Assembly (NCBI RefSeq): GCF_003990335.1
Contig: NZ_CP034683.1
Span: 4,137,501-4,201,500, forward strand
Reading direction: 5' to 3'
DNA from: Rheinheimera mangrovi
Lineage (GTDB): Bacteria > Pseudomonadota > Gammaproteobacteria > Enterobacterales > Alteromonadaceae
DNA: 64,000 nucleotides
Below, in pieces: positions 1 through 64,000 of this stretch. Within the stretch, counting starts at the first letter, position 1. Every line of letters begins with the position of its first letter. The translations under genes were made by a program, and so were the position numbers. The notes below the pieces were generated by a model. The model was not told the origin of the DNA. It did not search any database and worked only from the letters and a program-made list of their open reading frames with translations.

Positions 1-38
1 AACCACAAACCCGCAGCCATTTTTTCCTGCTCAGTCAT
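1..38 (-). CDS. Possible sugar O-acetyltransferase (maltose acetyltransferase-like), 5' end only
   Basis: Reading leftward from an ATG at 38, twelve codons run off the window edge: MTEQEKMAAGLW. The family of maltose/galactoside O-acetyltransferases commonly starts with a short acidic N-terminus followed by EKM-AG, which this resembles. Only the first dozen residues are visible and the ribosome binding site is weak, so the call rests on a short motif. It would be divergent from the DUF3334 gene that starts at 169. Confidence 0.4.
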   Translation of the reverse strand, partial: MTEQEKMAAGLW

Positions 39-168
39 CAATCTCTGCCCTTGTCTCACTTATCATTAGGCTGATGCTGATAACACAAAGCTTCAGGCTT
101 TTTATAGTGTTATGCGTTGGATTAGGGATATACTAAGGCTAATGTCGTTGTTTAGCTGGGTTTATCAG

Positions 169-843
169 ATGAAAAAAACCAAAGTTGTCACTACTGAAGA
201 AATATTGCTCACTCTCTGTCAGTCCGTTACTCAGGTGTTAGCTGCCGCTGGCAACGATAAGGTTGCTTATTCACCTATGGTACAGAAAATCCATAAAACC
301 TGCCTGCGCCCAGATCTTGGTTGCTTTGTATTATTTGATGGTGGCTTTTCTGGTTTAGTGATTATCAACTTTACATCTCAAGCGGCCATGGAAATTTATC
401 GTAAGTATATGATGAGTATGGGCATGCCTGAATCTGAATTAGCTAATTTCCATACCTCAGACGAAGTGGGCAATGTAATGGGGGAGCTGATGAACCAAAT
501 CGTTGGCGATTTCACCAACAGAGTAAGGATGGAACTGCAAACCTCAATTAATCAAAGCCAGCCTAAAATGATGGCGATTAATAAACAGGTGCAGATTATG
601 ATCAACACCCAGTTGGATCAACCTCAGGCTCGCCGTGTCACCTTCAGCACACCAAACCATGCAATTTTTTACATGGAGCTGTCGATGGACAAAACTGAAT
701 TTATTCAGTTGCACGATTTCATCCCTCCACAGGATGAAAACCCGGATGATATTATTGCCAATACCAACGCAGCCGAAGCAGAATCAAATGAGGTGATGAC
801 TTCTGAAGTGGATGATGACTTCCTGAAAAATCTAGGGCTTTAA
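169..843 (+). CDS. DUF3334 family protein
   Basis: A 224-residue soluble protein starting MKKTKVVTTEEILLTLCQSV. It resembles the DUF3334 family of aquatic gammaproteobacteria, whose biochemical role is not known to me. The central part (HTSDEVGNVMGELMNQIVGDF) looks like the CheC/CheX/FliN-type helix that packs a conserved acidic-Asn pair, so a distant link to the chemotaxis phosphatase fold is possible; this is inference. The tail is acidic and low in complexity. I chose the ATG at 169 rather than the one at 112, because the extra 19 residues are not family-like. Its stop overlaps by 4 bp the stop of the convergent histidine kinase gene. Confidence 0.8.
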   Translation: MKKTKVVTTEEILLTLCQSVTQVLAAAGNDKVAYSPMVQKIHKTCLRPDLGCFVLFDGGFSGLVIINFTSQAAMEIYRKYMMSMGMPESELANFHTSDEVGNVMGELMNQIVGDFTNRVRMELQTSINQSQPKMMAINKQVQIMINTQLDQPQARRVTFSTPNHAIFYMELSMDKTEFIQLHDFIPPQDENPDDIIANTNAAEAESNEVMTSEVDDDFLKNLGL

Positions 844-2069
844 TGCTGTATTCTGCCATCAGGGCTTTGTTCCGATGGCAGTTTAATCAGAAAACTGGCA
901 CCTCCCCATCTGCTTTCCCCGACTTCAATACTGGCCTTATGCCATTCAAGCACACGACAGACAATAGCAAGCCCTAAACCAAAACCACCAAAACCTTTTT
1001 GCCGGCTGGGGTCTAATCTGACAAAAGGCTTCAGAATTTCAGCCCTTTGTTCAGGCGCTATTCCAGGCCCATCATCTTCGACCATAATCTCAATAGCATT
1101 AGTCCCGGCTCGCAATCTGAGCGCCACCTTTTTCTGAGCAAATCGCTTGGCATTCACCAGTAAATTTTGTACTGCTCTTTCCAGATAATGGCCATCGCAG
1201 ACATAAACACAACGGCTGATGATGTCCAATTCAATCGCAGTTCCAGGTAAAGGTGATAGTTTTTCGACTAAGTTCTGCAACAACTCCGACAAATCCACTT
1301 GTTGCATTTTCAACTGAGGTTGTGTCGATTCAAGACGGGCATAGTCCAGCATCTCATCCACAAGTTGCTCAAGCTCTTTTACATCGTTAATCATCAGTTG
1401 TTTTTCGTTTTGCGGCAAAGCGGACAGTTCCAGTGCAAAACTTAAACGGGCCAAAGGTGTCCGCAATTCATGGGAAACCGCCTGAGTCATTTCACGTTGC
1501 AACCCAAGCAGGCGCTGAATTTGTTGGCGCATTTGTTCAAAACTCAGTGCAATAGGGGCAATAAAAGATCGGACAGGCACAGTAGCAACACCTGAAGGGG
1601 CACTGATTTGTTGTCGGAGCTGCTGAATATCACGCGCGACAGGCCAAAGCCATAACCAGACAGCTACAGCTAACAAACCCAAAAACAGTAAGCTAAACCA
1701 GTAAGAAGGTACTGCACTATCTGTCAGGTCTGCCGGTCCCAGTTGCCATAACTCACCTTGCTGCATGGCATAAAAAAACACCTGATCTTTCGTAAACAGA
1801 GGCACAACCTGGCCAGCCTCCAATGCCGCCAGTTCGGTTTCTGACCAGAGGATACTGCCTGCAGGCAGTACATTAGCAGGCAAGGCGGAAGAGAACTTAG
1901 CCTGAGAGACAGGCTGAGTACTGAGTTGTGCAGCCAGATTGTCTGCCACCAAAAGTACCCAGGGGGGCACCTGGCTTTGGGTTTCCTGCCAGATCCTCTC
2001 TACAGTCCAGCCTACGCCCACCAGTACCAGTGAAATAAACAGATAAAAATGCAGAAATAGTCTGGACAC
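840..2069 (-). CDS. Two-component sensor histidine kinase
   Basis: A 409-residue inner-membrane kinase. Two membrane segments (about residues 5-22 and 124-143) flank a roughly 100-residue periplasmic sensor region. A short linker leads to the HisKA dimerisation helix with the phosphorylated His at about 200 (SHELRTPLARL), then an HATPase_c domain with an N box (NLLVNAKRFA), DDGPGIAPE and GLGLAIVCR. The architecture resembles RstB/EnvZ-type kinases. The start is GTG at 2069; no better in-frame start exists because a stop lies just upstream. It is last in an operon with MipA, DUF3019 and the response regulator, but a 132-bp intergenic repeat separates it from the regulator, which may alter its dosage. 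The signal sensed is unknown. Confidence 0.9.
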   Translation of the reverse strand: MSRLFLHFYLFISLVLVGVGWTVERIWQETQSQVPPWVLLVADNLAAQLSTQPVSQAKFSSALPANVLPAGSILWSETELAALEAGQVVPLFTKDQVFFYAMQQGELWQLGPADLTDSAVPSYWFSLLFLGLLAVAVWLWLWPVARDIQQLRQQISAPSGVATVPVRSFIAPIALSFEQMRQQIQRLLGLQREMTQAVSHELRTPLARLSFALELSALPQNEKQLMINDVKELEQLVDEMLDYARLESTQPQLKMQQVDLSELLQNLVEKLSPLPGTAIELDIISRCVYVCDGHYLERAVQNLLVNAKRFAQKKVALRLRAGTNAIEIMVEDDGPGIAPEQRAEILKPFVRLDPSRQKGFGGFGLGLAIVCRVLEWHKASIEVGESRWGGASFLIKLPSEQSPDGRIQH

Positions 2070-2078
2070 TATCTAAAA

Positions 2079-2210
2079 CCCAAAGCAATTGAAGTTGCAG
2101 CGCGACAAGCGCATCAAACCGCAACAACATAGATGCGCTATGTGATCGGGGCGAGACTCTTTACCATCACAGCATGTAGTCAACAAAGCTGCAGTCTCAA
2201 GTGAGAAGGG
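2079..2210 (+). repeat. Dispersed intergenic repeat, copy A (inside two-component operon)
   Basis: It begins CCCAAAGCAATTGAAGTTGC and ends CTCAAGTGAGAAGGG, matching the ends of the copies near 4510-4867, 8763-8879 and 11019-11138. The centre has the CATAG...CTATG inverted arms typical of the family, followed by a GTAGTCAACAAAGCTGCAG segment. It fills almost all of the space between the response-regulator stop (2212) and the kinase start (2069), on the strand opposite to the operon. Confidence 0.85.
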
Positions 2211-2211
2211 T

Positions 2212-2907
2212 TTAATTGTTCCAGGCATCAGCGACAAATAAATACCCTTTCCCCCAAACCGTTTTAATCCGGAAAGGTGTTTCAGCATTGTCGTTCAGTT
2301 TACGCCGCAAGTGCGATACCCGAACATCGACGGTCCGATCCAGACCATCATATTCACGACCAATAATTTGTTTGTGTATAGCTTCACGTTTAACCGTTTG
2401 ACCTGCATGTTTAGCAAGCATCCACAACAAATCAAACTCATAGCTGGTTAGTTCCACCAGTTGTCCGGCAAAATGAGCTTCACGGGCACTGTTATTCAGA
2501 CTCAACTGCCCAAAGCTAAGCTCCTGATTTTCACTTTTAATGGCAGGACTACCACGCCTTAATAACGCATGTACCCTGGCCAGCAACACACGGGGCTCCA
2601 CTGGTTTAATCACATAATCATCAGCGCCCAGCTCCAAACCAAGCACCTGATCTATATCGCCTTGTTTAGCTGTTAACATCAGAATAGGGGCAGTAAACCA
2701 GGGGCGTATAGTGCGGCAGATGGTAAAGCCATCCATACCGGGCAACATCAAGTCCAGAATCACCAAATCGGGTTGCCAGGTCTGACAAATGGCGGGCACT
2801 GTATCGCCCCGGCTCTCCAGCCGCACTTCAAAACCATGCTGTTGCAAAAAGCTCTGCACCAAAGCGGCCAAACGGGCATCATCTTCAACCAATAAGATTT
2901 TTTGCAT
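2212..2907 (-). CDS. OmpR-family response regulator
   Basis: A 231-residue regulator. The receiver domain (about 1-118) carries the acidic pocket VEDD, the phospho-acceptor Asp52 (VILDLMLPGMDG), the conserved Thr in MLTAK and the Lys in VIKPVEP. A C-terminal winged-helix DNA-binding domain follows (about 130-228; LTSYEFDLLWMLAKHAGQTV, then the RTVDVRVSHLRRKL recognition helix). It is similar in layout to RstA. Its ATG shares one base with the TAA of the DUF3019 gene upstream, so the two are translationally coupled. Its partner kinase lies downstream after an inserted repeat. It probably controls the mipA-like operon it belongs to, an inference from position. Confidence 0.93.
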   Translation of the reverse strand: MQKILLVEDDARLAALVQSFLQQHGFEVRLESRGDTVPAICQTWQPDLVILDLMLPGMDGFTICRTIRPWFTAPILMLTAKQGDIDQVLGLELGADDYVIKPVEPRVLLARVHALLRRGSPAIKSENQELSFGQLSLNNSAREAHFAGQLVELTSYEFDLLWMLAKHAGQTVKREAIHKQIIGREYDGLDRTVDVRVSHLRRKLNDNAETPFRIKTVWGKGYLFVADAWNN

Positions 2908-3281
2908 TAAAACACACTCCAGGGCGCCACCAGACGTCTTCTTTTTTCCGGCTGACGGCTTAATACAATTAACTCTTTGCGCAGCACAACACTGTTGTCA
3001 CGCTGCAATCTGACTTCGGTTTTACCCGGCCAGCTCAATAGCTGTTGCCACTGCCCTTGCCGTGCCTGCTGCCAGCACCGTATTTGCTGTTGCGCAAAAT
3101 ACAGACACAGATCTTCGGCTCTGGAACTGCTCCAACTGACTGTAAGTTGCGCTTCACAGTTTTGTTCTACTGTTGCAGAAACACAAAAAGCCGGACTTAC
3201 AGACCAGCATAATTCAGCCCTGCATTCAGGGTTTTGGGCAGTTACCAGCAGCATATTACCGGCTAAAAACAGCCCTAACAT
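2907..3281 (-). CDS. DUF3019 family protein
   Basis: A 124-residue exported protein with an N-terminal hydrophobic segment (MLGLFLAGNMLLVTAQ) and several cysteines (PECRAELCWSVSPAFCV, EQNCEAQL, DLCLYF, IRCW). The cysteine pattern suggests disulphides in the periplasm. The C-terminus is basic (PEKRRRLV). It fits the DUF3019 family, which regularly sits between MipA/OmpV genes and OmpR-type two-component genes in Shewanella-like bacteria. A role as periplasmic accessory of that sensor/effector module is inference. It lies 14 bp after the MipA gene and is coupled to the regulator by a TAATG overlap. Confidence 0.8.
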   Translation of the reverse strand: MLGLFLAGNMLLVTAQNPECRAELCWSVSPAFCVSATVEQNCEAQLTVSWSSSRAEDLCLYFAQQQIRCWQQARQGQWQQLLSWPGKTEVRLQRDNSVVLRKELIVLSRQPEKRRRLVAPWSVF

Positions 3282-3295
3282 TCCCTATCCTTGCG

Positions 3296-4153
3296 TTAAT
3301 AAAAGCGATAACTCATACCCACAAACCAAGTCTGCACCGAATCTTTCTGCACTAACGGGCTATCCGTCATAGCACTATCCAAATGCAGATATCTATAAAA
3401 AGTCAGTACTGACCAACGAGAATTCAACGCTTTTTGCCAGCCCAGACGTAACTCAGGTTGCCAACTGGCACGTCCTTGATATCGCTGCAGGTAATACAAC
3501 TCATCGTTACCCACACCATAATAGGTATCGATCAGTTTGGCACTTTTCCAATACAAGGTGCCACTCAGATCAAATTGTCCGCCCGCCAGTGGCCAAAACC
3601 GTGACCAACTCAAACTGGCATTCTGACCGCTGTACTTCGAGTTCAGGTTCTGCCACAGGTTCAGTCGGCTTTGCCATTGTTCGCCAAACCAGTTGAGCTG
3701 CAATCCGGCATCTACTGCTGTTGGTCTCTTTTTAACATGTTCAATAGAAACTGTACTCATCGCTTTCTCAGTGCCAGTTTCCACTTCTGGAGGTAATAAA
3801 GCTCCGGAGCTGTTAAAGGTAATCACATTGCCAGCAAACCAGCGCTGAAAGTAACCTTTTTCTGAATTTAGCCGCATCACCAGACTCACGGCAAAGCGAT
3901 CATTTTGTTGCAGGCTATAACCCAAGGTGCCATTGTCGATAAACCAGGAATCTGCATAGTAGCTAAAATCCGGTAAAACCAGCATAGGAAAACTGTCACC
4001 GTCATACAAAGGGTTGCTACGTTGCCCTGCCCCCAGTGCGACAGATAACTGAAATTGTTCAGACTCTACACAACCGTCTTGATCTGTAGCGCATGCCAAA
4101 GCGGCACCGCTGCAAAAAAAGCAGATGAAAAAAAGCCAGACCACTGATTTCAT
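3296..4153 (-). CDS. MipA/OmpV family outer-membrane protein
   Basis: A protein of about 285 residues with a signal peptide (MKSVVWLFFICFFCSGAALA) and many alternating amphipathic strands ending in MSYRFY, the C-terminal aromatic signature of outer-membrane barrels. The family (MltA-interacting protein/OmpV) forms small barrels linked to murein scaffolding and to envelope stress or antimicrobial responses. Three in-frame ATGs exist. The one at 4153 is preferred because it puts the signal peptide at the N-terminus and has GGGTGA upstream; the first ATG is at 4177. It is first in the operon with DUF3019, the response regulator and the kinase. Confidence 0.88.
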   Translation of the reverse strand: MKSVVWLFFICFFCSGAALACATDQDGCVESEQFQLSVALGAGQRSNPLYDGDSFPMLVLPDFSYYADSWFIDNGTLGYSLQQNDRFAVSLVMRLNSEKGYFQRWFAGNVITFNSSGALLPPEVETGTEKAMSTVSIEHVKKRPTAVDAGLQLNWFGEQWQSRLNLWQNLNSKYSGQNASLSWSRFWPLAGGQFDLSGTLYWKSAKLIDTYYGVGNDELYYLQRYQGRASWQPELRLGWQKALNSRWSVLTFYRYLHLDSAMTDSPLVQKDSVQTWFVGMSYRFY

Positions 4154-4177
4154 CGACACATCACCCATACTATTCAT

Positions 4178-4869
4178 GTCGCGTACTTTAGCAGTTAATA
4201 CAAAACAGCTTAAGTAAAGTTAACAACTTCACACAAATTGTCGTATGAAGTCACAATGGCAGAACGGTCAAACGGACAAAATCTGATGGGCTTGTACCAA
4301 GCTAACTAAATGTTCTGAAGACCTTTTCCCACCACTGGTGAAAAGGATCAAACAGGTGAATTTAATGCTATGATGCCCATTATAAAAAAGAGCAAACCAG
4401 CCAGTGATTGCAGTAGTAACAAAGAGCTTTCTGAAAATAAATGTAACGGCGGGTTTTATCCCAGTCCGTCTCGCAGATAAAGCGATGTTAGAGCGATAAA
4501 AGAACGAGTCCCCAATCACATAGTTGTCCTATGTGATTGGGTCGAAGATCTTTATTGTAAAAGAGCGCAGTCAACGCAGCTCCAGCTTCAAGAAAGAAGG
4601 GTGTTACCCACATTAATTGGAGTTGCAGCAAGGCGACAAGAGATAGAGTCCCCATGAACATAGTTGCCCTATGTGATTGGGCCGAAGATCTTTATTGTAA
4701 AAGAGCGCAGTCAACGCAGCTGCAGCTTCAAGAAAGAAGGGTGTTACCCAAATTAATTGGAGTTGCAGCAAGGCGACAAGAGATAGAGTCCCCATGAACA
4801 TAGTTGTCCTATGTGATTGGGGTGATAGAGCGCAGTCAACGCAGCTGCAGCTTCAAGAAAGAAGGGTAT
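4178..4869. other. Long intergenic region between divergent mipA-like and LacI genes
   Basis: A stretch of 692 bp without a convincing gene. The left part (4178-4490) presumably holds the mipA-like promoter. The right part is occupied by a tandem array of the dispersed repeat. Short open frames within it follow the repeat unit and are not protein-like. Confidence 0.7.
4500..4867 (+). repeat. Dispersed intergenic repeat, tandem array of three copies (B1-B3)
   Basis: Three head-to-tail units: a left-truncated or diverged copy (about 4500-4606), a full copy (about 4607-4746) and a copy lacking about 20 bp in the middle (about 4747-4867). The measured period is 140 bp (ATTAATTGGAGTTGCAGC recurs at 4612 and 4752). 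B1 has a perfect 13-bp inverted repeat, CCCAATCACATAG at 4511-4523 paired with CTATGTGATTGGG at 4529-4541, loop TTGTC. The end of B3 (AAGAAAGAAGGG) lies directly before the LacI start and supplies its ribosome binding site. Confidence 0.9.
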
Positions 4870-5943
4870 ATGAAGTCAACAAATCAGCCAGGAATAGCCC
4901 CGATGACACCGATGAAAGGAAAAGCAACTTCCTTTGACATCGCCTATCTTGCCGGCGTATCACAATCCACTGTATCCCGTGCATTGCGTGACAGCCCTGC
5001 TGTTAATCAGGAAACCAAAGACAAAATCTTTGCCATTGCCAAACAGCTGAACTACAAGGTAGATAAAAACGCCAGTAATTTACGAAAACAAACCACCGGC
5101 ACTCTGGCACTATTGCTGTTTGAAGACCCGACTGTGGATGAGTCACAAATTAATCCATTTTTTCTTGCGATGCTCGGCAGTATCACCCGAGCCTGCAGTC
5201 AGCGTGGTCATGATTTATTAGTCTCGTTCCAGCAGTTGAGTAATGACTGGCATGCCGATTACGAAGACAGTAAAAAAGCTGATGGCATTATTCTGCTAGG
5301 TTATGGTGACTACAAAGACTACGAAGAAAAACTAAACACCCTGTTAGCACAGCAAACCCACTTTGTTTGTTGGGGCGCTGAAGTGCATGGCCATCCAGAA
5401 TTCACCATCCGCAGCAATAATTTGCAAGGAGGCAAACTGGCTGGACAGCATCTGCTGCAGCAAGGACGAAAACGTTTCGCTTTTATCGGCAATGCATCCG
5501 ACAACAGTCCTGAATTTCTGGCTCGTTATCAGGGAATGGTGCACGCCTTAGAACAAGCAGGCATTGCGCAAAGTACAGTGGCGCAACTGGATGCTATTTC
5601 AACAGAGCAGGCAGGTTTTAATGCCATTAATCAACTTCATGAACAGGGTAAAAGTTTTGACGCACTGTTTTGTGCCAGTGATTTGATTGCCGTAGGCGCA
5701 ATTCGCGCTTTGCAGAAAAAAGGCCTGAAAGTACCTGAAGATGTCGCAGTGGTAGGTTTTGATGATATTCCGGTTGCCTCCTTTTCATCGCCGGCGTTAA
5801 CCACTATTCAACAAAACACTTCTTTGGCCGGTGAAATGCTGGTGGTTAACTTACTAAAACTGATTAATCATCAAGCCGTAGAACTAACAGAAATTCAGCC
5901 AAAAATCATAGTCCGTCAATCTTGTGGTGCTGCAGAGCGTTAA
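4870..5943 (+). CDS. malR: LacI-family transcriptional regulator, probable MalR
   Basis: A 357-residue repressor. An N-terminal helix-turn-helix (about 21-45; SFDIAYLAGVSQSTVSRALR) is followed by a periplasmic-binding-protein-like effector domain (about 75-355; DALFCASDLIAVGAIRAL, VGFDDIPVASFSSPALTTI). An ATG at 4870 is chosen over 4804 because GAAGGG sits 4 bp before it and the longer frame would translate repeat DNA. There is an unusual 20-residue tail before the helix-turn-helix. Neighbouring genes encode maltodextrin uptake and hydrolysis, and TACGTA-centred palindromes typical of LacI operators precede them. The name is therefore an inference from context. The gene has a tandem repeat array instead of an ordinary leader. 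Confidence 0.85.
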   Translation: MKSTNQPGIAPMTPMKGKATSFDIAYLAGVSQSTVSRALRDSPAVNQETKDKIFAIAKQLNYKVDKNASNLRKQTTGTLALLLFEDPTVDESQINPFFLAMLGSITRACSQRGHDLLVSFQQLSNDWHADYEDSKKADGIILLGYGDYKDYEEKLNTLLAQQTHFVCWGAEVHGHPEFTIRSNNLQGGKLAGQHLLQQGRKRFAFIGNASDNSPEFLARYQGMVHALEQAGIAQSTVAQLDAISTEQAGFNAINQLHEQGKSFDALFCASDLIAVGAIRALQKKGLKVPEDVAVVGFDDIPVASFSSPALTTIQQNTSLAGEMLVVNLLKLINHQAVELTEIQPKIIVRQSCGAAER

Positions 5944-5964
5944 GCTGCAGCCCGGGTTCCTCTG

Positions 5965-6900
5965 ATGAATATATCCAGTAAAGGTTTGCATTCGCGCAAC
6001 AAACACCAACAAGCATATGATTTTACGGCCCTCTGCGCAGCTGTACCGGCATTAACAGCTTTTGTACGGGACAATGGTTATGGCCTGCTTTCAATCGACT
6101 TTGCCAACCCTGACGCAGTAAAAACTCTCAATCAGGCGCTGTTAAAGCAGCAGTATTCGATAGAGCACTGGCAGCTGCCTGATGGTTTTTTATGTCCGGC
6201 AGTGCCCGGCCGCGTCGACTATTTGCATTATTTGGCCGATCTGCTTGCTGTACTGAATAAAAACAAAATTCCTACAGGAGCAAAAGTACAACTGCTGGAT
6301 ACAGGCTGTGGCGCTAACCTGATTTATCCTTTGTTGGCTCAGGCTGAATATGGCTGGAAAGTAACAGCTTCAGAATTGGATCCACAAGCGGTCAATGCTG
6401 CTCAGCAATTAATTGAACAAAATCAGCTGCAACAAAAAATTACTCTGAAACAGCAACATAACTCAGATCATATTTTTCAGGGCATTATCCAGCCCAACGA
6501 TTTGTTTGATCTGACCTTATGCAACCCGCCTTTTCATACGTCGGCCGAGCAGGCTTTGGCAGGCAGTGAACGTAAGGCTAAAAACCTTGGACATCACAAT
6601 ACAACACTCAACTTTGCAGGGCGTTGTCACGAGCTTTGGTGTGATGGCGGTGAGGCCGCTTTTATCCGGCGGATGATCGATGAAAGCCAGAGTTATGCGC
6701 AACAAGTGCTTTGGTTTAGCAGTCTGGTATCGAAGCAGGAAAACGTGCCGGCTTTACAACAACAGTTGAAGAAACTTGGCGCTCAGCAACAGCTTATTGC
6801 AATGCAACAAGGCAACAAACAAAGCCGGATCCTTGCCTGGAGTTTTATGCCTGAAAAACAACAACTGTTATGGGCTCAATTCAGGTGGCAAAAGAAGTAA
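5965..6900 (+). CDS. rlmF: 23S rRNA (adenine(1618)-N6)-methyltransferase RlmF
   Basis: A 311-residue SAM-dependent enzyme that methylates N6 of A1618 in 23S rRNA. It starts with the family-typical SSKGLHSRNKHQQAYDF. It has the SAM-binding loop LDTGCGANLI (111-120), an acidic SELDP (136-140) and the catalytic amino-methyltransferase motif NPPFH (187-191). Length and motif order match E. coli RlmF (YbiN). It follows the LacI gene by 21 bp on the same strand and may be co-transcribed, although the functions are unrelated. Confidence 0.95.
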   Translation: MNISSKGLHSRNKHQQAYDFTALCAAVPALTAFVRDNGYGLLSIDFANPDAVKTLNQALLKQQYSIEHWQLPDGFLCPAVPGRVDYLHYLADLLAVLNKNKIPTGAKVQLLDTGCGANLIYPLLAQAEYGWKVTASELDPQAVNAAQQLIEQNQLQQKITLKQQHNSDHIFQGIIQPNDLFDLTLCNPPFHTSAEQALAGSERKAKNLGHHNTTLNFAGRCHELWCDGGEAAFIRRMIDESQSYAQQVLWFSSLVSKQENVPALQQQLKKLGAQQQLIAMQQGNKQSRILAWSFMPEKQQLLWAQFRWQKK

Positions 6901-6923
6901 CGTCAGTAGCAAGACTTTAAGGT

Positions 6924-6960
6924 GCTTTTGACCTGTCCATCGCATAAACAGGTCAAAAGC
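6924..6960. terminator. Possible bidirectional terminator between convergent rlmF and MFS genes
   Basis: A perfect 12-bp inverted repeat, GCTTTTGACCTG (6924-6935) with CAGGTCAAAAGC (6949-6960) and a 13-nt loop, placed between two convergent stop codons. There is no U-tract directly after the stem, so intrinsic termination would be imperfect; the A/T runs inside the stem ends may serve. Confidence 0.55.
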
Positions 6961-6970
6961 AGGAGAGCCG

Positions 6971-8482
6971 TTATTTAGAAGCCAATCGGCGGGTTTTCAC
7001 ACGCAACACATACAAAGCAGCAATGATCCAACTAATCCCACCTATAACCAGTGCATAAATGGCTTGTTTATCAAACAAGTGATTCACCAGTGAACCTAAA
7101 ATACTGGCGGCCAGTAACTGTGGCAGCACGATAAAGATATTAAAGATGCCCATATACACACCCATTTTATTGGCTGGCAGGCTGTCGGCTAATAAAGCGT
7201 AAGGTAAAGATAAAATCGATGCCCACGCCATACCTACGCCGATCATTGGGATCCACAGCATCAGCGGATCTTCTATCCACATAAAACCGAATAAACCAAA
7301 GGCACCACAAACCAGGTTAAAACTATGCGTCAGTTGAATACTGGACTTGCGCACCATAATAGGGATTAACAAGGCTGCAATAGCGGCAAAACCATTGTAA
7401 ATTGCAAACAAAATGCCTACCCAGTCTGCGCCTTCGTTATAAGCGGCTGAGGTGGTATCGCTGCTGCCATAATGAGTGGCAGTGACAGCGGCTGTGGTAT
7501 AAATCCATAATGAAAACAATGCAAACCAGGAGAAAAATTGCACTACAGCTAAGCGGCGCATACTAATAGGCATACTGTACAAATCGTCGATGATTTGCAC
7601 CAACATAGTGTAGTTTTCTTTGGTCTTGTACCAACTGGTCAGCCACTGCAATAAACCAAAAGCAGCTAAACCGCCGCCAAGAATATACAGCTGTTTGTCC
7701 ATATCCCAGTTGTATACAACAGTCAGGCAGATAATACCGACCAACACAAAAGCCCAGCCACGGTGGAAATAGGTTTTACCTGAACCTGCAGGTTGCATAG
7801 CAGGTGCCTGATGATTTGGCTCGGCCAATTCAGCTTTCTCATACTCTGCCAGTTCTGCCGGGCTGTATTCTTTGCTGCGGATCACAGTCCAAAGTACCGC
7901 CAGCAGCAATACAGCGCCACCAACATAAAAAGAATATTTTACTGAGTCAGGGATTTGACCTTCAGGTGCTGTGTTGGCAACTTCAAACCAGTTGGTCAGG
8001 ATCCAGGGTAAAGCAGAAGCGATAACAGCGCCTACACCAATAAAGAAGCTTTGCATCGAAAAGCCCATAGGGCGTTGTTTCGCATTTAAGTTGTCACCCA
8101 CAAAAGCGCGGAATGGCTCCATAGTGACATTAATAGCAGCATCTAAAATCCACAACATACCGGCTGCTATCCATAAGCCTGGCGAGTTGGGCATAAAAAA
8201 CAAAGCTAAGGTGGTGACTATGGCACCATAGAGGAAAAATGGACGGCGACGGCCTAACTTAGTCCAGGTTTTATCGCTAAAGTGACCAATCAAAGGTTGC
8301 ACTAACAGACCTGTTAACGGAGCTGCAATCCATAGAATAGGGATTTCATCAATACTGGCTCCCAGCGTCTGAAAAATACGGCTGACATTACCGTTTTGCA
8401 GAGCAAAACCAAACTGGATCCCGAGGAATCCAAAACACATATTCCAGATTTGCCAAAAACTGAGATTGGGCTTTTGTTGCAT
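6971..8482 (-). CDS. MFS sugar transporter, SLC45-like (probable maltose/maltodextrin permease)
   Basis: A 503-residue inner-membrane carrier with about 12 hydrophobic segments. The N-terminal half carries QPLIGHFSDKTWTKLGRRRPFF, the loop 2-3 signature of the SLC45/GPH-like sugar transporters. A charged cytoplasmic loop (about 205-235) separates the two halves. In marine gammaproteobacteria this type sits with malR, GH13 and GH31 genes and imports maltose or short maltodextrins from the periplasm; the substrate is inferred from that context. A TGAATACGTATTCA palindrome lies 212 bp upstream. The gene converges on rlmF. Confidence 0.88.
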   Translation of the reverse strand: MQQKPNLSFWQIWNMCFGFLGIQFGFALQNGNVSRIFQTLGASIDEIPILWIAAPLTGLLVQPLIGHFSDKTWTKLGRRRPFFLYGAIVTTLALFFMPNSPGLWIAAGMLWILDAAINVTMEPFRAFVGDNLNAKQRPMGFSMQSFFIGVGAVIASALPWILTNWFEVANTAPEGQIPDSVKYSFYVGGAVLLLAVLWTVIRSKEYSPAELAEYEKAELAEPNHQAPAMQPAGSGKTYFHRGWAFVLVGIICLTVVYNWDMDKQLYILGGGLAAFGLLQWLTSWYKTKENYTMLVQIIDDLYSMPISMRRLAVVQFFSWFALFSLWIYTTAAVTATHYGSSDTTSAAYNEGADWVGILFAIYNGFAAIAALLIPIMVRKSSIQLTHSFNLVCGAFGLFGFMWIEDPLMLWIPMIGVGMAWASILSLPYALLADSLPANKMGVYMGIFNIFIVLPQLLAASILGSLVNHLFDKQAIYALVIGGISWIIAALYVLRVKTRRLASK

Positions 8483-8693
8483 ATCGTTGTCCTGTTGCGT
8501 CCGGCAGCTTTATTGAGGAATACATCCAGCAATCAGCCACTCTTGAATAAAATACGGGTTCGATCTCAGGTGAAGCACTTTGGCTTTTGGTCTGCTGACC
8601 TTTATCCCGAGTCTGTGTGTCAGTCTTTTATAACGCTGCACATCGTTTTGTAGGGTGTCCGATTAGAACAGCGATACATGCTGCACAACAAGA

Positions 8694-8707
8694 TGAATAC
8701 GTATTCA
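8694..8707. promoter_or_regulatory. Predicted LacI/MalR operator upstream of the MFS transporter
   Basis: TGAATACGTATTCA is a perfect 14-bp palindrome with the central CpG typical of LacI-family operators. The identical sequence occurs at 17577-17590 before the TonB receptor, and a close variant at 17413-17426. It lies 212 bp upstream of the MFS start codon, implying a long leader or a promoter near 8650-8700. Confidence 0.82.
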
Positions 8708-8762
8708 AGTCAGCTTCCACTTTTCACATCAGCCCAAATCTACTATGCCCTACACCACTTTG

Positions 8763-8879
8763 CCAAAGTAATTGTTGTTGCAGCTAGGCGACCAGTGAAC
8801 GAGACCCAAGAGCATAGGTAACTATGTGACTTGGGCTCGTGCGCGCAGTCAACAACGCTGCGGCGTCAAGTATGAAGGC
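8763..8879 (+). repeat. Dispersed intergenic repeat, copy C
   Basis: It starts CCAAAGTAATTGTTGTTGCAG and ends GCGTCAAGTATGAAGGC. The centre folds as ACGAG-CCCAAG-CATAG against CTATG-CTTGGG-CTCGT with small bulges, stronger than in the other copies. GCGCAGTCAACAACGCTGC follows as in copies A, B and D. Confidence 0.85.
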
Positions 8880-8882
8880 AAA

Positions 8883-8908
8883 AAAAGGACGCTAAAAAGC
8901 GTCCTTTT
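8883..8908 (-). terminator. Rho-independent terminator of the pepO-like gene
   Basis: AAAAGGACGC (8883-8892) pairs perfectly with GCGTCCTTTT (8899-8908) around a 6-nt loop. Read on the minus strand the stem is followed by a T run. It lies 15 bp after the M13 peptidase stop. Confidence 0.9.
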
Positions 8909-8923
8909 ATCTAAGTCTGGTAG

Positions 8924-10993
8924 TTACCAGATTTTGACCCGTACAGCGTCGTCACGGTACATGCCATCACCTGGTTTTACATCAAAGGTCTGATAAAACT
9001 CAGGCATATTCGACAGTACACCCAGCACCCGGTACATACCTGGAGAATGAGGTCCGGTGATCACTTGCTGGCGTAAGGAGGCATCACGGAACTTGATTCG
9101 CCATACCTGAGACCAGCCCATAAAGAAACGCTGATCACCGCTAAAGCCATCAATCACAGCAGCAGGTTTGCCTTGTAATGAGGTTTGGTAGGCTTTAAAT
9201 GCAACAGTTAAACCACCTAAGTCAGCAATGTTTTCACCTAAACCTAAAGCACCCTGCAATTTTAAATCATCAATAGGGTTAAAGGCGCTGTACTGGTCAA
9301 TCATTAACTGAGCTCGTTTCTGGAACTGCTCTGCATCTGTAGGTTGCCACCAATCGGTTAAATTACCGTTGCCATCTGAGCGGCGGCCCTGATCGTCAAA
9401 ACCATGGGTAATTTCGTGGCCAATTACACCACCAATGGCGCCATAGTTCACTGCATCATCCGCATCTACGTTAAAAAACGGTGGTTGTAAAATTGCAGCA
9501 GGGAAGACAATTTCATTCATCGTTGAGCTGTAGTACGCATTAACCGTTTGAGGAGTCATGCCCCATTCAGTACGATCCACCGGCTTGCCTAATTTAGCCA
9601 CCATACGGTCGAATTCACACTGGCTGCTGCGACGCATATTGCCAACTAAGTCGCCCGCCTTCACGTCCAGACAGCTATAGTCACGCCATACATCAGGGTA
9701 GCCAATTTTGGCATTAAATTTGGTCAGTTTTTCCTGAGCTGCTTTTTTGGTTTCAGGGCTCATCCACTCCAGACCATCAATAGCTTCCTTAAACGCAACC
9801 CTCATGTTTTTGATCAACTGGTCCATCCGCTCTTTAGCTTCAGGTTTGAAGTGACGCTCGACATAAATTTTGCCCAGCATAAAACCTAAAGTGTCTTCCA
9901 ACGCGGATACAGCTCGTTTTTCACGGTCACGCTGCGCTTCTAAGCCTGATAGCGTTTTGCCATAAAACTCAAAACTGGCCTGGTCAAAGCTGCTAGCCAG
10001 CAATTGGCTGTTCGCACGAACCAGATGGAATTTTAAGTAAGTTTGCCAGTCTGCGACCGGAATTTCACTTTGTAGTTTGGCGAAAGCCGTCAGATAGGTT
10101 GGCTGACGCACAACGATTTCATTTACATCAGCAAGTTTAGCGGCTCCCAATAAAGCGGCCCAATCAAAACCCGGAGCTGTTTCAGCCAGTTGCGCCAAAC
10201 TTAACTTGTTATAGGTGGCATTACGATCACGGTTCTGTATCCGGCTCCATTGTGCTTCAGCCAGTTTTGTTTCTATAGCGTACACTGTGGCTGCCACTTT
10301 CGCCGGATCAGTCCAAAGCGCCAGTTCTGCGACTTTAGTGATATAGGCCTGATACTTCTGCTGAATTTCTTTCGATTTTTCATCGCTGTTCAGATAGTAA
10401 TCACGGTCTGGCATACCTAAACCTGACTGGCTTGCTAATGTGATGTACTGATCGGAGGCCTTTTGATCCTGACCAACAAATAACACCACTGGAGTACCGG
10501 TACGTTCAGCCTGCAATTCGCCCCATAGTTTGGCTAATTCTGCATGAGAAGTGACCGCATCCACTTTGGCAAAATCAGCTTTAAGTGGTTCTAAACCCAA
10601 AGTATCCAGGGTAGCTGTATCCATATATGAGCGATAAAGATCAGCAATTTTCTGAACATCAGAACCAGGTTCAGCGGTCTTACCTGCCAGCTCCTGCACT
10701 ATCGCCAACACTTGTTTATCTGCATTTTCCCGCAATTCGTCAAAACTACCCCAACGGCCTTTATCCGCCGGAATTTCAGTTTTTGCCAGCCAATTACCGT
10801 TTACATAACGGAAAAAGTCCTGTTGAGGTTTCACACTGGTGTCCATATTGGACAGCTCAACACCTGAGGTTAAGGTTTTCACTTCAGCTGCAGCAGCAAC
10901 CGGAGTTTCAGTGGATTGAGTTGGAGTTTGAGCTTTGTCACAACCCGCCAGTGCTAAAAGCACGGCAAGGGCCAGAGTAGTTTTATTTAACAT
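8924..10993 (-). CDS. pepO: M13 family zinc metallopeptidase, PepO-like lipoprotein
   Basis: A 689-residue neprilysin-like endopeptidase. The N-terminus has a lipoprotein signal (LLALAGC), so it is probably anchored in the periplasm. The M13 N-terminal helical domain covers about 50-430. The C-terminal catalytic domain has the substrate-binding NAYYS motif, zinc ligands HEITH (526-530) with the third ligand Glu587 in GENIADLGG, and ends VKIW as bacterial M13 enzymes do. It cleaves short oligopeptides. The SD AGGAAG precedes the ATG. The gene lies within the maltodextrin region but has its own terminator and no operator, and is flanked on both sides by the dispersed repeat. Confidence 0.94.
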   Translation of the reverse strand: MLNKTTLALAVLLALAGCDKAQTPTQSTETPVAAAAEVKTLTSGVELSNMDTSVKPQQDFFRYVNGNWLAKTEIPADKGRWGSFDELRENADKQVLAIVQELAGKTAEPGSDVQKIADLYRSYMDTATLDTLGLEPLKADFAKVDAVTSHAELAKLWGELQAERTGTPVVLFVGQDQKASDQYITLASQSGLGMPDRDYYLNSDEKSKEIQQKYQAYITKVAELALWTDPAKVAATVYAIETKLAEAQWSRIQNRDRNATYNKLSLAQLAETAPGFDWAALLGAAKLADVNEIVVRQPTYLTAFAKLQSEIPVADWQTYLKFHLVRANSQLLASSFDQASFEFYGKTLSGLEAQRDREKRAVSALEDTLGFMLGKIYVERHFKPEAKERMDQLIKNMRVAFKEAIDGLEWMSPETKKAAQEKLTKFNAKIGYPDVWRDYSCLDVKAGDLVGNMRRSSQCEFDRMVAKLGKPVDRTEWGMTPQTVNAYYSSTMNEIVFPAAILQPPFFNVDADDAVNYGAIGGVIGHEITHGFDDQGRRSDGNGNLTDWWQPTDAEQFQKRAQLMIDQYSAFNPIDDLKLQGALGLGENIADLGGLTVAFKAYQTSLQGKPAAVIDGFSGDQRFFMGWSQVWRIKFRDASLRQQVITGPHSPGMYRVLGVLSNMPEFYQTFDVKPGDGMYRDDAVRVKIW

Positions 10994-11018
10994 GGTTCTT
11001 CCTGGAATTGATTTTATT

Positions 11019-11138
11019 CCCTTCGTACTTGAAGCTGCAGCTTTGTTGACTGCGCGCTCTATCCACAGTCACATAGGACGACTATGCTTCTGGGGTCTCA
11101 CGCTCTTGTCGCCGCCCTGCAACTCCAATTACTTTGGG
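11019..11138 (-). repeat. Dispersed intergenic repeat, copy D (upstream of pepO)
   Basis: Reverse orientation relative to copies A-C: CCCTTCGTACTTGAAGCTGC at the left end and CAACTCCAATTACTTTGGG at the right. The centre holds CATAGGACGACTATG. Its GAAGGG end points toward the pepO start codon, 25 bp away, the same relation that copy B3 has to the LacI gene. Confidence 0.87.
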
Positions 11139-11242
11139 TATAGTTATTTGGTTTTTACGCAAAACCAGTGTAGAGAAAAGGAAGGTATTGTCCAGTCTTA
11201 AGATTTTCACTGCGACTAGCGGCAAAGCAAACCAGATAAATG

Positions 11243-11584
11243 TCAGCTTTCTAAGCCTTCGGCAATTTGACTGGTCACCTGAATCAACCATGCTCTGTCC
11301 TGCTCAGCTGCAGCGAGATCTAATTCTGCAATCACAGCATAAGCCAGCTGCTCTAAGCTTTGCTGCAGAGATAAGGATAAATGGTTATCCGGGTCTGTCA
11401 CTAAACCTAAAACTGTCAGCCAAAGTAGCCGCAGATCGGCCAGTGCTTTGGCCTGTTCCAGCTCAGAATCTTGCGCGGCTATATCAAGTTGATACAAAAC
11501 ACGACGGAACACCTGGGCTTCAAGGGCTTTGGTGTTCGACGCTAAAAGACGGGTAGTTCGATACAGATCCAGTGGACTGCGCAT
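11243..11584 (-). CDS. FlaF-like small protein (putative flagellin chaperone/regulator relative)
   Basis: A 113-residue, helical, soluble protein. The segment ALADLRLLWLTVLGLVTDPDNHLSLSLQQSLEQLAYAVIAEL resembles the core of FlaF (N-RLW---L--V-DPDNPLP--LR--L--LA-FV). FlaF helps flagellin secretion in alphaproteobacteria. It starts 9 bp after the stop of the flagellin-like gene, the same gene order as flagellin-FlaF pairs, which supports the assignment. I judged similarity by eye; a helical protein of another family is possible. No other flagellar genes are in the window. Confidence 0.55.
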   Translation of the reverse strand: MRSPLDLYRTTRLLASNTKALEAQVFRRVLYQLDIAAQDSELEQAKALADLRLLWLTVLGLVTDPDNHLSLSLQQSLEQLAYAVIAELDLAAAEQDRAWLIQVTSQIAEGLES

Positions 11585-11593
11585 CAGACCGGC

Positions 11594-12454
11594 TTAACTG
11601 AACAGACTCAGCAGAGAGCGGGCACCTTGTTCTTTGTTGCCTATGCCCATGGTTTGCTGTTTTAATTGCTGGCGGGTTTCCTCAGCCTGCTTGAGTAAAG
11701 CTGCTCTACTTTCTTCATCTGGCGCAGCTCGGGCTGAGTTACGCCCCCCTGTACGCTCAGACTCCAGACTAGCTGCAGCTTTACTGACAGCAGTGGCAGT
11801 TTCTAACTGCGCTTTAAGTTTTTTATCTTCTTTGGCTAAACGTTCTGAGCTTTCATTGACTGATTTTTCAGCAGCCGCAAGAGCGCTGGTTTTACCCTCT
11901 TTACCATTAAGCAGCTCGCGGGCTTCCGCTGCTGAACCAATTTTTTCAGGTAAACCAAGACGTTTATCCAGTTGACTGCTGCCAAGTGCAGACTGACTGC
12001 CATAACTATTAGTAGTCACTTTGGTGCTGTCTTTATCCGTCAGTAAATTAACGCCTTTGCCACCATCGCCGCCTTTATAGCTGGCACCTTCCAGTGATTT
12101 TTCGATGCCACTGCGTAGCTCTGAATACTCTTTTTGTAATTTTTCGCGTTGTGGTGCTGCTAACGAATCGTCAGCCAGTTTGGTAGCAACCTCCCGCACC
12201 TTCACCAAAGAGTCTTTTATATCTTTAGTGGCCGCCTGAGCACTTTCCACCGCGCCCTTGCCTTTGGCTAAACTTTGCTGCACAGCTGAGTAATCTTTCG
12301 CCGAATTACGACCTGGACTAAATTCCAGTTCTGCTTTTTTGCTGGCAGATGCTGAAGTACTGGTGCTGCCAGAAGTTGAACCTGAACTGGGTGTAGCCGC
12401 AGGATTTACTGTTGGCGTTGACGGAATAAAACCCTGGCTGACATTGGTAATCAT
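11594..12454 (-). CDS. Atypical flagellin-like protein
   Basis: A 286-residue protein with no signal peptide. After a Ser/Thr/Pro-rich head (about 10-40) it has SPGRNSAKDYSA (compare SSGLRINSAKDDAAG of flagellin), a long heptad-rich helix with LVKVREVATKLADDSL, then QREKLQKEYSELRSGIEKSL...YKGGDGGKGVNLLTD (compare R--L--E---L--EI-----T-FNG--LL). The C-terminal part (AEKSVNESSERLAKEDKKLKAQL) and the end ARSLLSLFS echo the flagellin C-terminal helices. The normal first N-terminal helix (D0) appears replaced by the low-complexity head. The start ATG at 12454 has GGAG 7 bp upstream; the ATG at 12466 has none. It is paired with a FlaF-like gene. It could be a minor filament protein or a degenerate paralogue. 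Confidence 0.5.
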   Translation of the reverse strand: MITNVSQGFIPSTPTVNPAATPSSGSTSGSTSTSASASKKAELEFSPGRNSAKDYSAVQQSLAKGKGAVESAQAATKDIKDSLVKVREVATKLADDSLAAPQREKLQKEYSELRSGIEKSLEGASYKGGDGGKGVNLLTDKDSTKVTTNSYGSQSALGSSQLDKRLGLPEKIGSAAEARELLNGKEGKTSALAAAEKSVNESSERLAKEDKKLKAQLETATAVSKAAASLESERTGGRNSARAAPDEESRAALLKQAEETRQQLKQQTMGIGNKEQGARSLLSLFS

Positions 12455-12609
12455 CACAAACTCCATCTGATCTGGCGACCAGAAATTAAACTACTTACTA
12501 GTTTAACCTTATGGTGCTTTTTCGCCAGTGAAATTTGGCTATTTTATCGTCAGAGAACCGGAGCATCGAATTTTCCGTTAAAGTGGCTGTTTTGATCACA
12601 AGGCATTTT

Positions 12610-12993
12610 ATGCAGCAGCTATTACTGATTTACGACGGCGATTGCCCTTTGTGCAAGAATTTTGTGGCCGCGCAACGTTTGCAGCAACACTTTGGTGAAC
12701 TGACGCTGCTCGACGCACGGAACTTAGCAGAACGAGTTCCGCTTTTGCTGGCTGAGTTACAGCACCAGAACTTGATTGTTAATCAAAGCATGTTACTGCG
12801 GGTGGACGGGCGCTGGTTAAAAGGTGCAGAGGTTTTGCAGTTACTGGCCTCAGTTAATGAACGCAATTGGCGCAACAGACTCTGGTTATGGTGGTTTCAG
12901 TCTGCCGGCCGCGCCCGCTACAGTTATCCGTTACTGCGGGCCGGCCGTAATTTGTTGCTAAAATTGCTAAAAATTCCGCCTTTGCCTTATTGA
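12610..12993 (+). CDS. DCC family thiol-disulphide oxidoreductase-like protein (DUF393)
   Basis: A 127-residue protein with the family signature at its N-terminus, LIYDGDCPLCKNF (DGxCxxC), where the two cysteines form the predicted redox pair. A basic, Trp-rich C-terminal half (WRNRLWLWWF) follows. Members are thioredoxin-fold proteins of unknown substrate. The ATG at 12610 places the DCC motif at residues 9-15, as usual; the longer frame from 12535 adds no recognisable sequence. Its end overlaps by 7 bp the end of the convergent GH13 gene. Confidence 0.88.
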   Translation: MQQLLLIYDGDCPLCKNFVAAQRLQQHFGELTLLDARNLAERVPLLLAELQHQNLIVNQSMLLRVDGRWLKGAEVLQLLASVNERNWRNRLWLWWFQSAGRARYSYPLLRAGRNLLLKLLKIPPLPY

Positions 12994-14840
12994 AGTTGCA
13001 GCATCAGACTGCCACGCCCAGGCAATTCCAGCTTGCCTTTGCTGGTGATGGTTTTGCCTGTCAACACATCAGTAAAACGGGCATTGGCTGGCATCAACTC
13101 AGAGTAGCGATTTAAATCTACAGTTTTGGCTTCAGCATTTTTATTAAAAAACACCCACAGCTGTTTCTTATCCTGATAACGGACATAACTGTAAACGCCA
13201 TCTGCCGGGCTGAAATGTTTCATCTGCCCTTGCTGCAGCACAGTGTTGTTTTTGCGATAGTTAGCCAGTGTTTTCACCAGTTGCTGAGCCTGCAGCTGCG
13301 CCTGACTTAACCCTTTGCCTGTAAAGGCATTCACTGCATCCCCCGCCCAACCACCAGGGAAATCACTGCGGACCAAACCATCATCACGCTGTTTTGGGCT
13401 CTGTTTCAGAATTTCAGTGCCATAATACAGCTGCGGAATTCGGGGCGATGTCAGCAGGTAAATCATCGCCATCTGATACAAATCTCTGTCTTCATTTAAC
13501 AAAGAAAACAGCCGCGCCGTGTCGTGATTACCTTCAAACAAGACTAAATTGGTTGGATCCGGATAAATCACATCATTGCCCAAGGCTTCATAAAGTTTCA
13601 CCCAGCCTTTGTCCCAGGCCTCTTCTTCGGTCAAAGCAGCCAGTAAGGCGTAATACAGCGGAAAATCCATCATGCTGGGAGTAAAGGACTGATAACCGTC
13701 TGAATTGGATTTACCTTTTTGCCAATAGGACACCACCACTGGATTGGCACTCCACTCTTCGCCGACAATATTAAAATTCGGGTATTCGCTCATCAGGCGT
13801 TTTGACCAGGCCGTTAAAAAGTCTTTGTCCGCATAAGAATAAGTATCTTCCCGAATGCCAGATAAATTTGCGTACTCCACCCACCAAACAGAATTCTGGA
13901 TCAGATAAGTCGCCAATAACGGATGGCGTTGATTTAAATCCGGCATGCTGTCAACAAACCAGCCATCAACAAAAGCTTTGGCGTCAATTTTGGCGGCGTA
14001 AGGATCCTGCACCGTAGTACGGGCATGGTTGGTCGGGTGGAAACTGGCGTTGTAGTTCAGCCAGCTTTTTTCGGGTAAGTCCTTAAGCCACCAATGGTTC
14101 GAACCAATGTGATTGACCACTATGTCCTGAATCACACCTATCCCAAGTTTCTTCGCTTCTGATACAAAGTGTTTATAGTCAGTGTTGCTACCAAAACGTG
14201 GATCTATTTTGTACAAATCGGTAGCGGCATAACCATGGTAGGAATAAGCCGGGCTGTTATTTTCAGTTAATGGCTGAGGCCAAATTTGCGTTACACCCAA
14301 TTGTTGCAGATAAGGTAAGGCCTGCTGCATACCGGCAATATCGCCGCCGTGGCGGCCGCCAGGATTGCTTCTGTTCAGTCCTTCGCTTAAGCCTTTGACT
14401 ACATCATTCGAGCTGTCGCCATTAACAAAACGGTCCGGCGTTATAAGGTAAATCAAATCTTTTTGGCTAAACCCCTGCCGCTGCGCAGAGCCAAGCTGAC
14501 GTGCTAATAAGTTGTAGTTATGCCGGGCTACCGTTTTGCCATCTTGTGTAAACACCAGCTCAAAACTGCCAGGTTTCACATCCGGGCTGAGCTCCAAATC
14601 CACAAACAGATAGTTGGGGTTTTTGACCTTTTGTAGCCCAGTGAGTTTGACGCCTGGATAATTCAACTGCACTTTAGCCTGCTGAATATCCTTCGCATGC
14701 ACCATCAGTTGCAGCTTGGGTTCTTTCATACCTGCCCACCAAAAGGCAGGCTCCAGGTGTTCGATTTCACTGGCATAAGCCGCAGGAGCCACTACTACCA
14801 GCCCCAGCAGCACTGCCTTTATCTGACGAATAGTTGTCAT
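12987..14840 (-). CDS. GH13 cyclomaltodextrinase / neopullulanase-like alpha-amylase
   Basis: A 617-residue secreted enzyme that hydrolyses alpha-1,4 links of maltodextrins or cyclodextrins. A signal peptide (about 1-23) is followed by a cyclomaltodextrinase-type N-terminal beta domain (about 25-115), the GH13 barrel and a C-terminal beta domain. Catalytic residues are visible: nucleophile Asp332 (GIREDTY), acid/base Glu361 (NIVGEEW) and transition-state Asp440 (FEGNHDTAR); QDIVVNH is conserved region I. GIRED in place of the usual GFRxD is a minor variation. Its ATG overlaps the TAA of the GH31 gene by one base, so the two form an operon under the GH31 promoter with its MalR-type operator. 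Confidence 0.93.
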   Translation of the reverse strand: MTTIRQIKAVLLGLVVVAPAAYASEIEHLEPAFWWAGMKEPKLQLMVHAKDIQQAKVQLNYPGVKLTGLQKVKNPNYLFVDLELSPDVKPGSFELVFTQDGKTVARHNYNLLARQLGSAQRQGFSQKDLIYLITPDRFVNGDSSNDVVKGLSEGLNRSNPGGRHGGDIAGMQQALPYLQQLGVTQIWPQPLTENNSPAYSYHGYAATDLYKIDPRFGSNTDYKHFVSEAKKLGIGVIQDIVVNHIGSNHWWLKDLPEKSWLNYNASFHPTNHARTTVQDPYAAKIDAKAFVDGWFVDSMPDLNQRHPLLATYLIQNSVWWVEYANLSGIREDTYSYADKDFLTAWSKRLMSEYPNFNIVGEEWSANPVVVSYWQKGKSNSDGYQSFTPSMMDFPLYYALLAALTEEEAWDKGWVKLYEALGNDVIYPDPTNLVLFEGNHDTARLFSLLNEDRDLYQMAMIYLLTSPRIPQLYYGTEILKQSPKQRDDGLVRSDFPGGWAGDAVNAFTGKGLSQAQLQAQQLVKTLANYRKNNTVLQQGQMKHFSPADGVYSYVRYQDKKQLWVFFNKNAEAKTVDLNRYSELMPANARFTDVLTGKTITSKGKLELPGRGSLMLQLQ

Positions 14841-17269
14841 TACAGCACCACCGTCACTTTGGCCTGATCCCAGTTTAATTTCAGCCTTACTTGCTGCTTC
14901 GTTTGATCAAACCAGGCAGTTCCTGCTGTCAGCTCTGCTTCAGAGCCAACCCATTTCAAGGTTTTGCCATCCACTGCCACTTCCGCAGGCTTCGCCAATT
15001 GATGCACAACCAGGGTCACTTCACGCTGTTTTGGCATACCGGCATAACCTAAACCAGTGCGGTTTAGCTCCAGTGTCAGGCTGCTCTTTGCCTTCGCACT
15101 ATTTGCCTTAGCATTAAAGGTCAGCAGCTCATACTGGCCGCTTGTTAACGAATTGGGTGATACACCGTCATCCTCATATAACTGGCCTTTGGCCGTGGTT
15201 ACGGACTGATCATGGTAATAATGCAGCTCCAACTGGCGGCTACTGTAATCTTTTAAACTTTGCACTGCGCTTACCATAGGCACAAAGGAGCCAGCACGCA
15301 CCAGCACAGGCAGTGTGGTTAAATCTGTTGGTTGCTGAATAGTTTGGCCACCCTGATACGCTTTCTCTGTCCAGTAATCCAGCCAGACGCCTTGAGGCAA
15401 TTGCACTGCGACAGACTTCACACCAGCAGCTGTGACAGGAGTTACTAAAAAAGCATCGCCCCACAAGTAGCTGTCTTTGTTGGCAATTAAGCTGGTGTCC
15501 GCTTCATTTTCAAAAAACAGCGGGCGCATTAATGGCATACCTGTAGTGCTGTTTTGATAAGCCAGACTGTAGTTGTAAGGGAACAAGCGGTAACGTAATT
15601 TCACATAGTCACGCAGAATATCTCTGGTTTCTTTGTCGTGCAGCACAGGTTCCGGCGCTATTTGCTCCTGGGCATGAGGGCGATAGACAGGCTGGAATAC
15701 ACCATACTGCAACCAGCGGATGTACATTTCTTTATCAAACACTTCACCACCGGCAAAACCACCTAAATCTGAGTGGGTATAGGCCATGCCTAACAAGCCC
15801 ATTTGTAGCGACAGTTCGACCTGAGGTTTTAAACCATCCCAGCTGCGACTGACATCCCCAGTCCAGGGGATCATGCCAAAACGCTGTGACCCGGCAAAAC
15901 CAGAACGCATCATAATCATAGGGCGCTGCGCTGGTTGCTGTTTTAAGCGATTCTGATACACCAGTTCAGCCCAACGATGGCCATAGGCATTATGGATTTC
16001 ATCTGCAGTGCCTATACTATGGATCGCATCCGCAGGATGCACTTCAGGCTCACCTAAATCGCCCCACCAGCCTGCCACACCATAGTCGGCCAGCTCGTTG
16101 TAAATACCTTCAAACCAGGCTGATCCTTCTTTTGAAAACACATCCACCAGACCCGTGTTACCAAAATAAAAATCAAAGGTTTTAGGCTTACCTGCTAAAT
16201 CTTTAGCTAAGGCTTTGGCATTGACCGCTTCATCCCAACGACTGGACGTGCTTAATACAAAAGGCTCTGTGATTAAGACAGTGTTGACGCCTTTGGCTTT
16301 AAAGTCGCTGATCATGCCTTTAGGGTTTGGAAAGGCTTTTTTATCCCAGGCTAAGTTGCCCATATGGCCCTGAATATCTGGCCCAAACCAGTATAAATCC
16401 AGCACTACAGCGTCCAGCGGAAAGTCTTCAGCGGCAAATTTATCCACTATGGCGCGGGTTTCAGCTTCAGTGTGATAACCAAAACGTGAGGCAAAATTAC
16501 CAAAAGCCCAACGCGGTGGCAGCGGTTGTTTGCCTGTGACTGTGACATATTGCTCTATTAACGCTGGATAAGTCGCTGCCGCCATCACTATGTAAGAAGT
16601 GCGGCCTGCCACTGCTTCGAATTGCAGTACATCTTTTTCTGTTTTACCTAAGTCGACAAAACCACTGGCGCTGTTATCAAACAGCAGCAGATATTTTTTG
16701 CTCGACATCACAGCAGGCAAACCAAAATACATTTGCTGCGCTTCGGTGCTGTAGCCATAACTAGCTTTGTTGTACAAGGGCAAACGCTGACCACGTCTGT
16801 CCATGCCCACAACCCGCTCACCTGTGCCTAACAGCTTTTCATCATCCTGCAGTGCAAAGCGAAAACCACGTAAGGTTTCATGGGCAAAAAAGCCTTTTTC
16901 TTCTGCCAGAATGAATTCACCGTCCCGATAATAACTCAACTGAAAAGGCGACTTTTGTATTTTGACTGTCAGTTGTCGGGTTTTGAACTCTAAAAAATCA
17001 TCAGTAACACTTAGCTGTCCAGGCACTTTTTGTTTCAAATCGGCTAAAGCAAAAGAAGGTAACTGCTTTTCGCCATCACGCTGATACTCTATTTCTACAG
17101 CGCCACTGCTTCTAAAACTAAGCTGCACTTTGTACTCTTCGGTTGTGATCTGAAGTTGATCATTAGCCAGTTCGTGTCGCTTATAGCTTGCAGCTTCCGC
17201 AGGAACTAAAGTCCCGGCTAAAGCCAATAGTCCAATCCAGAAAACGCAAAGTTTCTGATTCATCTTCAT
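14840..17269 (-). CDS. GH31 alpha-glucosidase
   Basis: An 809-residue exported enzyme with a signal peptide (ending about ALAGTLVPAEA). It has the N-terminal beta-sandwich of GH31, a TIM barrel with nucleophile Asp404 in WWGDLGEPE and acid/base Asp472 in IPWTGDVSRSWDGL, the HSDLGGF motif and C-terminal beta domains. It releases glucose from the non-reducing end of maltodextrins, probably in the periplasm. It is first gene of the GH31-GH13 operon, divergent from the TonB receptor. The operator palindrome at 17413-17426 lies 144 bp upstream of the start. Confidence 0.94.
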   Translation of the reverse strand: MKMNQKLCVFWIGLLALAGTLVPAEAASYKRHELANDQLQITTEEYKVQLSFRSSGAVEIEYQRDGEKQLPSFALADLKQKVPGQLSVTDDFLEFKTRQLTVKIQKSPFQLSYYRDGEFILAEEKGFFAHETLRGFRFALQDDEKLLGTGERVVGMDRRGQRLPLYNKASYGYSTEAQQMYFGLPAVMSSKKYLLLFDNSASGFVDLGKTEKDVLQFEAVAGRTSYIVMAAATYPALIEQYVTVTGKQPLPPRWAFGNFASRFGYHTEAETRAIVDKFAAEDFPLDAVVLDLYWFGPDIQGHMGNLAWDKKAFPNPKGMISDFKAKGVNTVLITEPFVLSTSSRWDEAVNAKALAKDLAGKPKTFDFYFGNTGLVDVFSKEGSAWFEGIYNELADYGVAGWWGDLGEPEVHPADAIHSIGTADEIHNAYGHRWAELVYQNRLKQQPAQRPMIMMRSGFAGSQRFGMIPWTGDVSRSWDGLKPQVELSLQMGLLGMAYTHSDLGGFAGGEVFDKEMYIRWLQYGVFQPVYRPHAQEQIAPEPVLHDKETRDILRDYVKLRYRLFPYNYSLAYQNSTTGMPLMRPLFFENEADTSLIANKDSYLWGDAFLVTPVTAAGVKSVAVQLPQGVWLDYWTEKAYQGGQTIQQPTDLTTLPVLVRAGSFVPMVSAVQSLKDYSSRQLELHYYHDQSVTTAKGQLYEDDGVSPNSLTSGQYELLTFNAKANSAKAKSSLTLELNRTGLGYAGMPKQREVTLVVHQLAKPAEVAVDGKTLKWVGSEAELTAGTAWFDQTKQQVRLKLNWDQAKVTVVL

Positions 17270-17412
17270 AGAATTCTCTACTCATTTTTAGTAGTTAAAC
17301 CAAACAACACATCACTTTCGGGATGGGTTAAAAGTAACTGCTACACTGAAGTTACGACAATAAGGTGCTACAACTTAGTGCAAAAAATCAGTGGAGCATA
17401 TGCCAGAGTAGA

Positions 17413-17426
17413 TGCATACGTATGCA
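17413..17426. promoter_or_regulatory. Predicted LacI/MalR operator for the GH31-GH13 operon
   Basis: TGCATACGTATGCA, a perfect 14-bp palindrome that differs from the other two operators only at position 3 of each half-site (C for A). It lies 144 bp from the GH31 start codon and on that gene's side of the divergent region. Confidence 0.75.
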
Positions 17427-17576
17427 CACTCTCCCTTCTGGCTATGCTTCTGCGCTGCATTTATAAATATGTTTGCAGTAGTTGGTATTTTTACTCACAT
17501 TCTGCAAAAGCAGGAAATGCACCAGTTTGGGGCGAAAAAACACAATTTGCGCCATGCTCGTGCACTTTAGAAAAAA

Positions 17577-17590
17577 TGAATACGTATTCA
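17577..17590. promoter_or_regulatory. Predicted LacI/MalR operator for the TonB receptor
   Basis: TGAATACGTATTCA, identical to the site at 8694-8707 before the MFS transporter. It lies 118 bp upstream of the receptor start codon and directly before a possible -35 element. Confidence 0.82.
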
Positions 17591-17708
17591 TGTTGAGATG
17601 TTGACCGAACAAGTTTAATAAAAGCATGGGTTAACACTATCGTGCGAAAAGTGCGGGTCAAACCAGAACTTAAAAAGCACATAAAAAACAACACACCGGG
17701 GATAAGGA

Positions 17709-20456
17709 ATGAAGAACTTCAAACTCAACATGCTGACCATAGCGTTGGCAACCGCAGGAGCAAGTTCACTTGCTGTTGCACAAGAAACTCAGTCTACAGA
17801 AGCGCAAGATCAAATCCAGAAGCAAGTCGAAGTGATCGAAGTTCGTGGTATTCGCCGCAGCTTGCAACAATCTCAGGCTTTGAAAATGGAATCAACATCC
17901 ATTGTTGAAGCTGTATCCGCCGAAGAGATCGGTAAATTGCCTGATATGAGTATCGCCGAGTCCCTGGCTCGTTTACCTGGTCTGGCCGCACAGCGCCTTG
18001 ACGGTCGCGCCAACGTTGTATCGGTTCGTGGTTTAGCTCCGGATTTCACCACAGCAACTTTAAATGGCCGTGAGCAGGTGACTGTAGGTGACAACCGTGG
18101 TGTTGAGTTTGACCAATATCCATCAGAAATGATGAGCAACGTTGTAGTTTATAAAACTCCAGATGCTTCAGTGATGGCGCAAGCCATTGGTGGCACCATC
18201 GACATGCAAACCATTCGTCCTTTAGCTCATGGTGAGCAGACGATGGTAGTGAACTTGCGTGGGGAGCGTAACTCATTGGGTTCATTAAACCCGGATGGTA
18301 AAGAAAATGGCTACCGCGGCAGCTTCTCTTACATTGACCAGTTTTTAGATGACACTGTAGGTGTAGCCTTTGGTTATGCCAAAATGGTATCTCCAAACCA
18401 GGAAGAACGTTGGAATGCTTGGGGTTACACAGATTCCGGTGATGATAATATTTCTATAGGCGGTGCAAAACCCTTCGTACGTTCAAGCGAACTGGAGCGG
18501 GATGGTTGGTTAGGTATTGTCGAATACAAACCAAACGAAGCAGTCACCACCATGGTCGATGTTTACTACTCGAAATTCAATGACACTCAGTTGTTGCGTG
18601 GTATTGAATTACCTTTCATTTGGGGTCCTCAGGGCAATACCTTACAACCTGGTTACACCAGCGATAATGGGTTAGTGACCAAAGGCGTTTATAACGACGT
18701 TGAAGTCGTGATGCGTAACGATGTCAACATGCGTGATGCGGACACTATTGCTATTGGCTGGAATACTGAAGCGCAGTTAACAGACCTGTGGTCTGTTGAG
18801 ACGGACCTGAGCTACTCAAAAGCAGATCGCACAGATTTTGGTTTAGAAAGCTACAGCGGCAGTGGTCGCGGCTATCAAAACGGTGTTACAGACAACATTG
18901 CCTTTGAATATACTGCTGATGGTTCAATGCGTTTTACCCCTACATTGGATTACTCAGACACAGACATTATGAAATTAGGCGGCCCTTTAAGCTGGGGTAA
19001 CGGCTTGACTGTGGCAGGTAATGCACAGGATGGCTTTATCAACACACCTCATGTTGAAGATGAACTGTCCGCTGTGCGTTTGACAGCAAAAAGGGTATTT
19101 GAGCAAGGCTCTATCAGTTCTGTTGAATTTGGTATCAACAGCAGCACCCGTGAGAAATCAAAACGTGATACAGGTTTATATCTGACTCTTAAAGATTACC
19201 CGGCAGACGTTGCTGTACCTGCGAACTACCGTTTACCTGATGTGTCGCTGGACTTTATCGGCATGGGTAACATGCTGGCATACAACTCACTGGCTTTATA
19301 TCGTGACGGTTTCTATAACGAAACCAATGATGCATTAAATGATACTGGCCGGGTGCAAAACAACTGGGATATCACAGAAAAAGTTTTAACACCTTATGCA
19401 AAAGCCAATGTTGAAAGCGAAGTAAGAGGAATCCCTGTTAAAGGTAACTTTGGTCTGCAGGCAGTGCACACTGACCAGTCCTCTAATGGTTTTGCCACTA
19501 CAAAAAATAGCGCCGGTTATGTCGTAGCCACACCGGTAAGTGGTGGCGATAAATACTGGGAAATGCTACCTAGCTTTAACTTTGGTTTTGAGGTAGCAGA
19601 TGAGCAGGTTGTTCGTGTCGCAGCAGCACGCACCCTGGCTCGCGCACGCATGGACCGTATGAATGCAAGTAACGGTTACAACTACGACATCACCCGAGCG
19701 CAAAATACTGATATCAATGCCTCCCCCTGGAGTGCAAGCGGTAGCAACCCGGCTTTACGTCCATGGATGGCTCGCCAGTACGATCTGAGTTACGAAACTT
19801 ATTTTGGTGATGATGGTTACTTTGCTGCAGCTGTCTTCTACAAAGATCTGGAAAACTACATCTTTAATGAACAGCAGCTCTATGACTTCACAGGTTTACC
19901 TGTGACAGGGGCTGAGCCGAACTTACGTCAGGGTTATATCAGCACACCTAAAAATGGCAACGGTGGCCATGTTCAGGGGCTGGAATTAACCTTGTCATTG
20001 ACGGGCCAAATGCTGCATCAATCTCTGACAGGTTTTGGCGCTATTTTGAGCGGCTCATACACGGACAGCGAAGTAAAAGAGAATGCCAGCAGCGCACCAA
20101 CTGCTTTACCGGGCTTATCGGAAAAAGTTGTGAATGCGACGCTGTACTATGAGAATTCAGGCTTTGAGGTCCGCACCAGCGCCCGCTACCGTTCAGATTT
20201 CCTGGGCGAAGTGACGGGTATCAGTCTGACTCGTCAGACGGTAAGCGTACAAGCTGAAACTGTGATCGACGCTCAAATCGGCTATGATTTCTCAGAATCC
20301 AATATTGAGAGTTTGGAAGGTTTATCTGTGTTGTTCCAGGTGAGTAACCTGAACAACGAACCTTTCGTGACCTACCAGAATGGCGATAGTCGTCAGGTAC
20401 GTGACTTCCAAAACTACGGTCGTAACTTTATGTTAGGCATCAGCTATAAGCTGTAA
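17709..20456 (+). CDS. TonB-dependent receptor, probable maltodextrin receptor
   Basis: A 915-residue outer-membrane transporter. A signal peptide (ending SSLAVAQ) is followed by a TonB-box-like VEVIEVRGIRRSL, a plug domain (about 45-160; SIVEAVSAEEIGKLPDMSIA, VSVRGLAPDFTTATLNGRE) and a 22-strand-type barrel ending NFMLGISYKL. The N-terminal pattern matches the large receptor subfamily often called TonB-Xanth-Caul, which imports oligosaccharides. Operators shared with the MFS and GH31 genes indicate that it brings maltodextrins across the outer membrane. A strong ribosome binding region (GGGGATAAGGA) precedes the ATG, and a terminator lies 22 bp after the stop. Confidence 0.93.
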   Translation: MKNFKLNMLTIALATAGASSLAVAQETQSTEAQDQIQKQVEVIEVRGIRRSLQQSQALKMESTSIVEAVSAEEIGKLPDMSIAESLARLPGLAAQRLDGRANVVSVRGLAPDFTTATLNGREQVTVGDNRGVEFDQYPSEMMSNVVVYKTPDASVMAQAIGGTIDMQTIRPLAHGEQTMVVNLRGERNSLGSLNPDGKENGYRGSFSYIDQFLDDTVGVAFGYAKMVSPNQEERWNAWGYTDSGDDNISIGGAKPFVRSSELERDGWLGIVEYKPNEAVTTMVDVYYSKFNDTQLLRGIELPFIWGPQGNTLQPGYTSDNGLVTKGVYNDVEVVMRNDVNMRDADTIAIGWNTEAQLTDLWSVETDLSYSKADRTDFGLESYSGSGRGYQNGVTDNIAFEYTADGSMRFTPTLDYSDTDIMKLGGPLSWGNGLTVAGNAQDGFINTPHVEDELSAVRLTAKRVFEQGSISSVEFGINSSTREKSKRDTGLYLTLKDYPADVAVPANYRLPDVSLDFIGMGNMLAYNSLALYRDGFYNETNDALNDTGRVQNNWDITEKVLTPYAKANVESEVRGIPVKGNFGLQAVHTDQSSNGFATTKNSAGYVVATPVSGGDKYWEMLPSFNFGFEVADEQVVRVAAARTLARARMDRMNASNGYNYDITRAQNTDINASPWSASGSNPALRPWMARQYDLSYETYFGDDGYFAAAVFYKDLENYIFNEQQLYDFTGLPVTGAEPNLRQGYISTPKNGNGGHVQGLELTLSLTGQMLHQSLTGFGAILSGSYTDSEVKENASSAPTALPGLSEKVVNATLYYENSGFEVRTSARYRSDFLGEVTGISLTRQTVSVQAETVIDAQIGYDFSESNIESLEGLSVLFQVSNLNNEPFVTYQNGDSRQVRDFQNYGRNFMLGISYKL

Positions 20457-20477
20457 GCATTAACAAAACTGCCGAAG

Positions 20478-20516
20478 AGGCCCCTGCTGCTGTATCTTGG
20501 CTCAGGGGCCTTTTTT
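20478..20516 (+). terminator. Rho-independent terminator after the TonB receptor
   Basis: AGGCCCCTG (20478-20486) pairs with CAGGGGCCT (20503-20511), followed by TTTTTT. It stands only 17 bp before the halogenase start codon, so expression of that gene is likely by partial read-through. Confidence 0.9.
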
Positions 20517-20532
20517 ATATGTGGAGATATAT

Positions 20533-22035
20533 ATGCCTACACCAATACGACATCTGGTTATAGCCGGAGGAGGAGCGGCCGGCTGGATGACTGCAGCTAT
20601 GCTGTCCAAACTTTTTCCCCATCATTTGCAAATCACGCTGGTTGAATCTGAAGATATTGGTATTGTTGGTGTGGGCGAAGCCACAATACCGCCGATCTTA
20701 TTATTTAATCAGGCTTTAGGCATTAAAGAAGCCGATTTTATCCAGTCCACTAAAGGCACCTTTAAACTCGGAATCCAATTTGAAAACTGGGGTCAGCAGG
20801 GTGACAAATATATGCATGCCTTTGGTGATATTGGCAAAGACTTAGGGCTGACCAGCTTTCATCATTTCTGGCTAAGGGCACAACACCAAGGCTTCACTGA
20901 TAGTTACTGGGATTATTCCCCTTGTTATCAGGCAGCAAGCCGCAACAAATTTGCACCACTACACCAACTCCCCGGCACGCCATTTAAACAGCTAAGTTAC
21001 GCCTACCATTTTGATGCTTCGCTTTATGCTGCAACCTTAAGAAAACTGAGCGAACAGCAGGGTGTTAAACGTATTGAAGGAAAAATTGCCTCTGTCACCC
21101 AGGATCAAACCAGCGGCGATATCCAGACATTGGTGATGGAAAACGGACAAGTCATTCTGGGCGATTTATTTATTGATTGTTCAGGATTCCGGGCGCTGTT
21201 GGCAGAGCAAACTCTCAGAACAGGGTATGAAGACTGGTCCCGCTGGCTACCATGTAACAGAGCATTGGCGGTGCCAAGCGCAAACCGCAGCGCTGCAGTC
21301 CCTTATACCAGAGCTATAGCACATCAGGCAGGCTGGCAATGGCGTATTCCACTACAGCACCGCACAGGTAATGGTGTGGTGTATTGCAGCGACTTTATGG
21401 ATGATGAGTCAGCACAACAGCATTTACTGAGTAATTTAGAAGGTGATGCTCTGGCCGAGCCACGTCTAATTCGTTTTACCACAGGGCGACGCAAAATGCA
21501 GTGGCATAAAAACTGTATTTCGTTAGGTCTTGCCAGCGGTTTTCTTGAGCCGCTGGAGTCCACCAGTTTGCATTTAATTCAATCAGGCATTATCCGGCTA
21601 GCCAAGCTGTTTCCGGCAACAACCGATTATGCCAGCCAGCGTGAACAATACAACCGGCAGTCTGTCACTGAATTTGAGCAAATTCGGGATTTTATTATTC
21701 TGCACTACCACCAGACTCAAAGAAATGACAGTGAGTTCTGGCGCTATTGCCGCACTATGAGCGTCCCTGATAGCCTGACCCAAAAAATGGAACTGTTTCG
21801 CCAAAGTGCAGTAGTGCAACGTGAGCAGGATGATCTGTTCAGTGAAGTGGCCTGGCAACAAGTGATGCTGGGACAAAACCTGATACCGCAGCAATACCAC
21901 CCTTTGGCTAATCAGGTTTCGTCTGAAAAACTACAGCAGTTTATGCAGGATTTAAAACTGATAGTGACAGACATTACTGACAAGTTGCCAAGCCATAAAG
22001 ACACGCTTGATCAGTTGGGGGTTCAAACAGGCTGA
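20533..22035 (+). CDS. Tryptophan 7-halogenase family flavoprotein
   Basis: A 500-residue member of the flavin-dependent halogenase family. The FAD loop is GGGAAGWMTA (12-21), a Lys at 78 (TFKLGI) fits the catalytic lysine, and WQWRIP (268-273) is the family's WxWxIP motif. The FLEPLEST stretch provides the conserved active-site Glu. Substrate is unknown. Homologues next to sugar TonB receptors in marine gammaproteobacteria have no demonstrated halogenation target, so a role in maltodextrin metabolism is unclear. The ATG at 20533 is chosen because GGAG stands 6 bp upstream; the frame upstream would begin inside the terminator. Confidence 0.92.
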   Translation: MPTPIRHLVIAGGGAAGWMTAAMLSKLFPHHLQITLVESEDIGIVGVGEATIPPILLFNQALGIKEADFIQSTKGTFKLGIQFENWGQQGDKYMHAFGDIGKDLGLTSFHHFWLRAQHQGFTDSYWDYSPCYQAASRNKFAPLHQLPGTPFKQLSYAYHFDASLYAATLRKLSEQQGVKRIEGKIASVTQDQTSGDIQTLVMENGQVILGDLFIDCSGFRALLAEQTLRTGYEDWSRWLPCNRALAVPSANRSAAVPYTRAIAHQAGWQWRIPLQHRTGNGVVYCSDFMDDESAQQHLLSNLEGDALAEPRLIRFTTGRRKMQWHKNCISLGLASGFLEPLESTSLHLIQSGIIRLAKLFPATTDYASQREQYNRQSVTEFEQIRDFIILHYHQTQRNDSEFWRYCRTMSVPDSLTQKMELFRQSAVVQREQDDLFSEVAWQQVMLGQNLIPQQYHPLANQVSSEKLQQFMQDLKLIVTDITDKLPSHKDTLDQLGVQTG

Positions 22036-22070
22036 AGCTTTTTCAGTGAACCTGAACTCAGGTTAAGCTA

Positions 22071-22099
22071 AAACGCCCGATACATCTGGTCGGGCGTTT
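22071..22099. terminator. Bidirectional terminator between halogenase and thioredoxin-like gene
   Basis: AAACGCCCGA (22071-22080) pairs perfectly with TCGGGCGTTT (22090-22099) around a 9-nt loop, between two convergent genes. The T run is three on the plus strand and four on the minus strand. Confidence 0.8.
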
Positions 22100-22123
22100 G
22101 TCGTACTGTACCTGACGGCACTT

Positions 22124-22492
22124 TCATTGATGTTTCTTAGCCAACTCAAGCTGTAAAAAGAATTTTTTTGTTTCTTCAGAAAAGCCTTCGGTGTAGCTCA
22201 CCAGCTCTCCGTCTTTAAATTGATAGATCGCAGGTGTTGCCCAATTTTTGATGGAAGTCCAATATTCAAAATCAGAAACCAGCAAAAAGTCCCCCCTGCT
22301 TTTATCCGAAAAAAACCGCTGTGCAGAGACGCCAACCGGCGCTTTCGTTACCCATACTAAAGTTGGATCAATGCGTCCTTTCCTTGATTCCAGCCATGCT
22401 TTTAACGCAACCGAAAATTGACAATAAGGAGAACCTACAATGACAACAGTATTTGATTTGTCAAAATTGACAAAGATCGAATCTGAATTCAA
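22124..22492 (-). CDS. Thioredoxin-like small protein
   Basis: A 122-residue protein. VVIVGSPYCQFSVALKAWL has the strand-CxxS-helix arrangement of a thioredoxin fold with a single active-site cysteine, and WATPAIYQFKDGELVSYTEGF supplies the cis-Pro strand and following hairpin. This suggests a monothiol or non-catalytic thioredoxin-like protein. The start is uncertain: the TTG at 22492 lies 6 bp after the stop of the upstream gene with GGGGA about 12 bp before it, which suggests translational coupling. Together with that gene it lies under a predicted FNR-type site. Confidence 0.6.
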   Translation of the reverse strand: MNSDSIFVNFDKSNTVVIVGSPYCQFSVALKAWLESRKGRIDPTLVWVTKAPVGVSAQRFFSDKSRGDFLLVSDFEYWTSIKNWATPAIYQFKDGELVSYTEGFSEETKKFFLQLELAKKHQ

Positions 22493-22498
22493 AAGTAG

Positions 22499-22906
22499 CT
22501 ATTCCCCAGCCCTTTCCTTTGGATTTTTAATTTCGTTTAAAGTATGAATAAAAGTACGGCCTGGCTGATAATCTGCCTGCTGATCCAAATGTTGCTGATA
22601 ATGCTCCAACAACATCTGGCTTCTGGAATAGAAAAATGATTTCTCCACAGCATTCAACATCAGCTGTCTGTCATTGCTTTCCGTGCGATTTCTATACTGG
22701 ATAGTATGATGAAAAATGCATTTCTTGTTAAATTCCCGGAATGCATCAATCCTGCGGTCAACCGGGATCCCTGCCTGAGAAATAGGTTCTCTATAAGTAC
22801 TTTCGAGTATTTTTGCTGTATTAAGCAATGCGTCAGGGGTATTGCATTGCTGCAGATTAAAATTATAGAGCTCAGTTGATAAAAGTAATGCTGTTAAAAA
22901 CATCAT
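22499..22906 (-). CDS. Uncharacterised small exported protein
   Basis: A 135-residue protein not recognised. It begins with a short hydrophobic stretch (MMFLTALLLS), possibly a signal peptide, and has two cysteines (LQQC, KKCIF) and a charged, helical remainder (EKSFFYSRSQMLLEHYQQHL). It is followed closely by the thioredoxin-like gene, with which it probably forms a two-gene operon. A perfect TTGAT-N4-ATCAA box lies 76 bp upstream, pointing to control by oxygen supply. The ribosome binding site is weak. Confidence 0.6.
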   Translation of the reverse strand: MMFLTALLLSTELYNFNLQQCNTPDALLNTAKILESTYREPISQAGIPVDRRIDAFREFNKKCIFHHTIQYRNRTESNDRQLMLNAVEKSFFYSRSQMLLEHYQQHLDQQADYQPGRTFIHTLNEIKNPKERAGE

Positions 22907-22959
22907 AGGTTAAAGGCCATAGTCTGGCATATCTGAAGATCCCTCTGAATTTGATATTG

Positions 22960-23021
22960 TTTCCTGGCAAAAAGAAGTTACTTGATGTACATCAACAAGA
23001 TACGAACCTTTTACCAGGAAA
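22960..23021. repeat. Inverted repeat enclosing an FNR-type box
   Basis: TTTCCTGG (22960-22967) faces CCAGGAAA (23014-23021), with further partial pairing (AAAAAG with CTTTT) inside. The FNR-like palindrome lies between the arms. It lies in the 146-bp gap between the MCP gene end and the unknown small gene start. Confidence 0.6.
22982..22995. promoter_or_regulatory. Predicted FNR/EtrA/ANR binding site
   Basis: TTGATGTACATCAA matches the FNR consensus TTGAT-N4-ATCAA in all ten defined positions. On the minus strand a CAATAT element lies where a -10 would be if the site is centred at -41.5, the class II activator position. The likely target is the gene starting at 22906. Confidence 0.75.
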
Positions 23022-23052
23022 GTCAATCAGGGATCCGTCATTGCCATCAACA

Positions 23053-24678
23053 CTACACCCGATACGAAGCAGCCTGTTGCTGTAAACGTGCAGCTAACTG
23101 AGCCAGCGAACTGCTGGCATCGGCACTGTGTGTTGCACTGCGGGTCATTTCGCCTATGCTGACACTAAACTCACTGATATTTTTATTAATGTCTTCAGCC
23201 ACTATGGTTTGCTCTTCAGTCGCGGCCGAAATTTGTACGTTCATATCCACTATAGTGCCAACGGCAGATTTTATATCCTCAAGCACTACACCTGCTTCCT
23301 GTGCATTAGTCACACTGGCGCTGGCGTATTGACCTGATTGTGCCATTGCTTGCACGGCCTCACGAGCTGAAGCTTGCAGGGTATCAATCATAGTGCGGAT
23401 AGACTCTGTGGCTTTTTGAGTATTGGTGGCTAAAGTACGGACTTCATCGGCAACCACAGCAAAACCGCGGCCTGCTTCACCGGCCCGGGCCGCTTCAATA
23501 GCCGCGTTTAACGCCAGTAAGTTGGTTTGGCCCGCGATCGTTTGGATCACTGCCAGTACCGCAGTTATTTTCTCAGACTCGCCATTGAGTTGTTCTATCA
23601 CCAGACTGGCGCCGTTCACAACTTTGGATAATTGCTCAATAGAACTGACATTCTGGATAACTTTTTGATAGCCCTGTTGAGTTTTCTGATCGACATCATT
23701 GGCTTGTTCTGACGTGGCCAAAGCGCTGTTCGCCACTTCCTGAATAGCGGCCGACATTTGATTCACAGCTGTAGCAATTAAATTAGCCTGCTGTTCCTGC
23801 TCAAAAGCTGTGCCACTAACCTGCTGGCTAATTTGACTCATTTCTTCTGAAGCCGCAGCCAGTTGTGACACTGCATCACCTAACTCGGTAAAGAACTGAT
23901 GTACACGGCTGATGGTCTGGTTAAAAGCGATGGCGGTAATAGCAATTTCGTCAGTACCGGTAATTTGAGCTCTAACACGTAAATCAGATTTATCTCCAAC
24001 CACAGAAATAGCCTGCTGCAACTGATTCAGCGGGTTATGAATGGAGCGGTAAATCAGCCAGGATAAAATTCCTAAACATACAAAAACCAGCAGTAAAGCA
24101 ATGACAAACAACTGCAAAAAAAACTGATATTGCTCTGCCGCTGCAACCTTAAATTTCTCAGCCTCCACTAACTGCACATCAATTAAGGCAGCCAAAGATG
24201 CACTGAGTGGATCAGCCAGTTGATACAGCTCTGTATTAAAATCTTTAGCGCTGCGCTGCACTAAGCTGCCATCGCTTATTTTCCCTTGATACTCTTGCAG
24301 TTTTTGCCGAAACACTGACATTTGTTGTTTGGCTTTTTCAGCCAATCCAGCTTCTTCTGTAGTTAAAGTCGTTGCCAGATAAGCCTGCCAAACCTGATCA
24401 GCCAACTGACCTTGCTGCTGCAACTGCTGCGCAGCATCAGAGGCGCTTATCAGCTCGCCACGGTACTTATGCAATAAATCCACAGAAGTCACGGCATAGG
24501 CATCCGCCACTTGCTTAATTTGCTTCAGTGGTACAACCCGGTCTTCGTAAATACTGGTGGCTCCGTCACTTAAATGACCCATTTCCCTGACCGAAATCAA
24601 ACTAATGGCAATTAACACCAGCAATGGCACACAAACCAACAACAACAAGCGGATTTTTACCGACATTTGATTTAACAT
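23053..24678 (-). CDS. Methyl-accepting chemotaxis protein
   Basis: A 541-residue receptor. The first membrane helix is about 10-28, followed by a helical periplasmic sensor of the four-helix-bundle type (about 30-188), a second membrane helix (about 189-211), HAMP (about 212-265) and a long cytoplasmic coiled coil. The conserved signalling tip [37 protein letters not shown] contacts CheA and CheW. There is no C-terminal CheR-binding pentapeptide. It is transcribed alone; its ligand is unknown. Confidence 0.95.
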
Positions 24679-24856
24679 GAGGATGAACTCCTTAACAGAT
24701 CAGCAACTTAGCAACTCAACTTGCTCATTGAGCATAGCCTAAAACCAGCGGGTTCAAGAACTAAAGTCAAAATCTGTCTGGATTCAGTTGTTGCCTTTTG
24801 CCCGGCTTTTCTGGATCATCGGCAAAGCCCCTCAATCAAAATGAAAGGATTTTATA

Positions 24857-25270
24857 ATGAGTGATACTTTATTGGCCTCTGTGGCTGGTTTTCCTGAATT
24901 TATCAGCTTCTTTTTTCTGGCCATTTTGTTAGTGGCGTTGTTTTGCCGCTTTTATACCTGGATCACGCCGCAGGACGAGCTCGCGCTGATCAAAGAAAAC
25001 AACAGTGCTGCAGCCATTGCTTTTGCCGGTGCTTTAATTGGTTTTGCTTTGCCCTTATCCAGCGCTATTACTCATTCACTGTCGTTAGCAGACTGCGCTA
25101 TCTGGGGCGCTATCGCTCTGGTTGTTCAGGTGCTGACCTTTGCTGTGGTCCGTTTTGCTTTAAAACAACTGCCGGAACGCATTAATAAAGGTGAAGTGGC
25201 TGCTGGTGTGTTTTCCGCTGGTTGCTCTATCGCTATAGGTTTAATTAACTCCGCCAGCATGACCTATTAA
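24857..25270 (+). CDS. DUF350 family membrane protein (YjfL-like)
   Basis: A 137-residue inner-membrane protein with four predicted helices (about 12-33, 51-72, 82-103 and 113-132), the layout of the DUF350/YjfL family. SD AAAGGA lies 8 bp before the ATG. It is first of a three-gene operon with a YgiB-like and a YgiC-like gene, the same trio found in enterobacteria (yjfL-yjfM-yjfC). The function of the trio is not established. Confidence 0.88.
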   Translation: MSDTLLASVAGFPEFISFFFLAILLVALFCRFYTWITPQDELALIKENNSAAAIAFAGALIGFALPLSSAITHSLSLADCAIWGAIALVVQVLTFAVVRFALKQLPERINKGEVAAGVFSAGCSIAIGLINSASMTY

Positions 25271-25297
25271 CCTGCACAATAAACCAAGGAGTCACTG

Positions 25298-25912
25298 ATG
25301 AAACAAAAAGTGCTGAAACGCAGTAAAAAAGCCGCTTTAGTGTTAATGGTGCCTACTGCAACTTTTTTAATGGCAGGCTGTGGTCAGGAAGAAGCTGTGC
25401 AAACTGCTGCTTTTGAAACTGTCGACCAATGTGCCGCTTATTACAACCCGGAACAATGTAAAGCAGACTTAGGTCAGGCATTAGCAATGCATACCCAGGT
25501 CGCGCCTAAATACACAGATAAAGCAGCCTGCGAAACTGACTTTGGCGTTGGCCAATGTGAAACTCCTGCTCAGGCCGCAGCTGCGGCAGGCACAGAGCAG
25601 CCAGCCCAGCAGGCTCAGGCCTCCAGCGGCGGCTTTTTTATGCCAATGATGATGGGCTTTTTAGCAGGTCAAATGCTGAACCGCTCAGGTTCGCAGTTAA
25701 AGCAACCTGTGCAGGCGCAGCCATTGTATAAATCAAGAGATGACCGCAGTACCTTCCGCACTGCAACCAATACACCAGTCGCTAAAGGTGTAGGTCCTGC
25801 CTATATCAAACCGTCTTCTGTACAACCTAAAGCAGCAGGTGTAGTCAACAGAGGTGGTTTTGGTGCTCAGGCGGCCAAACGCTCCAGCTCAGCCAGCAGT
25901 TTTGGTGGTTAA
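25298..25912 (+). CDS. DUF1190 family lipoprotein (YgiB-like)
   Basis: A 204-residue protein with a lipoprotein signal (ATFLMAGC), then a cysteine-bearing domain (VDQCAAYYNPEQCKADLGQA, KAACETDFGVGQCETP) typical of DUF1190/YgiB. A Gly/Met-rich stretch follows (FFMPMMMGFLAGQML). The tail is Ser/Gly-rich. It lies 27 bp after the DUF350 gene and 6 bp before the YgiC-like gene. Confidence 0.88.
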   Translation: MKQKVLKRSKKAALVLMVPTATFLMAGCGQEEAVQTAAFETVDQCAAYYNPEQCKADLGQALAMHTQVAPKYTDKAACETDFGVGQCETPAQAAAAAGTEQPAQQAQASSGGFFMPMMMGFLAGQMLNRSGSQLKQPVQAQPLYKSRDDRSTFRTATNTPVAKGVGPAYIKPSSVQPKAAGVVNRGGFGAQAAKRSSSASSFGG

Positions 25913-25918
25913 AAGCCG

Positions 25919-27070
25919 ATGAAAAAAGTAGCTTGTGACGAGCGCCCTGGCTGGCGCTCTTATGCTGAATCTGTAGGTTTTGAGTTTCATACCTTTGATG
26001 GTGAACCTTATTGGGATGAAACAGGGTATTACCAGTTTAACCTGCGTCAAATCGAACAGGATTTAGAAGAACCGACCGAAGAGCTGCATCAAATGGCGTT
26101 GGGTTTAGTTGACGACGTTATTCGCGATGAAGAAAAGCTGCGCCAGTTAGCTATACCGGAAAAGTTCTGGGATTTTGTCGCAGACTCCTGGCGCAACAAA
26201 GCCCCGTCTTTATACGGCCGACTGGATTTAGTCTACGACGGCACAGGCCCGGCTAAATTGCTGGAACTGAATTACGACACGCCAACCTCTTTATTTGAAA
26301 CAGGTTTTTTCCAGTGGGTATGGCTTGAAGATCAGATTATGCGTGGCAAGGTGCCACAAGGCGCCGATCAGTTTAACTCCCTGCAAGACCAGTTAGAGGC
26401 CGCCTTTGCCAACCTGCCTTTAGCGAATCCTTTGTATTTCGCTTCTGTTGCCAACAGCATCGAAGACAAGGGTACAGTGATGTATCTGATGGATATTGCC
26501 AGACAAGCAGGTGTCGACAGCCGGTTTATCGAACTGGAACAGTTAGGTGAAGCCAGTGGTCAACTGGTTGATTTGGACGGTTACGCCATAGGCGGCTTGT
26601 TTAAACTGTATCCGTGGGAATTTATGGTGCAGGAAGATTTTGCGTCCGTCATCTTAAGCAGTCAGACCCAATGGCTGGAACCGGGATGGAAAATGCTATT
26701 GTCGAACAAAGGCATATTGCCTTTGCTGTGGCAAAAACATCAGGGCCACCCCAACTTGCTGGAAAGCCATTTTGAACAAGCAGACCAAAGTTTTGGCGCA
26801 GGCTGGGTGCGTAAACCGCTGTTTTCCCGCGAAGGCGCGAATGTTGAATTAGTGACTCCAAACGGCGAAAAAGTCAGCGAACCAGGCCCATACGCCGATT
26901 CGCCTTTTATCCGCCAAAAATTCCAGCCGTTACCAAAATTTGGCGACAGTTACACCATGATTGGCAGTTGGGTCGTAGGCAACAGCGCCGCTGGTATTGG
27001 TATTCGTGAAGATAACTCCTTGATCACCAAAGACAGCTCCAGGTTTTTGCCGCACATTATATTGGATTGA
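25919..27070 (+). CDS. Glutathionylspermidine synthase-family ATP-grasp protein (YgiC-like)
   Basis: A 383-residue cytoplasmic protein of the GSP_synth family. Visible ATP-grasp features include DLVYDGTGPAKLLELNYDTPTSLFE, GLFKLYPWEFM and GAGWVRKPLFSREGANV. It matches the C-terminal synthetase half of Gsp but lacks the amidase domain, as do E. coli YgiC and YjfC, for which glutathionylspermidine synthesis was not shown as far as I know. It is third in the operon. Confidence 0.9.
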   Translation: MKKVACDERPGWRSYAESVGFEFHTFDGEPYWDETGYYQFNLRQIEQDLEEPTEELHQMALGLVDDVIRDEEKLRQLAIPEKFWDFVADSWRNKAPSLYGRLDLVYDGTGPAKLLELNYDTPTSLFETGFFQWVWLEDQIMRGKVPQGADQFNSLQDQLEAAFANLPLANPLYFASVANSIEDKGTVMYLMDIARQAGVDSRFIELEQLGEASGQLVDLDGYAIGGLFKLYPWEFMVQEDFASVILSSQTQWLEPGWKMLLSNKGILPLLWQKHQGHPNLLESHFEQADQSFGAGWVRKPLFSREGANVELVTPNGEKVSEPGPYADSPFIRQKFQPLPKFGDSYTMIGSWVVGNSAAGIGIREDNSLITKDSSRFLPHIILD

Positions 27071-27105
27071 GAATAATGCTCTGGTTGCTTTAGTAGCCAG
27101 AGCTA

Positions 27106-27930
27106 TTAAGGTACCAGTGAAACACCCTTTGGCAGCGTCAAATACGCCAGCACCGCACTATCACGGCGAGAACTGTCCTGGTGATAGCCTTTGTTTCTAT
27201 ACAGTTGGCAGAACTGCAACGCATCGCCTTGTTGGTGCAAAAAATCATTCTGCTGCACAGCGGATAAAGCCTCACGCCATTTGGTTCCAGCCTCTGCAGG
27301 TGGTGGCGGTAAACTGGCAAGAATGCGCTCTGAAGCTACAAACTGGCTTTGGGTTGCTACTGCTAACATATCGTCCGACGCGTCACCTATCCAGCTAATA
27401 CCGCTTTTTGAAATAAAAAACAAAGGTAAATAAGGGGCCAGCGCCGGACACACCTCATTGCGATACACTGTTACCTCCCAATAGCTTCGGGCTACAGGGA
27501 CAAACTGTTCAAAGCTGGTGATTTGCTCCAAACCAGATTTGGCTAAAGGTAAAACTTCAATACGTGGCTTATTTGGATTAACAGTGTCGTTGGATACATC
27601 CAGATACCAATCACCGATAGCTATAGCGTTTTGAAAGTAGACCCCCCGAAGAGCGCCCCATATTTTTCGTAGTACCTCCCCTTGCACCAGGCGTTCGCGG
27701 ATTAATACCAATCCAGGCTCAGTTGCGGTCGGTAATTTTTTTTCTAACAGCGTAAAAACCGCATCGCGAATTTCTCTGCAACGCCCCAAAGGGTATATTT
27801 TGCTGCCGATGTAGGGGTATTTAGGGACTAACTCCAGATCCACAGTTAAACGTAAATAGGCTAAGTCAGCCACTATAGCGTTTACCTGATCAGCATCCCA
27901 GTCTGGTTTCGTTTCAGCTTTATCACTCAT
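27106..27930 (-). CDS. Uncharacterised cytoplasmic protein, last gene of giant-adhesin operon
   Basis: A 274-residue protein not recognised. It has no signal peptide or membrane segment. It opens with an acidic helix (DWDADQVNAIVADLAYLRLTV) and contains GRCREIRDAVFTLLEKKL and IAIGDWYLDVSNDTVNPNKPR. It starts 4 bp after the stop of the M50/HlyD gene, so it is part of the same transcript. This position suggests a cytoplasmic helper of the secretion module, for example a chaperone or regulator of the giant protein; that is inference only. Confidence 0.7.
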   Translation of the reverse strand: MSDKAETKPDWDADQVNAIVADLAYLRLTVDLELVPKYPYIGSKIYPLGRCREIRDAVFTLLEKKLPTATEPGLVLIRERLVQGEVLRKIWGALRGVYFQNAIAIGDWYLDVSNDTVNPNKPRIEVLPLAKSGLEQITSFEQFVPVARSYWEVTVYRNEVCPALAPYLPLFFISKSGISWIGDASDDMLAVATQSQFVASERILASLPPPPAEAGTKWREALSAVQQNDFLHQQGDALQFCQLYRNKGYHQDSSRRDSAVLAYLTLPKGVSLVP

Positions 27931-27934
27931 CGTT

Positions 27935-30052
27935 CTAAAAACCTGATTCTCTTAATAAAACACCATAGATGTAACGTAATCCATCTACCAGTAAGCTAGA
28001 GGCTTCAACAGGTAAATTTACACTGCCATACTGCTGGCGGGTAAGGAGGTTTTCATCCTGAAACCTCAGATAAACTTCGTAGGTTGCCTCATCCGGAATA
28101 AGCAATTTTTCCATTTTTTTGGCTGCTATAGGCCCGCCATACTCAGAGGCCAACCCGGCGTAGTTCAGATGCTTTATCGCGGCGGGAATAACTTTTTCAA
28201 CCACAAGCTTAGTCTGAAGTAACTCGCCATCATCGCCGATAAATAGAGCTTCACTGCCAATTTTTAGCTGGCTTACAACACGACCACTGACATAAGCCTT
28301 CACTACGCCACTTTTGTCGTCGTACAAAGTAGCCAGCGGCGCGTTTTCGTTAACATAGTCACCTTGACTCATTGGCATCCACTGGCCTATGTAGCCTTCG
28401 TATGGTGCTCGAATAGCCAGCTTTTCCCTGCGTTCTAACAAAGATGCCAAGCGGGAATTCTCCCGTGACATTTGGGTTTGTAATGTCAGTTGTGTATCTC
28501 GTAGCATGGCTCCTGAGCTGGCGCGTTGCCATTGTGTATGTAGCGCTTCTAACCTGACCTGAGTTAAGCGGATCTGCTGCTCTAGTTCGGCGGATTCAAG
28601 CAGAACGAGTAATTCCCCCTGTTTGACCTTTTTATCCGGTGTAATATTCCAGGAGATGATTTGACTGGATTCGCCGGGATAGAAGTTTTGATGACGCTCA
28701 AAAGTAGCTACAGCTGGCGCGCTGATTTCGTTTTGCCAGGGAAACACCAACACCACAGCCACAAGCAGGCAAAGCGACAAGGTTATGCGACTGGCTTTAT
28801 TTAGTGTCATGTGTTTCCTTAGACTAATCCAAACAGCTATCTCTGTGACAACGGGAACCAATACAAACCATATTATTTCCACTAAAAACAACGCTATACC
28901 TAACAATTTAAAGGCAAAAAAATAAACTAAAAGGGCAATACCTATAAACAAAACTAAGCGGTACAACCAGGTGCTCCAGGCATAAGTAACCATAAGTGCA
29001 CATTTTTTTCTGTTGAGTGGCTCAGGCGGTGCAAAACCAAAACCAAATAACAGCTCACGTAAATACCACTTACCGATTAAAAAGGAGCGTGGTTGTAGAT
29101 TCTCCATACCCAAAAAATCGGACAAGGCGTAATAACCATCAAAACGCATAAAAGGACTGATATTAATCAGTAAGGAGGATATCCAGCTGGTAGTTGCTAC
29201 AAAAAACAATACATTACGAAAACTCCCCTCAGGTACTATGCCCCATAAAAAAGTGGCGACACAAGCAATATAGATTTCAACCCGAATGCCTGCGGTGACA
29301 ATATCCAGCCGCTGAAACCTGGAACGCAAACGCCATGCGTCTGTGGTGTCTGTATACAAAATGGGGGTCAGTAGCAAAAATGCGACGCCCATAGAGCTCA
29401 CCCTGCAACCGTAACGTTTAGCAACTAATGCATGGCCTAGTTCATGAGCTGTTTTTACCAGCACGAGAGCGCCTATATAATAAAATATTGACGACAGATT
29501 AAAGAAGTTTTGCAGGGTATGAGTAAAGTTATCCCATTGCCGCAATACCATGACTAAACCCAATAGCCCTAGCAACAAAGCGACCCAATGCAGAGGTAAA
29601 GTGAATAAAAATTTTAATCGTGAAAAATAGCGGTTTAACAGTAAATCAGGGCGTATCAATGGAACTTTGATAAACAAATAATTGTGCACAAGCCAGGTAA
29701 AGAGGTGTTTTTTATGCTTCACCTGCTCCGCCTGCAACCTTGCTAGATCTTTATTCGTATTGCTTTCAAATAAATGATTTAACTCCAAAAACCGAATGAA
29801 AAATGCCAGTTCACCTTCCTCTATATCAATGTCCCATTGCTGAACCTGAGCTAGCAGTTCTGCCTCATTTTTTGCCTTACTCCACTCTTTAAACAAATAA
29901 AAGGCGGTTCTGGACAAGAAAAAAAACTTATTGGCGAGAGGATCAAATATTTGCCAGCGCGGCTCGCCATCCTCATCCGGAGAAGCGGCCAACAGACGTA
30001 AATTTTGACGTAACCTGGGTAAAGAGGCTGGTTCAACTACTTGAGATGACAT
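27935..30052 (-). CDS. PqqD-like / M50 peptidase-like / HlyD fusion membrane protein
   Basis: A 705-residue inner-membrane protein. Its N-terminal part (about 10-110; PRWQIFDPLANKFFFLSRTAFYLF) resembles a PqqD-like domain. A multi-helix domain (about 145-445) has the zinc motif HELGH in VLVKTAHELGHALVAKRYG and the second site NISPFMRFDGYYALSD, both typical of site-2-protease-like M50 proteins. A HlyD-type biotinyl-lipoyl/coiled-coil adaptor follows (about 450-690; VKQGELLVLLESAELEQQI, IRAPYEGYIGQW). It could span the inner membrane and dock on TolC, acting as peptidase, export channel or both. It overlaps neither neighbour: the GAF/HlyD gene ends 1 bp before it. Confidence 0.85.
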   Translation of the reverse strand: MSSQVVEPASLPRLRQNLRLLAASPDEDGEPRWQIFDPLANKFFFLSRTAFYLFKEWSKAKNEAELLAQVQQWDIDIEEGELAFFIRFLELNHLFESNTNKDLARLQAEQVKHKKHLFTWLVHNYLFIKVPLIRPDLLLNRYFSRLKFLFTLPLHWVALLLGLLGLVMVLRQWDNFTHTLQNFFNLSSIFYYIGALVLVKTAHELGHALVAKRYGCRVSSMGVAFLLLTPILYTDTTDAWRLRSRFQRLDIVTAGIRVEIYIACVATFLWGIVPEGSFRNVLFFVATTSWISSLLINISPFMRFDGYYALSDFLGMENLQPRSFLIGKWYLRELLFGFGFAPPEPLNRKKCALMVTYAWSTWLYRLVLFIGIALLVYFFAFKLLGIALFLVEIIWFVLVPVVTEIAVWISLRKHMTLNKASRITLSLCLLVAVVLVFPWQNEISAPAVATFERHQNFYPGESSQIISWNITPDKKVKQGELLVLLESAELEQQIRLTQVRLEALHTQWQRASSGAMLRDTQLTLQTQMSRENSRLASLLERREKLAIRAPYEGYIGQWMPMSQGDYVNENAPLATLYDDKSGVVKAYVSGRVVSQLKIGSEALFIGDDGELLQTKLVVEKVIPAAIKHLNYAGLASEYGGPIAAKKMEKLLIPDEATYEVYLRFQDENLLTRQQYGSVNLPVEASSLLVDGLRYIYGVLLRESGF

Positions 30053-31390
30053 TTAAAAGCCTAAACTTTGGCGCACAAAGGTGATGGGCCTGCGGAATAG
30101 ATAATAAGCCAGCGAAACCTTTTCTCCGTACAACTTGGCAGTTCCACGCAAACCAATGCGGGGCGCTGTGGTATCCACTGTGCTGTCTGCAACAATACGA
30201 TAAGCCACTATCTGATCCGGCGTTAAACTGGGTTCAAATGAGGAATAATCCACGACAAAAGGGATAGGGTTCAGTGGATCGGTGTCAAGGTAGAAAGTTA
30301 CCTGATTACCACGACTTAAAGAAATAGCGTCTTTAACCGGTAGCCGGACCTCTAATTGGATCTTGCTTGGATCAGCCACAGATAAGATACGCTCTCCCAC
30401 CACAACAGGGCGGCCTTTCCATTGCTCAGGATCATCAAGTACAGCAATACCGGCCTGATCGGCAATGATGTCTGTCTGGGCTAACTTCGTTTTTAAATAA
30501 CTCAGTTCAATACTTTTCAACTGAACTTGTGATTCCAGCTCTGCCAGTTCCGATTTTTTCCTACTATCAACATAACCTGCTTGTTCAGCTGTGCGCAATT
30601 CGGCCTGAGCTCTTTCCAGCTCTCGTTGAGCTACATCATAATGTCCTTTGAACTCCGTCTTATCCATCAGCACAACGGGCTGGCCCTTATGAACAATATC
30701 TCCCGGCTTGACCAGTACTTCACTAACAGCTCCGGCAATAGCAGACGTAATCATAAATGGCTCTTTTGCAATAATCTCTGCAGGAGCTAACACAGTTAAC
30801 CTCACAGGGATAAAACTGGCTAACAACAAAGTTACGGCAGTGACTAGTTGCACACGCTTCGACAACAGCTGCTTTAACCAATAACGCCAACCTGATTTAG
30901 ATGCAAAAAAATGCAAGGCATGCGCGTAACTTGAGGCAAGATGCTGCAACAATCCTATTTCTTTTTCTGTCCAGGCTGTAGATTTAGCTAACAGCAACAC
31001 ACCAACTCGTTGATTTGGTTTAGCTGGAATAAAAAGCGGCAACCACAGCATATAAGGCGGAGAGAATTCTGATAGATCATTCAGCAATTCAATTGGCCAT
31101 GCAGCTGGCTCGAGGAGATGAGTTTTAGCAGCAGAATTTGACTCATTTATCAGTCTGGCGACTTGTTCTACCCAGGCACAAAAGGGCGTTGTGCGGTCTA
31201 TCAGCGAAAGATCACTCAAAGCGGCAAGGGTTAACCGCTCAAGTTCATTGCCGCTCAAATAGGCCGCTTGTTCATAGGACACCAGACTGCGCGTCGTGTT
31301 CACCATTACAAAACAGAGTTCTGTAAAAGTTTCACAACGCCGGACCTGTTGCTCTATCTGTAATAATTGTGCAACGGCTTGTTCAGACAT
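30053..31390 (-). CDS. GAF-like / HlyD membrane-fusion adaptor
   Basis: A 445-residue protein. The first 170 residues look like a cytoplasmic GAF-type domain (ETFTELCFVMVNTTRSLVSYE ... RVGVLLLAKSTAWTEKEIGLLQHLASSYAHAL). One membrane helix follows (about 180-200), then a periplasmic HlyD adaptor (VSEVLVKPGDIVHKGQPVVLMD, a helical hairpin, and a beta-barrel with LEVRLPVKDAISLSRGNQV). A cytoplasmic sensory head on an adaptor is unusual and could couple export to a small ligand. It starts 3 bp after the giant gene's stop and abuts the M50/HlyD gene. Confidence 0.85.
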   Translation of the reverse strand: MSEQAVAQLLQIEQQVRRCETFTELCFVMVNTTRSLVSYEQAAYLSGNELERLTLAALSDLSLIDRTTPFCAWVEQVARLINESNSAAKTHLLEPAAWPIELLNDLSEFSPPYMLWLPLFIPAKPNQRVGVLLLAKSTAWTEKEIGLLQHLASSYAHALHFFASKSGWRYWLKQLLSKRVQLVTAVTLLLASFIPVRLTVLAPAEIIAKEPFMITSAIAGAVSEVLVKPGDIVHKGQPVVLMDKTEFKGHYDVAQRELERAQAELRTAEQAGYVDSRKKSELAELESQVQLKSIELSYLKTKLAQTDIIADQAGIAVLDDPEQWKGRPVVVGERILSVADPSKIQLEVRLPVKDAISLSRGNQVTFYLDTDPLNPIPFVVDYSSFEPSLTPDQIVAYRIVADSTVDTTAPRIGLRGTAKLYGEKVSLAYYLFRRPITFVRQSLGF

Positions 31391-31393
31391 AAA

Positions 31394-34300
31394 TTAAGAC
31401 GCCAATAATTTCATTACACTGCTGCCATAGCCATCAGCTTGTCCTGCTGCTACCGATAATTGCTGATCAAGCGACATAAAGGCGGTCACATTTTCTGCCC
31501 CTACAAAGCCCAAAGGTTCAGCGGCTGGCGCTGTTGATTCAGGCAGATTTTCCAGATCGACTTCAATTTCCAGCACCCGAATTACACCATTGGCATCAAC
31601 AGCATTAATACGCAGTGTAACTTTGCCTTGTCCTGGCGGTGGTGTCATAGTGACCTCACCTGTCACTGGGTTTACTTTGACCCAATCCGGCAGCTCTGTA
31701 CCATCAGCTAAGGTTGCACTGAAACTGGCAGCTCCTACTGTGTCAGCTAACACGATCGAAATTTGACCTGTTTGGATGATCATATTAGCCACAGTTAAGC
31801 TGCTATTAAGAGAGTCACCGACTGGCTGAGTAATTTGTACCTGACCGTCAGCTCCCACGTTTACTACTACTGCCGAGGTTGATGCAGGTGCAGGTGTGTT
31901 AATAGAGCTAAAGCTACTGGTTCCAACTGGCACCTGAACAGCAAACCCACTTGAGGTCCCTGCAGAATCAACAGTGCCTTGCGGTAAGCTGCTTAAACTA
32001 ATAGGAGCAATCTCAATCGCCTGAGGTTCCACTACTGGCGCAACAGGCGCTGGGGCAGGTGCAGGTACAACAACCTCAGGAGCTATAATAGGAGCTGGTT
32101 CTATCGTTAAGGTCACAGGGATTCGAACTTGACCACCATTCGGATCGGTAGCAACCAATTGCAGAGTCAGTACCCCTGTTACATTTCCTGACAGGAGACC
32201 TGAAATAGTGCGGGTTAACGGGTCAAATACCAAACCTTCAGGTAAATTCTCCACACTTAACAGCAACTGTCCGGTTTCAGAACCATCAATGTCTGCAAAC
32301 AAATTACCCGCTACTGTGACAGGGGCAAAGACCTGACCCAGAGTTCCAGTCATTGCCGGAACACTACCAACTGCAGTAGGTGCATCATTGCTACCATTGA
32401 TCACAAAGATTGCATCTCTCGCTTGAGTGGCAATGCCATCGGTAACACGGATGGTAAAGATATCACTAGCTAGCTGACCCGCAGTTAGTGCCTGAGTATC
32501 GCCATCACTATTATCCAACAAATAGGTCACGACACCACTGGCTAACGAAAAAGTCGCGGTTCCAAACGAACCTGCTTTTGAGAAAGTTAGGCCACCATCT
32601 GTGCTGACCCAGCCTGTTTCAATCAAGAAGCCAGTGTCATAACTTACGGTTCCGACAGTATCCAGATCCCCTTTGCTGAAGCTTATTGTGGCGCTATTAA
32701 TGCCTGTGGTTGCGTTGTTGACCCCACCCGCTTCAACCAAAGCATTGCTGGCACCGCCTGCAGTCAGTGTTGGGGGATTGTCGTTTAAGTCCACTACACT
32801 GACCAGCACATCCTGGTTGCTGCTCAGCGTGCCATCGCTGGCTACGACAGTGAAGCTGTAGCTCGCTTTAGTCTCGTAATCTGCAGCGTTTTTCAGGCGC
32901 ACTTCGCCGGTCGTCGCATTAATGGTCAGCAAGTCAGCATCTGCACCGCTCAGGCTGTAGCTCAGGGTGTTGTGGGCTGAAGTGCCATCCGCATCGGTTG
33001 CGGCTGCGGTGTAAATCACTGTGTCTGTTGCTGCGTTTTCATTCACGCTGCCGGTCGCGCCAGAGCTGATGACGGCTGTATTGTCATTTAAGTCAATGAC
33101 ACTCACCACCACATTCTGGTTGCTGCTCAGCGTGCCATCGCTCGCCACCACCGTGAAGCTGTAGCTGGCTTTGCTTTCATAATCCGCAGCGTTTTTCAGG
33201 CGCACTTCACCTGTCGTCGCATTAATGGTCAGCAAGTCAGCATCTGCACCGCTCAGGCTGTAGCTCAGGGTATTGTGAGCACTGGTGCCATCTGCATCGG
33301 TTGCGGCTGCGGTGTAAATCACTGTGTCTGTTGCTGCGTTTTCATTCACGCTGCCGGTCGCGCCAGAGCTGATGACGGCTGTATTGTCATTTAAGTCAAT
33401 GACACTCACCACCACATCCTGGTTGCTGCTCAGCGTGCCATCGCTCGCCACCACCGTGAAGCTGTAGCTGGCTTTGCTTTCATAATCCGCAGCGTTTTTC
33501 AGGCGCACTTCACCTGTCGTCGCATTAATAGTCAGCAAGTCAGCATCTGCACCGCTCAGGCTGTAGCTCAGGGTGTTGTGGGCTGAAGTGCCATCTGCAT
33601 CGGTTGCGGCTGCGGTGTAAATCACTGTCGTCGTATCGGCGTTTTCATTCACAGTGCCTGTTGTGCCAGAGCTGATGACGGCCGTATTGTCATTTAAGTC
33701 AATGACACTCACCACCACATCCTGGTTGCTGCTCAGCGTGCCATCGCTCGCCACCACCGTGAAGCTGTAGCTGGCTTTGCTTTCATAATCCGCAGCGTTT
33801 TTCAGGCGCACTTCACCTGTCGTCGCATTAATAGTCAGCAAGTCGGCATCTGCACCCGTCAGGCTATACGTCAGCGTGTTGTGGGCTGAAGTGCCATCCG
33901 CATCGGTCGCGGCTGCGGTGTAAATCACTGTGTCTGTTGCTGCGTTTTCATTCACGCTGCCGGTCGCGCCAGAGCTGATGACGGCTGTATTGTCATTTAA
34001 GTCAATGACACTCACCACCACATCCTGGTTGCTGCTCAGCGTGCCATCGCTGGCTACGACAGTGAAGCTGTAGCTGGCTTTGCTTTCATAATCCGCAGCG
34101 TTTTTCAGGCGCACTTCACCTGTCGTCGCATTAATGGTCAGCAAGTCAGCATCTGCACCGCTCAGGCTGTAGCTCAGGGTATTGTGAGCACTGGTGCCAT
34201 CTGCATCGGTTGCGGCTGCGGTGTAAATCACTGTGTCTGTTGCTGCGTTTTCATTCACGCTGCCGGTCGCGCCAGAGCTGATGACGGCTGTGTTGTCGTT

Positions 34301-37300
34301 TAAGTCAATGACACTCACCACCACATCCTGGCTGCTGCTCAGCGTGCCATCGCTGGCTACGACAGTGAAGCTGTAGCTGGCTTTGCTTTCATAATCCGCA
34401 GCGTTTTTCAGGCGCACTTCACCGGTCGTCGCATTAATAGTCAGCAAGTCGGCATCTGCACCGCTCAGGCTGTAGCTCAGGGTATTGTGAGCACTGGTGC
34501 CATCTGCATCGGTTGCGGCTGCGGTGTAAATCACTGTGTCTGTTGCTGCGTTTTCATTCACGCTGCCGGTCGCGCCAGAGCTGATGACGGCTGTGTTGTC
34601 GTTTAAGTCAATGACACTCACCACCACATCCTGGCTGCTGCTCAGCGTGCCATCGCTGGCTACGACAGTGAAGCTGTAGCTGGCTTTGCTTTCATAATCC
34701 GCAGCGTTTTTCAGGCGCACTTCACCTGTCGTCGCATTAATAGTCAGCAAGTTGGCATCTGCACCGCTCAGGCTGTAGCTCAGGGTGTTGTGGGCTGAAG
34801 TGCCATCCGCATCGGTTGCGGCTGCGGTGTAAATCACTGTGTCTGTTGCTGCGTTTTCATTCACGCTGCCGGTCGCGCCAGAGCTGATGACGGCTGTATT
34901 GTCATTTAAGTCAATGACACTCACCACCACATCCTGGTTGCTGCTCAGCGTGCCATCGCTGGCTACGACAGTGAAGCTGTAGCTGGCTTTGCTTTCATAA
35001 TCCGCAGCGTTTTTCAGGCGCACTTCACCTGTCGTCGCATTAATGGTCAGCAAGTCGGCATCTGCACCGCTCAGGCTGTAGCTCAGGGTATTGTGAGCAC
35101 TGGTGCCATCTGCATCGGTTGCGGCTGCGGTGTAAATCACTGTGTCTGTTGCTGCGTTTTCATTCACGCTGCCGGTCGCGCCAGAGCTGATGACGGCTGT
35201 ATTGTCATTTAAGTCAATGACACTCACCACCACATCCTGGTTGCTGCTCAGCGTGCCATCGCTGGCTACGACAGTGAAGCTGTAGCTGGCTTTGCTTTCA
35301 TAGTCCGCAGCGTTTTTCAGGCGCACTTCACCTGTCGTCGCATTAATGGTCAGCAAGTCGGCATCTGCACCGCTCAGGCTGTAGCTCAGGGTATTGTGAG
35401 CACTGGTGCCATCTGCATCGGTTGCGGCTGCGGTGTAAATCACTGTGTCTGTTGCTGCGTTTTCATTCACGCTGCCGGTCGCGCCAGAGCTGATGACGGC
35501 TGTGTTGTCATTTAAGTCAATGACACTCACCACCACATCCTGGTTGCTGCTCAGCGTGCCATCGCTGGCTACGACAGTGAAGCTGTAGCTGGCTTTGCTT
35601 TCATAATCCGCAGCGTTTTTCAGGCGCACTTCACCTGTCGTCGCATTAATGGTCAGCAAGTCGGCATCTGCACCGCTCAGGCTGTAGCTCAGGGTATTGT
35701 GAGCACTGGTGCCATCTGCATCGGTTGCGGCTGCGGTGTAAATCACTGTGTCTGTTGCTGCGTTTTCATTCACGCTGCCGGTCGCGCCAGAGCTGATGAC
35801 GGCTGTGTTGTCATTTAAGTCAATGACACTCACCACCACATTCTGGTTGCTGCTCAGCGTGCCATCGCTCGCCACCACCGTGAAGCTGTAGCTGCCTTTG
35901 GTCTCGTAATCTGCAGCGTTTTTCAGGCGCACTTCACCTGTCGTCGCATTAATGGTCAGCAAGTCGGCATCTGCACCGCTCAGGCTGTAGCTCAGGGTAT
36001 TGTGAGCACTGGTGCCATCTGCATCGGTTGCGGCTGCGGTGTAAATCACTGTGTCTGTTGCTGCGTTTTCATTCACGCTGCCGGTCGCGCCAGAGCTGAT
36101 GACGGCTGTATTGTCATTTAAGTCAATGACACTCACCACCACATCCTGGTTGCTGCTCAGCGTGCCATCGCTGGCTACGACAGTGAAGCTGTAGCTGGCT
36201 TTGCTTTCATAGTCCGCAGCGTTTTTCAGGCGCACTTCACCTGTCGTCGCATTAATGGTCAGCAAGTCGGCATCTGCACCGCTCAGGCTGTAGCTCAGGG
36301 TATTGTGAGCACTGGTGCCATCTGCATCGGTTGCGGCTGCGGTGTAAATCACTGTGTCTGTTGCTGCGTTTTCATTCACGCTGCCGGTCGCGCCAGAGCT
36401 GATGACGGCTGTGTTGTCATTTAAGTCAATGACACTCACCACCACATTCTGGTTGCTGCTCAGCGTGCCATCGCTCGCCACCACCGTGAAGCTGTAGCTG
36501 CCTTTGGTCTCGTAATCTGCAGCGTTTTTCAGGCGCACTTCACCTGTCGTCGCATTAATGGTCAGCAAGTCGGCATCTGCACCGCTCAGGCTGTAGCTCA
36601 GGGTATTGTGAGCACTGGTGCCATCTGCATCGGTTGCGGCTGCGGTGTAAATCACTGTGTCTGTTGCTGCGTTTTCATTCACGCTGCCGGTCGCGCCAGA
36701 GCTGATGACGGCTGTGTTGTCGTTTAAGTCAATGACACTCACCACCACATCCTGGTTGCTGCTCAGCGTGCCATCGCTCGCCACCACCGTGAAGCTGTAG
36801 CTGGCTTTGCTTTCATAGTCCGCAGCGTTTTTCAGGCGCACTTCACCTGTCGTCGCATTAATGGTCAGCAAGTCAGCATCTGCACCCGTCAGGCTGTAGC
36901 TCAAAGTATTGTGAGCTGAAGTGCCATCTGCATCGGTTGCGGCTGCGGTGTAAATCACTGTCGTCGTATCGGCGTTTTCATTCACAGTGCCGGTCGCGCC
37001 AGAGCTGATGACGGCTGTGTTGTCATTTAAGTCAATGACACTCACCACCACATCCTGGCTGCTGCTCAGCGTGCCATCGCTGGCTACCACCGTGAAGCTG
37101 TAGCTGGCTTTGGTCTCGTAATCTGCAGCGTTTTTCAGGCGCACTTCACCTGTCGTCGCATTAATGGTCAGCAAGTCAGCATCTGCACCCGTCAGGCTAT
37201 ACGTCAGCGTGTTGTGGGCTGAAGTGCCATCCGCATCGGTCGCGGCTGCGGTGTAAATCACTGTGTCTGTTGCTGAGTTTTCATTCACGCTGCCGGTCGC

Positions 37301-40300
37301 GCCAGAGCTGATGACGGCTGTATTGTCATTTAAGTCAATGACACTCACCACCACATCCTGGTTGCTGCTCAGCGTGCCATCGCTGGCTACGACAGTGAAG
37401 CTGTAGCTGGCTTTGCTTTCATAATCCGCAGCGTTTTTCAGGCGCACTTCACCTGTCGTCGCATTAATGGTCAGCAAGTCAGCATCTGCACCGCTCAGGC
37501 TGTAGCTCAGGGTGTTGTTATCTACGTCCGTTGCAGTCACTGTGTAAATCACTGTAGTCGCTGCGTCAGCGTTTTCATTCACACTGCCTGTTGCGCCTGA
37601 CGTCACCACCGGGGCTTCGTTCACATCCAGTACACTGACCACCACATCCTTGCTACTGCTCAGGTTACGGCTGTCGGTCACGACTACGCTGAAGCTGTAG
37701 CTGGCTTTGGTTTCGTAATCCGCAGCGTTTTTCAGGCGCACTTCACCTGTCGTCGCATTAATAGTCAGCAAGTCTGCATCTGCACCGCTCAGGCTGTAGC
37801 TCAGGGTATCGTTATCTACGTCCGTTGCAGTCACTGTATAAATCACAGTGCTGTCCGCTGCATTCTCATCGACACTGCCCGTTGCCCCAGAGCTGATAAC
37901 CGGGTGTGAATTCAGAGTCAGAGTCACATCATTGCCTGTGCCACCTTGATATCTGATTTGGAAGTCAGAATCGTGAGCTGGCAGAAGGCCATAATCCGCC
38001 ACACCATTCAAGGTTCCAGTGACTGAATCGCTGGCATCATTATCAATTAAAACATATGAATAAGCTGCGTCTGAACCTGAGTAGTTAATCTCAAAGGAAC
38101 TATCAGCCCCAAGAGTCACAGCCCCCGTCACCACGACTTGATCGTATTGAGTTCCTGCTGCTGTGCCGTTGATGTTAGCTTTTAACCGGCCATTCAGTGT
38201 CAGATTGCCATTGACAGTCAATGAGCCTGCTGCTGAAGCACCTGGAGCTAGGAAAGCCCCTTGATTTATGGTTAAAGCGCTATTTGAACCTGAAGTGAAA
38301 ACAGAGCCTGTTCCGCTTAAAGTGGCGCCAGACAGCACAGAAATCCCTGATGTTGCAGTTAAAGCACCTGCTATATTTAGGCTACCTTCACTTACTGTAG
38401 TAGAACCTGTATAGCTGCTGGATCCTGATAAAGTTAGAGTGCCTGAACCTGTTTTAACTAATGAGCCACTTTCCTGATCCAGGATCTGACCCGAGAAGTT
38501 AGTAGAGCTATTGTCAGAACCCACAGTAAGAGTGCCAGCATTCAAAGTCACAGTGCCAGCACCTGCAAGCGAACCTATGGTCTCGTCAGTAAGTTCAACA
38601 TGCAGTGTCGCGCCAGACTGAACTATCACTGCGCTGTTATCGCTGATTCCATTACCACCAGCGACGGCTAAACTACCTTCTGAGATTGTTGTAGTACCAG
38701 TATAGGTATTGTTGCCACTCAGGGTCAGGGTTCCATTTCCTGTTTTAGTCAATGAACCAGAACCCGAAACCGCACCTGACAAAGTGGCTGTTGCAGTCGA
38801 ATTCACAACACCACCATTGGCACCAAGCGTCACACTATTGTCTATGGTGCTAGTCCCAGTGATGGATAAGGCACCGCCATTGAGTATCAAACTACCCGCC
38901 AGCAAGTTAGCATCACCTGCAACCGCCAGTGAGCCAGCGGACACCGTCATAGAACCCGTGCCGGTTTGAGTGCCTGACAGGATCAGGGTACCAGCTCCAA
39001 ACTTGTTCAGGTCGCCAGTGCCGGAGATAGTGCCAGACAGGCTAACCATATCAAGGTTGGTGATACTGCCTGCAGAGGATAACTCTATTGCATTATCGAT
39101 GGTCGTGGCACCCGTCACTGACAACGCGCCGCCATTCAGCGTCAATGCACCAGCCAGCAGGTTAGCGTCTCCGGCAACCGACAGCGTACCGTCGAGAATA
39201 CCCATCTCACCCGTGCCAGTTTGAGTTCCTGATAAAGTCAGAGTACCAACCCCATCCTTGCTCAGCGAACCAGTGCCTGACAGCACTCCAGATAAAGTCA
39301 CAGCGTCAGTATTTATTACACGACCACCTAAACTGCCAAGTGCAATCGCATTATCAATGGTACTGGCACCCGTTACAGACAACGCGCCGCCATTCAGAGT
39401 CAATGCGCCAGCCAGCAGATTAGCATCGCCCGCAACCGACAGAGTGCCTGCAATAATGCTTATGCCACCCGAACCTGTCTGAGTACCAGACAAGGTCAGC
39501 ACACCAGAGCCACTCTTATTTAGCGAACCAGTGCCTGACAACACTCCAGATAAAGTCACAGCATCCGTATTTATGACACGACCACCTAAACTGCCAAGTG
39601 CAATCGCATTATCAATGGTACTGGCACCCGTTACAGACAAAGCACCTCCATTCAGCGTCAATGCACCAGCCAGCAGGTTAGCGTCTCCGGCAACCGACAG
39701 AGTGCCTGCAATAATGCTCATGCCTCCCGAACCTGTCTGAGTACCACTTAACGTCAGTGCACCCTCACCCGCTTTAGTCAAGGCTCCGGTTCCAGAGATA
39801 ACTCCTGACAAGGTCACCGCGTCAATGTTGTTGATAGTACCAGCCGCAGACAAATCAATTGAGTTGTCTATGGTTGTCGCTCCTGTGACAGAGAGAGTAC
39901 CACCAGCCAAAGTGACGGTACCCTCCAGCAAGTTGCCATCTCCCGCCACTGAAAGCGTACCAGCAGAAATCGTTATCCCGCCCGTGCCAGTCTGAGCACC
40001 GCTCAGCGCCAGAGTGCCACCACCTGCCTTAATCAAGCTACCCACACCACTAACAACGCCAGAGAGCATCAGGTTGCCGCCAGTCAAAGAGAATCTCGTA
40101 TCCGCATCCAGGGTGACATTGCCAGTGATAGTCGAACTACCCGAGGTAAACTGAAGGGCGCCGTTGCTAGAGCTTCCAGCCCCACTGAGAATTAAGTTCT
40201 CGGCCAAAGTCACGCCATCACTGAGCCTCAGGCTGGCACCATTGCTAACCGTAGTTCCAGCGATCGTACTACCAAGCGCATTACTATGGTAGGCACGCAG

Positions 40301-43300
40301 GTAGCCCGCCGATACGGTAGTGGCACCTGTGTAAGTATTGTTGCCCGATAACTCCAGAATACCATTGCCGGTTTTAGTCAGGCTGCCGCTGCCACCGATC
40401 ACTCCACTGATCGCCAGCACAGCAGTGCCCGAATTGCTGTGGATAACAGCGTCATCGGCAAGAGTGATTGATCCAGATAAGGTTGCAGTACCACTGCTAG
40501 CCGTATAGGCCAGCGCACCTGCTGACGAAACGCCGCTCCCCGACAGGCTAATGTCCTCAGCGATGCTAAGAACACTGCCAAGACGCAGAGTCGCTCCGCT
40601 CTCAACCCTGGTACCGGAACCACTTCCGCTGGCACCCAAAGCCGTAGTGCTGCCTGCCACCAGGGTACCGGCGGAAACAGTGGTTAATCCGGTATAAGTA
40701 TTGGTACCCGACAAGGTCAGAACCCCGAGGCCAAACTTTGAAAAATCGCCCGAGCCAGTAATATTACCTGACAAGGTCACTGAGTTGGCATTGCTGACGC
40801 CGCCACCGTTGCTGCCCAAAGTAATGCTATTGTCGATGGTAACATCAGTCCCCGTTACAGTGAGGTCGCCACCATTCAGCGTCAATGCACCAGCCAGTAG
40901 GTTCGCGTCTCCCGCAACCGACAGCGTACCGTCGAGAATACTCATCTCACCCGTGCCGGTCTGAGTACTGGATAAAGTAAGAGTACCGGCCCCATCCTTG
41001 CTCAGTGAGCCAGTGCCCGACAGCACTCCAGATAAAGTCACAGCGTCCGTATTGATGACACGACCACCTAAACTGCCAAGTGCGATCGCATTATCAATGG
41101 TACTGGCACCCGTCACTGACAACGCGCCGCCATTGAGCGTCAATGCACCAGCCAACAGGTTAGCGTCTCCCGCAACCGACAGCGTACCGTCGAGAATACT
41201 CATCTCACCCGTGCCAGTCTGAGTTCCGCTTAATGCCAAAGTACCATCACCGACTTTCGTCAATGAACCACTACCTGACACCACTCCCGACAATGTTGCC
41301 GTCACATTAGCGCCAACATTGATCTGCCCATTGTTGGAGAATACTGAGATAGCGTTATCAATATGAACGCCATCTGCAATCAAGTTCAGGGTTCCGCCAT
41401 TTAGCGTCAAAGCACCTGCACCCAAATTCGAATCGGAACTGACTGACAATGACCCGCCAAAGACTGCAGTGTCCCCTGCGTAGCTATTGCTACCCGACAG
41501 AGTAAAGTCGCCTGAACCTGTCTTTATTAACCCGCCACCATCCTGGATCACACCAGAGAATGTGGTGCTGCTATTATTGCCGCCCGTCGTCAGGCTGCCG
41601 CCATTCAGTGTCAGGCTACCTGCACCAGCCAGACTGCCGACAGTCTCGCTATCGCGCAGCTCTAATTCAGCTCCGGCATTAATAGTTACGGCACTGCTAT
41701 CAGCAATAGCTGAACCACCTTGCAATAAGAGCTTACCCGCAGAGACTGTAGTCGCGCCAGTATAGGTATTTGCTCCTGATAAGGTCAGTGTGCCTGAACC
41801 TACTTTGGTGATACCGCTGGCGTTGGTTGAAGAAATAACACCTGAGAAAATAGTATTGGTGGAACCACCTACAGTCAGTGTGTAACTTAATGACACCTCG
41901 CCAGCTCCAGCCAGCGAGCCGATAGTTTCATCACTTCCTGCCAGACTGAGCGTAGCGCCGCTATCTACAGTCACAGCGCTGTTATCGCCGATAGCGCTAC
42001 CACCTGACAGTTCCAGTGTACCTGCAGCTATGGTGAGGTTACCGCTATGGGTGTTGGCGCCCGATAGATTCAGCGTACCAGCTCCGGACTTAGTTAACGT
42101 GCCTGTGCCGGACATCACACCAGATAAAGTGACGGCATTAGCATTGCTCAACGTACCACCACTGCTACCAACCGCAATAGTATTGTCAATAGTCACCGAA
42201 GAGCCGGTCACTTCCAGAGTACCGCCATTCACGGTGACAGTGCCGGCCCCCAGATTGGTGTCGTCGCTGACACTCAGTGTGCCCTTGGTGACCGCCGCCG
42301 CAGTCATGGTATTGCTGCCAGACAGGATCACCTTGCCAGAGCCATTAGACGCCACCGCCAGGCTACCATTACTAATCACACCTGAGAAAAGGAGGTTACT
42401 GCTGAGACCGTTATCGATAGTACGGGTCGCACCACCTAAATCCACGTTACCACTGAAGGTTAATCCGTAGGCGCCTGAGATTGTCAGCGTACCACCTAAA
42501 ACCAGATCATTACTGAGGGTGTAAGGACTTGTCATGCTCCGAACCTTACCACCATTGATGGTCAGAGTGCCGGAACCTACTGCATTGTTGTTTCCAATAG
42601 TCAGAATACCGCTGCTAAGCGTGGTACCACCGCTATAGGTGTTTGCTCCCGACAAGTTCAGAGCGTTTCCACCAACTGTGCTGACAATGGTCAGGCTGCC
42701 GGCGCCACCCATTACACCCGATAGAGTTGCTGAACCCGCGGAGATATTAACAGTACCGCCGCCGCTGCCCAGAGTCATACCCTTGGAGTAGCTTAAGCTT
42801 GCCGTACTGGCCAGCGTACCACCGTCAAGTGTTAACCCGGAGCTGCTGCTGATGGCATTGCTGCTAACAGCCAGCGTACCGCCCGTCACACTCAGGGCTC
42901 CTGTCAGAGTGTTGCTGGCCGACAGTGTCAACTTGCCGTCGCCTGCCTTGGCTAGATTGCCTGAACCTGCAATCACGCTACCGATCGTAGCCGTGTCGCC
43001 CGTGCTGTTACTGATGGTCAGTGTATTGCCGGAATCGATGTTAATACTGCTGCCAGTAATAGTCAGCCCATTGGCTGTATCTAATTCCAGTACATCGCCC
43101 GCTCCGGCCGTCACCGCGCTTCCCAGTGTAATGGTTGAGTTATCACTCAACACCACTTTAATAGTGTCTGAACCCGACTGGCTTGCACCTTTAGCAAGCG
43201 CTTCACGCAAACTGAAACCGTCAGCCGCATCACCATCGCCATCGTCGCTGTTCGTATCCACATAAATCAGGTTACTGGTCACAGTGATGGTGCCCATCGC

Positions 43301-46300
43301 CACGTTGCCCGATAGGTCATCCGTTAAAGTAAGACGAATATTCGCATCGCCATAAGGGGTCGCATTGCTGTAGCCAATATTCTGCACCAGAGTCTGTACT
43401 TGCGCTGTCGTTGCTACACTGTCAAAGGTGATCACCAGCTTACCTGTTGCTGATGAATAAGCCCAACTGGCAAATACTGTAGTTCCATCTGACAGTGTGC
43501 CCGAGCTATCCGCGCCCTTCACAATAGGTCCGCCAGTAACAGTTAATCCTGACAGGAAACTAAACAGATCGTTCGCATTACCATCAGCAGTGCCGCCCGA
43601 GGTCACACGCTCTATGGTTAGGGTGCCATTTGTCCAGTTGCCCTCAGCGTCTGTAACAACAGTGCTACCCGGCGCTGTCAGACCATTGGCAGCATCCGTA
43701 AGGCTGACGGTCGACCCCACCGTCAATGTTGGAGCGGCATTGACAAAGGCCAGCATAAAATCATTACCACCTGAAGCGGCTCCAGCATCACTGGCGGAGT
43801 AATAGGCTGTTAATGCGAAGCCCGTATTACCTGTCGGTGTTAGTTTTTCTCCCTCTGCAAGTGTGGCAAAAGTGCCAGTATTCGCGTCTGAACCGTCATT
43901 ACTGATAAAGCGGAATACATCACCATTGGTTGGACTGTAGGTCAAAGCTGTCGAAAGATTGGCACCATTAAGTGACACAGTTCCGTTTACAATCACCTGG
44001 TCATAATCGCTACCAGCTGTGCTCCCTGCAATGTCTGCAGCAAACGTAGAACCTGAAGCCATTAAAAGGTTGCCATTTACCGTCAAGGTACCTGCAGCAT
44101 TGTTGCTGCCAGCCACACCTGGGGACAAGGTAGCACCATTGGCTACGGTTAAGGTATTACTGGAGTTGATTGCAAAAATACTGCCCGTCCCTCCCAGCGT
44201 TGCGCCTGACGCTACTGTAAGGCTTGACGTTGCACCTAACGAACCATTCACCAATAAAGTACCGGCTGACACTGTAGTAGCGCCTGTATAGGTAGAGCTG
44301 CCGCTAAGCGTCAGCGCGCCGTCACCAGCCTTGCTCAGCGCACCAGAACCTGAAACCACGCCCGACATTGTCAAAGCATTCGCATTGACTATCCGTCCAC
44401 CACTGTTGCCTAAGACGATATTCTTGCTGATAGTCACATCGCTGCCTGTTACTGTCAGGCTACCGCCCACCCCAGTGTTCAGGGTCAAAGTGCCGCCAAC
44501 CAGATTGCTCGCATCTGTTATAGAGAGCGTACCCGAAGAGGCAGACAAGTTGGTTGTAGTAGCCCCGCTGTTGGTTCCACTTAATACCAGGCTGCCTGTC
44601 CCCATCTTGTAAGCTGTATAAGCACCGCTCCAGGTACCACTGCTCGTCAAGGTAGCACTACCATCAACAGTTACTCGCGCATCGGCAGTCAGCGTAAGAT
44701 TTCCCGACAAGGTCGCACTACCACTGGTCAGCGTTAAACCACCAATCCCCGCAATAGACAGCGCTTCCGCGACATTCACGCCATCGCCAAGACTTAGCTT
44801 GCCTCCGCTACTGACAGTAGTACCTGCCGTTGTCGCACCCAATGCAGTATCGCTGCCGGCAACCAGCGTTCCGGCTGATACCTGCGTAGCTCCTGTATAG
44901 GTGTTGCTGCCTGTTAATGTAAAGGTACCTGAGCCTGATTTCGTCAGACCTCCGTTGCTACCATCTCCGTCCTGAATAACACCTGAGAATGTGGTACTAC
45001 TATTGTCGCCCCCTGTAGTCAGGCTGCCGCCATTCAATGTCAGTGTACCAGCCCCTGACAGACTACCTATGGTTTCATTGCTGTTACGTAATTCTAATTC
45101 AGCCCCTGTATCAATAGTTACGGCACTACTATTTGCAATAGCTGAACCATTTTCCAGATAAAGAGTGCCTGCTGAAATTGTGGTTGCACCTGTATACGTA
45201 TTAGTCCCACCCAGGGTCAGACTACCTGAGCCCACTTTTGTGACACCGCCGCCAATACCTGAAATAGAACCAGAGAATAGACTGTTGCTGCCGTCGCCGC
45301 CTAATGTCAGCCCGTTACTGCCCAACGCTACATTACCTGCTCCGGACAATGAACCTATGGTCTCAGCGCCGTCTGTCAGACTCAAGGTCGCTCCGCTATC
45401 TACAGTCACAACGCTGTTATCGCCGATAGCGCTGCCCCCTGACAGCGCCAGAGTTCCGGCTGAAACTGTGGCAGCACCGCTGTGGGTATTAGTACCTGAC
45501 AAGGTTAAAGTACCGGCACCTGCTTTGGTGAACGCCCCGGTACCAGAGAGCACGCCTGACAGAGTGACTGCATTACTTGCATCAACACTGGCTCCGCCGC
45601 TGCCTATAACAACAGCGTTTTCTAGCGTTGCTGCGCCTGTGATAACCAGACCACCACCATTGAGGTTAATTTGGCCCGTACCTATATTACTGGAATCCGT
45701 AATAGAGAACTTGCCAGTATGGTTAGCTACTGTAGCAATACCGCCAGTCCAGTTAGTGGCTGTGCCTGACAACTTGATAGTTCCGCTCCACGCATTGGTA
45801 AGCGTATAATCATTTCCACCATCGCTGATACCACCGGAGAATTCCAGAGTAATATTGCCAGGGTCGACCAGAGTATCGCTACTTAATGTAACGGCCCCCG
45901 TGAAGGTGACATCAGTTCCGGAAAAACCGGCTTGTATTGCACCATAACCAACACCAACTCCGCCTATAACCAGGTCGTTCGCTATGGTAGCACCGTAGTT
46001 AAAATCAAGATGTGCACCAGAATGAATAGTCAGTGTGCCATACGCATTGCCATTGCCTGCGTCCGCACCACCTAAGGTTGCGGTAGCACTATCGATAACA
46101 ATGGCACCTTCGCTTAAGGTTGTATCACCAGTGTAGGTATTGACCGCTGCCACACCCAGGCTACCAGCGCCGGTTTTGGTCAGAGACCCGCTACCACTGA
46201 TCACGTTAGACCATTTAGCATATACACCGGACGCGGTAGCTATAGTGCTGTCACTGGCCAATACCAGAGCATTTGTCATAGGATTGGAGAAAGAAAAATT

Positions 46301-49300
46301 GCCTCCGCTTAACATTTGCAGCGTACCGCCATCCAAAGTGATGGTGCCAGTACCTAAGTGAGAATTTCTGGAAATAGCCAATGTACCTGCTGCGACAGTA
46401 GTTCCGCCGCTGTAAGTGTTGCTGCCATCGCCAGACGTCAGCGTTAAGGTACCAGCACCAACCTTGGTCAAGCCGCCACCATTGCCACCATCCCGAATAG
46501 CGCCAGAGAATATGGTACTGCTGTTATCGCTACCCGTCGTCAGGCTGCCGCCATTCAGTGTCAGGCTACCAGCACCAGCCAGGCTACCGATAGTTTCGCT
46601 ATCGCGCAGCTCTAATTCAGCTCCGGCATTAATAGTTACTGCATTGCTATCAGCAAGTGCTGAACCACCTTGCAATAAGAGCTTACCCGCAGAGACAGTT
46701 GTGCTACCCGTGTAGGTATTGGCACCGCTCAGGGCCAGTGTGCCTGAACCTACTTTGTTGATACCGCTGCTGTTCGTTGAAGAAATCACACCAGAGAAAA
46801 CTGTATTGCTGGCATTACCTAGGGTCAGGCCATAACTTAGGGAAACAGCTCCAGCTCCAGCCAGCGAGCCAATAGTTTCATTGCCTCCGGTCAAACTCAG
46901 CGTCGCACCGCTACTTACAGTCACAGCACTGCTATCGCCAATGGAACTGCCACCTGACAGCGCCAGTGTACCTTGCGACACCGTGACGGCTCCGCTGTGG
47001 GTATTAGCCCCGGACAAGGTAAGTGTTCCGCTGCCTACTTTGGTTAAGTCAAAATCACCGCTGATGACGCCACTCAACGTCAGACTATCACCTGCGTTAA
47101 ATGCACCGATCAGACTGTCAGCGGCCAGGGTAATATCACCGGTCACAGTGGCTGAACCAGTCCCTTCATTGATTTTTAAAGCACCATAGGCAGAATTGAT
47201 ACCTACACCACTAATAGTAAGATTCTCGGCAATAGTTACGCCGTCCATCAAGCGCAAAGTAGTACCACTAGCGACTGTTGTAGAACCTGTGGTGTTACCC
47301 AAGGCATTATTGTGAGCTGCAATAATGACACCCTGATTCAGGGCAATATTACCGGAATAATTAGCATTATTACCTGATAAGGTAAGTACACCTGCACCGG
47401 TTTTGTTTAACTCACCTGTTCCAGAAAAAACTCCAGATAAAGTGGCGGCATTGGCAAAGTTAACTGTACCTCCGTTGCTGCCAATGGCGAACGCATTGTC
47501 AATAGTCACACCACTACCTGTCACCGACAGAGTGCCGCCATTCAGCGTTACCGTATCTGAACCCAGATTGCTATCACCGGTTATGCTTAAAGTTCCCGAC
47601 GTAATACTGGTAGCTCCATATGCATTGTTTCCGGATAAAATAACCTGCCCCAGACCGGAAGAGGCCACAGTTAAGTTGCCGTTACTGATAACACCAGATA
47701 AGTTTAAATCCTTGCCCACACCCAATCCGTTACTGAAGATTCGAGTACCGCCCCCTAAATCGACGTCTCCGGTAAAGGTTAATCCATAGCTACCTGCCAT
47801 AGTAAAGGTCGTATTAACCACTAGATCATTGTCAAGAGTTCGGGCGGCTCCCGTACTACGAACCTTGCCACCATCAATAGTCAGTGTGCCAGTACCCACA
47901 GCGGTATTCGATTCTAAGCTCAGAATACCGCCGCTCAGCGTCGTGCCTCCTGAATAAGTATTCGCTCCGGACAACGTTAACGCGTTACCCGCACTGGTAC
48001 TGCGAACGGCTAAATTACCAGTGCCACTTATCACGCCAGATAAAGCCATTGAGCCATTACTGAGATCCAGTGTTCCACCATTACTACCAATACTGACTGC
48101 GAACTCTTTGCTTATACCAATATTACTGAGTGTTGATAGCGTTCCACCATTCAACGTCAAGCCTGAGGTTGCATTAATACCCGTGGTATTCGTTTTTAAC
48201 GTGCCATCCGTAACGCTGGTTGCTCCGGTATAGGTGTTGGTTGCACCCAGAGTTAAAACGCCTGCGCCTGCTTTCGCCAAAGCTCCCGTACCTGAAACAA
48301 CACCTGACAAAGTAGCGGTGACGCCAGTATCAACCTTGACAACACCTCCGCTAGACAATAAAGAAATGGCATTATCAATATTCGCGCCATCGCCCGTTAC
48401 AAATAACGTACCTGAATTTAATGTCAGCGCACCTGACCCAAGATTCGAATCACCGGTAACGGATAATTCACCACCCGATACCACAGTGCCACCGTCATAG
48501 CTGTTGTCGCCACTCAGTACTAAAGAACCTGCTCGAACCTTGGTTAAGCTGAAACTGGAAGAGCCGTCACTTATAGTTCCGCTGATAGTTAAACTGCCAG
48601 ACAGTACGCCGATCGACGAATTGCCTGCAAGTGTGACAGTACCGCTGCTGCTGCTAGTCCCTACGCTCAGTAAGGCTCCAAGGCTACCAACTCCAGTCCC
48701 GATAATACTTACATCCTCAGCAATAGATACATCAGAAAGAGCCAAAGATGCGCCGCTACTCACCACTGTGCCACCCACGGTGCTGCCAAGAGCATTGGCA
48801 TGATTCGCTTGAAGGCCGCCTTGGGCTATTGTTGTCGTTCCGCTGTAGGTGTTATCACCTGATAGCACTAATGTGGTACTACCGCTTTTTATCAGATTAC
48901 CAGTTCCACTGATGATACCAGTTAAAAATGCTTCTACGCCGCCACTTCCGCTAAGCGTCGTAATCTCAGCGGTCCCAACCAGAACAATGTTGTTGTCGTA
49001 TGTCTGGTTACCAGTCACCTGAAGTTTACCGCCGCTCAATGTTACCGTGCCGCCCAGCAACATGCCGTCGGTAGCTACATTTACTACGCCAGCGCTTACA
49101 GTCAAGCCACCTGTCGCACCTGAGTTGCTGCTGTTGCTGAGAGTCAGGGTGCCGTTGGCAGATTTAGTTAACGTACCAGTACCAGACACCATGCCAGATA
49201 AGGTGACATTCGTGCTATTAGATATCGTTGAATCTGCATTCACCACGATATCGTTATCAAAGGTTGCATCGTTACTGATGACTAACGAGCCGCCATTCAG

Positions 49301-52045
49301 AGTAACTGTCCCAGCAAAGCCAAGGCTCTCATTTGCAGATGCCGCATTGACCGTACCGTTATTGATCGTTACACCACCATCGAAATCTCCGTTGGTGGCA
49401 GAAAACGTCATGCTACCTGCGCCAGTTTTAGTTAATAGCGCACTACCCGCAACTGAGCCGGAAAGCGTCAGATGCCCACTGCCAGTCTGGTTAAAAGTGG
49501 CACCACCAGTTTCAATTGCAAAACTATTATCAACGGTGAGTGTATTAGCCGCTGTGGCAAAAGTGGCACCGCCACTCAGGATAACGTCGCCTGTCCCCAG
49601 ATTGTTATCACTGGAAATGGACAAGGTACCACCCGTCACTGTGGTCTTACCCTCATAGGAGTTGTCACCCGATAACGTAAGCCTGCCGTCTGCAGTTTTA
49701 GTCAAACCACCCTCGCCAGCGAGCACACTGGAAATCGTAGCGTTATCGCTGCTGCCGTTCGTTAACGTCAGGGTTGTATCTGCTGCCAACGTTATGGTGC
49801 TGCCCGAGATATTGACGCTGCTGGTTGCATTAGCGTCAATGATTAAGCTTTCATTAATCGCTAAATCACCCGCCAGTGTGGTACCACTAAACGCGCTGCT
49901 TAACACCAGTGTCTGTGTACCTGTAGTGTCGGCTGCTGCTATAGCCACAGCTTCGCTGAAGCTAATGCCATCAGACACATCAATAGTTGCGGTGTCAGTG
50001 GTATTGGTCACGTAGATAGTATCGCTGGTGACTGTTGTCGTCGCCGTAGTGCTACTACCTGCGCCATCCGTCAGAGTGAAACCAATACTTACATCACCCG
50101 CTGGGGTGTCGTTTTGATAGCTGATACCACTGAAAATCCAGCCCACCATTTCTGAGGTGGCATTGGCGTTAAAGGTGATAGTCAGCACACCATTCACATT
50201 GGTGTAGCTGGCAAAGCTCTGCCCTGCAGCTTGACTGTAAAACTTCAGCGTACCACTGGTTGCATCTGTTGCTGTGGCTTCGACATAAATACTATTAAAG
50301 TCGAATTTGTCGCCGGCCCAGGCACCATCTACTGTGCCGCCCGTTGCAGTACGTTGTATAACCAGCGAACCACCGTTCCAGTTGCCTTCCGCATCTGTGA
50401 CTGCAGCAATACCTGTTAAACCACTAAAATTATCGAGATAAGTGTAAGTGCCATTTGGCCATTCGCGTGTATCACCATCCAGATTGTTGATAACAGGGGC
50501 TGTGTTGGCTGGCGCCGCAGTGGTGAAGTTAAAGGTGCTATCGTCGCTTATCGCGGCCAGGTCATTGCTTGCAGTGTCTTCAATACTACCAGCGTCAAAC
50601 CGCAGGCTATATTGGGTACCTGCCAGTAAATTACCATTAGGGTTGAGCGTCAGCTTGTCGCCACTTATGGTCAACGTCGAGCCGTTCGAACCAGTCACTG
50701 TGCCACTGGAAATGTTAGTGACATTAAAGGTTTCGGCGTTTTGGCCTTGAGTCACATTACGCAGGGTAATGGTACCACTGGCACCGAATTGAATATCTTC
50801 ACTAAAGTCTACGACTATGTTATCGCCGACAGCGACGTTGGAGGCATTATCGGCAGGGGTAGAATTGGCACTATCCAATGTGGGAGCTGTGGTGTCAGCA
50901 GCAGCGAATGTGTAGGTGACGGTATTACCGTAGGCGTAAGTGCCTCCCTCGTAGGACAGGGTGATAACATTGCCGGATATTGACACGCTAAAAGCGTTCA
51001 TCATCGCCTGATCACCGGATTCGGTCGGCATAGTCGACCCGAAATTGCTGAAGGCTGTGCCGGAGCCTGACTGGTATTCCCCCCCCGGTGTGTAATTAGT
51101 GTAAAATTTGAGTTGAATCGGCCACAGGTCTTCGGTGGGGTAATTACCAAAATTATCCACATTTGTAATTGTGAATCCGTTGTCAAAAAAATCGATCTCA
51201 AGATACCCTTGATCGTCAGGGTCAAAGCTTTCATCACTTGTACCAATCGCCCTATAAAAGGCGTTACCTTCAGCAGTAATGGATTCAACCGTTACGTTAT
51301 TAGCACCCCCATTATAAAAACCAAGAATTCCTTCAAAGAAAGCCAAATCTAGCGACGCAGTTTCCAGCCTGCCGCCGCTAGCCTCCAACTCCCAATCCCC
51401 GCCAAGATTGGCTGCACCTGTTAGGTCATCCGACGCCGCCACATCCGCTTGGGTGGCTTGGGCTAAAGCAGTAATAAATTCTTGCCCTTCACCGCTCGCA
51501 ACTTCACAACCATAAAGCAGTAAATCGCCACTTTCATTCAACGCCGCGCCCAGTTGGGCTAAATCAGCTGAACGGGTATGAACGGTACTAACATTTAAAC
51601 TAAAACCACCTAAACTGACCTGCCCTTCAGCGCCATGACTCAGAATATGAATAGCGTCATAATCCGACTTGCCCTGTGCCCAGTCGGCCATTTGTGCAAG
51701 ACCGTCTTTGCTGCCATCCAGCAATACGACCTCAACGCCCTCTTTCATACCGTTTAGCAATGTCTGGTAATCCGTTACATTGCTGTCGATAAACACCACT
51801 TCTTTTTTGCCAGAGTTTCTGCCCGGGTCCAGTGGGCGAAGTTCCGTAGGTGCAATCCCTGTGGACAGATCCGACTGACCAAGATCCTCCCCTACAGCCT
51901 TGTACACTGCATCCTGTTGCAACTGTGCATCAGTGATGACATCAACAGCTGTGGCTACCGCAGCACCATCCAACAACAAACGTGGCTCTAAGGCCGTAAT
52001 CAAAGGTTTACGTGCTAGTTTTTTGTTGGAGTAATGCTTTTTCAT
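31394..52045 (-). CDS. Giant LEPR-XLL / DUF4347 repeat protein (surface adhesin)
   Basis: A 6,883-residue protein, start ATG at 52045 with GAGGTGG upstream (GTG at 52054 is less likely). The N-terminus has the LEPR-XLL motif (LEPRLLLDGA, 19-28) instead of a signal peptide. Then come a DUF4347 domain (about 83-245) with a His137 (SHG)/Cys180 (YGC) pair, and a bacterial Ig-like segment (TAPTLDSANSTPADNASNVA). Two long blocks of autotransporter-type beta-strand repeats (pattern LTKTGAGTLTLSGANTYTG) are each preceded by a homologous non-repeat module. Seventeen cadherin-like repeats of 97-101 residues follow, then VCBS/Ig-like domains and a Pro/Val-rich tail. There is no RTX repeat and no C-terminal barrel. 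It is a probable cell-surface or biofilm adhesin exported by the neighbouring HlyD/M50/TolC proteins. Confidence 0.9.
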   Translation of the reverse strand: MKKHYSNKKLARKPLITALEPRLLLDGAAVATAVDVITDAQLQQDAVYKAVGEDLGQSDLSTGIAPTELRPLDPGRNSGKKEVVFIDSNVTDYQTLLNGMKEGVEVVLLDGSKDGLAQMADWAQGKSDYDAIHILSHGAEGQVSLGGFSLNVSTVHTRSADLAQLGAALNESGDLLLYGCEVASGEGQEFITALAQATQADVAASDDLTGAANLGGDWELEASGGRLETASLDLAFFEGILGFYNGGANNVTVESITAEGNAFYRAIGTSDESFDPDDQGYLEIDFFDNGFTITNVDNFGNYPTEDLWPIQLKFYTNYTPGGEYQSGSGTAFSNFGSTMPTESGDQAMMNAFSVSISGNVITLSYEGGTYAYGNTVTYTFAAADTTAPTLDSANSTPADNASNVAVGDNIVVDFSEDIQFGASGTITLRNVTQGQNAETFNVTNISSGTVTGSNGSTLTISGDKLTLNPNGNLLAGTQYSLRFDAGSIEDTASNDLAAISDDSTFNFTTAAPANTAPVINNLDGDTREWPNGTYTYLDNFSGLTGIAAVTDAEGNWNGGSLVIQRTATGGTVDGAWAGDKFDFNSIYVEATATDATSGTLKFYSQAAGQSFASYTNVNGVLTITFNANATSEMVGWIFSGISYQNDTPAGDVSIGFTLTDGAGSSTTATTTVTSDTIYVTNTTDTATIDVSDGISFSEAVAIAAADTTGTQTLVLSSAFSGTTLAGDLAINESLIIDANATSSVNISGSTITLAADTTLTLTNGSSDNATISSVLAGEGGLTKTADGRLTLSGDNSYEGKTTVTGGTLSISSDNNLGTGDVILSGGATFATAANTLTVDNSFAIETGGATFNQTGSGHLTLSGSVAGSALLTKTGAGSMTFSATNGDFDGGVTINNGTVNAASANESLGFAGTVTLNGGSLVISNDATFDNDIVVNADSTISNSTNVTLSGMVSGTGTLTKSANGTLTLSNSSNSGATGGLTVSAGVVNVATDGMLLGGTVTLSGGKLQVTGNQTYDNNIVLVGTAEITTLSGSGGVEAFLTGIISGTGNLIKSGSTTLVLSGDNTYSGTTTIAQGGLQANHANALGSTVGGTVVSSGASLALSDVSIAEDVSIIGTGVGSLGALLSVGTSSSSGTVTLAGNSSIGVLSGSLTISGTISDGSSSFSLTKVRAGSLVLSGDNSYDGGTVVSGGELSVTGDSNLGSGALTLNSGTLFVTGDGANIDNAISLLSSGGVVKVDTGVTATLSGVVSGTGALAKAGAGVLTLGATNTYTGATSVTDGTLKTNTTGINATSGLTLNGGTLSTLSNIGISKEFAVSIGSNGGTLDLSNGSMALSGVISGTGNLAVRSTSAGNALTLSGANTYSGGTTLSGGILSLESNTAVGTGTLTIDGGKVRSTGAARTLDNDLVVNTTFTMAGSYGLTFTGDVDLGGGTRIFSNGLGVGKDLNLSGVISNGNLTVASSGLGQVILSGNNAYGATSITSGTLSITGDSNLGSDTVTLNGGTLSVTGSGVTIDNAFAIGSNGGTVNFANAATLSGVFSGTGELNKTGAGVLTLSGNNANYSGNIALNQGVIIAAHNNALGNTTGSTTVASGTTLRLMDGVTIAENLTISGVGINSAYGALKINEGTGSATVTGDITLAADSLIGAFNAGDSLTLSGVISGDFDLTKVGSGTLTLSGANTHSGAVTVSQGTLALSGGSSIGDSSAVTVSSGATLSLTGGNETIGSLAGAGAVSLSYGLTLGNASNTVFSGVISSTNSSGINKVGSGTLALSGANTYTGSTTVSAGKLLLQGGSALADSNAVTINAGAELELRDSETIGSLAGAGSLTLNGGSLTTGSDNSSTIFSGAIRDGGNGGGLTKVGAGTLTLTSGDGSNTYSGGTTVAAGTLAISRNSHLGTGTITLDGGTLQMLSGGNFSFSNPMTNALVLASDSTIATASGVYAKWSNVISGSGSLTKTGAGSLGVAAVNTYTGDTTLSEGAIVIDSATATLGGADAGNGNAYGTLTIHSGAHLDFNYGATIANDLVIGGVGVGYGAIQAGFSGTDVTFTGAVTLSSDTLVDPGNITLEFSGGISDGGNDYTLTNAWSGTIKLSGTATNWTGGIATVANHTGKFSITDSSNIGTGQINLNGGGLVITGAATLENAVVIGSGGASVDASNAVTLSGVLSGTGAFTKAGAGTLTLSGTNTHSGAATVSAGTLALSGGSAIGDNSVVTVDSGATLSLTDGAETIGSLSGAGNVALGSNGLTLGGDGSNSLFSGSISGIGGGVTKVGSGSLTLGGTNTYTGATTISAGTLYLENGSAIANSSAVTIDTGAELELRNSNETIGSLSGAGTLTLNGGSLTTGGDNSSTTFSGVIQDGDGSNGGLTKSGSGTFTLTGSNTYTGATQVSAGTLVAGSDTALGATTAGTTVSSGGKLSLGDGVNVAEALSIAGIGGLTLTSGSATLSGNLTLTADARVTVDGSATLTSSGTWSGAYTAYKMGTGSLVLSGTNSGATTTNLSASSGTLSITDASNLVGGTLTLNTGVGGSLTVTGSDVTISKNIVLGNSGGRIVNANALTMSGVVSGSGALSKAGDGALTLSGSSTYTGATTVSAGTLLVNGSLGATSSLTVASGATLGGTGSIFAINSSNTLTVANGATLSPGVAGSNNAAGTLTVNGNLLMASGSTFAADIAGSTAGSDYDQVIVNGTVSLNGANLSTALTYSPTNGDVFRFISNDGSDANTGTFATLAEGEKLTPTGNTGFALTAYYSASDAGAASGGNDFMLAFVNAAPTLTVGSTVSLTDAANGLTAPGSTVVTDAEGNWTNGTLTIERVTSGGTADGNANDLFSFLSGLTVTGGPIVKGADSSGTLSDGTTVFASWAYSSATGKLVITFDSVATTAQVQTLVQNIGYSNATPYGDANIRLTLTDDLSGNVAMGTITVTSNLIYVDTNSDDGDGDAADGFSLREALAKGASQSGSDTIKVVLSDNSTITLGSAVTAGAGDVLELDTANGLTITGSSINIDSGNTLTISNSTGDTATIGSVIAGSGNLAKAGDGKLTLSASNTLTGALSVTGGTLAVSSNAISSSSGLTLDGGTLASTASLSYSKGMTLGSGGGTVNISAGSATLSGVMGGAGSLTIVSTVGGNALNLSGANTYSGGTTLSSGILTIGNNNAVGSGTLTINGGKVRSMTSPYTLSNDLVLGGTLTISGAYGLTFSGNVDLGGATRTIDNGLSSNLLFSGVISNGSLAVASNGSGKVILSGSNTMTAAAVTKGTLSVSDDTNLGAGTVTVNGGTLEVTGSSVTIDNTIAVGSSGGTLSNANAVTLSGVMSGTGTLTKSGAGTLNLSGANTHSGNLTIAAGTLELSGGSAIGDNSAVTVDSGATLSLAGSDETIGSLAGAGEVSLSYTLTVGGSTNTIFSGVISSTNASGITKVGSGTLTLSGANTYTGATTVSAGKLLLQGGSAIADSSAVTINAGAELELRDSETVGSLAGAGSLTLNGGSLTTGGNNSSTTFSGVIQDGGGLIKTGSGDFTLSGSNSYAGDTAVFGGSLSVSSDSNLGAGALTLNGGTLNLIADGVHIDNAISVFSNNGQINVGANVTATLSGVVSGSGSLTKVGDGTLALSGTQTGTGEMSILDGTLSVAGDANLLAGALTLNGGALSVTGASTIDNAIALGSLGGRVINTDAVTLSGVLSGTGSLSKDGAGTLTLSSTQTGTGEMSILDGTLSVAGDANLLAGALTLNGGDLTVTGTDVTIDNSITLGSNGGGVSNANSVTLSGNITGSGDFSKFGLGVLTLSGTNTYTGLTTVSAGTLVAGSTTALGASGSGSGTRVESGATLRLGSVLSIAEDISLSGSGVSSAGALAYTASSGTATLSGSITLADDAVIHSNSGTAVLAISGVIGGSGSLTKTGNGILELSGNNTYTGATTVSAGYLRAYHSNALGSTIAGTTVSNGASLRLSDGVTLAENLILSGAGSSSNGALQFTSGSSTITGNVTLDADTRFSLTGGNLMLSGVVSGVGSLIKAGGGTLALSGAQTGTGGITISAGTLSVAGDGNLLEGTVTLAGGTLSVTGATTIDNSIDLSAAGTINNIDAVTLSGVISGTGALTKAGEGALTLSGTQTGSGGMSIIAGTLSVAGDANLLAGALTLNGGALSVTGASTIDNAIALGSLGGRVINTDAVTLSGVLSGTGSLNKSGSGVLTLSGTQTGSGGISIIAGTLSVAGDANLLAGALTLNGGALSVTGASTIDNAIALGSLGGRVINTDAVTLSGVLSGTGSLSKDGVGTLTLSGTQTGTGEMGILDGTLSVAGDANLLAGALTLNGGALSVTGATTIDNAIELSSAGSITNLDMVSLSGTISGTGDLNKFGAGTLILSGTQTGTGSMTVSAGSLAVAGDANLLAGSLILNGGALSITGTSTIDNSVTLGANGGVVNSTATATLSGAVSGSGSLTKTGNGTLTLSGNNTYTGTTTISEGSLAVAGGNGISDNSAVIVQSGATLHVELTDETIGSLAGAGTVTLNAGTLTVGSDNSSTNFSGQILDQESGSLVKTGSGTLTLSGSSSYTGSTTVSEGSLNIAGALTATSGISVLSGATLSGTGSVFTSGSNSALTINQGAFLAPGASAAGSLTVNGNLTLNGRLKANINGTAAGTQYDQVVVTGAVTLGADSSFEINYSGSDAAYSYVLIDNDASDSVTGTLNGVADYGLLPAHDSDFQIRYQGGTGNDVTLTLNSHPVISSGATGSVDENAADSTVIYTVTATDVDNDTLSYSLSGADADLLTINATTGEVRLKNAADYETKASYSFSVVVTDSRNLSSSKDVVVSVLDVNEAPVVTSGATGSVNENADAATTVIYTVTATDVDNNTLSYSLSGADADLLTINATTGEVRLKNAADYESKASYSFTVVASDGTLSSNQDVVVSVIDLNDNTAVISSGATGSVNENSATDTVIYTAAATDADGTSAHNTLTYSLTGADADLLTINATTGEVRLKNAADYETKASYSFTVVASDGTLSSSQDVVVSVIDLNDNTAVISSGATGTVNENADTTTVIYTAAATDADGTSAHNTLSYSLTGADADLLTINATTGEVRLKNAADYESKASYSFTVVASDGTLSSNQDVVVSVIDLNDNTAVISSGATGSVNENAATDTVIYTAAATDADGTSAHNTLSYSLSGADADLLTINATTGEVRLKNAADYETKGSYSFTVVASDGTLSSNQNVVVSVIDLNDNTAVISSGATGSVNENAATDTVIYTAAATDADGTSAHNTLSYSLSGADADLLTINATTGEVRLKNAADYESKASYSFTVVASDGTLSSNQDVVVSVIDLNDNTAVISSGATGSVNENAATDTVIYTAAATDADGTSAHNTLSYSLSGADADLLTINATTGEVRLKNAADYETKGSYSFTVVASDGTLSSNQNVVVSVIDLNDNTAVISSGATGSVNENAATDTVIYTAAATDADGTSAHNTLSYSLSGADADLLTINATTGEVRLKNAADYESKASYSFTVVASDGTLSSNQDVVVSVIDLNDNTAVISSGATGSVNENAATDTVIYTAAATDADGTSAHNTLSYSLSGADADLLTINATTGEVRLKNAADYESKASYSFTVVASDGTLSSNQDVVVSVIDLNDNTAVISSGATGSVNENAATDTVIYTAAATDADGTSAHNTLSYSLSGADADLLTINATTGEVRLKNAADYESKASYSFTVVASDGTLSSNQDVVVSVIDLNDNTAVISSGATGSVNENAATDTVIYTAAATDADGTSAHNTLSYSLSGADANLLTINATTGEVRLKNAADYESKASYSFTVVASDGTLSSSQDVVVSVIDLNDNTAVISSGATGSVNENAATDTVIYTAAATDADGTSAHNTLSYSLSGADADLLTINATTGEVRLKNAADYESKASYSFTVVASDGTLSSSQDVVVSVIDLNDNTAVISSGATGSVNENAATDTVIYTAAATDADGTSAHNTLSYSLSGADADLLTINATTGEVRLKNAADYESKASYSFTVVASDGTLSSNQDVVVSVIDLNDNTAVISSGATGSVNENAATDTVIYTAAATDADGTSAHNTLTYSLTGADADLLTINATTGEVRLKNAADYESKASYSFTVVASDGTLSSNQDVVVSVIDLNDNTAVISSGTTGTVNENADTTTVIYTAAATDADGTSAHNTLSYSLSGADADLLTINATTGEVRLKNAADYESKASYSFTVVASDGTLSSNQDVVVSVIDLNDNTAVISSGATGSVNENAATDTVIYTAAATDADGTSAHNTLSYSLSGADADLLTINATTGEVRLKNAADYESKASYSFTVVASDGTLSSNQNVVVSVIDLNDNTAVISSGATGSVNENAATDTVIYTAAATDADGTSAHNTLSYSLSGADADLLTINATTGEVRLKNAADYETKASYSFTVVASDGTLSSNQDVLVSVVDLNDNPPTLTAGGASNALVEAGGVNNATTGINSATISFSKGDLDTVGTVSYDTGFLIETGWVSTDGGLTFSKAGSFGTATFSLASGVVTYLLDNSDGDTQALTAGQLASDIFTIRVTDGIATQARDAIFVINGSNDAPTAVGSVPAMTGTLGQVFAPVTVAGNLFADIDGSETGQLLLSVENLPEGLVFDPLTRTISGLLSGNVTGVLTLQLVATDPNGGQVRIPVTLTIEPAPIIAPEVVVPAPAPAPVAPVVEPQAIEIAPISLSSLPQGTVDSAGTSSGFAVQVPVGTSSFSSINTPAPASTSAVVVNVGADGQVQITQPVGDSLNSSLTVANMIIQTGQISIVLADTVGAASFSATLADGTELPDWVKVNPVTGEVTMTPPPGQGKVTLRINAVDANGVIRVLEIEVDLENLPESTAPAAEPLGFVGAENVTAFMSLDQQLSVAAGQADGYGSSVMKLLAS
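32780..37905 (-). repeat. Tandem array of 17 cadherin-like repeats within the giant gene
   Basis: Fifteen units have an exact 303-bp period (GTAAATCACTG recurs at 33011, 33314, 33617 and so on to 37253). The two units at the N-terminal end of the array are 291 bp long. The protein unit is ISSGATGSVNEN...DADLLTINATTGEVRLKNAADYE...VVSVIDLNDN. Nucleotide identity between units is very high, including synonymous positions, which indicates recent duplication or gene conversion. Confidence 0.95.
38250..49760 (-). repeat. Passenger-type beta-strand repeat blocks within the giant gene
   Basis: Dozens of degenerate units of about 25-40 residues (TKxGxGTLTLSGxNTYTGxTTVSxGTL) in two blocks (about 44000-49760 and 38250-42960), separated by a distinct module (about 43000-43990). 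Inside the second block an 86-residue (258-bp) higher-order unit recurs (for example TACTGGCACC at 39361, 39619 and 41101). Such repeats build a long beta-helix in known autotransporter passengers. Confidence 0.88.
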
Positions 52046-52129
52046 AATAACCACCTCAGGGGGATTTTTTTACAACCGATGTTATGTTGGTTAATAAAAC
52101 GCTTTTATTCTTTCTTTTGTTGCCAGGGT

Positions 52130-52840
52130 TTAATTGAAAATGGCAACAACACTCATACCCGGCAATACTTTGGCAGGTACTTTTTTAATTTCGGCACGGA
52201 TCTGTATGGTTTGGCTTGTTGGGTCCACACTGGGCCCAATATGGCTTATTACAGCCTCTAATTGCTGTTGTGATTCTTCGACATGCAACACTATGGCTTT
52301 ACCTACTTCAAGCCAGCTCATCCAATGAGCAGACACAATGATTTCAGCCTCTAAGCTGTTAAGGCTGACTATTTTCATCAAGGCTTGTTGCTGTTGCACT
52401 ATTTCATGGGTATGTACGTCAACTTGTTCAACCACACCTTGAAATGGCGCTTTTATGTCACAACGCTCTACGTTTAGTTGCGCCATAATCCGTTCTGCCT
52501 CTATCTTTTCAGTCTCGGCCTGGGCTATTGCAACGTCAAGAGTTCCTATAGAGTTCAACTTGCTGAGTTGTTGTGCATTTTCTAACTTTAACTGAGCGAC
52601 CAACACTTCAGACTGTACTTTGTCTCGCTGCGCTTTAAATAAGCGACAATCAAGCCTGATCAGCGGGTCACCTTTTTTAAAGGATTCTCCGACTTTTTTT
52701 GGGACAGCTATCACTTTAGCCGCAAGCTCGCTGGATAAAGTGGCCTTACTGGAAGCCACTAACATGCCGCGAGCACGCTGTTCTTCGGCATGAGCTGAGG
52801 TTTGCAGCACAAACAGCAGTATTGTGCCTATATAGATCAA
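52130..52840 (-). CDS. HlyD/RND-type periplasmic adaptor (short)
   Basis: A protein of about 236 residues with a signal peptide (KLIYIGTILLFVLQTSAHA), a split lipoyl domain (KVGESFKKGDPLIRLDCRLF and CDIKAPFQGVVEQVDVHTHEIV), a helical hairpin between them and a beta-barrel. It lacks the C-terminal extension of full RND adaptors. The start is ambiguous: GTG at 52840 has GGAG 10 bp upstream and gives a clean signal peptide, whereas ATG at 52864 overlaps the end of the TolC-like gene. It sits between the TolC-like and giant genes, so it is probably the periplasmic bridge of the exporter. Confidence 0.85.
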   Translation of the reverse strand: MIYIGTILLFVLQTSAHAEEQRARGMLVASSKATLSSELAAKVIAVPKKVGESFKKGDPLIRLDCRLFKAQRDKVQSEVLVAQLKLENAQQLSKLNSIGTLDVAIAQAETEKIEAERIMAQLNVERCDIKAPFQGVVEQVDVHTHEIVQQQQALMKIVSLNSLEAEIIVSAHWMSWLEVGKAIVLHVEESQQQLEAVISHIGPSVDPTSQTIQIRAEIKKVPAKVLPGMSVVAIFN

Positions 52841-52853
52841 CTTCACTGTTGTA

Positions 52854-54416
52854 TCACTCCGACGCATGCTGCACGGCAGGCTCAGGAGTTGTATTAACAA
52901 TACCCAAGTCACCTTGTTGCCATTTGCTGGTCAGCGCCTGAAAGGCTGCAGATAATTGCTCAAGATCCATAGCGCCAAAGCCTTCAGGCAAAGGGTCCAA
53001 CCCCATGGATACCAATACTTTGCCGTAGTTGTTTTGTACTTCAGCATAAGCAACGTCACGACGTAACTCAGCCAACAAGGCGTTTAAGTCTTCCCGGATC
53101 ACTGTCAACTCACCAATGCTTTGAGCCGCTCGGTTTGAATCCACCTGGGTTTTTATACGTTGGGCTACATCGAAATATTGTGTAGCTAACTGGTAGGTGT
53201 CGTTCGATTCTTTGAATTGAATATCTGCAATATGAACCTGAGAAATAACAGCCATAGAGGTGGCAAGTGCCTGTTGCTTGCTAGCCGCAATCTTTAAGTT
53301 ATTCAACTCATCGGTTTTGCCGTGTCGAAACACATTCATTAAATTCCAATTCACGCCTAAACCAGCAGTAGTCCAGTTATTGTTACGCAGATAATCAGTA
53401 TCGTTGTAATTCACGCCGGCATTTAAACTTAAGCTTGGAAATAACTTCAGAAATGCCGAATGCACTTCGTCTTGGGTAATACGTTCCTGATATTGCGCTT
53501 CAAGTAATTCAGGACGACGAACCAAAGCTGTTCGCTCCATAGTGTTGATATCTAACGTCAAATTCGGCAGGGTGAAATCCGGATTTTTCACGTCGAGTAA
53601 TTCAAAATCGGTTGCAGGGTTTAATCCCATCAGGGTGGCAAGTTCAGCTTTAGCTGGCATTAACTCTTTGCGAATGTCTTGCAGGGTACGTAAGGTCTCC
53701 AACAAATCACGCTGGTAAGTTAAAGCGTCAATTGGCGACTGTGCGCGCAGTTGCTCCAAGCGGGCTGAATCATCCAAAGCTGCCCGGGATTTCATAATCA
53801 ACGGATCGATTTTCGCTAACAAGCGCTCTGCTGATACGGCTCGATAATAGGCGCTTCGCGATTGGGCCATGATCATTTGGATCACTTTGCGTTCACGTTC
53901 TTTGGAAATCAAAAACCGGTCGGCTTGTTGCTTAGCGCGATAATAAGATAAACCAAAATCAAGCACATCCCAGGTTGCGCCTATACTGGCGTTTACCGTA
54001 CTTTTGTCCGACGACACTGAATAACTTGGATTATCACTAATAGGGCCGGGTTTATCACCAATAAAGGCAACTGATGCTGAGGCCGCGTAATTGTTCCGTC
54101 TGTTATATCCAGCCTGAGCAGCGAAATCGGGTAACATGTCAAATTGATCAACAGCTAACTGGCCCTGAGACATGACAGCCTCAAAAGCTTTTAATCTTGC
54201 GTCTCTGTTGTATTTGATCGTACGGGCAAAAGCCTGGTGCAAATCAATAGGACCAGTCACAGCCGCCACGTCTTGAGCCAGGGTAGATGCGTTTTCGGCT
54301 GCATTAGCCATCACATCCTTATCAGACAATTGTTCCGGGGTTACCGAACAACCAGCCAATGCTGCCGCAATAAACACAGCTAAAGTCGTACGGGAAAACA
54401 AGTATCGAGCATACAT
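52854..54416 (-). CDS. TolC family outer-membrane efflux lipoprotein
   Basis: A 520-residue protein with a lipoprotein signal (AAALAGC) and two OEP repeats with long helical stretches, as in TolC/CusC trimers (SKERERKVIQMIMAQSRSAYYRAVSAERLLAKIDPL; EVQNNYGKVLVSMGLDP). It is the first gene of the giant-protein operon and presumably forms its outer-membrane exit. SD AAGGGG precedes the ATG at 54416. As a lipid-anchored OEP it resembles NodT/CusC-type factors rather than E. coli TolC. Confidence 0.9.
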   Translation of the reverse strand: MYARYLFSRTTLAVFIAAALAGCSVTPEQLSDKDVMANAAENASTLAQDVAAVTGPIDLHQAFARTIKYNRDARLKAFEAVMSQGQLAVDQFDMLPDFAAQAGYNRRNNYAASASVAFIGDKPGPISDNPSYSVSSDKSTVNASIGATWDVLDFGLSYYRAKQQADRFLISKERERKVIQMIMAQSRSAYYRAVSAERLLAKIDPLIMKSRAALDDSARLEQLRAQSPIDALTYQRDLLETLRTLQDIRKELMPAKAELATLMGLNPATDFELLDVKNPDFTLPNLTLDINTMERTALVRRPELLEAQYQERITQDEVHSAFLKLFPSLSLNAGVNYNDTDYLRNNNWTTAGLGVNWNLMNVFRHGKTDELNNLKIAASKQQALATSMAVISQVHIADIQFKESNDTYQLATQYFDVAQRIKTQVDSNRAAQSIGELTVIREDLNALLAELRRDVAYAEVQNNYGKVLVSMGLDPLPEGFGAMDLEQLSAAFQALTSKWQQGDLGIVNTTPEPAVQHASE

Positions 54417-54890
54417 AAATCAACCCCTTTGAAAACTATAAAATGTAATTGAGCTAGTCAAACACCAAAGGCTTTTTGACCTGAAAGAACAATAACAGGA
54501 GGAAACAGCTGCCCTCCTCTGGCCGTGACAATATAGGTACAAAACGCAAAAAAATTACCTGTCGCACATGCTTTGTCTGAACATAGATGAAGCAGAGTTC
54601 AACTCCAGTTAATTCCGGAAGAAGATTCCGACATTAACTCGTCATGCGACTTTGAATCGATGAGCGCTGAGCGTACAATTGATAAATTTGATAAGTCGAT
54701 GATATCAACTAGTTAATGGGAGCACAATACTACTCCGACGCAAGATCCTGAACCTTTTTAGTGCGAAAAAAGCTGTGCCTGTTGTCATTTATTTATCCTG
54801 TTTTATTCATGTAAAGGTAAGGCTTTTTTACCAGCCATCTCGCATGCTGCGGGCTCAAATAGTTGAACAGTCAACAGACAGAGCTTTGCT
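54417..54890. promoter_or_regulatory. Divergent intergenic region before the secretion operon and the SGNH-like gene
   Basis: A stretch of 474 bp with no convincing gene. It must contain the promoter of the 27-kb minus-strand operon and that of the plus-strand lipoprotein gene. A short AGGAGG/CCTCCT inverted repeat (54497-54518) and an A+T-rich patch with repeated TTGATAA (about 54678-54700) are visible. I could not assign a regulator. Confidence 0.5.
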
Positions 54891-55712
54891 ATGAACAACT
54901 CACTCCACTCTTTCCTGTCAGCCATCATGATATGTAGCAGCCTATTATTAGCATCTTGCGGTGGAAGTAGTAGCAACAATGAAGGCCCGCCAGTACCAGT
55001 TAAAGGCATTGACATTAACTTTCCGGCAGGCGCAGAAGTACCGGACAACAGATATGTCGATACCTATAAAATTCTGGTATTTGGTAATAGTCACGTCCAT
55101 TCTCACAACCTGACCGGTTTGCTGCATGATCTGATCATTGCTGGCCGACCCGAGGTAAAAGTGCAACAGACCATAGCCAATGGAAGTAGTTACCTGGATG
55201 AACGCTTAGTCAAAAGCACTGACTTGCATTTGCTGCAATCCGGCGGCTGGACTCACGTGATCCTGCAGGGCCAGAAGTATTCGACGACTGGTCTTTATAC
55301 CTACCCGATCGATGCCAGTATCATTTGGCTCAGAGCAGCAAAGGCACGCAACGCAACACCCATTTTATTTCCTGAACATGGTCAGAGGGGCAATACAACC
55401 GAAGGGAGCCGTGTGCACTCGCTGCATCAGTCAATTGTTGCTTTGGAGCCTGGTTGCGTTGCCCCTGTTGGATTAGCATGGGATAACCTGAGTCAACAGG
55501 ATCCTCAAATGGTGCTACATGAAGCCGATGGCAATCATGCGGCTTTGGCGGGCTCCTTCCTGACGGCTTTAGTGTTTTATCAAAGTATTACCGGCAATAA
55601 TGCAGAACTACTGCCATTTCAACCTAAAGTTGCATTGCCTGAACCTCAGCAACGGCTGTTACGGCAAGTCGCCGCCGCTACCTTGCAGCACAATCCGGCA
55701 TGCCCCTTTTAA
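54891..55712 (+). CDS. SGNH-hydrolase-like lipoprotein
   Basis: A 273-residue protein with a lipoprotein signal (LLLASCGG). ILVFGNSHVHSHN fits block I of SGNH hydrolases (GxS), GSSYLDE is a possible block II, and a C-terminal DGNHAALAGSFLTALVFYQ carries the Asp-x-x-His pair of block V. A periplasmic esterase or acetylxylan-type deacylase activity is plausible, but the substrate is unknown. It is divergent from the giant-adhesin operon and may or may not act with it. Confidence 0.7.
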   Translation: MNNSLHSFLSAIMICSSLLLASCGGSSSNNEGPPVPVKGIDINFPAGAEVPDNRYVDTYKILVFGNSHVHSHNLTGLLHDLIIAGRPEVKVQQTIANGSSYLDERLVKSTDLHLLQSGGWTHVILQGQKYSTTGLYTYPIDASIIWLRAAKARNATPILFPEHGQRGNTTEGSRVHSLHQSIVALEPGCVAPVGLAWDNLSQQDPQMVLHEADGNHAALAGSFLTALVFYQSITGNNAELLPFQPKVALPEPQQRLLRQVAAATLQHNPACPF

Positions 55713-56006
55713 ATGGTATATTCATGCAACAAATGAATATAAAAAACCACAATAGCTTATCGAAAACCATAAAAACCAACACATAAAACACTGATATAAA
55801 TAGGTTTTTGCAAAAACACTTTTTGAACACAAATTAACTGTTGGTTATTTATCCAAAATTGTTTAAAGTGCGCGCTAATTTGCTGCCCTCAAGCTGCATT
55901 GCCGCTGGCTTTTGCATTGTTTTGCTATGCTTAAGCAGTGGTCGCATTTTTGTCACAGGCCAGCCTTAATCTTATTTTGTTTTTGCCAGAAGGAAACAAA
56001 ACCATA

Positions 56007-57326
56007 GTGCGCACTACAGAACTTGTTGATGGCTTTCGTCAGTCCGCCCCTTATGTGAACTCTCACCGCGGTAAAACCTTTGTGGTAATGCTCGGTGGTG
56101 AAGCCATAGATCAGCCTGGCTTTCGCAGCATTATTAATGATATAGCGTTGCTAAATACGCTTGGCATTAAAATAGTGCTGGTGTATGGCGCCAGGCCACA
56201 AATTAATAAGGCGCTGGAAAACGCCGGTTTAAATTGCGATTACCACAACAGGATCCGGGTCACAGACGATGATTCCTTTCATGTGATCAAACAAGTCGCA
56301 GGCGCTTTGCAGCTGGATATTACCGCCCGTTTATCCATGAGTTTGAGCAATACGCCAATGCACAATGCTCAAATCAACGTGGTCAGTGGTAATTTTGTCA
56401 TAGCTCAACCTTTGGGTGTTGATGATGGCGTTGACTACTTACACAGTGGCCGGGTGCGTCGTATCGATGTGCAAGGTATTCGCCGTCAGTTAGATAACAA
56501 TGGCATAGTGCTGATGGGGCCTATAGCGGCTTCTGTCACAGGCGAAAGCTTTAATCTGACGGCGGAAGAAATTGCCACCCAAGTCGCAATAAAACTCAAA
56601 GCGGAAAAAATTATTGGCTTTAACGAAGTCGGCGGCATTGTCGGCGATGATGGCGACATTACCGCTGAATTGATGCCTAATTATGCCGAACATGTGATGT
56701 GGCAGATGGAAAAAAAAGAAGATGCCTGTACCGCCACTATAGCCTTTTTACACGCGGCCATTACGGCCTGTCGTTCTGGTGTTTCGCGTTGTCACTTAGT
56801 CAGCTATGGCGACAATGGCGCTATGCTGCAGGAATTATTTTCCCGTGACGGTATTGGTACGCAGATAGTAACCGAAGCGGCTGAACGCTTACGTGCTGCC
56901 AGCATTACCGATATTGGCGGTATTCTGGATTTGATCCGTCCTCTGGAGCAACAAGGTTTATTAGTGCGTCGCTCCCGTGAACAGCTGGAAATGGAAATAG
57001 ACCAGTTTGTGGTGATCGAAAGGGATGGCTTAATTATTGGCTGTGCCGCGCTTTATCCTTTCCCGGAAGAAAACGTTGGTGAATTTGCCTGCTTAGCTGT
57101 GCATGAACACTACCGTGATGCCGACCGTGGCAGTGCCTTGCTGAAAAACATTATTCAGCTAGCTCGCCAACGCAAGTATTACCGTTTATTTGCGCTGACC
57201 ACCCGCAGTATTCACTGGTTCCAGGAACATGGCTTTGAACTGGTGACAGTGCAGGATTTACCAGAGAAAAAACAACAGCTGTATAACTACCAACGCCGCT
57301 CTAAAATTCTGGCGCTGGATTTATAA
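56007..57326 (+). CDS. argA: N-acetylglutamate synthase ArgA
   Basis: A 439-residue enzyme catalysing the first step of arginine biosynthesis, transfer of acetyl from acetyl-CoA to glutamate. An N-terminal amino-acid-kinase-like domain ([41 protein letters not shown]) is followed by a C-terminal GNAT domain (about 295-435; [23 protein letters not shown]). The GTG start at 56007 aligns with the N-terminus of E. coli ArgA and gives a family-typical length; the frame stays open upstream to 55938. AGAAGGA lies upstream. The end overlaps the convergent GlpD-like gene by 6 bp. Confidence 0.95.
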
Positions 57327-58406
57327 GGTTTTTTTCTGCTGTACTTGTTCAACCACAGTCCGGGCCAAAGCCCTGGCTGTGGTCCACTTGCCTCCGGATA
57401 CCGTTAACAACTGCTGTTGCCAATTTAATGCATACTCCCGGCTAGCAGTGCTGGCACTGTCGCTGCCTCCCAATAAAGGCCTGACGCCGGCAAATTTACT
57501 CTCTACATCAGCTGCAGACAATTGGCTGTCAAAATAATGGTTATACAGCTTAAGCAAATAGCTCTGCTCTTCATCACTGCACTCTATAGGCTCTGCCAGA
57601 CTTTGCCGTACTTCTGTAGTGCCCAGTAAGGTTTGCCCCTGATAAGGCAATACAAAGACAATACGGCGCTCACCCGGCACTTCCAGCATATGACCATAAC
57701 GACTGATTGCAGGCAGCAATAAATGACTGCCCCTCACCAAGTCTAAAGCTTGTTGCAACGGCAACTCAGATTGCTCCAATAGCTGATTACTCCAGGGACC
57801 TGCTACATTCACTACCAGGTCAAAGACTTGCCAATCAGAGCTGTTCCCGGCAAAGACCCCACCTGTTGCTGTGATTTGACTGACAGGACAATGTTGATGG
57901 ATTTGTACCCCAGCTTTGATGGCTTGCTCCGCCACCCAAAGCCCGAGTTTTCTGTCATCCATCTGGCCATCAAAAAATAAATAAGCCCCTGTTAAACCAT
58001 CAGTTTTTAGTTCAGGCGAGCAACGTTTTGCCTGCTCCGCTGTAAGCCAGCGATGCCGGCCTATGCCTTTTTTCCCGCTCAGTACGTCATAAAGCCACAA
58101 ACCAATTTTGATTTGCCAGCGGGGTCTTTGGCCGTTCTGATAAATGGGATACAAAAGCGGCAATCTTTTAGTTAAGTGTGGTGCTTTCTTTAGCCACCAA
58201 CGTCTTTCCTGCAATGCTTCATGCACCAGCCGAAATTCGCCCTGCTCCAGATAACGTAAGCCTCCATGCAGTAATTTGGAGGAGGATTTACTGGTCGCCT
58301 GCATCAGCTCATCTCGTTCAAACAACTCCACCTGATGACCAGCCAAAGCCAATTGCCAGGCCGATGACAAACCGTTAATACCACCACCTATTACAGCTAT
58401 TTTCAT
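57321..58406 (-). CDS. FAD-dependent oxidoreductase, short GlpD-like
   Basis: A 361-residue DAO-type flavoprotein. The Rossmann motif is [21 protein letters not shown] (4-24), followed by [19 protein letters not shown] and [12 protein letters not shown], both characteristic of glycerol-3-phosphate dehydrogenase GlpD. It lacks the C-terminal helical domain of about 130 residues found in E. coli GlpD (501 residues), so it belongs to a shorter subfamily. Glycerol 3-phosphate oxidation is likely but unproven. Confidence 0.85.
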
Positions 58407-58629
58407 ATGCTAATCCATTAAGTCTTTGATCTATAAAAGCAGAACCAGACTACTTTGTCGACGTGGAACCAAAATCTGTGACTATTGAGTTTGTCGTTGT
58501 TCAGCTCTACTCGGTCAAACTCGGCAATATAACTTTCGCATTTTGTCCCGATATTTTTTCTTGCATTAGAATTTAGATATGCTAAAAACAATTCCGATGG
58601 ACGCTTAACTATTTTTGCAGGGATTCATT

Positions 58630-59385
58630 TTGTCACTTTCAGTCGGTCACCTTTTTTTTCAAAAAATACGATCTGTCGCCTTTACTTTAGCTGCGCTTGT
58701 TTTAGCTATAGGTCAATGGGCAGATTTCCGTGATGTTGTTACCTCAACCTACGAAGGTTTTATTACTCACTTCACCGACAAAGTGGAATTGAAACAGCTT
58801 TCTCACGTCAGAGTTGGCGCCAACCTTTCCTTCCTTGAAACTTTGTTCGGTCCGGCCAAGCTGATTAAAGTGAAAGATAGTGAAAAAAAATCCCAGTACA
58901 GATATTACGACAACGACAAGTTTCTACTGGCTTTAGCAGTCGAGAATGGGCGTGTAAGTGCATACCAGATCATCAGCCTGCAGGAAGGTTTTCAGCCTTC
59001 TATCGGTTTTTCAAAGAACCTTTTGAACTCTGAAGCGCTGCAGAACATTCAGAAATTTGATGGCACCTTTTCAACTGACACAGTCAACCTCAGATATTAT
59101 CTGGAGCAAGCCACTTTAGGCCGGGAAGGTATGTTTTTTGAACAGCAGCTTGGTTTCATTGAGTACGGCTCCGGCTCTCAGACTTATGCGGAACTGGAGC
59201 AAATAAACGAGCAATTGCTGCTAGCAGGCGATAATGAAAAACTGTTACCTATAGTCGAAAAGTTACGAGCTAAGCTGATACCTAATGTCTACTCTATTGG
59301 CGAGCTATCTCTGGAACAAGCGGCAGATATGCTGTTGACCCGTTATGAGTTTCATGCCTATTTTGCGCACGGGAAACCTCAGTAA
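58630..59385 (+). CDS. Uncharacterised membrane-anchored protein, first gene of envelope operon
   Basis: A 251-residue protein with one N-terminal membrane helix (about 13-30; SVAFTLAALVLAIGQW), then a mainly extracytoplasmic domain with VGANLSFLETLFGPAKLIKV, which recalls the ETEC_3214-type proteins. I do not know its function. TTG at 58630 is chosen because CAGGGA is 6 bp upstream; an alternative TTG is at 58615. Its TAA overlaps the ATG of the LPP20 gene by one base, so it is coupled to the four genes that follow. Confidence 0.65.
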   Translation: MSLSVGHLFFQKIRSVAFTLAALVLAIGQWADFRDVVTSTYEGFITHFTDKVELKQLSHVRVGANLSFLETLFGPAKLIKVKDSEKKSQYRYYDNDKFLLALAVENGRVSAYQIISLQEGFQPSIGFSKNLLNSEALQNIQKFDGTFSTDTVNLRYYLEQATLGREGMFFEQQLGFIEYGSGSQTYAELEQINEQLLLAGDNEKLLPIVEKLRAKLIPNVYSIGELSLEQAADMLLTRYEFHAYFAHGKPQ

Positions 59386-60311
59386 TGCATATTCAGCGCG
59401 TTATACCTTTTTTACTATTTGGTCTTTTCATTACAACTCAAGTTCAGGCATCGCACTGGTGGCAAGAACCACCTGCGGACAATGAGCAGTATCTTTATGG
59501 GCTTGGCCAGGGCAATACTCTGGCGGAAGCGCAACAACAGGCACTGGCAGATATATCAGGAAAACTCAGCACCAGTATCTCAGCGTCTCTTGATCGAGTC
59601 ACGCAGGATACAGGTATCGCCTACAACGACTCAGTCCGTCGTCAAATCCGCAGTGAACTTAAGGACATTGAACTGAGCCAGTTTCAATTAGTAAAAAACA
59701 GGACAGAGAAAACGCAAACGATAGCCTTGGTGCAATTAGACAGGACAAAACTGGCGAGCTTATGGAGCAACCAGATTAGTGAAGCGACCAACAAGTTATC
59801 GTCTCTGCTGCAGACAAAGACCATTACCGATTATCAGCAATGGGCTGAACTTAAAAAGTCTTTAGCATTTGCTGAACAAAGTAGAAACCTGAGCATAAGG
59901 TTGTTTGCACTGAATGGTACCCAACCAGGACCTGACTTCCATTACGCGATAGAACAGTTGCTAAAAAAACACCCGATGAAGGTCGCACTGAAAGGTTCAA
60001 TACCGCAATTAAACAGAGCTTTGCTGCAGCAATTTAAGCAAAGTGGATTCGTCAGTTGCAGTTCAAACTGCAACTTGACCATTAGCTATCAGGACAGCAC
60101 AACTCACGATCTGATGTTTGGCGAATATTTAAGTAGCCTGAAGGTTATTTATGAAGTGTATGAACGTCAAAGCCTCATAGCGACGTCAGAAAAAAGCGTA
60201 CAAGTGACATCTGTATCCAGTCATAGCTCCGCTGATGAAGGTTCTGTCTCAGCGCTAGTAAAAGACCTGCAGAATCGCGGCCTATTTGAAGTGGTAGGAC
60301 TCGAATTATAA
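59385..60311 (+). CDS. LPP20-like domain exported protein
   Basis: A 308-residue protein with a signal peptide (FLLFGLFITTQVQA). WWQEPPADNEQYLYGLGQGNTLAEAQQQALADISGKLSTSISAS has the typical LPP20/FlgP pattern: a short G-x-G strand followed by an A-rich helix. No lipobox is seen, so it is probably soluble in the periplasm. The C-terminal half (SIPQLNRALLQQFKQSGFV) is not recognised. It is second gene of the five-gene operon. Confidence 0.78.
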   Translation: MHIQRVIPFLLFGLFITTQVQASHWWQEPPADNEQYLYGLGQGNTLAEAQQQALADISGKLSTSISASLDRVTQDTGIAYNDSVRRQIRSELKDIELSQFQLVKNRTEKTQTIALVQLDRTKLASLWSNQISEATNKLSSLLQTKTITDYQQWAELKKSLAFAEQSRNLSIRLFALNGTQPGPDFHYAIEQLLKKHPMKVALKGSIPQLNRALLQQFKQSGFVSCSSNCNLTISYQDSTTHDLMFGEYLSSLKVIYEVYERQSLIATSEKSVQVTSVSSHSSADEGSVSALVKDLQNRGLFEVVGLEL

Positions 60312-60343
60312 CCCTAAAAGCGATAAACAAAGGAGATGTAACT

Positions 60344-61378
60344 ATGATCAATCCAAGAGCATTCTTAATAGTGCCGCTGGCTATCAGTGTATTAGCAGGA
60401 TGCGTTTCAAACGGTGGTCCCGCATTGAATGAAACCCAGTCGGTCAACATTCCCAAAGCGGCAATGGCTCCAACCCCTGACGATCTAAAAGCTGAACGCA
60501 AAATTGTTATGCTACCGTTTGAGTATGCAGAACAACATCACGCTTCGATAGCTTTCACAAGTTATACCAATCTCGAACAAGCACTGATGAGTTCTGGTAA
60601 CACCATTATCGAGCGTGATATTGCGGCAAAAATGCGCGAAGAGCTTTTAGTCGCGGAAAAAACAGGTAAATACAGAACGTCAGGACTGCAAGCTGCTGAC
60701 ATTGCGGTTATGGCAAAAGTAGTTAAAGGTGGGTACAGCAGCTCTTTTTCTGAACGGGATTCGTGGCGGGATGATGATGGAAAAACACATGTAACTCCGG
60801 CAAGTTGTAAGTTCGAAGGTAATGTAGCTTTGCATATCAGAGTCTATCGGTTACCGGAAATGGCTCAGATTGCAACTTTTGAGTTTGATGGCCGCAGTAG
60901 CAGTAACACCGAGACCAGTAACAGCCGCTGCCCTATATCAGACGCAGAAGTAAACTCACTGCTCAAGAATGCCAGCGTTGTGGCTGTTCGTGAGCACCAA
61001 TACAAACTGCTAAATACGCTTGTGCCGCCTTTTTTTGTGATAGAGCGCCGACAAGCACCGGGTAAGAAAAACGAAGCCCTGTTCCGCACTACCATCAGTA
61101 ATTCCAAAGGGGCTAAAGCTGGTGCTAAAGTAAACTTCTTTCGACGTGAACTGAAAATAAACCCGTTAACTAACGAGCAAACCGTAGAGGAAATACTGAT
61201 CACTGAAGGCACCATCACCAAAGACATAGACAGCAACGGCTCCTATGCGCTGGTGAAAGATGAGGCTGCCATCAACAAGCTACAACTTGGTGACGTCGTA
61301 AAGATGGAACACGACCGCTGTCCTGATGGTTTTTATTGGTTTTTAGGTAGTTGCCATAAAAATCTGAATATGTTTTAA
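60344..61378 (+). CDS. CsgG/LpoB-like lipoprotein
   Basis: A 344-residue protein with a lipoprotein signal (ISVLAGC). KIVMLPFEYAEQ..., TNLEQALMSSGNTIIERDIAAKMREE and the following ADIAVMAKVVKG resemble the CsgG/FlgT/LpoB superfamily fold, in which a small alpha-beta domain senses or activates envelope machines. The C-terminal half has an extra beta-domain with TNEQTVEEILITEGTI and closing cysteines (DRCPDGFYWFLGSCHKN). The role is unknown; the operon contains two LPP20 proteins and a murein transglycosylase. Confidence 0.72.
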   Translation: MINPRAFLIVPLAISVLAGCVSNGGPALNETQSVNIPKAAMAPTPDDLKAERKIVMLPFEYAEQHHASIAFTSYTNLEQALMSSGNTIIERDIAAKMREELLVAEKTGKYRTSGLQAADIAVMAKVVKGGYSSSFSERDSWRDDDGKTHVTPASCKFEGNVALHIRVYRLPEMAQIATFEFDGRSSSNTETSNSRCPISDAEVNSLLKNASVVAVREHQYKLLNTLVPPFFVIERRQAPGKKNEALFRTTISNSKGAKAGAKVNFFRRELKINPLTNEQTVEEILITEGTITKDIDSNGSYALVKDEAAINKLQLGDVVKMEHDRCPDGFYWFLGSCHKNLNMF

Positions 61379-61389
61379 GGAACAAAACA

Positions 61390-61965
61390 ATGAAACTTAA
61401 ATTATGTACCCTTGTTTTATCGACCTTGTTTTCGGGTTGTGCGTCTACTACCGAAAAAATCAATTACGACCATTGTATGTTCCCTGATGCACCAAAAAAG
61501 TCTGCACCAGGATGGATCTGTGATCAACCTGTCGAAGGACTATATATGCAGGCTGTGGGCTACTCTGCCAAGCTAGCATCTGGCCCGGGAATGATGAAAG
61601 ATATCGCCGCAGCGGAAGCACGTAATCAATTGGCTACGTCGTTCAGTACAGATGTAGCGTCAAAATTGACCCGTGTAACATCCGAAAAACTGGCAGGTCC
61701 CCAGTCTGCTTCCACAGATACGATAGAACGGATCCAGAAAAACGTATCGGCAATGGAAATAGTGAACTCAAAAATTTACCGTACACAATACAGCCCTTCA
61801 GGAAATATGTATGTATTGATAGGTATTGACGCTAAAGCTTATGAGCAAAATATCAATAAGTTGCTCAATCAGTCGGTTGATACAGAGAATCCTGAGTTAT
61901 ATCGCAAGTTCTTATTACAGGAGGCAGAAGCTGCTCTGGATAAAGCTGCGGAGAAGCTCAAATGA
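61390..61965 (+). CDS. LPP20 family lipoprotein
   Basis: A 191-residue protein with a lipobox (LFSGC). APGWICDQPVEGLYMQAVGYSAKLASGPGMMKDIAAAEARNQLATSF matches the LPP20 pattern (W-C--P--G-Y--AVG, then an Ala-rich helix). NMYVLIGIDAKAYEQNI ends the domain, followed by a helical tail. Its stop overlaps the start of the MltC-like gene (ATGA), indicating coupling. Confidence 0.82.
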   Translation: MKLKLCTLVLSTLFSGCASTTEKINYDHCMFPDAPKKSAPGWICDQPVEGLYMQAVGYSAKLASGPGMMKDIAAAEARNQLATSFSTDVASKLTRVTSEKLAGPQSASTDTIERIQKNVSAMEIVNSKIYRTQYSPSGNMYVLIGIDAKAYEQNINKLLNQSVDTENPELYRKFLLQEAEAALDKAAEKLK

Positions 61966-63137
61966 AACACGCCTGTAGCTTAGTCTTCTATGTATTTTTG
62001 ATAATGGGTTGTTGTTCAGCAACAGCCCAAACCGACTATGAAGCTTGGAAGCATCAACATCTGCAACGATACAAGAGCTTTAGCCAAGACTACCAGAATA
62101 GATACAGGGAGTTTAAAAAACGTTTGGCCCCAAAATGGGGAGAGGAGCCTGAGTTATCCAGTAATAGCAGCTTTGTCAGCTATTCCAAAGACTTAAATCA
62201 AAAGACTGTACTCGACTTTGACAAGCAAGAGATCCGTGTGGAAATTCTGGAAGGCAACGGAAGTGTCACCACAGCACAGGACATAAAACAGACTATCTTG
62301 CAATTTACTTCACAATCCGTATCGGCTGCCGCAGCTGAAGACCCATTATTATCGGACGTGAATGTTAGTGACACGCGAAGTCTGGCTGTTGCCATGGTGC
62401 CAGATCAATCATTTGCAGCAGCGATAGAACAGTCGGTAGTAGAAGTACAGGAAACGAAGGTAAATCCTGCACCAGAGCATCCGGGGTCGACTGTATCAGC
62501 AAAAACTGGCACAGCGGCAGAAAAGCGTGTCAAACAATATACAGTCAAGCTGGGCAACAAAAACTTGCTGCAGCACAGAGCGGCCGCATATAAAGAATAT
62601 GTAAGTAAAGCCTCCAAAGAGTACAAATTGGACAGCTCACTGTTGCTGGCAATAATGCAAGTTGAATCCAGTTTTAACCCCATGGCACAGTCGCCCATTC
62701 CAGCTTTTGGCTTAATGCAGATAGTTCCTGAGAGCGCGGGAAAAGACGTCAATACTAGGGTATTTAAGATCAAAAAAGCACCGAGTCCAGAACAGTTGTT
62801 TGCACCAGCTCACAATATTAAGTTTGGTAGCGCTTATTTGAATATTCTTGAGACAAATTATCTGTCCAGTGTTACAGATCCACTCAGCAGACATTATTGT
62901 GTAATAGCCGCATACAACACCGGAGCAGGCAATGTAGCCAGCGTATTTCATCCAAAACGTGAAAAGGCGGTTGCTGAAGCTATAAAGGTAATCAACACAC
63001 TGACACCTAAGCAAGTGTACGAGAAACTGATTACAGAATTACCCTATGATGAAACTCGGAAGTATTTGCGCAAAGTAACAGAAGCTATTCCAAACTATGC
63101 GACAGAGCTTTCCGACGCTGCAAGGACAAGCAAATAA
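61962..63137 (+). CDS. MltC-like membrane-bound lytic murein transglycosylase
   Basis: A 391-residue protein with a lipoprotein-like signal (FLIMGC). The N-terminal MltC-type domain (about 25-110; FVSYSKDLNQKTVLDFDKQEIRVE) resembles that of E. coli MltC. The central linker is longer and less conserved. The SLT domain (about 205-385) has the catalytic Glu235 in AIMQVESSFNP, GLMQIVPESAGKDV and YNTGAGNV. It cleaves the MurNAc-GlcNAc link in peptidoglycan. It is last of the LPP20/CsgG-like operon, implying that the operon acts on or in the cell wall. Confidence 0.9.
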   Translation: MKHACSLVFYVFLIMGCCSATAQTDYEAWKHQHLQRYKSFSQDYQNRYREFKKRLAPKWGEEPELSSNSSFVSYSKDLNQKTVLDFDKQEIRVEILEGNGSVTTAQDIKQTILQFTSQSVSAAAAEDPLLSDVNVSDTRSLAVAMVPDQSFAAAIEQSVVEVQETKVNPAPEHPGSTVSAKTGTAAEKRVKQYTVKLGNKNLLQHRAAAYKEYVSKASKEYKLDSSLLLAIMQVESSFNPMAQSPIPAFGLMQIVPESAGKDVNTRVFKIKKAPSPEQLFAPAHNIKFGSAYLNILETNYLSSVTDPLSRHYCVIAAYNTGAGNVASVFHPKREKAVAEAIKVINTLTPKQVYEKLITELPYDETRKYLRKVTEAIPNYATELSDAARTSK

Positions 63138-63177
63138 ATCTAAAGTAGCACACCTGTTACTTCTGCTAGTTCAGAAT

Positions 63178-63220
63178 TGAGCTGACAGTTACCAGTTTTG
63201 TGCTGGTGTCTGTCAGCTCA
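63178..63220 (+). terminator. Hairpin after the envelope operon, possible terminator
   Basis: TGAGCTGACAG (63178-63188) pairs perfectly with CTGTCAGCTCA (63210-63220), with an inner ACCAG/CTGGT pairing. No T tract follows, so it may be an RNA-stabilising 3' structure or a weak terminator. Confidence 0.5.
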
Positions 63221-63322
63221 TCTGACGAATGGCTGATAAATGATATGATTCGACCTGAATGCATGCAGACACCAGCTCCTCTCTCTGTTGCTATAGCTCC
63301 AACTCAATAGCAGGAGACACAG

Positions 63323-63568
63323 ATGTTAGAACTCAGACCAAACTGCGAGTGTTGTGATACGGATTTAGCGCCAGCAGATCAGGCTTATATCTGCTCTTTT
63401 GAATGTACCTTTTGTCCGGAGTGCATGCACCAACTGGCAGGGATTTGTCCAAATTGCAGCGGGGAGCTGGTCAAAAGGCCGATACGCCCAGCCTCTAAAT
63501 TAGCAGGCAATCCGCCTTCTGCTACAAGGGTGTTTAACCCCGACTGCAAAACAAATACAGCACCTTAG
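63323..63568 (+). CDS. DUF1272 family small zinc-ribbon-like protein
   Basis: An 81-residue protein starting MLELRPNCECCDTDL. Cysteine pairs (CECC, CSFECTFCPEC, CPNC) fit the DUF1272 family and suggest metal binding. The function is unknown. GGAG lies 7 bp before the ATG. Its stop overlaps by 4 bp the end of the convergent gene at the window edge. Confidence 0.88.
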   Translation: MLELRPNCECCDTDLAPADQAYICSFECTFCPECMHQLAGICPNCSGELVKRPIRPASKLAGNPPSATRVFNPDCKTNTAP

Positions 63569-64000
63569 TTCATCAACGCCATAGCAGTTTGAATTTGCTG
63601 TTCAGTTAAGCCCTGATCCTGCATTGAGCTGACCAGGTTATTTTTCGCATCAACCACACCACGGCTCAAAGTGCTGACTTCTGCTTGTAGCGCTTTTACC
63701 TTTTCCTGTTTTTCTTCAGGTGGCATAGAACTATTACTCATCAGCTGTTGCAACTCTTGCTGTTTTTTTTCAAGCTCTTCCTGTTTATCACGTATAGCTT
63801 TCAGTGACTGCTTAACGCTGTCAGGCAACTCACTTTCGTCTATATCTTTGTCCCTTTCGGCTTTTTTGGATTTATCTAAACCCAGCGGCGACAGATCAAC
63901 ATGAATACCGACAGGAGCTTTACTGCTGTCTTTTTCCGGCTCTGAGCTGTTGTCATCCGAAACCGAAGCTGGCGGCGTTGCTGCAGGCACTGCATTTTGA
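63565..64000 (-). CDS. Uncharacterised coiled-coil protein, N-terminus beyond the window
   Basis: At least 144 residues, open to the window edge. A Ser/Pro/Ala-rich head leads to an acidic, Lys-rich segment, then a coiled coil (about AIRDKQEELEKKQQELQQLM and EKQEKVKALQAEVSTL). The C-terminus (QDQGLTEQQIQTAMALMN) is short and helical. I do not recognise the family. A GTG at 63990 could be a start, but the frame remains open, so the true start probably lies outside. Confidence 0.6.
   Translation of the reverse strand, partial: QNAVPAATPPASVSDDNSSEPEKDSSKAPVGIHVDLSPLGLDKSKKAERDKDIDESELPDSVKQSLKAIRDKQEELEKKQQELQQLMSNSSMPPEEKQEKVKALQAEVSTLSRGVVDAKNNLVSSMQDQGLTEQQIQTAMALMN

Follow-up and report, generated by a model that had tools for sequence, protein, structure and literature searches.

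A six-gene block of Rheinheimera mangrovi that probably exports a LEPR-XLL giant protein through a channel built around an M50 zinc protease

Giant adhesins are type I secretion substrates in the LapA/LapB/LapC/LapE system, where LapA is retained and then released, and the accessory SecA2 protein exports serine-rich repeat adhesins in streptococci. Another giant adhesin of type I secretion that serves for comparison is SiiE (PMC8277102). The machinery closest to the one considered here was described in 2015 by Kamneva, Poudel and Ward as loci of SecA_DEAD, Peptidase_M50, GAF-HlyD and HlyD genes, for which secretion was inferred, a pore made by the M50 protein was suggested and the broader role was called unknown (PMC4452313); sections 16-18 of that paper name no substrate and a text search of it returned neither LEPR nor PqqD. 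On the cargo side, part of a published account describes a Vibrio LEPR-XLL giant with a C-terminal RTX region (PMC10868602). A literature search, mostly of papers available without subscription and excluding preprints, found none naming an exporter of LEPR-XLL proteins and none joining LEPR-XLL to M50-HlyD.

The window, i.e. the whole 64,000-nucleotide stretch of the single-contig, 4.63 Mb R. mangrovi genome analysed here, carries a locus that overlaps with each of these systems. It shares with giant-adhesin type I secretion a TolC-like channel, an HlyD adaptor (both recognised by Pfam and NCBIfam) and an Ig/cadherin-type giant with a conserved C-terminal tail, but differs in its three adaptors, in the lack of an ABC gene and of an RTX block, and in that no LssB-type ABC exceeds its cut-off in the genome. 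M50-HlyD, GAF-HlyD and HlyD adaptors, sometimes an OEP gene and the lack of ABC genes are common to the SecA_DEAD loci as depicted in the sections cited, and the three adaptor types are all present in the window, the GAF domain weakly; those loci are, however, defined by a secondary SecA_DEAD protein that is missing from our block (PMC4452313). Site-2 proteases such as RseP belong to M50 as well, but here the M50 domain is joined in one protein with a PqqD-like head and an HlyD arm. This head shares a profile match and the order of strands and helices with the PqqD-like/RRE leader-binding domains, from which it differs by its fusion to an exporter-like protein. The streptococcal SecA2 pathway is paralleled by one of two machine clades (clade B), in which large surface proteins likewise go together with a second SecA-like ATPase; the systems discussed here are nonetheless Gram-negative and include TolC/HlyD parts, and the clade of the window (clade A) has no adjoining SecA-like gene.

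The six-gene block and its giant protein

ORF calling recovered six minus-strand ORFs exactly where the first-pass annotation had placed them, and Pfam agreed with its gene anatomy, namely a TolC-like lipoprotein, three HlyD adaptors (HlyD_3 matches fall in three proteins), an M50-like protein, a soluble orphan and the giant. The features are as follows:

52854..54416, minus strand: TolC-like outer-membrane lipoprotein (OEP), 520 aa; Pfam OEP 6.8e-29, lipobox LAGC recognised by eye
52130..52912, minus strand: HlyD/RND-type periplasmic adaptor, 260 aa; HlyD_3 1.5e-19, RND_mfp 114.6 bits (cut-off 94.9)
31394..52045, minus strand: giant substrate-like protein, 6,883 aa from its ATG; PATR, Big_5, cadherin and He_PIG repeats
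51959..51991, minus strand: N-terminal tag LEPRLLLDGAA, residues 19-29 of the giant; NF012209
51356..51799, minus strand: DUF4347 with caspase/CHAT-like fold and His-Cys pair, residues 83-230 of the giant
32777..37809, minus strand: tandem repeat in the cadherin region, 303-bp unit, 16.6 copies, 93% matches
31457..31474, minus strand: C-terminal tail motif SLDQQL, starting 26 residues before the end of the giant
30053..31390, minus strand: HlyD adaptor with N-terminal GAF-like head, 445 aa; HlyD_3 1.9e-11, GAF 0.0016 (under cut-off)
27935..30052, minus strand: fusion of PqqD-like head, M50 zinc intramembrane protease and HlyD, 705 aa; Peptidase_M50 5.4e-9
29432..29446, minus strand: HELGH zinc motif, residues 203-207 of the M50-HlyD fusion
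27106..27930, minus strand: orphan protein, 274 aa, without Pfam or NCBIfam family

Counted upward from the 27106 end, the ORFs are separated by 4, 0, 3, 75 (84 from the ATG of the giant) and -59 bp. Two of them open with GTG: the giant ORF (31394-52054), whose ATG lies at codon 4 (52045), and the 52130-52912 HlyD ORF, with an internal ATG at 52867. Promoter-like matches upstream of the block were no commoner than expected by chance. One adaptor was said to carry a GAF-like head; its HlyD_3 part is clear, but GAF itself stays below cut-off in the window and was matched in 6 of 52 members at E 0.01. By eye, one membrane helix separates this head from the HlyD part. Among the fetched loci, the orphan has a relative only in Marinomonas rhodophyticola (L106), also placed directly downstream of M50-HlyD, and the same species holds the closest named relative found for the M50-HlyD protein itself (67% identity). 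Kinship of the orphan with SapC was unsupported (hhalign probability 0.1%, two versus five sequences). SapC-like genes recur near six loci (L047, L048, L084, L107, L113 and L196), PF07277 being shown in L084. On the plus strand, the window also contains a tryptophan halogenase gene (20497-22035) and a row of DUF350, DUF1190 and glutathionylspermidine-synthase-like genes (24857-27070).

Pfam scans of the two ends of the giant placed DUF4347, PATR and Big_5 within residues 1 to 1,333; the last 1,334 hold cadherin and He_PIG domains. The protein scored 17.5 bits against the NCBIfam LEPR-8K/LEPR-XLL model NF012209, whose curated cut-off is 17. DUF4347 displays the His-Cys pair and caspase-like fold of clan CD cysteine peptidases; 6 of the 46 covered rows have another residue in place of the His, and its Foldseek list also includes flavodoxin and other folds. 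The view that the giant has neither of the usual export signatures was borne out: a single GGxGxD was found in place of an RTX block, and the Pfam matches of the last 1,334 residues include no C-terminal barrel of the kind used in type V secretion, despite the PATR repeats. The best 12-residue hydrophobic mean at its N-terminus reaches 1.87 and includes an Asp; the OEP and HlyD proteins, which probably have signal peptides, reach 2.5 and 2.8 there.

The M50-HlyD fusion and its two clades

The site-2 protease ligands of M50, HExxH plus a distal Asp, are conserved: H203, E204, H207, N297 and D305 are invariant in 63 of 63 M50-HlyD homologues. The M50 part had been proposed to form or gate the inner-membrane step; these invariant ligands argue for proteolysis rather than for a channel or gate alone, and a working protease is therefore the reading of this domain that fits better with the sequences. 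The PqqD-like head, also predicted earlier, proved real by profile comparison. PF05402 matched none of the 63 homologues directly at E 0.01, yet profiles gave 94% probability in clade A (hhalign 94.3% over 63 columns, one row, L216, being out of frame) and 96% in clade B, and 97% for the two heads against each other in a comparison that included some wrong-frame rows. PF05402 did exceed its cut-off at the N-terminus of the M50-HlyD proteins in two genomes of a more distant group (G009 and G052). An AlphaFold2 model shows three strands followed by three helices in the head, and several long helices in M50-HlyD. No PqqD chain appears among the best 50 rows of each M50-HlyD fold list, which does not count against the head because the HlyD part fills these lists.

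In a quick tree built from 56 rows of the M50 part, two clades separate with SH-aLRT 100. None of the 39 rows of clade A, which includes the window, adjoins a SecA-like gene, whereas 11 of the 17 clade-B rows do. In the distant score group (E above 1e-75, comprising also partial matches and the tree-assigned clade-A members L039 and L040), a SecA-like ATPase lies beside M50-HlyD in 22 of 43 loci. These SecA-like proteins combine SecA_DEAD, cross-linking and P-loop domains, and the SecA wing/scaffold was not matched in the two that were scanned. This SecA branch is the locus that Kamneva and colleagues described in 2015, as its composition is given in the sections cited (PMC4452313). In R. mangrovi only one SecA was found, of 921 aa and thus of housekeeping size, and no secondary SecA_DEAD protein. 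One genome given as 100% complete (G235) had no SecA match at E 1e-8.

Linkage to LEPR-XLL proteins and motifs at both ends of the giants

Co-occurrence was surveyed in 369 genomes of the class. M50-HlyD was found in 57 of them at E < 1e-27, some matches being partial, and in 123 at E 0.001, where it is mostly the HlyD part that accounts for the weaker matches. LEPR-XLL exceeded its curated cut-off in 49 genomes, 36 of which also have M50-HlyD; at 20 bits or more it was present in 31 genomes, 28 with M50-HlyD versus 57 of 369 overall (Fisher 6e-23). All 22 same-contig pairs are co-oriented, 0.2-646 kb apart and 21 of them within 57 kb. The predicted association holds far beyond chance. LEPR-XLL proteins regularly occurring without the fusion had been named as what would speak against the link. 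Such cases exist at the curated cut-off (13 of 49) but shrink to 3 of 31 at 20 bits or more. Six of the 13 are in ORFs of at least 400 aa, two of these being the long proteins of G213 and G076, which exceed 20 bits and carry the tag LEQRxLLSxSP; the third strong case, G120, is a 99-aa ORF, and four of the ten weaker misses are in ORFs of at least 400 aa. Within the family of R. mangrovi the fusion has a patchy distribution: at E 1e-15 it was found in 7 of 59 genomes, R. mangrovi included, with both score groups counted.

Among 80 named loci, collected from Nitrospirota, from alpha-, beta- and gammaproteobacteria and from other groups, 65 have more than 4.5 kb upstream. Within 1.5 kb, 64 of these 65 have a further HlyD adaptor (the only meaning these counts can have, since the MFP and GAFH models cross-match); a TolC-type gene was present in 45, a same-strand ABC gene within 5 kb in three, and a SecA-like gene beside M50-HlyD in none. 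The tag or DUF4347 lay inside the fetched stretch in 28 loci. Among the other 37, a long ORF ran off the upstream end in 30, 27 of them on the strand of the machine, and DUF4347 occurred somewhere in 30 of the 37 genomes versus 0 of 14 control genomes.

The N-terminal tag differs between the clades. In pattern matches within loci, the D-type LExRxx[FL]D[GA]A accounts for 38 of 42 in clade A, where the S-type is absent and the four others resemble chance matches; in clade B the S-type (LExRxLLSAD-like) accounts for 13 of 17, with one D-type and three others, two of which also resemble chance matches. The clade of 13 of the 59 tag rows was taken from the genome rather than from the same stretch. 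One genome (G303) holds both machines and both tags, LEPRLMFDAAA beside the clade-A gene and LEPRLLLSADL on another contig. This matching fits recognition without proving it, since joint inheritance of tag and machine in a single locus might also account for it.

The clade-A giants also share a tail motif, approximately G[KR]x[SGAP][LF][SDNT][EQ]Q[LFVI] (about GKxSLSEQL), starting 18-50 residues from the end, for which no Pfam or NCBIfam model was found in six scanned tails. Its strict form is present in 36 of 53 tails (54 long ORFs read, L161 dropped for a run of unknown residues, and non-giants such as the 915-aa ORF of the window kept) versus 59 of 3,663 windows taken from the interior of these proteins and no more than 6 of 53 tails after shuffling; 16 of the 53 lack even the loose form. 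The pattern was first noticed in the tails later counted, and plasmid loci provide a separate check: 8 of 13 strict, 10 of 13 loose and 3 of 13 with neither. The latter set represents 14 regions of 52 records, L273 being omitted for its unresolved giant end and L270, which perhaps has no such giant, kept as a miss; some of these loci share genera with the first set, and the L274 tail is nearly identical to that of L149. Giants picked by the N-terminal tag alone and with both ends in view have the strict motif in 13 of 19 cases, and a relative in G412 shows only the loose form. Only the strict form is telling, because the loose one is also found in the machine's own proteins (10 of 53, 5 of 76, 11 of 87 and 20 of 106 tails, against 4 of 53, 0 of 76, 0 of 87 and 2 of 106 for the strict form). 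Ten clade-B tails, several with doubtful ends, gave no strict and one loose match. A W..DPLPxL hydrophobic tail was discarded as a shared clade-B motif, as two proteins only have it. These clade-B long ORFs, L050 and L051, combine a hydrophobic C-terminal stretch with that tail and are possibly membrane-anchored. The clade-A tail is a candidate uncleaved C-terminal signal. The N-terminus had been put forward as a possible sorting signal; the match between tag subtype and clade fits this role, but the conserved tail had been missed, and the N-terminus need not be the sole signal.

M50-HlyD was also present on 52 of 72,556 PLSDB plasmid records (E 1e-40), so the cassette may move between species. 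The recurring annotated order on plasmids is giant, TolC, adaptor, adaptor, M50; in one locus the giant sits between adaptors, and another is without annotated TolC. Plasmids of Cupriavidus metallidurans CH34 and Azospirillum argentinense also carry the locus. An Escherichia coli plasmid (L262, NZ_CP081687.1, 2349-22100) carries a whole cassette with a giant of 4,459 aa, TolC and three HlyD adaptors including the M50 fusion; the M50-HlyD gene of this cassette is present in 24 of 5,426 E. coli genomes. In Azospirillum lipoferum 4B (L264, 19175-19776) a MazEF-type pair sits between GAF-HlyD and M50-HlyD.

Possible routes of export

The genomic evidence supports well a dedicated export machine for LEPR-XLL giants. 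How such a machine would work is less certain. Our main reading, which on the strength of sequence comparisons we regard as slightly more probable than not, is that the block builds a trans-envelope machine for export and display in which the M50-PqqD-HlyD fusion takes the inner-membrane place of the pump, the tag being docked and cut and the tail leading the way out. An M50 protease fused to an HlyD arm and a PqqD-like cytosolic head would thus stand where an ABC, RND or MFS pump is expected. The LEPR..FDGA peptide would dock on the head and be cut by the M50 domain, all three elements being shared by the two clades; given the invariant zinc site beside a head of peptide-binding type, cutting of the tag is the best reading of the M50 part that the sequences offer. 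At the other end, the SLSEQL motif observed in the SecA-free clade might engage the adaptors and guide the chain outward by way of HlyD and TolC. The N-terminus would then exit last and could plug the channel and anchor the giant until cut by M50 or by the caspase-like DUF4347, comparable to the retention and release of LapA. For energy in clade A, the housekeeping SecA/SecYEG or the proton gradient are candidates. It is tempting to speculate further, if only tentatively, on a machine without ABC, RND, MFS or dedicated SecA motor whose megadalton cargo is read at both ends, the SLSEQL tail starting export and LEPR..FDGA being held and cut, with the clades representing tail-first export without SecA and head-first export with a SecA-like motor.

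Part of this evidence can be read differently. SecYEG and the housekeeping SecA might carry the giant across the inner membrane, leaving to HlyD, M50 and TolC only the outer membrane and the clipping of LEPR by an unusual signal peptidase. The SecA-like neighbours in 22 of 43 distant loci and 11 of 17 clade-B rows do reveal a SecA link of the family, and the only SecA found in R. mangrovi is the 921-aa protein of housekeeping size; against this stand the N-terminus of the giant, which has no classical hydrophobic core (1.87 with an Asp versus 2.5 and 2.8), and the conserved C-terminal tail, to our knowledge not a Sec feature. We regard this route as doubtful, though deserving consideration. 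An inner-membrane pore made by the M50 helices was put forward in the first-pass annotation and, for the SecA_DEAD branch, in the sections cited of the 2015 paper (PMC4452313); on this reading the protease activity would be lost or incidental. Several long helices in the AlphaFold2 model and the lack of any further polytopic membrane protein apparent in the block are compatible with such a pore, which we consider unlikely.

Ordinary type I secretion would require an ABC exporter encoded elsewhere to use the adaptors and TolC of the block. As had been noted from the sequence, none of the six genes encodes an ABC protein, and a same-strand ABC ATPase lies within 5 kb of 5 of the 93 clade-A loci and of none of the 17 in clade B; among those five, L039 looks like ABC-F by its Pfam domains and L040 is alike in size and place. 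R. mangrovi does have an HlyD gene with an ABC exporter-like ORF of 704-707 aa behind it, at a distance of roughly half a megabase along its circular genome (C1:66.6-70.4 kb, the ABC gene at C1:68304-70316; L208, 4616-8383), but no LssB/LapB exporter of the LapB type (TIGR03375) above cut-off, the best match scoring 354.7 versus 693.1 bits. Seventeen genomes with the clade-A machine, assigned by tree or score, were compared: 10 have neither a full-length LssB/HlyB match (start within the first 10 model positions, E<=1e-100, among the best 34-42 candidates in most genomes; a 767-aa ORF of G224 matches in part) nor a PrtD match above cut-off, and seven, R. mangrovi included, have one. Such an ABC is thus not a constant companion and this explanation appears improbable. 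Least credible of all, and already disfavoured, is a role of M50-HlyD in maturing a small peptide as in daptide/epipeptide clusters, the giant being a chance neighbour. PqqD-like heads are typical of peptide maturation and the NCBIfam model daptide_HExxH matches M50-HlyD at 7.5e-45, although the 153.7 bits fall short of the 300 that it demands, but the genome-wide linkage to LEPR and the recurring plasmid gene order speak against coincidence.

Our findings therefore favour export of the giant by its own block, probably via a channel around the M50 protease in place of a known pump. What they add is a candidate substrate and a putative two-ended code for a scarcely described secretion locus, the idea of an M50 pore being already present in the cited sections of the 2015 study (PMC4452313). 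LEPR-XLL giants occur in many genomes, and no substrate was given for the SecA_DEAD loci when these were published in 2015; a link between them would provide a testable partner for each. If the protease-adaptor fusion were indeed the inner-membrane unit, it would break the rule that every HlyD/TolC exporter works with a recognised pump.
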